Source: Anaerolineae bacterium (GTDB taxonomy: Bacteria; Chloroflexota; Anaerolineae; 4572-78; J111). From it: DNA of 26,903 nt. The stretch is from assembly GCA_020433835.1 (NCBI GenBank), contig JAGRBY010000025.1:1-26903 (forward strand). The letters run 5' to 3'. Both the position numbers and the translations under genes were made by a program. Below are positions 1 through 26,903 of this stretch, one piece after another (positions within the stretch are counted from its first letter, which is position 1; each line of letters begins with the position of its first letter). The notes beneath the pieces were generated by a model. It made no database searches. It was not told the DNA's origin and was given only the letters and a program-made list of their open reading frames with translations.

Positions 1-207
1 CTCAAAGTGATGGCGACGGGGGGTGTTTATCTGGGCGGTGGCATCCCTCCCCGTATCCTATCAAAGCTTAAAGATGGCACTTTTATGGCCGCCTTTATCA
101 AAAAAGGGCGCTTTTCCGACATGTTAGCCCATATCCCCGTATATGTAATTTTGCACAAAAAGCCGGCCCTGCTCGGCGCGGCTTTCTATGGTTTAAAACA
201 ACTCTAA
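1..207 (+). CDS. glk: Glucokinase, C-terminal fragment (5' end outside window)
   Basis: The frame is open from base 1 and stops with TAA at 205-207, giving 68 residues with no start. The residues ATGGVYLGGGIPPRIL, followed by a KGRF motif, IPVYVIL and a final LLGAA, match the end of the bacterial Glk family (PF02685), which phosphorylates glucose with ATP in the cytoplasm. The ATG visible near the left edge is internal, because the family is over 300 residues long and conserved sequence (LKVM) precedes it. The next gene follows after 22 bases, so the two may be co-transcribed. Family assignment is fairly sure; nothing can be said of the active site, which lies outside the window. Confidence 0.82.
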   Translation, partial: LKVMATGGVYLGGGIPPRILSKLKDGTFMAAFIKKGRFSDMLAHIPVYVILHKKPALLGAAFYGLKQL

Positions 208-229
208 ATTCAGGAGACCTTCCTTACCC

Positions 230-1501
230 ATGACAGATATAATTCCAGACCTTTCGCCCCTGCGTCGGCATTTTCCTGCGCTGCAGGAAACCGATGAGCA
301 GGGGCAACCCTATGTTTACTTTGATGGCCCCGGCGGAACGCAGGTAACCCAATCCGTTATCGATGCGATGGCTAACTATTTTGTTAAAGCCAACTCCAAT
401 AAAGGCGGCCCGTTCATCACCAGCCAACGTAATGATGAAATTCTTAACCAAGCCCATGCCGCCATGGCCGATTTTCTCAACGCACCTTCCCCCAAAGAGA
501 TTGTCTTCGGGGCTAATATGACCACTCTCACCTACAGCCTCAGCCGGTCTATCGGCAAAATGCTAAAACCGGGTGATGAGGTCATCGTCAGCCGTCTTGA
601 CCACGACGCCAATGTCTCGCCTTGGATGGCGCTCGAAGAGCAAGATATCACTGTTAAAATGGTCGATTTCGATGTTGAAGATTGCCGCCTCGATTTAGAG
701 CATCTGGCATCATTATTAACCGATCAAACCAAATTGGTGGCTGTGGGCTATGCCTCTAACGCCGTCGGCACCATCAACCCCATTCGCCGTATCGCCACGA
801 TGGCTCATAATGTGGGGGCCTGGCTGTGGGTCGATGCCGTTCATTACGCGCCCCATGGCCCTATCGACGTGCAACATCTGGGCTGCGATTTTCTGGTCTG
901 CTCGGCCTACAAATTTTTTGGTCCGCACGTAGGGGTTTTGTGGGGCAAGTATGATCTGCTGGACAAACTGCCCGCTTACCAGGTCCGTCCGGCTAACCCC
1001 AACGTGCCTTACAAATTTGAAACCGGAACGCTCAACCAGGAAGGATTGGCTGGTGTTACGGCGGCTGTCGATTACCTGGCCGAAGTTGGCCGCGAGTATG
1101 GCATGCCATTTGCTGGTAGCAGCACCTACACAGGTCGTCGCCAAGAGTTAAAACAAGCCATGCACACCATTGCTGCCTACGAACGACAGCTTTTCACCCA
1201 GATGATCGACCAACTAAAAACCATTCCCGGTCTCACGATCTACGGTATTATCGAACCGGATGCTTTTGATGAACGCTGCCCGACAGTTGCTTTTACCCGC
1301 GCGGGTTTTACTCCGGCTCAAATTGCCGCTTTCTTGGGCGAGCGTGGTATTTTTGTGTGGGACGGCAACTACTATGCCATCAACGTTACCGAACGCCTGG
1401 GTGTGGAAGCATCAGGCGGCATGGTTCGAGTCGGACTGGCCCACTACAACACGCTAGAAGAAGTGAACCGTTTAATTACAGCTCTTAAAGAAATGGGATA
1501 A
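230..1501 (+). CDS. Class V aminotransferase, cysteine desulfurase-like family
   Basis: A 423-residue fold-type I PLP enzyme. The PLP lysine is K228 in CSAYKFFGPHVG. The cofactor aspartate is D202 and H205 follows in VDAVHYAPH. The N-terminal YFDGPGGTQV segment is typical of the cysteine desulfurase-like subfamily (TIGR01976 type). I see no cysteine-bearing loop near the C-terminus of the kind that delivers persulfide in true NifS/IscS/SufS proteins, so the substrate is uncertain. The ATG at 230 has an AGGAG 13 bases upstream, a rather long spacing. No Fe-S assembly genes are adjacent, so context gives no help on function. It follows the glucokinase end by 22 bases and is followed by a weak terminator-like hairpin. 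Confidence 0.85.
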   Translation: MTDIIPDLSPLRRHFPALQETDEQGQPYVYFDGPGGTQVTQSVIDAMANYFVKANSNKGGPFITSQRNDEILNQAHAAMADFLNAPSPKEIVFGANMTTLTYSLSRSIGKMLKPGDEVIVSRLDHDANVSPWMALEEQDITVKMVDFDVEDCRLDLEHLASLLTDQTKLVAVGYASNAVGTINPIRRIATMAHNVGAWLWVDAVHYAPHGPIDVQHLGCDFLVCSAYKFFGPHVGVLWGKYDLLDKLPAYQVRPANPNVPYKFETGTLNQEGLAGVTAAVDYLAEVGREYGMPFAGSSTYTGRRQELKQAMHTIAAYERQLFTQMIDQLKTIPGLTIYGIIEPDAFDERCPTVAFTRAGFTPAQIAAFLGERGIFVWDGNYYAINVTERLGVEASGGMVRVGLAHYNTLEEVNRLITALKEMG

Positions 1502-1536
1502 AGAGTCTAGGACGATAAGCCTCTTTACTTTTCTTG
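1499..1536 (+). terminator. Possible weak rho-independent terminator after the aminotransferase
   Basis: TAAAGAG (1499-1505, including the stop codon) pairs perfectly with CTCTTTA (1521-1527). A further CT/AG pair lies inside after one mismatch, and the pyrimidine-rich CTTTTCTTG follows. The stem is AT-rich and the T-run is interrupted, so termination may be inefficient. Confidence 0.35.
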
Positions 1537-1866
1537 AGAGTGTTTATACAATAAGGTTAAACTGTGAATTTTGGTACAATTCGTCCCTTAGCATTACTCT
1601 TTTGGCGTACAGTGTTATACAATATCCACCGTCAATTATGATAACTATCATCGTCACTCTGCTCATTCATAGGCAGGGTGATTTGGTTTTATAGGAACTC
1701 TACCTTTGCACTTTAATGTCTTATGGCAAGAACCCAGGTTTTTTAGCGTTAAAAAGAACGCTTTTTGCCCCACATGGCTATCAATTAGGTATCAAAAACC
1801 TGGGTTCTAAAAAAAGTGCAAATATAGTGATAGGAGTAAACTCCGTTTTTATTAGGGAGAAAGATT
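1502..1866. other. 365 bp intergenic region between aminotransferase and prs
   Basis: No convincing coding region. It holds the hairpin at the aminotransferase stop, two near-identical copies of AGTGTT(T)ATACAATA (1539-1553 and 1611-1624), and a 15 bp inverted repeat enclosing a smaller hairpin (1729-1808). A short GGAG-TAAA-CTCC stem followed by GTTTTT (1833-1850) lies just before the prs ribosome binding site AGGGAGA (1854-1860). The TATACAAT-like repeats could be -10-type elements or binding sites. I could not pair either with a good -35, so no promoter is called. The prs promoter should lie here. Confidence 0.6.
1729..1808. repeat. 15 bp perfect inverted repeat enclosing a hairpin
   Basis: AGAACCCAGGTTTTT (1729-1743) is the exact reverse complement of AAAAACCTGGGTTCT (1794-1808). 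The 50 bp between them contain AGCGTT-N6-AACGCT (1745-1762) followed by TTTT, which could act as a terminator on the + strand. The compact 80 bp unit with long perfect arms suits either a structured 5' leader of prs or a miniature repeat element. The sequence alone does not decide. Confidence 0.6.
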
Positions 1867-2844
<978 letters not shown>

Positions 2845-2951
2845 ACTGACTACACCCTAAATAAAGACTCTAACTAAATTGCTTATTCATCGATAGCATG
2901 ATAAAATGGCGTGCCGATTATCCTTAAATCACATGCGGTATTTGCTACGTA

Positions 2952-2978
2952 GCCAAATAGCCTACGCCAAATAGCCTA
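2952..2978. repeat. Tandem 13 bp direct repeat
   Basis: GCCAAATAGCCTA occurs twice, at 2952-2964 and 2966-2978, separated by one base (period 14). It lies about 110 bp downstream of prs, with no ORF across it. Confidence 0.75.
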
Positions 2979-3103
2979 TTAAATTATCAAATATTAAGCA
3001 ATTTGGTAGAGGACAAAAAATAAAGATTACGATATAATCAACCTGCCTTGACCTTAAGGCTTGTCAAAAAGAAATGCCACAACTGAGTTAACATTTCGCA
3101 TAT

Positions 3104-3130
3104 AATCTCCCACAAAGAGAGTGAGAGATT
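3104..3130. repeat. Imperfect 10 bp stem-loop
   Basis: AATCTCCCAC (3104-3113) pairs with GTGAGAGATT (3121-3130) with a single mismatch around a 7-base loop. The AT-rich surroundings lack a following T-run, so a terminator is unlikely. It could be an operator or RNA hairpin in the leader region. Confidence 0.45.
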
Positions 3131-3245
3131 AGGCTCCAGTTATTTCCCTCATAACTTACTACAACTCCCATTACAAAAATATCGATCTCTTCCTTCATTA
3201 CATTCAACGATTTATTTTGAGTAGTCTATATTGCCATATTTTAAT

Positions 3246-3266
3246 CCCAATTTATATAAAATTGGG
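3246..3266. promoter_or_regulatory. Perfect 8 bp inverted repeat, operator-like
   Basis: CCCAATTT (3246-3253) and AAATTGGG (3259-3266) flank ATATA. A 21 bp dyad with a short AT spacer is the usual shape of a dimeric repressor site. It lies about 650 bp before the PfaA-type start. No regulator gene is present in the window, so assigning it to this operon is inference. Confidence 0.4.
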
Positions 3267-3405
3267 AAGCTTTACATAATTTTGGGGAAGAAACACTGCA
3301 GTTTTGGTCGTTACCTCTTTTTACAACTTATAGCCTCCCAACATATGAGCTAACGATGCCAGTTAGGTCATACTATTTTCATCAATCAAATTAATATTTT
3401 TTACT

Positions 3406-3429
3406 CTTGACAAGTCAATAGCCTTGTCA
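3406..3429. promoter_or_regulatory. TGACAAG/CTTGTCA dyad, one of two related elements
   Basis: TGACAAG (3408-3414) and CTTGTCA (3423-3429) form a perfect 7 bp inverted repeat with an 8 bp spacer. A related element lies at 3047-3066, CTTGAC followed 13 bases later by CTTGTCA. TTGACA here is also a consensus -35 hexamer, but I see no good -10 at 16-18 bases. It is a candidate binding site upstream of the operon. Confidence 0.35.
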
Positions 3430-3479
3430 GAAAAAGGCGTTTGAGTAGATAACTCTAGCGTGTATTTAGTATATTACCA

Positions 3480-3872
3480 TTGCTATTAGAGGAGAGTGTG
3501 AAGAAGTTTTTTATAACCGTTGTCGCCCTAATGACCAATCTTACCAGGTTGGTTGACAAAAATTTCTTATGGACAAATTGGGACTCCGTTGATGCTGTAT
3601 ATTCTCACAACGATGCTCACTTGATCAGAGGGGTAATTGGCTATTTGGATAAGCTAATTGACCGACGGGGCGACGCGCGTCTTCACTTTTATTTTCTTTT
3701 CCCCATAGTATTCAAAGAAATCAAATCGCTGCTTCATCAACTAAAAATAAGAATAGTGGCTTTTATTAACCCCCTCACGACTCATACCTCCTCGCTTCAA
3801 AGTGGAGCAAATTTAAATAAGATGTGGGGCAGGATGTTACTGCTTAACAAAGTATCGCTTCAGTTTAGCTGA
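3480..3872 (+). CDS. Doubtful hypothetical ORF, probably not a gene
   Basis: A 130-codon open frame beginning at TTG. An in-frame GTG at 3498 has a GGAG only three bases upstream, and an in-frame ATG at 3531 has no ribosome binding site. The product has no motif, signal peptide or membrane segment that I recognise, and its composition (many K, N, L, F, I) follows the AT-rich DNA. It ends 41 bases before the PfaA-type gene. I list it only because nothing else fills this stretch. It may be chance, or a decayed remnant. Confidence 0.15.
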   Translation: MLLEESVKKFFITVVALMTNLTRLVDKNFLWTNWDSVDAVYSHNDAHLIRGVIGYLDKLIDRRGDARLHFYFLFPIVFKEIKSLLHQLKIRIVAFINPLTTHTSSLQSGANLNKMWGRMLLLNKVSLQFS

Positions 3873-3913
3873 TGTATGATAATTTACCTTCTGCAGATTA
3901 ATTTGGAGGCAAA

Positions 3914-6900
3914 ATGAACAAAAAAAATACCGATAGCAACTTAACTGCAACGACTTTAAAACATACACCGATCGCTATTATAGGAATGGCCTCTATCTTT
4001 CCCCAGGCTCAAAATTTGGAAGAATATTGGGAAAATATTATTAGGGAAGTTGACTGCATCATAGATGTACCACCTTCTCGTTGGAACGTGGATGATTACT
4101 ACGATCCGGACCCCCGCGCTCGTGATAAAACCTATTGCAAACGCGGCGGTTTCATTCCCGACGTTGATTTCGACCCTCTGGAGTTTGGTATTCCCCCTAA
4201 TGCACTGGAGGCCACGGATGTATCCCAGCTATTATCGTTAGTGGTTGCTCGGAAAGCCATGGCTGATGCCGGGTACGATGAAAACAAAACCTTTAACCGC
4301 GAAAATGCGGGGGTTATTCTGGGTGTTGCCGTGGGGCGACAGTTAGGTATGCCCCTCGGAGGTCGATTGCAATTTCCGGTTTGGGAGCGGGTATTAAAAG
4401 GGTATGGCTTACCGGATAACGATGTTGCCCAGATTGTTGAAAAATTAAAATCGGTCTATGTAGAGTGGCAAGAAAATTCATTTCCGGGGATGCTGGGCAA
4501 TGTGGTGGCGGGCCGCATTGCTAATCGCCTTGATTTAGGCGGGCTAAATTGTGTGGTTGATGCAGCATGTGCCAGTTCTCTGGGTGCGCTCAAGATGGCT
4601 ATTAGTGAATTGGTCGAACGCCGAAGTGATTTAATGATTACAGGCGGGGTCGATACCGACAACTCGATCATGATGTATATGTGCTTCAGTAAGACACCTG
4701 CTTTCTCTCGTCAACAAAACACCAAACCTTTCGACGCTGAGTCGGACGGTATGATGGTGGGAGAGGGCATTGGAATGCTGGTGCTTAAACGACTTGAAGA
4801 TGCCGAACGTGACAACGACCGCATTTATGCAGTTATTCGGGGCATCGGCACGTCAAGCGATGGACGGCATAAAAGCATCTATGCGCCGCGTTCGGGCGGG
4901 CAAGTTAAAGCCTTAGAACGCGCGTATGAAGATGCGGGCATATCGCCTGAGACGGTGGAGCTAATTGAAGCGCACGGCACCGGCACAATGGCGGGTGATC
5001 CAGCCGAACTGGCGGCCTTGAATGAGGTATTTGGCAAAAATAACGGTCATACGCGCCATATTGCGCTGGGAAGCGTAAAATCTCAAATAGGCCATACCAA
5101 AGCCGCTGCCGGTGCAGCCAGTCTTATTAAGGTGGCGCTATCGCTTCACCACAAAGTTCTCCCCCCAACAATTAACGTTACCCAACCTGTCGATGAACTA
5201 AAGGACAATACACCCTTCTATATCAACACAAAAACTCGACCCTGGCTATCACTCCAACCCCAACAACCCCGACGTGCCGGAGTAAGCTCTTTTGGTTTCG
5301 GTGGAACCAATTTTCACGTAGTGCTTGAGGAATACCAGCCTGAGCAGCACCAACCCTACCGCTTGCATGCTTTACCCGCTTCTATCCTGTTGTCTGCGCC
5401 AACCCCAGCTCAATTGCTGGCTCAGTGTCAGAAAACGCTGGCCGATTTACAACGTGATGAAACAAACGCAACCTATCTCGCACTTGTCGAGATGAGTCAA
5501 GCCAAAGTTGTGCCCTCCTCTGAAGCAAGAGTGGGATTTGTAGCTGAGTCACCCGACCAGGCCGGCGAGGCCCTTAAAAAGATCATCGACAACCTTACCA
5601 ACACCCCTCACCAGGAAAGCTGGAACAATCCCCAAGGAATTTACTATCGCCAATCCGGGCTTGATGCGCATCAAAAAATTGTCGCTCTCTTCTCTGGGCA
5701 GGGTTCGCAATATGTGGAAATGGGAGCGGCGCTGGCTATGACCTTGCCACCCTTCCGTGAAGCCTATGCCCATCTCGATCACTTATATGCAAAAGACGGA
5801 CGGCCATCGGTTTCGAGCGTGGTTTTTCCCTATCCCTCTTTTGACAAGGTCGAAAAAGACAACCAGGCTAAGGCGCTACAGCGCACCGAATATGCTCAAC
5901 CGGCTATTGGAGCTATGAGTGTCGGTTTGTACAAAACGCTACAACAGGCGGGTTTCAATCCCGATTTTATAGCCGGGCATAGCTTCGGCGAGTTAACTGC
6001 GCTGTGGGCCGCAAACGCCTTAAGCGATGATGATTATTTTGCTCTGGTCAAAGCCCGAGGAACAGCCATGGCCGCTCCTAACGATCCAAGCTTTGACGCC
6101 GGCTCGATGTTAGCCATTAAAGGCGATATCGAGACGCTTCAGAGTCATATTGATACCTTCCCCGATCTGGTCATTGCCAATTATAACTCTAAGAGCCAGG
6201 CTGTTGTGGCCGGGCCGACAGAAGCCATCGAAAGAGTTCAACCCCTGTTAACCGGCAAAGGTTTCTCGGTTATCAAGCTGCCGGTTTCGGCGGCATTTCA
6301 TACCCCGTTGGTGGGTCATGCCCAACAGCCATTTGCCCAGGCTTTAAATACTGTCCAGTTTCATTCACCGCAAACCCCCACTTATGCCAATGCAACCGGT
6401 GTGCGGTATCCCTCCGAACCAACTTCCATTCGAGACCTGCTGGCTGGGCATATTCTCAAACCGGTTCTCTTTAAACAGCAAATAGAGAATATTTACGCCG
6501 AGGGTGGCTATTGTTTTGTTGAGTTTGGCCCCAAAAATATTCTAACCAAGCTTGTTGATGATACCCTGGCCGACAAACCCCATCTGGCCATCGGGCTTAA
6601 TCCCCACAGCCGACAAGATAGTACGCGCCAACTGCAATCAGCCGTTACCCAGTTACGCGTGATAGGGCTACCTTTGCAAAGTATCGACCGCTACCAGATG
6701 GTACGCTCAACTGAGGAAAAGAAAAAATCGATTGTGAACGTACGCTTAAACGGGACTAACTTTATTAGCGATAAATCAAAAAAGGCAATGGAACTAGCTA
6801 TCAAAAAAGAAGACAGAGTTGTTTCTATAAAGCATGAAAGCACGCCCGAAAAAGCCCCCACGCCAACACCGCCACCAGCACCCGTGTCTCAAGAAAATGG

Positions 6901-9900
6901 GCATACTCCTTCTCGATCTGTTACCACGGATCGAGAGTTGATCGTGGCCCAGCCCCAACAAAGCACAACTATCTTTGAACACAGTCTTGACCAATTTGTT
7001 CGACATCAAAATGACAATGCCCGTGTTCACGAACAATATCTCACCCATCAATCTGAATATTCAAAAACATTCCTTCAACTCATCCAGCAGCAATATACGG
7101 TCTTTTCAAACGGCAGCGTCACTTCGGCTGAAATGGATAAAATACAGACCGTTTTAGAAAGCCTTGAGCGCGGCCTGGATCGTTTTCATGATCATCAAGG
7201 TGAAACCACCCGTATTCACGAACAATTTCTCTCGGGCCAGGTTGAATTTTCCAAATCGTTTACAGAAATGGTTAGGTATCAATACGATTTTCTCAACGGC
7301 GACGCCGGCCATCTGGTTACGGCTAAAATGCCATCGAATGGTGTCCAGACAAACGGACATCCCCATCCAACACCGGCCCCAACGCTAGACAGCCCGCCTC
7401 CCCCAAAAGAACCGGAGGTAGAGAATGTTGCTCCATCACCAACAGCACCGCCTGTTGGGCCTTCGTCAAATGTATCAATCAAAATTGATGTACACCACAT
7501 CTCCAGCATATTGCTCAACGTTGTCAGCGACAAAACCGGCTACCCCATCGAGGTGCTTAACTTAGAGATGGATATGGAAGCTGATCTGGGCATCGACTCT
7601 ATCAAACGGGTTGAAATTTTGGGAGCTATGCAAGAGCACTTCCCCAACCTGCCTACCGTCGACCCCGAAGCGCTAGGCGAACTGCGCACCCTCGGCCAAA
7701 TCATCGACTACGCCAAGGTTAATTTGCCGGTTAATGGCCACGGTCATGCGGCGGCATCATCTCCTCAAACCGTTGAGCCAGCTCGGCCCGATATGGCCTC
7801 ATCAACCACAAAAGACGCATCACAACCAACGGCCCAAAAATTCAACATTGAAGCTATTCTTGATATCCTGCTTAATATTGTCAGCGATAAAACCGGCTAC
7901 CCCATCGAGGTGCTTGACTTAGAGATGGATATGGAAGCCGATCTGGGCATCGACTCTATCAAACGCGTTGAAATTTTGGGAGCTATGCAAGAGCACTTCC
8001 CCAACCTGCCCACCATCGACCCCGAAGTCTTGGGCGAACTGCGTACTCTTGGTCAAATCATCGACTATACAAAAGTTAATATATCAGCAAACGGCCATAG
8101 TCACCCGACTGTAACCGAGAAAGTTGAACCAACACCAACGCAACCTTTGCAAAATCAGGAGTCAGTTCAGCTATCATCAACACCAGTTCTTATAGATCAA
8201 GTAGAAGAATTACCTGCAATCAACAATCAGGTATCTCAATCAACTGTCACCCATCGTGACACAGGTAAAATTTCAATCAAATTGTATCAAGTTATCAGCG
8301 ATAAAACGGCCTATCCAATTGATATTCTTGAGCCTACTATGGATATCAAAACTGATTTAGGCATTGACCAGGTTAAACTCGTTGAAATACTTAACGCCTT
8401 TCAAAACACTTTACTCGGATTGCCAAAGTTGACTCCCGATATTGTTTCCGATGCTCGCACTATCGGCCAACTGGTTGAGGTAATAGCGAAGCATTTTCCG
8501 GATGATAAAGAAGCGGTTACTCCCGATCAACCGGAGGCAATCACAGGGGCTGACTTCAACATTTTTCGCCATGAAGTAAGCCTTGAGCGTCTGCCCGAGC
8601 CTGATTACATGGAGTTTAATCCACCGGCCACGACATGTTGTGTCATTACCGATGATGGCGGGCCAACTACCACAGCGCTAGCGCAGTCTTTGCTTAAACA
8701 AGGTTGGCATCCGGTTGTCTTGAGCTTTCCATTGACCACCATACCAGAGCAGCTTCCGCTACCTGAAAATATAGAGCGCGTTGTTTTGGAAGATTTGAGC
8801 GAAGATCATCTCCAAAAGCAACTGAAGGCCATTGCCAAACAGCATGGCTCCATAGGAGGCTTCATTCACCTCAATCCTAGCTATCCGGTTGGGGCCACAA
8901 TTGTCGAAGCTTTTAGCGAACCACAAAGAGAAATCATTCGACATGTTTTCTTCATGGCAAAGCATCTTAAAGAGTCGCTCACAGACACCACCCAACCAGG
9001 GCGTAGATTCTTCCTCACCGTAACTCGATTGGATGGTCAATTGGGTCTAAGCCGAAAAACCTCTTTCGGCGTCATTGGAGGGGGATTATACGGACTAACA
9101 AAGGCATTAAAACGCGAATGGCCCCTCGTTTTCTGTCGGGCCTTGGATTTAAGCCCGGAGGCCGATAGCGCTCAGGCGGTAGCACAGATCTTGGCCGAAC
9201 TCCACGACCCCATCGGGGAGATTTTGGAAGTGGGTTATGATGGACAAAATCGTACAACGATCATCGCTACCCCTTCTCCCTTAGTAAAAACGACAGCCTC
9301 TGAGGCTCGTACTGTTGCTGAGTCTTCAGTCTTTTTGGTAAGCGGCGGAGGGAAAGGGATTACGGCTCACTGTGCTATCAAATTAGCCGAACAGTATCGC
9401 TGTAAACTTATCTTGTTAGGCCGATCTTCCATAGAAGAACCGGAACCAGCCTGGGCCAACGGGTGTGTTGAAGAGGCGGCTCTAAAGCGGCTCATTGTCG
9501 AAAATCTGTCAGTCAGCGGCCAAAAACCGTCGCCCCACGATATTCAGGCGCTATTCAACACAATTATGTCTAAGCGAGAAATTGCTCAGACATTAAAAGC
9601 CATCCACGAGGCAGGAGGGCAGGCGATTTATCTTAGTGCTGATGTAACCGATAAAGCGGCACTGCAAGAAAAATTATCGCAAGCAACGCAATCGTTAGGA
9701 CCTGTCACCGGTCTTATCCATGGCGCAGGCAATATCGCCGACCGCTGGATCGAAAAGAAAACGGAACGTGATTTCGACCTGGTGTATTCAACCAAAATTG
9801 CAGGTCTAGAAAATTTATTGACCTGTGTTTCACCCGGCAACCTGCAACATCTTGTACTCTTTTCTTCAACCTCCGGTTTTTACGGCAATATAGGCCAAAC

Positions 9901-11041
9901 GGATTATGCCCTAGCCAACGAAATTCTTAACAAAACTGCTCATCTTATGAAGCAACAGTATCCTAACTGCCGAGTAGTTACTATTAACTGGGGGCCATGG
10001 GATGGCGGCATGGTAACAGCGGCATTGAAACGGATTTTTGCGTTGCAAAATGCAGCCCTTATACCGCTTGAAGTCGGCTCTCAGATGCTGATTGAAGAAA
10101 TTGAGTTGGCCAACCCCGACACGGCTCAAATTGTCATCAATAGTCCCAACATGCCCAGCATGCTACCGCCAGATCCCCAAGCAACACCGTCAGACTTACA
10201 AACGTTCCGTATTCATCGCCATATAACACTGGTCGACAATCCGTTTCTTATTGATCACGCCATAGGCAACCAGCCGGTTCTGCCATTTACTTGTGCCGCC
10301 TCTTGGATGATTGAAGCCTGCGAACAACTTAACCCTGGGTACCTTTTTGCCGGTTGGACGAATATAAAAACCTTGAAAGGAATTGTCCTCTCTGAAATAG
10401 CTGAAGGAAAACTAGCACTGGATATCAAAGAGATCTCCAAAGAAAACCCGGGCGAAAGGGAATTAGAAGCCACAATCTGGAGCCAGAATGAAAAGGGGCA
10501 GCTCCGCTATCATTATCAAGGCCAGATCAAACTCGTACGTCGTATTGCTGTCCGCCCAACCTATACGGCTTTTGATCTCACCCAAAAAGAAGCAATAAGC
10601 GGCGAAAGTTTGTATCAAGACCGAACGCTCTTTCACGGCCCAACTTTTCAAGGCGTTGAAAAGGTTTTAAACCTGAGTTCATCGGGGTTGACGATGGTCT
10701 GTAAGCTGCCGGCAGTACCATCAGAGCAGCAGGGGCAATTTTTGGTTCATCGCTTCAACCCTTATATCACAGATGTGCAGCTACACAGCGTTTTAATCTG
10801 GACACAGCTCGTTCATCAAGCAGGCAGCCTGCCTTCGAAGCTATCTCGATATGAACATTTCGAGGTTATCCCTTATAACGAAACCTTCTACATCTCTATG
10901 GAAATTCTATCGACATCAGAACAACTCATCGTGTTTAATATTATTGCTCACGATGCCCAAGGCAACGTATACAATCGGATTACGAGTGGAGAATTCACAA
11001 TTGGACAGCAGCTCAAGCAAATGTTTAAGCAGGTCGGGTAA
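3914..11041 (+). CDS. pfaA: PfaA-type iterative PUFA/lipid synthase, KS-AT-ACPx3-KR-DH'
   Basis: A 2375-residue iterative synthase of the PfaA (myxobacterial Pfa2) type that should build an acyl chain from malonyl units. Order: KS about 18-471 (C219 in DAACASS, H354, H394); AT about 586-900 (GHSFGE S690, H796); Pro/helical linker with two related helical repeats (about 1024-1066 and 1087-1130); ACP1 (S1229) and ACP2 (S1348), both GIDSIKR; a third ACP-like domain with Q1486 in place of the carrier serine; KR about 1570-2060 (GGGKG near 1811-1815, S1985, Y1998 in YALAN); and a C-terminal double-hotdog DH-like domain (H2115, LFHGPTFQ, D2287, H2291). The second DH' motif is atypical: HAIGNQPVLP has Asn where HxxxG has Gly. 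GGAGG four bases before the ATG supports the start. No release domain is present. Known PUFA synthases usually carry four or more functional ACPs, so two is few. Confidence 0.9.
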   Translation: MNKKNTDSNLTATTLKHTPIAIIGMASIFPQAQNLEEYWENIIREVDCIIDVPPSRWNVDDYYDPDPRARDKTYCKRGGFIPDVDFDPLEFGIPPNALEATDVSQLLSLVVARKAMADAGYDENKTFNRENAGVILGVAVGRQLGMPLGGRLQFPVWERVLKGYGLPDNDVAQIVEKLKSVYVEWQENSFPGMLGNVVAGRIANRLDLGGLNCVVDAACASSLGALKMAISELVERRSDLMITGGVDTDNSIMMYMCFSKTPAFSRQQNTKPFDAESDGMMVGEGIGMLVLKRLEDAERDNDRIYAVIRGIGTSSDGRHKSIYAPRSGGQVKALERAYEDAGISPETVELIEAHGTGTMAGDPAELAALNEVFGKNNGHTRHIALGSVKSQIGHTKAAAGAASLIKVALSLHHKVLPPTINVTQPVDELKDNTPFYINTKTRPWLSLQPQQPRRAGVSSFGFGGTNFHVVLEEYQPEQHQPYRLHALPASILLSAPTPAQLLAQCQKTLADLQRDETNATYLALVEMSQAKVVPSSEARVGFVAESPDQAGEALKKIIDNLTNTPHQESWNNPQGIYYRQSGLDAHQKIVALFSGQGSQYVEMGAALAMTLPPFREAYAHLDHLYAKDGRPSVSSVVFPYPSFDKVEKDNQAKALQRTEYAQPAIGAMSVGLYKTLQQAGFNPDFIAGHSFGELTALWAANALSDDDYFALVKARGTAMAAPNDPSFDAGSMLAIKGDIETLQSHIDTFPDLVIANYNSKSQAVVAGPTEAIERVQPLLTGKGFSVIKLPVSAAFHTPLVGHAQQPFAQALNTVQFHSPQTPTYANATGVRYPSEPTSIRDLLAGHILKPVLFKQQIENIYAEGGYCFVEFGPKNILTKLVDDTLADKPHLAIGLNPHSRQDSTRQLQSAVTQLRVIGLPLQSIDRYQMVRSTEEKKKSIVNVRLNGTNFISDKSKKAMELAIKKEDRVVSIKHESTPEKAPTPTPPPAPVSQENGHTPSRSVTTDRELIVAQPQQSTTIFEHSLDQFVRHQNDNARVHEQYLTHQSEYSKTFLQLIQQQYTVFSNGSVTSAEMDKIQTVLESLERGLDRFHDHQGETTRIHEQFLSGQVEFSKSFTEMVRYQYDFLNGDAGHLVTAKMPSNGVQTNGHPHPTPAPTLDSPPPPKEPEVENVAPSPTAPPVGPSSNVSIKIDVHHISSILLNVVSDKTGYPIEVLNLEMDMEADLGIDSIKRVEILGAMQEHFPNLPTVDPEALGELRTLGQIIDYAKVNLPVNGHGHAAASSPQTVEPARPDMASSTTKDASQPTAQKFNIEAILDILLNIVSDKTGYPIEVLDLEMDMEADLGIDSIKRVEILGAMQEHFPNLPTIDPEVLGELRTLGQIIDYTKVNISANGHSHPTVTEKVEPTPTQPLQNQESVQLSSTPVLIDQVEELPAINNQVSQSTVTHRDTGKISIKLYQVISDKTAYPIDILEPTMDIKTDLGIDQVKLVEILNAFQNTLLGLPKLTPDIVSDARTIGQLVEVIAKHFPDDKEAVTPDQPEAITGADFNIFRHEVSLERLPEPDYMEFNPPATTCCVITDDGGPTTTALAQSLLKQGWHPVVLSFPLTTIPEQLPLPENIERVVLEDLSEDHLQKQLKAIAKQHGSIGGFIHLNPSYPVGATIVEAFSEPQREIIRHVFFMAKHLKESLTDTTQPGRRFFLTVTRLDGQLGLSRKTSFGVIGGGLYGLTKALKREWPLVFCRALDLSPEADSAQAVAQILAELHDPIGEILEVGYDGQNRTTIIATPSPLVKTTASEARTVAESSVFLVSGGGKGITAHCAIKLAEQYRCKLILLGRSSIEEPEPAWANGCVEEAALKRLIVENLSVSGQKPSPHDIQALFNTIMSKREIAQTLKAIHEAGGQAIYLSADVTDKAALQEKLSQATQSLGPVTGLIHGAGNIADRWIEKKTERDFDLVYSTKIAGLENLLTCVSPGNLQHLVLFSSTSGFYGNIGQTDYALANEILNKTAHLMKQQYPNCRVVTINWGPWDGGMVTAALKRIFALQNAALIPLEVGSQMLIEEIELANPDTAQIVINSPNMPSMLPPDPQATPSDLQTFRIHRHITLVDNPFLIDHAIGNQPVLPFTCAASWMIEACEQLNPGYLFAGWTNIKTLKGIVLSEIAEGKLALDIKEISKENPGERELEATIWSQNEKGQLRYHYQGQIKLVRRIAVRPTYTAFDLTQKEAISGESLYQDRTLFHGPTFQGVEKVLNLSSSGLTMVCKLPAVPSEQQGQFLVHRFNPYITDVQLHSVLIWTQLVHQAGSLPSKLSRYEHFEVIPYNETFYISMEILSTSEQLIVFNIIAHDAQGNVYNRITSGEFTIGQQLKQMFKQVG
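7523..8081 (+). repeat. Tandem duplication of the ACP coding segment
   Basis: About 200 bases beginning at 7523 recur beginning at 7880, an offset of 357 bp or 119 codons. By hand alignment I count roughly 18 mismatches, mostly synonymous, with long identical runs around both GIDSIKR motifs. The segment between them is a Pro/Ala/Thr-rich linker that is not conserved. The third, inactive ACP-like domain is much more diverged and is not part of this recent duplication. Confidence 0.85.
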
Positions 11042-11100
11042 CCTGGCCTTTTAGATTGTTTGATTTTTACTTGTCGATACTGTTAACTACCAATTCTATA

Positions 11101-11106
11101 GGAGAG
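11101..11106 (+). promoter_or_regulatory. Ribosome binding site that fixes a TTG start
   Basis: GGAGAG lies six bases before a TTG at 11113-11115. The longest open frame would begin at another TTG (11056) that has no ribosome binding site, so 11113 is the better start for the radical SAM gene. Confidence 0.75.
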
Positions 11107-11112
11107 AAAACG

Positions 11113-12762
11113 TTGAAAGTTCTATTTACATCTCCATGTAAACCGATACCAATTTTCTTAGGAAAATATTTATCAATAGATGATGTTTCATATCGGTTTA
11201 TTGTAGACCAAGGCGTGTTTAATGCCACAGCAGATATTCCTTGTTTCTCGTTACATTTTCTGGCCCAAAATATCAATGTTTCTTCCGTGGTGCTCGAGTG
11301 GCCTACTTTTGAAGAACTCGAGGCCGAGCTTCGGGCCGATTTTTATGAATATCTGGGTATCAGTTTTAAGTTCCTCGATTTAAACACACTTGCTGAAATG
11401 ATCCCCCTAATTCGGCGAGTTTCGCCTCATACGAAGATTATTTTAGGCGGGTATGGCACCCTAACCCTAGATGAACCTGAATATGCGTACATCCGAAGCA
11501 GCGTTGATTATGTCTGTAAATATGGCGACGGGGTTACGTTTCTCCGTAATATTTTGGGGGACTATGAGCCTCGGCCAGTTGTCTGTAAAATGCCTGTTGA
11601 AAACGTTACTTTTCCATGGTTACCCTCTTCGGCTAGTTCAAAAATTGCCTACATGCTTTCGGCCTTGGGATGCGTGTGGAAATGCGAATTCTGCTGCACT
11701 TCTGCCTACGCAAAAGGGCAAGTCATTGACATTATGTCGCCTGATGAGATTATTGAGAGCATGAAATGGTACTTTAGACAATACCCTAAGCTCAGCCAAA
11801 TTTATGTTATGGACGAAGAAATACTTCTGCGCCAAAAGAAAGTTAAGGCAATTGGCGAGCTAATTCGTAATGATACAGAATTTGGACTATCGACCTTAAG
11901 TTATTTGGCTTTCGGCACTATCAAAGCAATTAGTCGATGGGACCCGGAGGAACTCTTATTAAATGGTGTATCACACGTATGGACCGGCATAGAGTCGCTC
12001 TATTCCTATTTTCGAAAAAAAGGTGATGTCGACTCGCGGCAACTTATACGCTCTCTCATGGATTACGGTATTGACACCCAGCTCTCCTGGATTATTGGGG
12101 ACGATTGCCAAAACAAAGAAAATATTCAGGACGACATCAACTATTTTATCGAGCATATACCGACAACCGCTCAGCTATCTAGTCTCTCTGCCTTCCCAGG
12201 CACAGCACTCTATGGGCGATTGAAAGCTGAAGGGCGTATTAAAGAGATGGTTCCCGAAGAAGCCCACATATTAGGCGACAATATGGACTCGCTCCATTTT
12301 ACTCATGAAGAACGCTTAGATTTGATCATGCAAACCCATCGTAAGCTCTATGAAACGCATGGACCCTCTATGATGCGTTCGCTCCGCGTCTATATGAACG
12401 GTTATGAATATTGTCGTACCTCAAAAAACACGTATCTCAACCAAGATAAAGCGGAATACTTTAAAAAGAAGATTGATGGCCATATCTTGTTTGCGGGCAT
12501 TGCTGAACAATTTGCACCGAACCAACAGGTTAAAGCAGCGATGGCTGATCTGCAACATCGTTATGAAGATATCTTTGGTCCCTTAAATAAAGACCAAATT
12601 TATCTAGCCGATTGGTTCCTCTCCTGTGCTCAAAAAGAAATGACACGTCGCGAAAAAGAAGGATACACAAGTATTCGGGACGTGCCGCTCAAACGTTATG
12701 TGTATGATGGTTACCACTCCATCGGTTACCTTAACCCGATGACTGACAAGGTTACCGTTTAG
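11113..12762 (+). CDS. B12-binding-type radical SAM protein
   Basis: About 549 residues from the TTG start chosen by its ribosome binding site. The N-terminal part has the look of a cobalamin-binding-like Rossmann domain (EYLGISFKFLD, then TKIILGGYGTLTLDEPEY), but I do not see a clear DxHxxG cobalamin-ligand motif. The radical SAM core carries the [4Fe-4S] cysteines C187, C191 and C194 in CVWKCEFC. Later motifs are MDEEILL, WTGIES and SSLSAFPGTALYGRL, as in HpnJ/BchE/Elp3-like members. It lies between the two large synthase genes, 71 bases after the first and 18 before the second. It therefore probably modifies the chain or product, for example by methylation, C-C bond formation or rearrangement. 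The reaction cannot be named from sequence. The frame ends in tandem stops, TAG TAA. Confidence 0.85.
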   Translation: MKVLFTSPCKPIPIFLGKYLSIDDVSYRFIVDQGVFNATADIPCFSLHFLAQNINVSSVVLEWPTFEELEAELRADFYEYLGISFKFLDLNTLAEMIPLIRRVSPHTKIILGGYGTLTLDEPEYAYIRSSVDYVCKYGDGVTFLRNILGDYEPRPVVCKMPVENVTFPWLPSSASSKIAYMLSALGCVWKCEFCCTSAYAKGQVIDIMSPDEIIESMKWYFRQYPKLSQIYVMDEEILLRQKKVKAIGELIRNDTEFGLSTLSYLAFGTIKAISRWDPEELLLNGVSHVWTGIESLYSYFRKKGDVDSRQLIRSLMDYGIDTQLSWIIGDDCQNKENIQDDINYFIEHIPTTAQLSSLSAFPGTALYGRLKAEGRIKEMVPEEAHILGDNMDSLHFTHEERLDLIMQTHRKLYETHGPSMMRSLRVYMNGYEYCRTSKNTYLNQDKAEYFKKKIDGHILFAGIAEQFAPNQQVKAAMADLQHRYEDIFGPLNKDQIYLADWFLSCAQKEMTRREKEGYTSIRDVPLKRYVYDGYHSIGYLNPMTDKVTV

Positions 12763-12780
12763 TAACAGAAAGCAGACTCT

Positions 12781-15700
12781 ATGACCAAGATAGCAATTAT
12801 AGGACTATCCTGTCTCTTTCCGGATGCACAAACACCAGAGCAATTCTGGCATAATCTCGTCCATGAAAAAAGTGCCATTGCACCGGCTACAGCTGAACAG
12901 TTGGGAGTCGATCCGGCCATTTTCTACGATCCAGTCAAGGGCAAAAGCGATAAAACTTATTACTGGCGCGGTGGGTACATTCGCGACTTCACCTTTGATC
13001 CGCACGGTTATAAATTATCACCCCATATCCTGTCACAGTTCGATAACCTTTTTCAATGGTCGCTTTATGTTGCTCGGGAGTCTTTAAGGGATAGTGGGTA
13101 TCTTAATAACAACGCTACGCTGGCAAAATGTGGCGTCATTCTTGGCAACTTATCCTTTCCCACCAAATCATCATACCAATTGATTGCCCCTATTTACGAA
13201 CATCCTGTTGAAGCGGCTCTACAAAAGCTGTTAAACCAACCCAATTTTAAATTTAGATCATTACCACGGTTTGAGTCTGCCGCAACCCAAAATGCCTTTA
13301 TTTCCGGCTATCCGGCGGCAGTGGTTGCTCAAGGGTTAGGATTGGGCGGCATTAACTTTTCGCTGGATGCAGCCTGCGCCTCATCGCTATATGCCATCAA
13401 ATTAGCCTGCCAATATTTATCGTCTCATAAAGCGGATATGATGTTGGCCGGTGGAATTAGTGGTGCCGACAGTCTCTTTCTCAGTACCGGTTTCGCCAAT
13501 TTTCAGGCTTATCCGGATAACGGCAAAAGTTATCCGCTTGATAGCAACTCAGGCGGATTGACAACCGGCGAGGGAGCCGGCATGCTCGTACTTAAGCGGT
13601 ATGAGGAAGCTTTGCAAGACGGTGACCAAATTTTGTCTGTCATCTGCGGAGGTGGATTGTCTAACGACGGCTATGGTACACATACGCTGGTGCCTAATCC
13701 TAAAGGCCAAATGTTGGCTTTTGAACGGGCTTACAGTTCGACCGGCCTCGATCCCAAAACAGTTAGTTATATAGAGTGCCATGCTACCGGAACGCCGGTC
13801 GGCGATATTGTCGAGATCAACTCGATGGACTCCTTTTTTGGTCGCTATCAAACTGGTCCCTTGATTGGTTCAGTTAAATCGAACTTGGGCCATTTATTAA
13901 CCACAGCCGGAATGGCCGGAGTCATTAAAGTTGTATTGAGTATGCAGCATGAGTTACTGCCGGCCACCATAGGCATTACCGAACCGCTGGGTTCCGGCAA
14001 CCGCTTTGTCAACAACGAAAACGTTGTATGCAAAGCACTGCCTTGGCCAGTTAAGGCAGCCACCAAACGCGCTGGGGTTAGCGCATTTGGCTTTGGCGGC
14101 ACAAACGCTCACTTGATTCTTGAACAACCCGCCGAACACTTCGATACAACTGACAAAACCGCTACACCAACGCCTTCGCTAAAAATGGCTATCGTAGGCA
14201 TGGAAGCATTTTTTGGTCCGTGTGACAGCTTGGCCTCGTTCGATCAGACCATTTACGACGGCCTCCAACAGTTTACCGACCTTCCGCCTCAGCGCTGGAA
14301 AGGGGTTGATGGCCAGCCGGATTTCTTAGAAACATACGGCTTTCAAAACGGAAAGGTTCCATCGGGGGCTTACATAAAAGATTTCCAAATCGATGCCCTT
14401 CGTTCAAAAATACCACCGAATGAGCTGGAGAGTTTAAATCCTCAACAACTTTTAATGCTTAAGGTTGCCAATAAAGCACTACACGATGCCCAAATCAGCC
14501 AGGGGAGTAACGTCGCTGTCATTATCGCTATGGGTATCGAGCTTTCACTCCATCGCTTTCTGGCACGCTATCGTGTCGGCTGGCAAATCAAAGAGGGGTT
14601 AGCTGAGGCAAACATTGTGTTATCGCCAGACAAGCTTGCAGCCCTCGAAGCGATAGCGAAAGAGAGCATACACCCCCCTATCCACACAGGTGAATATATT
14701 AGCATAATCGGCAACATCGCGGCTAGCCGAATTTCATCCCTTTGGGATTTTTCCGGTCCTGCCTTTACACTATCAGCCGAAGAAAATTCGGTCTTTAAAG
14801 CTTTAGAGATTGCCCAACTTTTGCTGGCCGAAGGCGATGTTGATGCTGTGGTTGTGGGGGCCGTCGATCTGGCTGGCGGGGCGGAAAATGTTTTGCTACG
14901 AAACCAGATTAATCAGATCAACAACGGCTCCATAACTCTCAGTTGTGGCCAAAAGAATAATGGCTGGGCCATAGGAGAAGGTGCAGGTGCCATTGTACTT
15001 AAATCTCACGCCCAAGCCATATCTGAAGAAATACGCATCTACGCTGTAATCGATGAAGTTAGTATATTGCAGGAGCCACCTCATTTCGAAGCGGACGGTT
15101 CGCTGCTGCCTACCCCGTCCGCAGAAACAATTAACCGGGCTTGTAGGCAGGCATTCTCTGCCACTGCTATTTCAGCGACAGATGTCGGCTATCTAGAGCT
15201 GTTTGGGAGCGGGATTGAAGGCCAAGATGAAGCTGAAATCGAGGGGATACTCCAAGCTTACCAGACTTCAAACCGCGACTTACGTTGCGCAATGGGCAGC
15301 GTAAAAGCAAATATCGGCCACACCTATGCGGCTTCGGGCATGGCCAGTTTAATCAAGACAGCGCTCTGCTTGCATCATCGCTACATTCCGGCCACACCCG
15401 GCTGGGCCGTACCCAAACAGCCCAATGTATGGATGAATAGTCCATTTTACGTGGCTACCGAGTCTAAACCGTGGTTTGCAAAAGAGGGGACAGCAGGACG
15501 AATTGCGGCTATTAGCAGTATCGGTCTGGATGGAGCCGTCGCCCACGTGCTTCTGTCAGAGGACAGTCACGGGCAAGAGCAAATCAGTCCGTATTTAACC
15601 GAAACCCCCTTGCAACTTATACCAATTGCAGCCAACAACCAAAGCTCACTTGTAACGAAGTTACAGGGCTTACAACAGACACTTATTTCAACCCGTTCAT

Positions 15701-18675
15701 TAGCCGGCCTAGCACAGCAGTGTTTTGCGGCCTTTCAGCAACAGCCGCAGGCTCGCTATACCCTGTGTCTTATGGGCCAAACCAAAGGTGAGCTAGAGCA
15801 AGAAATAGCGCTCGCGTTAAAGGGGTTGCCAAAAGCCTTTGAGCAGAGCATGGAGTGGAAGACACCACGCGGCAGCTACTTTACATCTAAACCATTAGGT
15901 CCACAGGCCGATATCGCCTTTGTTTATCCCGGCGCATTTACAGCTTACGTTGGGCTAGGCCGTAATCTTTATCACTTGTTCCCCAAACTTTACACGAAAA
16001 GTGCAGAATTGGTGGCTGATATGAGCTTGGGTATCGACCAATACTTTTACCCCAGAAGTTTACAGCGTTTATCGGCCAGACAGCTTGAAGAAATCGAAAT
16101 CCAACTGACCAACGATGCCCCGGCCATGCTCAAAGCCGGCACTGCCGCAGCCCTCATGTACACATGTGTTTTAAGAGAATACTTTAACGTGCAGCCCAAA
16201 TCGGCCTTTGGCTATAGTTTGGGCGAATTTAGTATGCTCATCGCCCTGGATATTTGGAGAAATGCAGACAAATTCTGCACCGATCTGGTCGACTCACCGC
16301 TCTTTAATACCCGGCTCTCCGGCCCTAAAAATGCTGTACGCGACTACTGGGGCTTATCGCCTGACACCGTGTCAGATGGCGATTTATGGGAAACCTACGC
16401 ACTTTTAGCTCCAGAAGCTGAAGTTGCCGAGGCGTTGAAAAAAACCGAGCGCGTTTATTTAACCCACATCAACACCCCTACCGAAGTTATTATCGCCGGT
16501 GAGCGCCAAAAATGCATCGAAGTGATCAAAGCCCTCCAATGCGATTCTTTCCGAGCGCCCTTTAACGAGGTTCTCCATTGCGAGGTTATGCGCTCTGAGT
16601 ATGACGCTTTTGTCGATCTGCTGACTTTGCCCATAGAAACAGTACCATCGGTCAACCTCTACTCTGCGGCTGAGTACACGCCCATTACGCTTGATTCAGA
16701 ATCAGTCGGTCACAATATCGCTCAAGCTCTATGCCAACCACTCGACTTTCCTCGACTTATTCATCACGTTTATGACGAAGGAGCCAGAATATTTATTGAG
16801 TTAGGCCCAGGCGGCACGTGCTCACGTTGGATTGAGGAAACATTAAGAGGCAAAGATTTTGTGGCCGTGCCCACCAGCCGACGAGGATTAGACGATTTTG
16901 CCGCTATTCTTAAAGTCATTGCCAGGCTTGTCAGCCATGGAATTCCGGTCGATCTGTCTATACTTTACAAACAAACGGAAGATAATATCTCAACCGGAAA
17001 GTCGTTGATTAAAACGGTTACGCTGGGTGGACGTCCTACCGCCGAAATCATTTTGACTGACGATAATAAAAAGCAATTTGCCCATCCAGCCGTAGCAGCG
17101 CCTGCTAAAAATATAACCCACAATTATCAAACACAAGCAGCACCTCAAGAGAAACAGCAGGCCGTAGTCGTTACAAATCAGTCTCTTGCTCAACCGTCTC
17201 AGCAAATAACAAACGGGCATACAATTGGTCTGCCGAATAATCGATACCACAAGTTACTCAGTCAAAACCGGGAATTAACGGCCAAAGCCCACTCTACTTT
17301 CCTGGAAACAAGACGTACATCTCTCCAACAGATGGCAGAAATATTAAAACAGCAAATTAACGCCTCGCACCATGTATTGCAAGACAAAACTTTTGGGCAG
17401 CGGAATTTACAGCCTACGATATCAGACGCAAATAAACGTTTCCTGACTTCTACCGTTACAAAACAAGAACGCGTAAAATCCAAGCCGGCCTTATTTAATG
17501 AAGCCGATATGCTTGAATTTGCCGAAGGGCAGATTGGCAAAGTCTTCGGACCCGACTACGCGGTGATCGACTCCTATACCCGTCGAGTTCGATTACCAGC
17601 CCCGCCCTATCTCTTTGCCAGCCGTATCACAAAACTGGACGCCGTGCGAGGTCGGTACGAACCTTGCTCAATTGAAACTGAATACGATATTCCCTACAAC
17701 ACCTGGCACACGATCGATGGTCAACTTCTTAGTACGGTTGCCATTGAAGCCTCGCACGCTAACATGCTCCTTATCAGCTATCTTGGTATTGATTTTGAAA
17801 ATAAAGGACAGCGGGTTTACCGTGCGCTCGATGGCTATATCACTTTTTTGGATGAACTACCGCGGGCAGGCCAAACGTTGCGCTGCGTTGTAAAAATTAC
17901 TTCGTTTGTAAAAAGTGGTGACATTCTTATATTTTTCTATGACTATGACTGTTTTGTTGATAATAAAAAGCTGCTAAAAATGAAAGGTGGAGCTGGTTTC
18001 TTTTCGGATAAAGATTTGAGTAAAGCCAAGGGCATGTCCGTTGGGCAAAGTAAGCTTAATAAAAAGACAATTGAGAAACACTATTTTGAACCGCCGAAAA
18101 GATGTACAAAAACCACATTTCATCACACCGACCTTCTCCATTTAGGTAATGGACATATCGCCGACTGTTTTGGGTCTCATTACGCTCAAAATGGCTTAAA
18201 TCCCTCACTCAAATTACCTGAGTCCGACCGGCTCATGATCGACCGAGTTACGTCCATTGATCCTACCGGTGGTGATTGGGGTTTAGGCTCGGCTATAGCT
18301 GAAAAATCGCTTAATCCGGCGGCTTGGTTCTTTAATTGTCATTTCAAAAATGATCTATGTTTACCCGGCACCTTGGCCGGCGAAGGTTGTGTTCAACTTT
18401 TGCAGTTTTACATCTTATATCTAGGCTTGCAGTCGGGTACGACCCAGGCTCGATTTCAACCCATTCCCGGTTTAGAGCTGGTCGCGCATAGCCGGGGCCA
18501 ACTAACGCCAACGCAAGGGACATTAACGTTCCGTCTTGAAGCCACTGAGATCGGAATATCGCCTCACCCTTATGTCATTGCTAATGTTGATGTCATTTTT
18601 GCCAAAAAAGTAATCGCAAGAATTAAGGATTTAGGCCTGCAATTATCAGATAAATCAGAGAAGGTTAAAGCATGA
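12781..18675 (+). CDS. pfaC: PfaC/HglC-HglD-type synthase, KS-CLF-AT-DH
   Basis: A 1964-residue partner of the PfaA-type protein. KS about 1-453 has C199 in DAACASS, H334 in ECHATGT and H371. The second KS-like domain, about 467-926, is a chain-length factor: the cysteine position is E668 and the HGTGT histidine is F808, while H847 is kept. AT about 1043-1370 has S1146 in GYSLGE and H1266. A Pro/Gln-rich linker contains one helical segment (about 1491-1531) like those of the PfaA-type protein. The FabA-like double-hotdog DH, about 1576-1955, has H1854 and E1868 at the 14-residue spacing of FabA H70/D84. The order matches myxobacterial Pfa3 without its second DH and acyltransferase, or a fusion of cyanobacterial HglC and HglD. 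Its stop overlaps the next start (ATGA), suggesting translational coupling. The ribosome binding site before its own ATG is weak. Confidence 0.9.
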   Translation: MTKIAIIGLSCLFPDAQTPEQFWHNLVHEKSAIAPATAEQLGVDPAIFYDPVKGKSDKTYYWRGGYIRDFTFDPHGYKLSPHILSQFDNLFQWSLYVARESLRDSGYLNNNATLAKCGVILGNLSFPTKSSYQLIAPIYEHPVEAALQKLLNQPNFKFRSLPRFESAATQNAFISGYPAAVVAQGLGLGGINFSLDAACASSLYAIKLACQYLSSHKADMMLAGGISGADSLFLSTGFANFQAYPDNGKSYPLDSNSGGLTTGEGAGMLVLKRYEEALQDGDQILSVICGGGLSNDGYGTHTLVPNPKGQMLAFERAYSSTGLDPKTVSYIECHATGTPVGDIVEINSMDSFFGRYQTGPLIGSVKSNLGHLLTTAGMAGVIKVVLSMQHELLPATIGITEPLGSGNRFVNNENVVCKALPWPVKAATKRAGVSAFGFGGTNAHLILEQPAEHFDTTDKTATPTPSLKMAIVGMEAFFGPCDSLASFDQTIYDGLQQFTDLPPQRWKGVDGQPDFLETYGFQNGKVPSGAYIKDFQIDALRSKIPPNELESLNPQQLLMLKVANKALHDAQISQGSNVAVIIAMGIELSLHRFLARYRVGWQIKEGLAEANIVLSPDKLAALEAIAKESIHPPIHTGEYISIIGNIAASRISSLWDFSGPAFTLSAEENSVFKALEIAQLLLAEGDVDAVVVGAVDLAGGAENVLLRNQINQINNGSITLSCGQKNNGWAIGEGAGAIVLKSHAQAISEEIRIYAVIDEVSILQEPPHFEADGSLLPTPSAETINRACRQAFSATAISATDVGYLELFGSGIEGQDEAEIEGILQAYQTSNRDLRCAMGSVKANIGHTYAASGMASLIKTALCLHHRYIPATPGWAVPKQPNVWMNSPFYVATESKPWFAKEGTAGRIAAISSIGLDGAVAHVLLSEDSHGQEQISPYLTETPLQLIPIAANNQSSLVTKLQGLQQTLISTRSLAGLAQQCFAAFQQQPQARYTLCLMGQTKGELEQEIALALKGLPKAFEQSMEWKTPRGSYFTSKPLGPQADIAFVYPGAFTAYVGLGRNLYHLFPKLYTKSAELVADMSLGIDQYFYPRSLQRLSARQLEEIEIQLTNDAPAMLKAGTAAALMYTCVLREYFNVQPKSAFGYSLGEFSMLIALDIWRNADKFCTDLVDSPLFNTRLSGPKNAVRDYWGLSPDTVSDGDLWETYALLAPEAEVAEALKKTERVYLTHINTPTEVIIAGERQKCIEVIKALQCDSFRAPFNEVLHCEVMRSEYDAFVDLLTLPIETVPSVNLYSAAEYTPITLDSESVGHNIAQALCQPLDFPRLIHHVYDEGARIFIELGPGGTCSRWIEETLRGKDFVAVPTSRRGLDDFAAILKVIARLVSHGIPVDLSILYKQTEDNISTGKSLIKTVTLGGRPTAEIILTDDNKKQFAHPAVAAPAKNITHNYQTQAAPQEKQQAVVVTNQSLAQPSQQITNGHTIGLPNNRYHKLLSQNRELTAKAHSTFLETRRTSLQQMAEILKQQINASHHVLQDKTFGQRNLQPTISDANKRFLTSTVTKQERVKSKPALFNEADMLEFAEGQIGKVFGPDYAVIDSYTRRVRLPAPPYLFASRITKLDAVRGRYEPCSIETEYDIPYNTWHTIDGQLLSTVAIEASHANMLLISYLGIDFENKGQRVYRALDGYITFLDELPRAGQTLRCVVKITSFVKSGDILIFFYDYDCFVDNKKLLKMKGGAGFFSDKDLSKAKGMSVGQSKLNKKTIEKHYFEPPKRCTKTTFHHTDLLHLGNGHIADCFGSHYAQNGLNPSLKLPESDRLMIDRVTSIDPTGGDWGLGSAIAEKSLNPAAWFFNCHFKNDLCLPGTLAGEGCVQLLQFYILYLGLQSGTTQARFQPIPGLELVAHSRGQLTPTQGTLTFRLEATEIGISPHPYVIANVDVIFAKKVIARIKDLGLQLSDKSEKVKA

Positions 18676-20696
18676 TGTCGAATAAAAACGGTTTGAATTT
18701 TCTTGGTACTGATCATAGTCGCTTGACCTGGCAAGGTCCGGTCGAAGCTATTGTTTTTGATAGCGCTGCCTTTAAAGACATATTGCTCAATTTGAGCCAG
18801 CTCTGCTTTGTTGTTAAAAGCGGCAATCAAATGGGATTAACAACAGCAGGTCGACTTTGTACAGATGACATCGACACCACCGATGCAGTTGATGTGTTGG
18901 CTATTGTGCCACCTTTAACGCCTAACCAGTTAGGTGATGCTGCCTTTTGTACCCACCACGGGGTAAAGATGGCTTATTCCAGCGGAGCCATGGCCAACGG
19001 CATTGCCAGCGAGGAGGTTGTTATCAGTATGGGTCAAGCACAACTCTTGGCCTCATTTGGAGCAGCCGGTCTGCCACCCGCACGCCTCAAAGCGGCTATC
19101 GAGCGTATTAAATCCGCTTTACCCCATGGCCCTTACGCCTTTAACCTTATCCACAGCCCCAGTGAAGAAGCGCTCGAACAGAATGCCGTCGAGATGTACC
19201 TTGACCATGGTATTTCGACGATTGAAGCATCGGCCTTTCTCGATTTAACACCCCACGTGGTACGCTATCGCGCAGCCGGACTAGCCCTTAATGCGCATAA
19301 TGAAATTGAAATCAACCATAAAATTATTGCCAAACTTTCACGTCGAGAAGTTGCCACCAAGTTTATGGAACCGGCTCCGGCCAAAATTTTAGGCCCGTTG
19401 GTTCAGCAAGGCCTTATCACCGAACTCCAAGCAAATTTGGCGCAAAAAGTATCGATGGCCGATGATATTACCGTCGAAGCCGACTCCGGAGGCCACACCG
19501 ATAACCAACCGCTGGTTGGTTTACTGCCCGCTATTCTGGCTCTTCGCGACGAGATTCAGGCCAAATACAATTATCCGAACCCCATCCGCGTGGGAGCCGC
19601 CGGAGGCATCAGCACCCCGGCCTCCGCTTTGGGTGCATTTATGATGGGCGCAGCTTACGTGGTCAGCGGTTCGGTCAACCAATCTTGTCTGGAAGCTAAT
19701 GCTTCGCCTCACACCAAAAATCTTCTGGCGCAGGCTGATATGGCCGATGTAATTATGGCTCCGGCCGCTGATATGTTTGAGATGGGAGTCAAAGTTCAGG
19801 TTCTCAAACGGGGTACGCTTTTCCCCATGCGAGCACAAAAACTGTTTGATATCTACAAAAGCTGCGATTCTATTGAAGATATTCCCGCCACTGAACGAGA
19901 CAAACTGGAAAAACAGATTTTCAAACGCAGCTTAGAATCAGTTTGGAACGATACTGTCGCCTATTTTAACGAACGCGATCCTGACCAAATTAGCCGGGCC
20001 GCCAACAATTCTAAACGCAAAATGGCCCTCATCTTCCGCTGGTATTTAGGCCTATCCTCAAATTGGTCTAACACCGGCGAAGCGGGACGCGAGATTGATT
20101 ACCAAATCTGGTGCGGCCCCTCAATGGGTGCCTTCAATGCCTGGGTCAAAGGCACCTATCTAGAAGATGCTAGCCAGCGCCGGGTGGTTGATGTAGCCCA
20201 TCACATTATGACCGGTGCAGCTTATTTATATCGCCTCAACACGCTCAAAGTTCTAGGCATTGAAATACCCGCCAGCATATGGCGCTATGAACCGACACCA
20301 TTCGAGCAACCATCATCCACTGTGGAGCCGACCTTACCTTTAACTAAAACTCCGCAACCACAAGAATTAGCAACGAAGGTCATCGAGCCAATGGCGGCAA
20401 CTTCAAAATCGATTAAACGCGTTGAAGAAATTCAAGATTGGCTGGTTGAGCATTTAGCAGACCGCCTAAAAGTAAGTATTGATGAGATTGATATTCGCGA
20501 ACCTTTTAGCAGTTATGATCTTAGCTCGGCCCAGGTTTTGGTCTTGGCGGGGAAGTTGGAAGAGTGGCTTGAATGCCAGCTCTCGCCCACGTTATTATGG
20601 AATTATCCAACTATTGAAGCCCTTGCAGACCGTTTAGCCGAAGAAACTGACTTTTCAAAATTAGCTGTAGAAGCAGGCACAAACGAAGGAGCATAA
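18672..20696 (+). CDS. pfaD: PfaD-type enoyl reductase fused to a C-terminal ACP
   Basis: The first 540 or so residues are a PfaD flavin-dependent enoyl reductase of the nitronate monooxygenase-like TIM-barrel family. Landmarks are VEADSGGHTDN (H275), GAAGGISTP and the C-terminal block RWYLGLSSNWSNTGEAGREIDYQIWCGPSMGAFN (given here in pieces only for its key residues W, G, E and C). It should reduce enoyl-ACP double bonds in trans for the synthases on either side. After a Pro/Thr linker, about 575-660 is a carrier domain: SYDLSSAQVLVLAGKLEEWL, S619 at the phosphopantetheine position (Asp before it replaced by S618), then SPTLLWNYPTIEALA. That ending resembles ACPs used with fatty acyl-AMP ligases or type I PKSs. 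Known PfaD proteins stop before this domain. The start overlaps the upstream stop by four bases. Confidence 0.88.
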   Translation: MMSNKNGLNFLGTDHSRLTWQGPVEAIVFDSAAFKDILLNLSQLCFVVKSGNQMGLTTAGRLCTDDIDTTDAVDVLAIVPPLTPNQLGDAAFCTHHGVKMAYSSGAMANGIASEEVVISMGQAQLLASFGAAGLPPARLKAAIERIKSALPHGPYAFNLIHSPSEEALEQNAVEMYLDHGISTIEASAFLDLTPHVVRYRAAGLALNAHNEIEINHKIIAKLSRREVATKFMEPAPAKILGPLVQQGLITELQANLAQKVSMADDITVEADSGGHTDNQPLVGLLPAILALRDEIQAKYNYPNPIRVGAAGGISTPASALGAFMMGAAYVVSGSVNQSCLEANASPHTKNLLAQADMADVIMAPAADMFEMGVKVQVLKRGTLFPMRAQKLFDIYKSCDSIEDIPATERDKLEKQIFKRSLESVWNDTVAYFNERDPDQISRAANNSKRKMALIFRWYLGLSSNWSNTGEAGREIDYQIWCGPSMGAFNAWVKGTYLEDASQRRVVDVAHHIMTGAAYLYRLNTLKVLGIEIPASIWRYEPTPFEQPSSTVEPTLPLTKTPQPQELATKVIEPMAATSKSIKRVEEIQDWLVEHLADRLKVSIDEIDIREPFSSYDLSSAQVLVLAGKLEEWLECQLSPTLLWNYPTIEALADRLAEETDFSKLAVEAGTNEGA

Positions 20697-20699
20697 CGT

Positions 20700-23600
20700 A
20701 TGGAACCAATTGCCATCATTGGAATTGGCTGCCGTTTTCCGGGAGCTAAAAATCCGGAGGCTTACTGGAAACTTTTACGAAACGGCGTCGATGCAATTCG
20801 TGAAGTTCCTAAAGACCGTTGGGATATCGACTCCTTTTATCACCCGGATCTAACCGAACCGGGCAAAATGAATACGCGCTGGTCGGGTTTTTTGGATCAA
20901 ATTGATCAGTTTGATGCGCACTTTTTTGGAATATCACCGCGCGAGGCGTCAAGCTTAGATCCACAGCAACGGCTGCTGTTGGAAGTTGCATGGGAAGCTT
21001 TAGAAGATGCCGGTCAGGTTCTTGACGAGTTAGCCAATACACCCACCGGTGTATTCGTTGGCATCTCTAGCACAGATTATCAACGTCAAGTGAATAACCC
21101 CGAATTGATCGATGCCTATATTGGAACCGGAAATTTATTTAGCATCGCAGCCGGACGCATCTCCTATCTGTTTAATTTGCGGGGACCAAATTTGGCTGTC
21201 GACACAGCCTGCTCCTCGTCACTGTTGGCGGTACATTTGGCCTGCCAAAGTCTACAAAACGGCGAATCAACGCTGGCTCTAGCGGGGGGCGTTAACGTCA
21301 TCCTGTCGCCCAGCAGCACTATTGTGCTCTCAAAACTGTCGGCGCTCTCGCCCGATGGGCGCTGTAAAACGTTTGATGCCAAAGCTAACGGCTATGTGCG
21401 CGGCGAGGGCGCGGGTATGGTTGTCCTCAAACGCTTATCAGATGCCATAAAAGACAAAGACCCGATTTATGCTGTCATTCGCGGCAGTGCCGTTAACCAC
21501 GACGGACGCAGCAATGGCTTAACCGCTCCCAACGGACCGTCTCAAGAAGCGCTCATTCGTCAGGCTTTGAAAAATGCCGGAGTAACGCCGGCAGACGTAA
21601 GCTATATCGAAGCGCACGGCACCGGCACGCCGCTCGGTGACCCTATAGAGGTTATGGCGTTAGGCAACGTACTGTCAGAGAATCGTTCAGCGGACTCGTA
21701 TTGTGCGCTTGGTTCGGTAAAAACCAATATTGGTCACCTTGAAGCCGCAGCCGGAATTGCCAGTTTGGTCAAGGTTGCCCTGGCGATAAAGCATCGCGAA
21801 ATTCCGCCAAGCCTTCATTTTAATGAACCTAATCCTTATATTCCCTTTGATCGCTTGCCGTTACGGGTACAGCACCGATTGGGAACCTGGACCAATGGCT
21901 CTGTCCCCATCGTCGCCGGTATTAGCTCATTTGGTTTCTCAGGGACAAATGTCCACACCATTTTGTCAAATGCACCGACGCCATCAACACCACCGCGTGC
22001 GTACCACCCTTTTATGGCCAGCAACCCTCAAATACTTCCTTTGTCGGCCCGCAGTGAGCAAGGGTTACGTTCGTTAGCGCATGAATATCGCGATTTTCTC
22101 GTGATGCAAGGGCCAAATGGAACTACATCGCTGCAAGATATGTGTTACACAGCCGGTGTACGCCGGTCTCATCACGATTATCGGCTGGCCTTAGTTTTTG
22201 AAGATTGGGCCGAAATTGTTGATCAGCTAGAATGTTATGTCCAGAAGGAAAGCGGAGCTGGGATTTTTAGTGGACGCAAACATCCTAGCCGTCGTCCCAA
22301 ATTGGTTTTTGTCTTTGCCGGGCAAGGTCCCCAATGGTGGGCGATGGGGCGCGAACTGTTGAGCCAAGAACCGCTGTTTCGCGCTACAATCGAGCAAATC
22401 GATCAACTCCTGCGCGAGAAGGCTGGAGCCGATTGGTCGTTGGTAACGGAGTTAACGGCCAAAGAGGCTGAGTCACGGCTTGATCAGACAGAAATTGCTC
22501 AACCGGCTATTTTTGCGCTGCAAGTGGCTCTGGCTGCATTATGGCGCAGCTGGGATATTGAACCGGATGCGGTTGTTGGACACAGCATGGGCGAAGTGGC
22601 TGCTGCTTATATTTCCGGCGGTCTACCCCTCTCCACTGCGGTTCAGATCATTTACCATCGCGGCCGTCTGATGCAGCGGGCAACCGGCCAGGGTAAGATG
22701 GCAGCGGTTGATTTGCCCGTAAGCGAAACGAAACGGATTTTAGCCGGTTACGAAGATCGTCTCTCCATCGCGGCTATCAATGGTCCGTCCTCTACGGTGA
22801 TTGCCGGTGAAGAAGCCGCCTTAGACATGGTTATGCAGTCGCTTGAGAAGGAAAATGTGTTTGTGCGTAAGCTGCCGGTCAACTATGCCTTTCATAGTCC
22901 TCAAATGGAGCCGTTTTTAGATGAGTTGGAAGAGGTGCTCCACGGTATCGACTTTCGACATCCGGCGCTGCCGTTGTTTTCTACGGTTACGGGCCAACTG
23001 CTCAATGGCCACAATCTGGATGCCGGTTACTGGCGTAAAAACGTTCGAGAACCCATTCGTTTTGCCGATGCGATTGAGGGGTTAATCACAGCCGGTCACA
23101 ACATCTTTTTGGAAATTAGCCCGCATCCGGTTTTGGGCGGAGCAATTTCACAAGTGTTCCATCAAGTAGAACGACAAGGGGTTATTTTGCCATCCCTTCG
23201 ACGCGGTGAGAAAGAGCAGCGCACCATGCTCAATGCTATGGGAACCCTCTATAGCGTCGGTTATCCAATTGAATGGAGCCGCCTATATCCTGACGGAGGA
23301 CAATGCGTGCCGCTTCCGGCTTACCCCTGGCAGCGCGAACGCTATTGGCTTGAGCATACGGACTCTATGACTGTTGCTCCGGTAGAGGCAGAAGCTACAA
23401 TTTCTACAGCAATGGCAGCGCATCCCTTGCTGGGTTATCGTTTGCCAAATCTGGCTCACCGGCCAAAAGATTATTCATGGGAGATCAAACTTGACCCGCG
23501 ACAGGTCGGCTATTTAGCAGACCACCGAGTACGGGGGTTGATGGTCCTTCCGGCCGCGGCATTTATAGAAATGGCCGTTGCTGCTGCCATTGAGGTTTTT

Positions 23601-24719
23601 GGTGAGGTACCCATAACGCTGGCTGATGTTACCTTTCAGGAGGCTCTATTTATTCCGCCGGGCAAAGCGCGAACGATCCAGATAACTTTATCAGCCCAAA
23701 ATTCCGATCTCATTACATTTCAAATCTTTAGTCTGCCCGTCTTCGCGGAACACGATTCCACAGCCTGGACGCTTCATGCTTCAGGTACCCTTGATCCAAC
23801 TTTATCCGATAACGAACCTCAATCGCCAGAAACAACTGCTGCTGAACCTAGTGAGGCTATTCTAGAACGTTGTTCAACGCAAGTGGCACCGGCAGAGTAT
23901 TACCAAAAGCTTCACGAGCGTGGATTAGAATATGGGTCGTTGTTCCAGGGCATCGACCAATTGTGGCGACGTGATGGAGAGGCACTAGGACGGGTTCAGT
24001 TGCCCGATGCGCTTCGTGCCGAATTCGAGCAATACCATCTTCATCCGGCTCTGCTGGATGCCGGCTTACAAACGCTAGGCCTAAGCTTATCGAGCAATGG
24101 CAACCATGCAAACACAACGGCTATCTACATTCCCACCGGCCTGGAGAGTGTGCATATCTATCAACCTCTGCCTTCCACCTTATGGAGCCACGCCTATCGA
24201 GATGTTGACGCTCAGCAGGCTGATGATTTCTTTACCGGCAATATACACTTTTTAGATGAAGCGGGGCAGCTTGTCGCCAAATTAACCGGCTTTCGATTGC
24301 AGCGGCTGGGTCAAACGACCGAAGCCGCCATTGAAGATATTCGCAGCAATGCCGAATTCGAGCCGGATGTTATTTCAGCTGAGGTTGAGGTAAGTAGCAG
24401 CCAGCCCAGAACTGAAAACACGTCTCAGAATAATGGCGGTTTAACACGTCAGGCAATTTTGAAAGCAGACGAACAAGAGCGCCAGCCTATGTTAGAAGAT
24501 TTTCTCCGCCAGCAGATCGCTAAAACGATGAAACTGACTACGGCAAAAGTGGATATTCACAAGCCTCTTGAGGAGCAAGGATTCGACTCGTTGATGGCTA
24601 TTGAAGTTAAGTATCGAGTTGAAAGTGAACTAGAGATTGAAATACCCGTACGGAACCTGGTTGAAAAACCAACTGTAGCCAGTTTGGCCGGTCAACTAGA
24701 CAAATTACTTTTGGCGTAG
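20700..24719 (+). CDS. Single-module type I polyketide synthase, KS-AT-DH-ACP
   Basis: 1339 residues. KS about 1-426 has C171 in DTACSSS, H306 and H346, the ordinary modular or iterative type I pattern unlike the DAACASS of the two Pfa-type KSs. AT about 534-820 has S629 in GHSMGE and H732 in YAFHS, a motif mixed between malonyl (HAFHS) and methylmalonyl (YASHS) types. DH about 906-1203 has H942 in HRVRGLMVLP, YGSLFQG, and D1120/Q1124 in DAGLQ, so it looks active. ACP about 1265-1335 has S1297 in GFDSL. Only about 60 linker residues lie between DH and ACP, so there is no KR or ER. Any keto group would need reduction in trans, perhaps by the PfaA-type KR and PfaD-type ER. AAGGAG sits 8 bases before the ATG inside the end of the upstream gene. 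Confidence 0.92.
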   Translation: MEPIAIIGIGCRFPGAKNPEAYWKLLRNGVDAIREVPKDRWDIDSFYHPDLTEPGKMNTRWSGFLDQIDQFDAHFFGISPREASSLDPQQRLLLEVAWEALEDAGQVLDELANTPTGVFVGISSTDYQRQVNNPELIDAYIGTGNLFSIAAGRISYLFNLRGPNLAVDTACSSSLLAVHLACQSLQNGESTLALAGGVNVILSPSSTIVLSKLSALSPDGRCKTFDAKANGYVRGEGAGMVVLKRLSDAIKDKDPIYAVIRGSAVNHDGRSNGLTAPNGPSQEALIRQALKNAGVTPADVSYIEAHGTGTPLGDPIEVMALGNVLSENRSADSYCALGSVKTNIGHLEAAAGIASLVKVALAIKHREIPPSLHFNEPNPYIPFDRLPLRVQHRLGTWTNGSVPIVAGISSFGFSGTNVHTILSNAPTPSTPPRAYHPFMASNPQILPLSARSEQGLRSLAHEYRDFLVMQGPNGTTSLQDMCYTAGVRRSHHDYRLALVFEDWAEIVDQLECYVQKESGAGIFSGRKHPSRRPKLVFVFAGQGPQWWAMGRELLSQEPLFRATIEQIDQLLREKAGADWSLVTELTAKEAESRLDQTEIAQPAIFALQVALAALWRSWDIEPDAVVGHSMGEVAAAYISGGLPLSTAVQIIYHRGRLMQRATGQGKMAAVDLPVSETKRILAGYEDRLSIAAINGPSSTVIAGEEAALDMVMQSLEKENVFVRKLPVNYAFHSPQMEPFLDELEEVLHGIDFRHPALPLFSTVTGQLLNGHNLDAGYWRKNVREPIRFADAIEGLITAGHNIFLEISPHPVLGGAISQVFHQVERQGVILPSLRRGEKEQRTMLNAMGTLYSVGYPIEWSRLYPDGGQCVPLPAYPWQRERYWLEHTDSMTVAPVEAEATISTAMAAHPLLGYRLPNLAHRPKDYSWEIKLDPRQVGYLADHRVRGLMVLPAAAFIEMAVAAAIEVFGEVPITLADVTFQEALFIPPGKARTIQITLSAQNSDLITFQIFSLPVFAEHDSTAWTLHASGTLDPTLSDNEPQSPETTAAEPSEAILERCSTQVAPAEYYQKLHERGLEYGSLFQGIDQLWRRDGEALGRVQLPDALRAEFEQYHLHPALLDAGLQTLGLSLSSNGNHANTTAIYIPTGLESVHIYQPLPSTLWSHAYRDVDAQQADDFFTGNIHFLDEAGQLVAKLTGFRLQRLGQTTEAAIEDIRSNAEFEPDVISAEVEVSSSQPRTENTSQNNGGLTRQAILKADEQERQPMLEDFLRQQIAKTMKLTTAKVDIHKPLEEQGFDSLMAIEVKYRVESELEIEIPVRNLVEKPTVASLAGQLDKLLLA

Positions 24720-24746
24720 TTAAAAGTAAACTTCGAGGAAAAATTG

Positions 24747-25832
24747 ATGGGTTTAGATGTTAAGTATGCAAATTTGCGATCGCGTATTTTCTTAAAACGA
24801 CGCTTTGAAGAACAATTTTGTATTCCATTACAGCAGCCTGTAAAGCAGGTTGAAAGTTTTATGCTTTGGTATGAGGAAAATGTTCTAAAGGTTGATACGA
24901 GCGATATTAAAATTGATCGTCCCATCTTTCTTGTTGGTTTGCCACGCTCTGGGACAACAATGATGCAAGATCTTCTCTGCGCACATCCTCAGATAGCCTA
25001 TATTACCAATATTATGCATCAATTTCGAAAAGCCCCTTGTGCAGCAGAAGATTTACGCAAGCGTCTCAAGCTCGACTTTGAAGGAGAACGCTATTTACGG
25101 GATAGTGTCAAGGTCAGTTTAGGATCACCAAATGAAGGGCACGCCTTTTTCATCGATTGGTACGGACTTGATCCCTATGCCCTAGAATATGTTAAACATG
25201 ACCTGAGCGACTTTCCCTTGGAGCAGATAGAACAAGCTCGTGATACGATGCGCAAAATTATCTGGTGCTTCAAAGGCAAAGGCGTGCGTTTCTTCAACAA
25301 AAATCCGGGCCTCACTGTTTATATTACCCTATTAAAAGATATGTTTCCTGACGCTAAGATAATCCACATGGTGCGCGATGCTCGCAAATGTGCCAACTCT
25401 ATGCTTAAGCTCTTTAAGCACAATCAGGCTCAGGAAATTAAGGTCAGAGACAAACTGGGTTTAGATAGAGATCGATATTTCATACCGTACCCTCGTGTAC
25501 CCAAATTGGTTGAGTATTTAGAGGCTTATGGCCCCAATGATATTCGAACAACAGCCAACATCTGGAATGACACAATTACTATGGTTGCCGAGCAAAAAGA
25601 TGATGTCCCCTTTTTCTATGAAGTGCGTTTTGAGGATATTTTGGCCGATCCCCAAGTAGAAATTAAAAAAATCTTGGATTTCTGCGAACTTCCAGAGGTT
25701 GAAGACCAGAGCACACCCTTTTGGCAAAAAATCAAAAAGATTGGCAAGGTAAGCCATACCAATAACTATGGCAATTTTGAGATGGTTGAAGAAATTTGTA
25801 AAACCTATATGAAGCAGTACGGATATTTATAA
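24747..25832 (+). CDS. PAPS-dependent sulfotransferase
   Basis: 361 residues from ATG 24747, preceded by GAGGAA with a six-base spacer; a TTG directly before it is not needed. The 5'-phosphosulfate loop is GLPRSGTT (64-71) after the IDRPIFLV strand, and the 3'-phosphate motif is IIHMVRDARKCANSML with R210 and S218. These mark the sulfotransferase family (Sulfotransfer_1/3 type), which moves sulfate from PAPS to a hydroxyl or amine. The acceptor is unknown. Its place directly after the PKS module, 27 bases downstream, suggests the acyl product or its beta-hydroxyl. There is no signal peptide, so it should be cytoplasmic. No PAPS synthesis genes are in the window. Confidence 0.88.
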   Translation: MGLDVKYANLRSRIFLKRRFEEQFCIPLQQPVKQVESFMLWYEENVLKVDTSDIKIDRPIFLVGLPRSGTTMMQDLLCAHPQIAYITNIMHQFRKAPCAAEDLRKRLKLDFEGERYLRDSVKVSLGSPNEGHAFFIDWYGLDPYALEYVKHDLSDFPLEQIEQARDTMRKIIWCFKGKGVRFFNKNPGLTVYITLLKDMFPDAKIIHMVRDARKCANSMLKLFKHNQAQEIKVRDKLGLDRDRYFIPYPRVPKLVEYLEAYGPNDIRTTANIWNDTITMVAEQKDDVPFFYEVRFEDILADPQVEIKKILDFCELPEVEDQSTPFWQKIKKIGKVSHTNNYGNFEMVEEICKTYMKQYGYL

Positions 25833-25846
25833 AGAGCGTTATCTCT

Positions 25847-26764
25847 ATGTGTCGCATTTTAGTACTGTACTATTCACAGTCTGGTGAAGTGACCAAAGCG
25901 GTTACATCATTCATTAAACATCTTGATACACCACACAATGAAGTGGTTTGGGAATGTATTAAACCTAAAGAAACATATCCATATCCCTGGAAAAGTGTTT
26001 ATGAATTTTTTGACGTTTTTCCCGAGTGTGTCAATCTAGAGCCTCCTGAAATTGAACCACCCTCGTTTGATCCGGACCAAAAGTTCGATCTAATCATTTT
26101 GGCCTATCAGGTTTGGTTTCTGGCTCCTTCGTTACCTATACAAGGATTTCTAAAATCGCCTTACGCCCGCGTAATGCAAAACACCAAAGTGATTACGCTG
26201 ATCGTTTGTCGAAGTATGTGGCATTCGGCTTCAGAAACCATGAAGCAAATTATAGCCGAGCAGGACGGAATTCTTATCGACAATGTGGTTGTTACCTTTA
26301 AGGGTCCGCCGCTAGCTACCTTTATTAGTACACCTCGAAGACTACTGAGTGGAAAAAAAGATAAATTCATGGGCTTACCGGAAGCCGAAACCGACAACGA
26401 AGATATAAAAATGTTAGAGATGTTCGGCAAAGCGGTTGCCGAACATGTTGAGTCGTTGCCTGACGACTCTCATCGCTCTCTTTTGAAAGGGTTAGGGGCC
26501 GTAAAAGTCAACAGACGCTATGCTGTTTTGGAACGTATTGGCTACTACTCGTACCATTACCCATGGGCCAAGGTGGCTCGATTGTTTGGTGGCCCCAAAA
26601 GCAGTCTCCGCAGGCCTATTATTTATATGTTTGTAGGAAATTTGGTTTTAACCTTACCGCTAGGTCTTTTTTTAGCACTCATCATTCAGCCCTTGATAAG
26701 TCCTTTTTTGCATAACCAAATCGAAGATTATATCAATCAGTTAGAATCACCTTCAGGATCTTAA
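25847..26764 (+). CDS. Flavodoxin-fold protein, dialkylresorcinol condensing enzyme-like (NAD(P)H oxidoreductase-like)
   Basis: 305 residues. The N-terminal ILVLYYSQSGEVTKAV is a flavodoxin FMN-phosphate loop. YPYPWKSVYEFFDVFPE, DLIILAYQVWFLAPSLPI and TLIVCRSMWHSA are the conserved blocks of a family often annotated as dialkylresorcinol condensing enzyme or NAD(P)H-dependent oxidoreductase, found in aryl-polyene/flexirubin and related lipid loci. A hydrophobic segment near the C-terminus (about 264-288) looks like one membrane helix, perhaps two if it is a hairpin. That suggests membrane-linked redox or tailoring. It follows the sulfotransferase by 14 bases and is the last operon gene in view. 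The family name rests on weak biochemical grounds, so no reaction is claimed; flavin-dependent reduction is the safest guess. Confidence 0.75.
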   Translation: MCRILVLYYSQSGEVTKAVTSFIKHLDTPHNEVVWECIKPKETYPYPWKSVYEFFDVFPECVNLEPPEIEPPSFDPDQKFDLIILAYQVWFLAPSLPIQGFLKSPYARVMQNTKVITLIVCRSMWHSASETMKQIIAEQDGILIDNVVVTFKGPPLATFISTPRRLLSGKKDKFMGLPEAETDNEDIKMLEMFGKAVAEHVESLPDDSHRSLLKGLGAVKVNRRYAVLERIGYYSYHYPWAKVARLFGGPKSSLRRPIIYMFVGNLVLTLPLGLFLALIIQPLISPFLHNQIEDYINQLESPSGS

Positions 26765-26903
26765 CAACAAATACAGGACTTACGCAAAAGTCAGGTGACA
26801 GTCACTTATTCGTAATAAATCAGCGTTGGATTAACCCCAATAGGTCGATTGAGGGCGTCTAAGTGACTGTCACCTTTAGAACGTGTGCAAATTTTTTCAC
26901 ATT
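26765..26903. other. Intergenic end of window
   Basis: This 139 bp contains the inverted repeat and no coding region in either direction. I see no rho-independent terminator for the operon, so transcription may continue past the window or stop by another mechanism. Confidence 0.6.
26793..26875. repeat. 16 bp perfect inverted repeat with palindromic arms
   Basis: AGGTGACAGTCACTTA (26793-26808) is the exact reverse complement of TAAGTGACTGTCACCT (26860-26875). Each arm contains its own 11 bp palindrome of the form GTGAC-N-GTCAC. It starts 28 bases after the last stop codon. No T-run follows, so it does not look like a standard terminator. The preceding CAGGACTTACGCAAAAG and the long arms are reminiscent of insertion-sequence or REP-like ends. 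No transposase is in the window. Confidence 0.65.

What the first reader, a model, noticed from the sequence alone, without database searches (positions are those of the whole stretch)
3914..26764. Hybrid PUFA-synthase/PKS operon with radical SAM, sulfotransferase and flavodoxin-fold tailoring genes
Seven closely packed + strand genes combine a PfaA/PfaC/PfaD-type iterative synthase with a radical SAM protein, an ER-ACP fusion, a one-module type I PKS, a sulfotransferase and a dialkylresorcinol-cluster-like flavodoxin. The core is familiar from PUFA and heterocyst-glycolipid loci. The full set is not a pathway I recognise, and may make an undescribed modified, possibly sulfated, long-chain lipid or polyketide.
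Basis: partly seen in the sequence, partly recalled or inferred. Interest (0 to 1): 0.8.

Follow-up and report, generated by a model that had tools for sequence, protein, structure and literature searches.

The report
Hybrid lipid synthase operon with sulfotransferase
An uncultured bacterium carries one tightly packed operon that joins an omega-3-style fatty acid factory to a polyketide step, a radical enzyme and a sulfate-adding cassette, probably to make an undescribed sulfated lipid; the parts are of known kinds, the full combination was not found elsewhere in this study.

Summary
Seven + strand genes (3914-26764; spacings -4 to 24 nt with the listed starts) encode PfaA, a radical SAM protein, a PfaBC fusion, PfaD-ACP, a KS-AT-DH-ACP PKS, a Sulfotransfer_3 protein and a flavodoxin-fold protein. 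PfaA, PfaB-type and PfaD models pass their cut-offs. It is a hybrid PUFA-synthase/PKS 'secondary lipid' cluster, but not a canonical PUFA synthase: PfaC has one FabA-like DH unit where two comparators have two, and one of three ACPs has lost its serine. The ACP fused to PfaD resembles the PKS ACP, so it probably hands the chain to the PKS. The radical SAM model is nearest AprD4 and TsrM. Sulfotransferase and flavodoxin (a DarA-type relative) share eight other contig lengths, above chance, and look like one cassette; the radical SAM list shares none with them. Precedents cover pieces: PUFA-PKS-NRPS hybrids, PfaD-ACP, DarA-type clusters, and the sponge-symbiont swf operon (PKS/FAS, sulfotransferase, radical SAM; product unknown). 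No match to the full set was found. Best reading: a sulfated, possibly phenolic, long-chain lipid. New variant of a known kind.

The parts
3914..11041 (+). pfaA: KS-MAT-ACP-ACP-(ACP, Ser to Gln)-KR-DH, 2375 aa
   Evidence: TIGR02813 2247.8 bits, cut-off 1010.1; Pfam domains; motifs
11113..12762 (+). radical SAM protein, 549 aa, CxxxCxxC; degenerate B12-type N-terminal domain; fold nearest AprD4/TsrM
   Evidence: Pfam Radical_SAM 29.7 bits vs 29.5; alignment; model pLDDT 87.6 and fold search; start
12781..18675 (+). pfaBC fusion: KS-CLF-AT-one FabA-like DH unit, 1964 aa
   Evidence: TIGR02816 pfaB 158.9 bits vs 144.3; FabA 111 bits; one DH unit against two in the two comparators
18672..20696 (+). 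pfaD enoyl reductase fused to a PKS-type ACP, 674 aa
   Evidence: TIGR02814 652.9 bits vs 449.25; PP-binding 51.3 bits; ACP comparison
20700..24719 (+). type I PKS module KS-AT-DH-ACP, no KR, AT motif AFH (malonyl type, recalled rule), 1339 aa
   Evidence: CurL second of the PDB rows; DH nearest CurF/CurK
24744..25832 (+). sulfotransferase (Sulfotransfer_3), 362 aa
   Evidence: 113.3 bits, RSGTT motif (5'-PSB role recalled); relatives
25847..26764 (+). flavodoxin/WrbA-fold protein with two long C-terminal helices that look hydrophobic by eye, DarA-like ('dialkylrecorsinol condensing enzyme')
   Evidence: model, fold search, 28% to a gene in an ACP-KASIII-x-oxidoreductase run on a Streptomyces plasmid
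2845..3913 (.). 1.07-kb upstream region, presumed to hold the operon's promoter
   Evidence: promoter-like sites no more than in shuffles (3 against a mean of 4.8)

Best explanation
One operon for a hybrid specialised lipid. Shown by sequence: PfaA, PfaBC and PfaD form an iterative PUFA-type synthase with two serine-bearing ACPs and a single FabA-like dehydratase unit. Inferred: it builds a long, partly unsaturated acyl chain. The PKS-type ACP fused to PfaD takes the finished chain and presents it to the next-door KS-AT-DH-ACP module, which adds one or a few malonyl units without its own ketoreduction, leaving beta-keto carbons. The DarA-like flavodoxin, probably membrane-bound through its C-terminal helices, and the sulfotransferase then act as a two-gene cassette on the head group: the flavoprotein oxidises or aromatises it and the sulfotransferase puts sulfate from PAPS on the resulting hydroxyl. 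The radical SAM enzyme edits the chain or an intermediate (deoxygenation, methylation or C-C bond formation; not resolved). The product would be a sulfated, possibly phenolic, long-chain lipid. Release and phosphopantetheinylation enzymes must lie elsewhere.
For: Operon spacing; PfaA, PfaB-family and PfaD over curated cut-offs; the PfaD ACP aligns with the PKS ACP (score 80, 17 of 69 identical) far better than with the PfaA ACPs (23-29), and its best NCBIfam partner is the N-terminal ACP stretch of Pks13 (positions 3-79, 42 bits, far under that long model's cut-off); PfaD-ACP is published in PUFA-PKS-NRPS hybrids. The ST and FLV homolog lists (120 shown of 232 and of 955) share eight contig lengths besides the window's, against a mean of 0.89 and a maximum of 3 for lists shifted by 1-40 nt; in all eight the two rows come from the same kind of source, and in one (9,548 nt) both rows are named Planctomycetota. 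DarA is listed as 'DAR-aromatase' and 'dialkylrecorsinol condensing protein' in Azoarcus.
Against: No second locus with the whole gene set. The radical SAM family is not tied to a true Pfa synthase: PfaD is not over its cut-off in any of the 3 other genomes that carry it. The DH of the PKS looks like an ordinary modular DH (CurF 3e-42), so ring formation by this PKS is not indicated, and no KASIII (DarB) partner is in the window. No TE, PPTase or transporter hit in the ten ORFs scanned. The flavodoxin is about 28% identical to the one relative seen in a KASIII/ACP setting; none of the eight shared contigs belongs to a flavodoxin row with a cyanobacterial name, so the DarA-type names and the link to the sulfotransferase come from different members of the family. 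Shared contig length is indirect and does not show what else is on those contigs.
Confidence: 0.45

Rival explanations
1. No ring is formed. The operon makes an alkyl or hydroxyalkyl sulfate: the synthase chain keeps a hydroxyl that is sulfated, as proposed for the sponge swf operon, and the flavodoxin is only an electron carrier for the radical SAM enzyme or a reductase.
For: swf (PKS/FAS, thioester reductase + sulfotransferase, radical SAM) is a published precedent with that proposal. Radical SAM enzymes need low-potential electrons, which flavodoxins can supply (established knowledge).
Against: The flavodoxin list shares contig lengths with the sulfotransferase list (8) and not with the radical SAM list (0 besides the window); it has long C-terminal helices and DarA-type names among its relatives, unlike a plain electron carrier.
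Confidence: 0.27
2. The PKS is an iterative aromatic synthase of the AviM/CalO5 kind (KS-AT-PT-ACP) that primes with the PUFA-type chain and makes an alkyl-resorcylic acid, which is then sulfated; an analogue of the Azotobacter ars system with a type I ring-maker.
For: Same domain order and lack of KR as AviM; coupling of a pfa-like synthase with ring-forming type III PKSs is described for Azotobacter (type P); weak hit of the region to the fungal product-template model (62 bits, cut-off 168).
Against: AviM PT has under 20% identity to earlier structures (19% to CurF DH), whereas this domain matches CurF/CurK at about 1e-42 with HxxxGxxxxP and HPALLDAxxQ; KS-AT scores best with modular enzymes such as CurL.
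Confidence: 0.1
3. Chance adjacency: the pfa-radical SAM-PKS genes and the ST-FLV cassette are two neighbouring pathways with separate products.
For: ST-FLV appears to live elsewhere without the radical SAM family.
Against: Gaps of 24 and 14 nt on the same strand, no gene between.
Confidence: 0.1
4. The sulfotransferase activates a beta-hydroxyl for decarboxylative loss, as in CurM/Ols, giving a terminal alkene.
For: A PKS module next to a sulfotransferase; curacin-type KS-AT and DH relatives.
Against: No TE and no KR to make the beta-hydroxyl in this module; the CurM sulfotransferase (4gbm) matches at E 0.074 and 4gox (Ols sulfotransferase, recalled) at 0.44, against 1.5e-7 for tyrosylprotein sulfotransferase.
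Confidence: 0.04

Closest known systems
Hybrid PUFA synthase-PKS-NRPS clusters (zeamine, fabclavine, megapolipeptin, chitinimine; PMC13291983, abstract and section 7 part 1 of 2 read)
   Same: pfa-like genes beside PKS; fused pfaBC in some; PfaD with an extra ACP in clade III
   Different: No NRPS here; radical SAM, sulfotransferase and DarA-like genes instead
swf operon of sponge symbionts/Poribacteria (PMC3908369, passages read)
   Same: type I PKS/FAS + sulfotransferase + B12-type radical SAM; product unknown, alkyl sulfate proposed
   Different: SwfA is one KS-AT-DH-ER-KR-ACP protein; its ST is fused to a thioester reductase; the window radical SAM finds relatives in only 2 of 84 Poribacteria genomes at 1e-20
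PUFA (Pfa) synthase loci, with Persicobacter (L049) and Streptomyces (L048, L050) plasmid loci as comparators
   Same: PfaA-PfaC-PfaD order; 51% identity over 980 aa of PfaA and 54% PfaD with Persicobacter
   Different: One FabA-like DH unit instead of two (L049, L050), 2 serine ACPs against 5 in Persicobacter, radical SAM inserted, ACP on PfaD
Secondary lipid synthase types of Shulse and Allen, esp. type G (pfa + type I PKS in cyanobacteria), P (ars) and F (hgl) (PMC3098273, section 5 parts 1-2 of 3 read)
   Same: pfa-like synthase linked to a PKS, proposed for a head/tail product
   Different: No type III PKS; extra tailoring genes
DarA/DarB dialkylresorcinol clusters, including cyanobacterial ones (PMC3949708, PMC3992019, PMC8406957, passages read)
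   Same: DarA-type gene
   Different: No DarB (KASIII) in the window
AprD4, TsrM, MgmA, OxsB (radical SAM with B12-type N-terminal fold)
   Different: 13-16% identity; reaction of the window protein unknown

Membership tests
PUFA (Pfa) synthase | PfaA of the TIGR02813 family | tested here: met
   2247.8 bits, cut-off 1010.1
PUFA (Pfa) synthase | PfaD enoyl reductase | tested here: met
   652.9 bits, cut-off 449.25
PUFA (Pfa) synthase | PfaC with KS-CLF and two FabA-like DH units | tested here: not met
   KS and CLF present; one DH unit (residues 1541-1964), which aligns to two units each in the Persicobacter and Streptomyces comparators and to no second place in its own protein
PUFA (Pfa) synthase | tandem ACPs in PfaA | tested here: met
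   two LGIDS repeats, one LGIDQ
PUFA (Pfa) synthase | PPTase (PfaE) in the cluster | tested here: inconclusive
   no PPTase hit in the ten ORFs scanned; may lie elsewhere in the genome, as in other organisms
PUFA (Pfa) synthase | makes PUFA | not testable with these tools
   no product data
Hybrid PKS-NRPS-PUFA clusters | PKS and NRPS genes beside pfa genes | tested here: not met
   PKS yes; no NRPS domain among the ten + strand ORFs scanned
Heterocyst glycolipid (type F) cluster | HglC KS-CLF-AT without FabA-type DH | tested here: not met
   FabA domain 111 bits
swf operon | thioester reductase-sulfotransferase fusion (SwfB) | tested here: not met
   stand-alone 362-aa sulfotransferase
swf operon | SwfC-type radical SAM | tested here: inconclusive
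   no SwfC sequence at hand; 2 of 84 Poribacteria genomes match the window protein at 1e-20
DarA/DarB dialkylresorcinol pathway | DarA homolog | tested here: inconclusive
   several cyanobacterial relatives at 49-62% carry the UniRef name dialkylrecorsinol condensing enzyme and one at 28% stands beside KASIII; no characterised DarA sequence was compared
DarA/DarB dialkylresorcinol pathway | DarB (KASIII) condensing enzyme | tested here: not met
   no KASIII hit; only E 0.14 inside PfaC; the contig ends 139 nt after the flavodoxin
AviM-type orsellinic acid synthase | KS-AT-PT-ACP with a product-template rather than DH domain | tested here: inconclusive
   order KS-AT-DH-ACP met; domain nearest CurF/CurK DH; AviM itself was not compared
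CurM/Ols decarboxylating sulfotransferase | ST of the CurM type with a TE | tested here: not met
   E 0.074 to CurM ST; no TE
Radical SAM superfamily | CxxxCxxC cluster motif | tested here: met
   present in 63 of 64 proteins P0001-P0064, the window's own included
Cobalamin-binding radical SAM (class B) | cobalamin bound by the N-terminal domain | not testable with these tools
   fold similar; DxHxxG in the first 200 residues of 3 of 64, but not all class B enzymes have it (recalled)

The most novel reading that the evidence does not exclude
A new class of membrane lipid: a PUFA-synthase chain edited by a radical SAM enzyme that sits inside the synthase operon, passed through a PfaD-borne ACP to a PKS, closed to a phenolic head by a DarA-type flavoprotein without DarB, and sulfated, giving a sulfated phenolic lipid.
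Probability: 0.15. Interest if true: 0.72.

Novelty: new variant of a known kind. Interest (0 to 1): 0.45.

Why it matters
PUFA-type synthases keep turning up joined to other machinery. This locus shows a hand-over design that can be tested directly (a PKS-type ACP carried by the enoyl reductase), places a radical SAM enzyme inside a pfa operon, and points to a two-gene cassette (sulfotransferase + DarA-like flavoprotein) whose second member has no Pfam or NCBIfam hit and which, if the shared contig lengths mean what they seem to, occurs in more than one phylum and may mark sulfated lipids.

Tried and rejected
Tried without result: whole genome of the window (none held); Rfam scan (nothing); viral contigs for the flavodoxin (none of 29 stretches) and for the radical SAM (28 weak loci at 22-27%, not followed); flavodoxin in 84 Poribacteria and 400 Chloroflexota genomes, none at 1e-30; PfaD-ACP in the orders of the two genomes with the nearest PRPP synthetase (0 of 7 and 0 of 13 at 1e-60); radical SAM in 298 genomes of one Chloroflexota class (none at 1e-40). 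These five empty genome searches have no positive control. The radical SAM search that did ring found 2 of 84 Poribacteria and 1 of 400 Chloroflexota, genomes already known. Placement of the host is weak: the nearest radical SAM with a named source is from a Chloroflexota MAG (72%), the nearest PRPP synthetase among 400 Chloroflexota genomes is 63%; other phyla were not compared.

Considered and rejected: product-template reading of the PKS DH; CurM-like alkene formation; swf membership (no reductase fusion; attempts to reach SwfB/SwfC through PF13469 and PF07993 in Poribacteria, showed no open frame near SwfB's 832-839 aa in the listed rows; the 12 best rows printed from a comparison of the window ST with 30 Poribacteria ST loci are 21-25% identical). 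Foldseek and VIA lists prove nothing about families that are not in them.

Full report
What is there. The window is a complete 26,903-nt contig (the window's own proteins are listed with that contig length). Upstream lie a cysteine-desulfurase-like gene (230-1501) and a PRPP synthetase (1867-2844), then 1.07 kb without a convincing gene; a 130-aa ORF at 3480-3872 has no Pfam or NCBIfam hit. From 3914 to 26764 seven + strand genes follow with stop-to-start spacings of 14, 18, -4, 3, 24 and 14 nt as listed. The radical SAM start should be moved to TTG 11113, where AGGAGAG precedes it and where 20 of 26 aligned proteins begin; the first spacing is then 71 nt.

The synthase core. PfaA scores 2247.8 bits against TIGR02813 (cut-off 1010.1), the acyltransferase part of the third protein 158.9 bits against the PfaB family (cut-off 144.3), and PfaD 652.9 bits against TIGR02814 (cut-off 449.25). 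KS active-site Cys/His/His are present in PfaA, PfaC and the PKS; the second KS-like domain of PfaC lacks the Cys (LSAEEN), as a chain-length factor does. Persicobacter and Streptomyces plasmid loci serve as comparators: same pfaA-pfaC-pfaD order, PfaD 54%, 53% and 51%, PfaA 51% over 980 aa in Persicobacter. Two differences matter. The PfaC proteins of L049 (Persicobacter) and L050 (Streptomyces) each hold two FabA-like DH units; the window protein holds one, nearer the first (44% and 42%) than the second (27% and 28%). Persicobacter PfaA has five LGIDS ACPs; the window has two plus one LGIDQ. So the synthase is of Pfa type but a set of cis double bonds like EPA's cannot be assumed. In work on Thraustochytrium summarised in PMC9667614 (passages) a synthase with a mutated DH2 still made DHA while one with a mutated DH1 did not, so a single DH1-like unit may still give unsaturation.

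Hand-over to the PKS. The ACP at the end of PfaD aligns with the PKS ACP at score 80 (17 of 69 identical) and with the three PfaA ACPs at 23-29. Its best NCBIfam partner is the N-terminal ACP stretch of Pks13 (42 bits, under that model's cut-off of 2100), which in mycolate synthesis takes a preformed long chain to a KS-AT (recalled). PfaD with an extra ACP is reported for clade III (megapolipeptins and kin) of PUFA-PKS-NRPS hybrids (PMC13291983, section 7 part 1). The PKS follows 3 nt later. I infer that the PfaD ACP carries the chain to it. The PKS is KS-AT-DH-ACP with an AFH (malonyl-type, recalled rule) AT motif and no KR, ER or TE hit. Its KS-AT scores high with modular enzymes such as CurL and its DH best with CurF/CurK. 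That argues against an AviM-type aromatic synthase despite the same domain order: AviM's product-template domain is only 19% identical to CurF DH (PMC9135731, parts 1-2 of 6). The nearest plasmid PKSs (45% and less) sit in unrelated clusters.

What is known. The held library contains openly licensed PMC papers only. Searches of it found none with radical SAM, PUFA synthase, sulfotransferase and gene cluster together and none with Chloroflexi, PUFA synthase and heterocyst glycolipid; two with PfaD, radical SAM, polyunsaturated and polyketide synthase, neither of which places a radical SAM in a pfa cluster in the passages seen. The closest published idea is swf of sponge symbionts, met through: PKS/FAS, reductase-sulfotransferase and B12-type radical SAM, product unknown, an alkyl sulfate proposed (PMC3908369, passages). 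swf lowers the novelty of the enzyme mix but is built from a different synthase and a fused sulfotransferase. PMC11804610 (one passage) notes PUFA-type synthases related to hgl islands in some Chloroflexi. pfa-like clusters linked to type I PKS genes with unknown products were noted in 2011 (type G, PMC3098273).

Verdict. A real, intact-looking operon; a new variant of the hybrid PUFA-synthase/PKS secondary lipid cluster. The PUFA-type core is well supported, the PKS hand-over and the sulfation fairly; the aromatic head and the radical SAM reaction are open.

Noticed in passing
window 26793-26875: 29-nt inverted repeat (79% complementary, 25 nt between the arms; a 15-nt stretch matches perfectly) just before the contig end; looks like a small mobile or repeated element where the assembly stopped.
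   Followed up: partly
L009 1-17084 and L011 567-6251 (Poribacteria genome G001): Two related radical SAM genes in tandem behind a two-protein ER-KS-AT-ACP-ACP-KR-DH / KS-AT-ACP-DH-PPTase synthase; on another contig a radical SAM C-terminal part, a phosphodiesterase, an alpha/beta hydrolase and a B12-type radical SAM (681 aa) lie in a row. I did not look for a published description.
   Followed up: partly
L003 1277-5370 (Chloroflexi genome G003): Phosphodiesterase - alpha/beta hydrolase - radical SAM in a row, the same three gene types as in the Poribacteria genome, in another phylum.
   Followed up: no
loci L051-L080 and table: 62 of 81 Poribacteria genomes carry Sulfotransfer_3 genes at 1e-15, often two in a row about 1.2 kb apart.
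   Followed up: no
L016 10565-19065 (Streptomyces plasmid NZ_CP109562): ACP-KASIII-DarA-like-oxidoreductase-SCP2-FabF-P450 run, a plasmid-borne pathway that looks dialkylresorcinol-like.
   Followed up: no
table, P0041-P0064: A second group of radical SAM relatives (32-38%, mostly about 650 aa); 10 of 24 are labelled haloalkane dehalogenase by one source, probably a wrong name.
   Followed up: no
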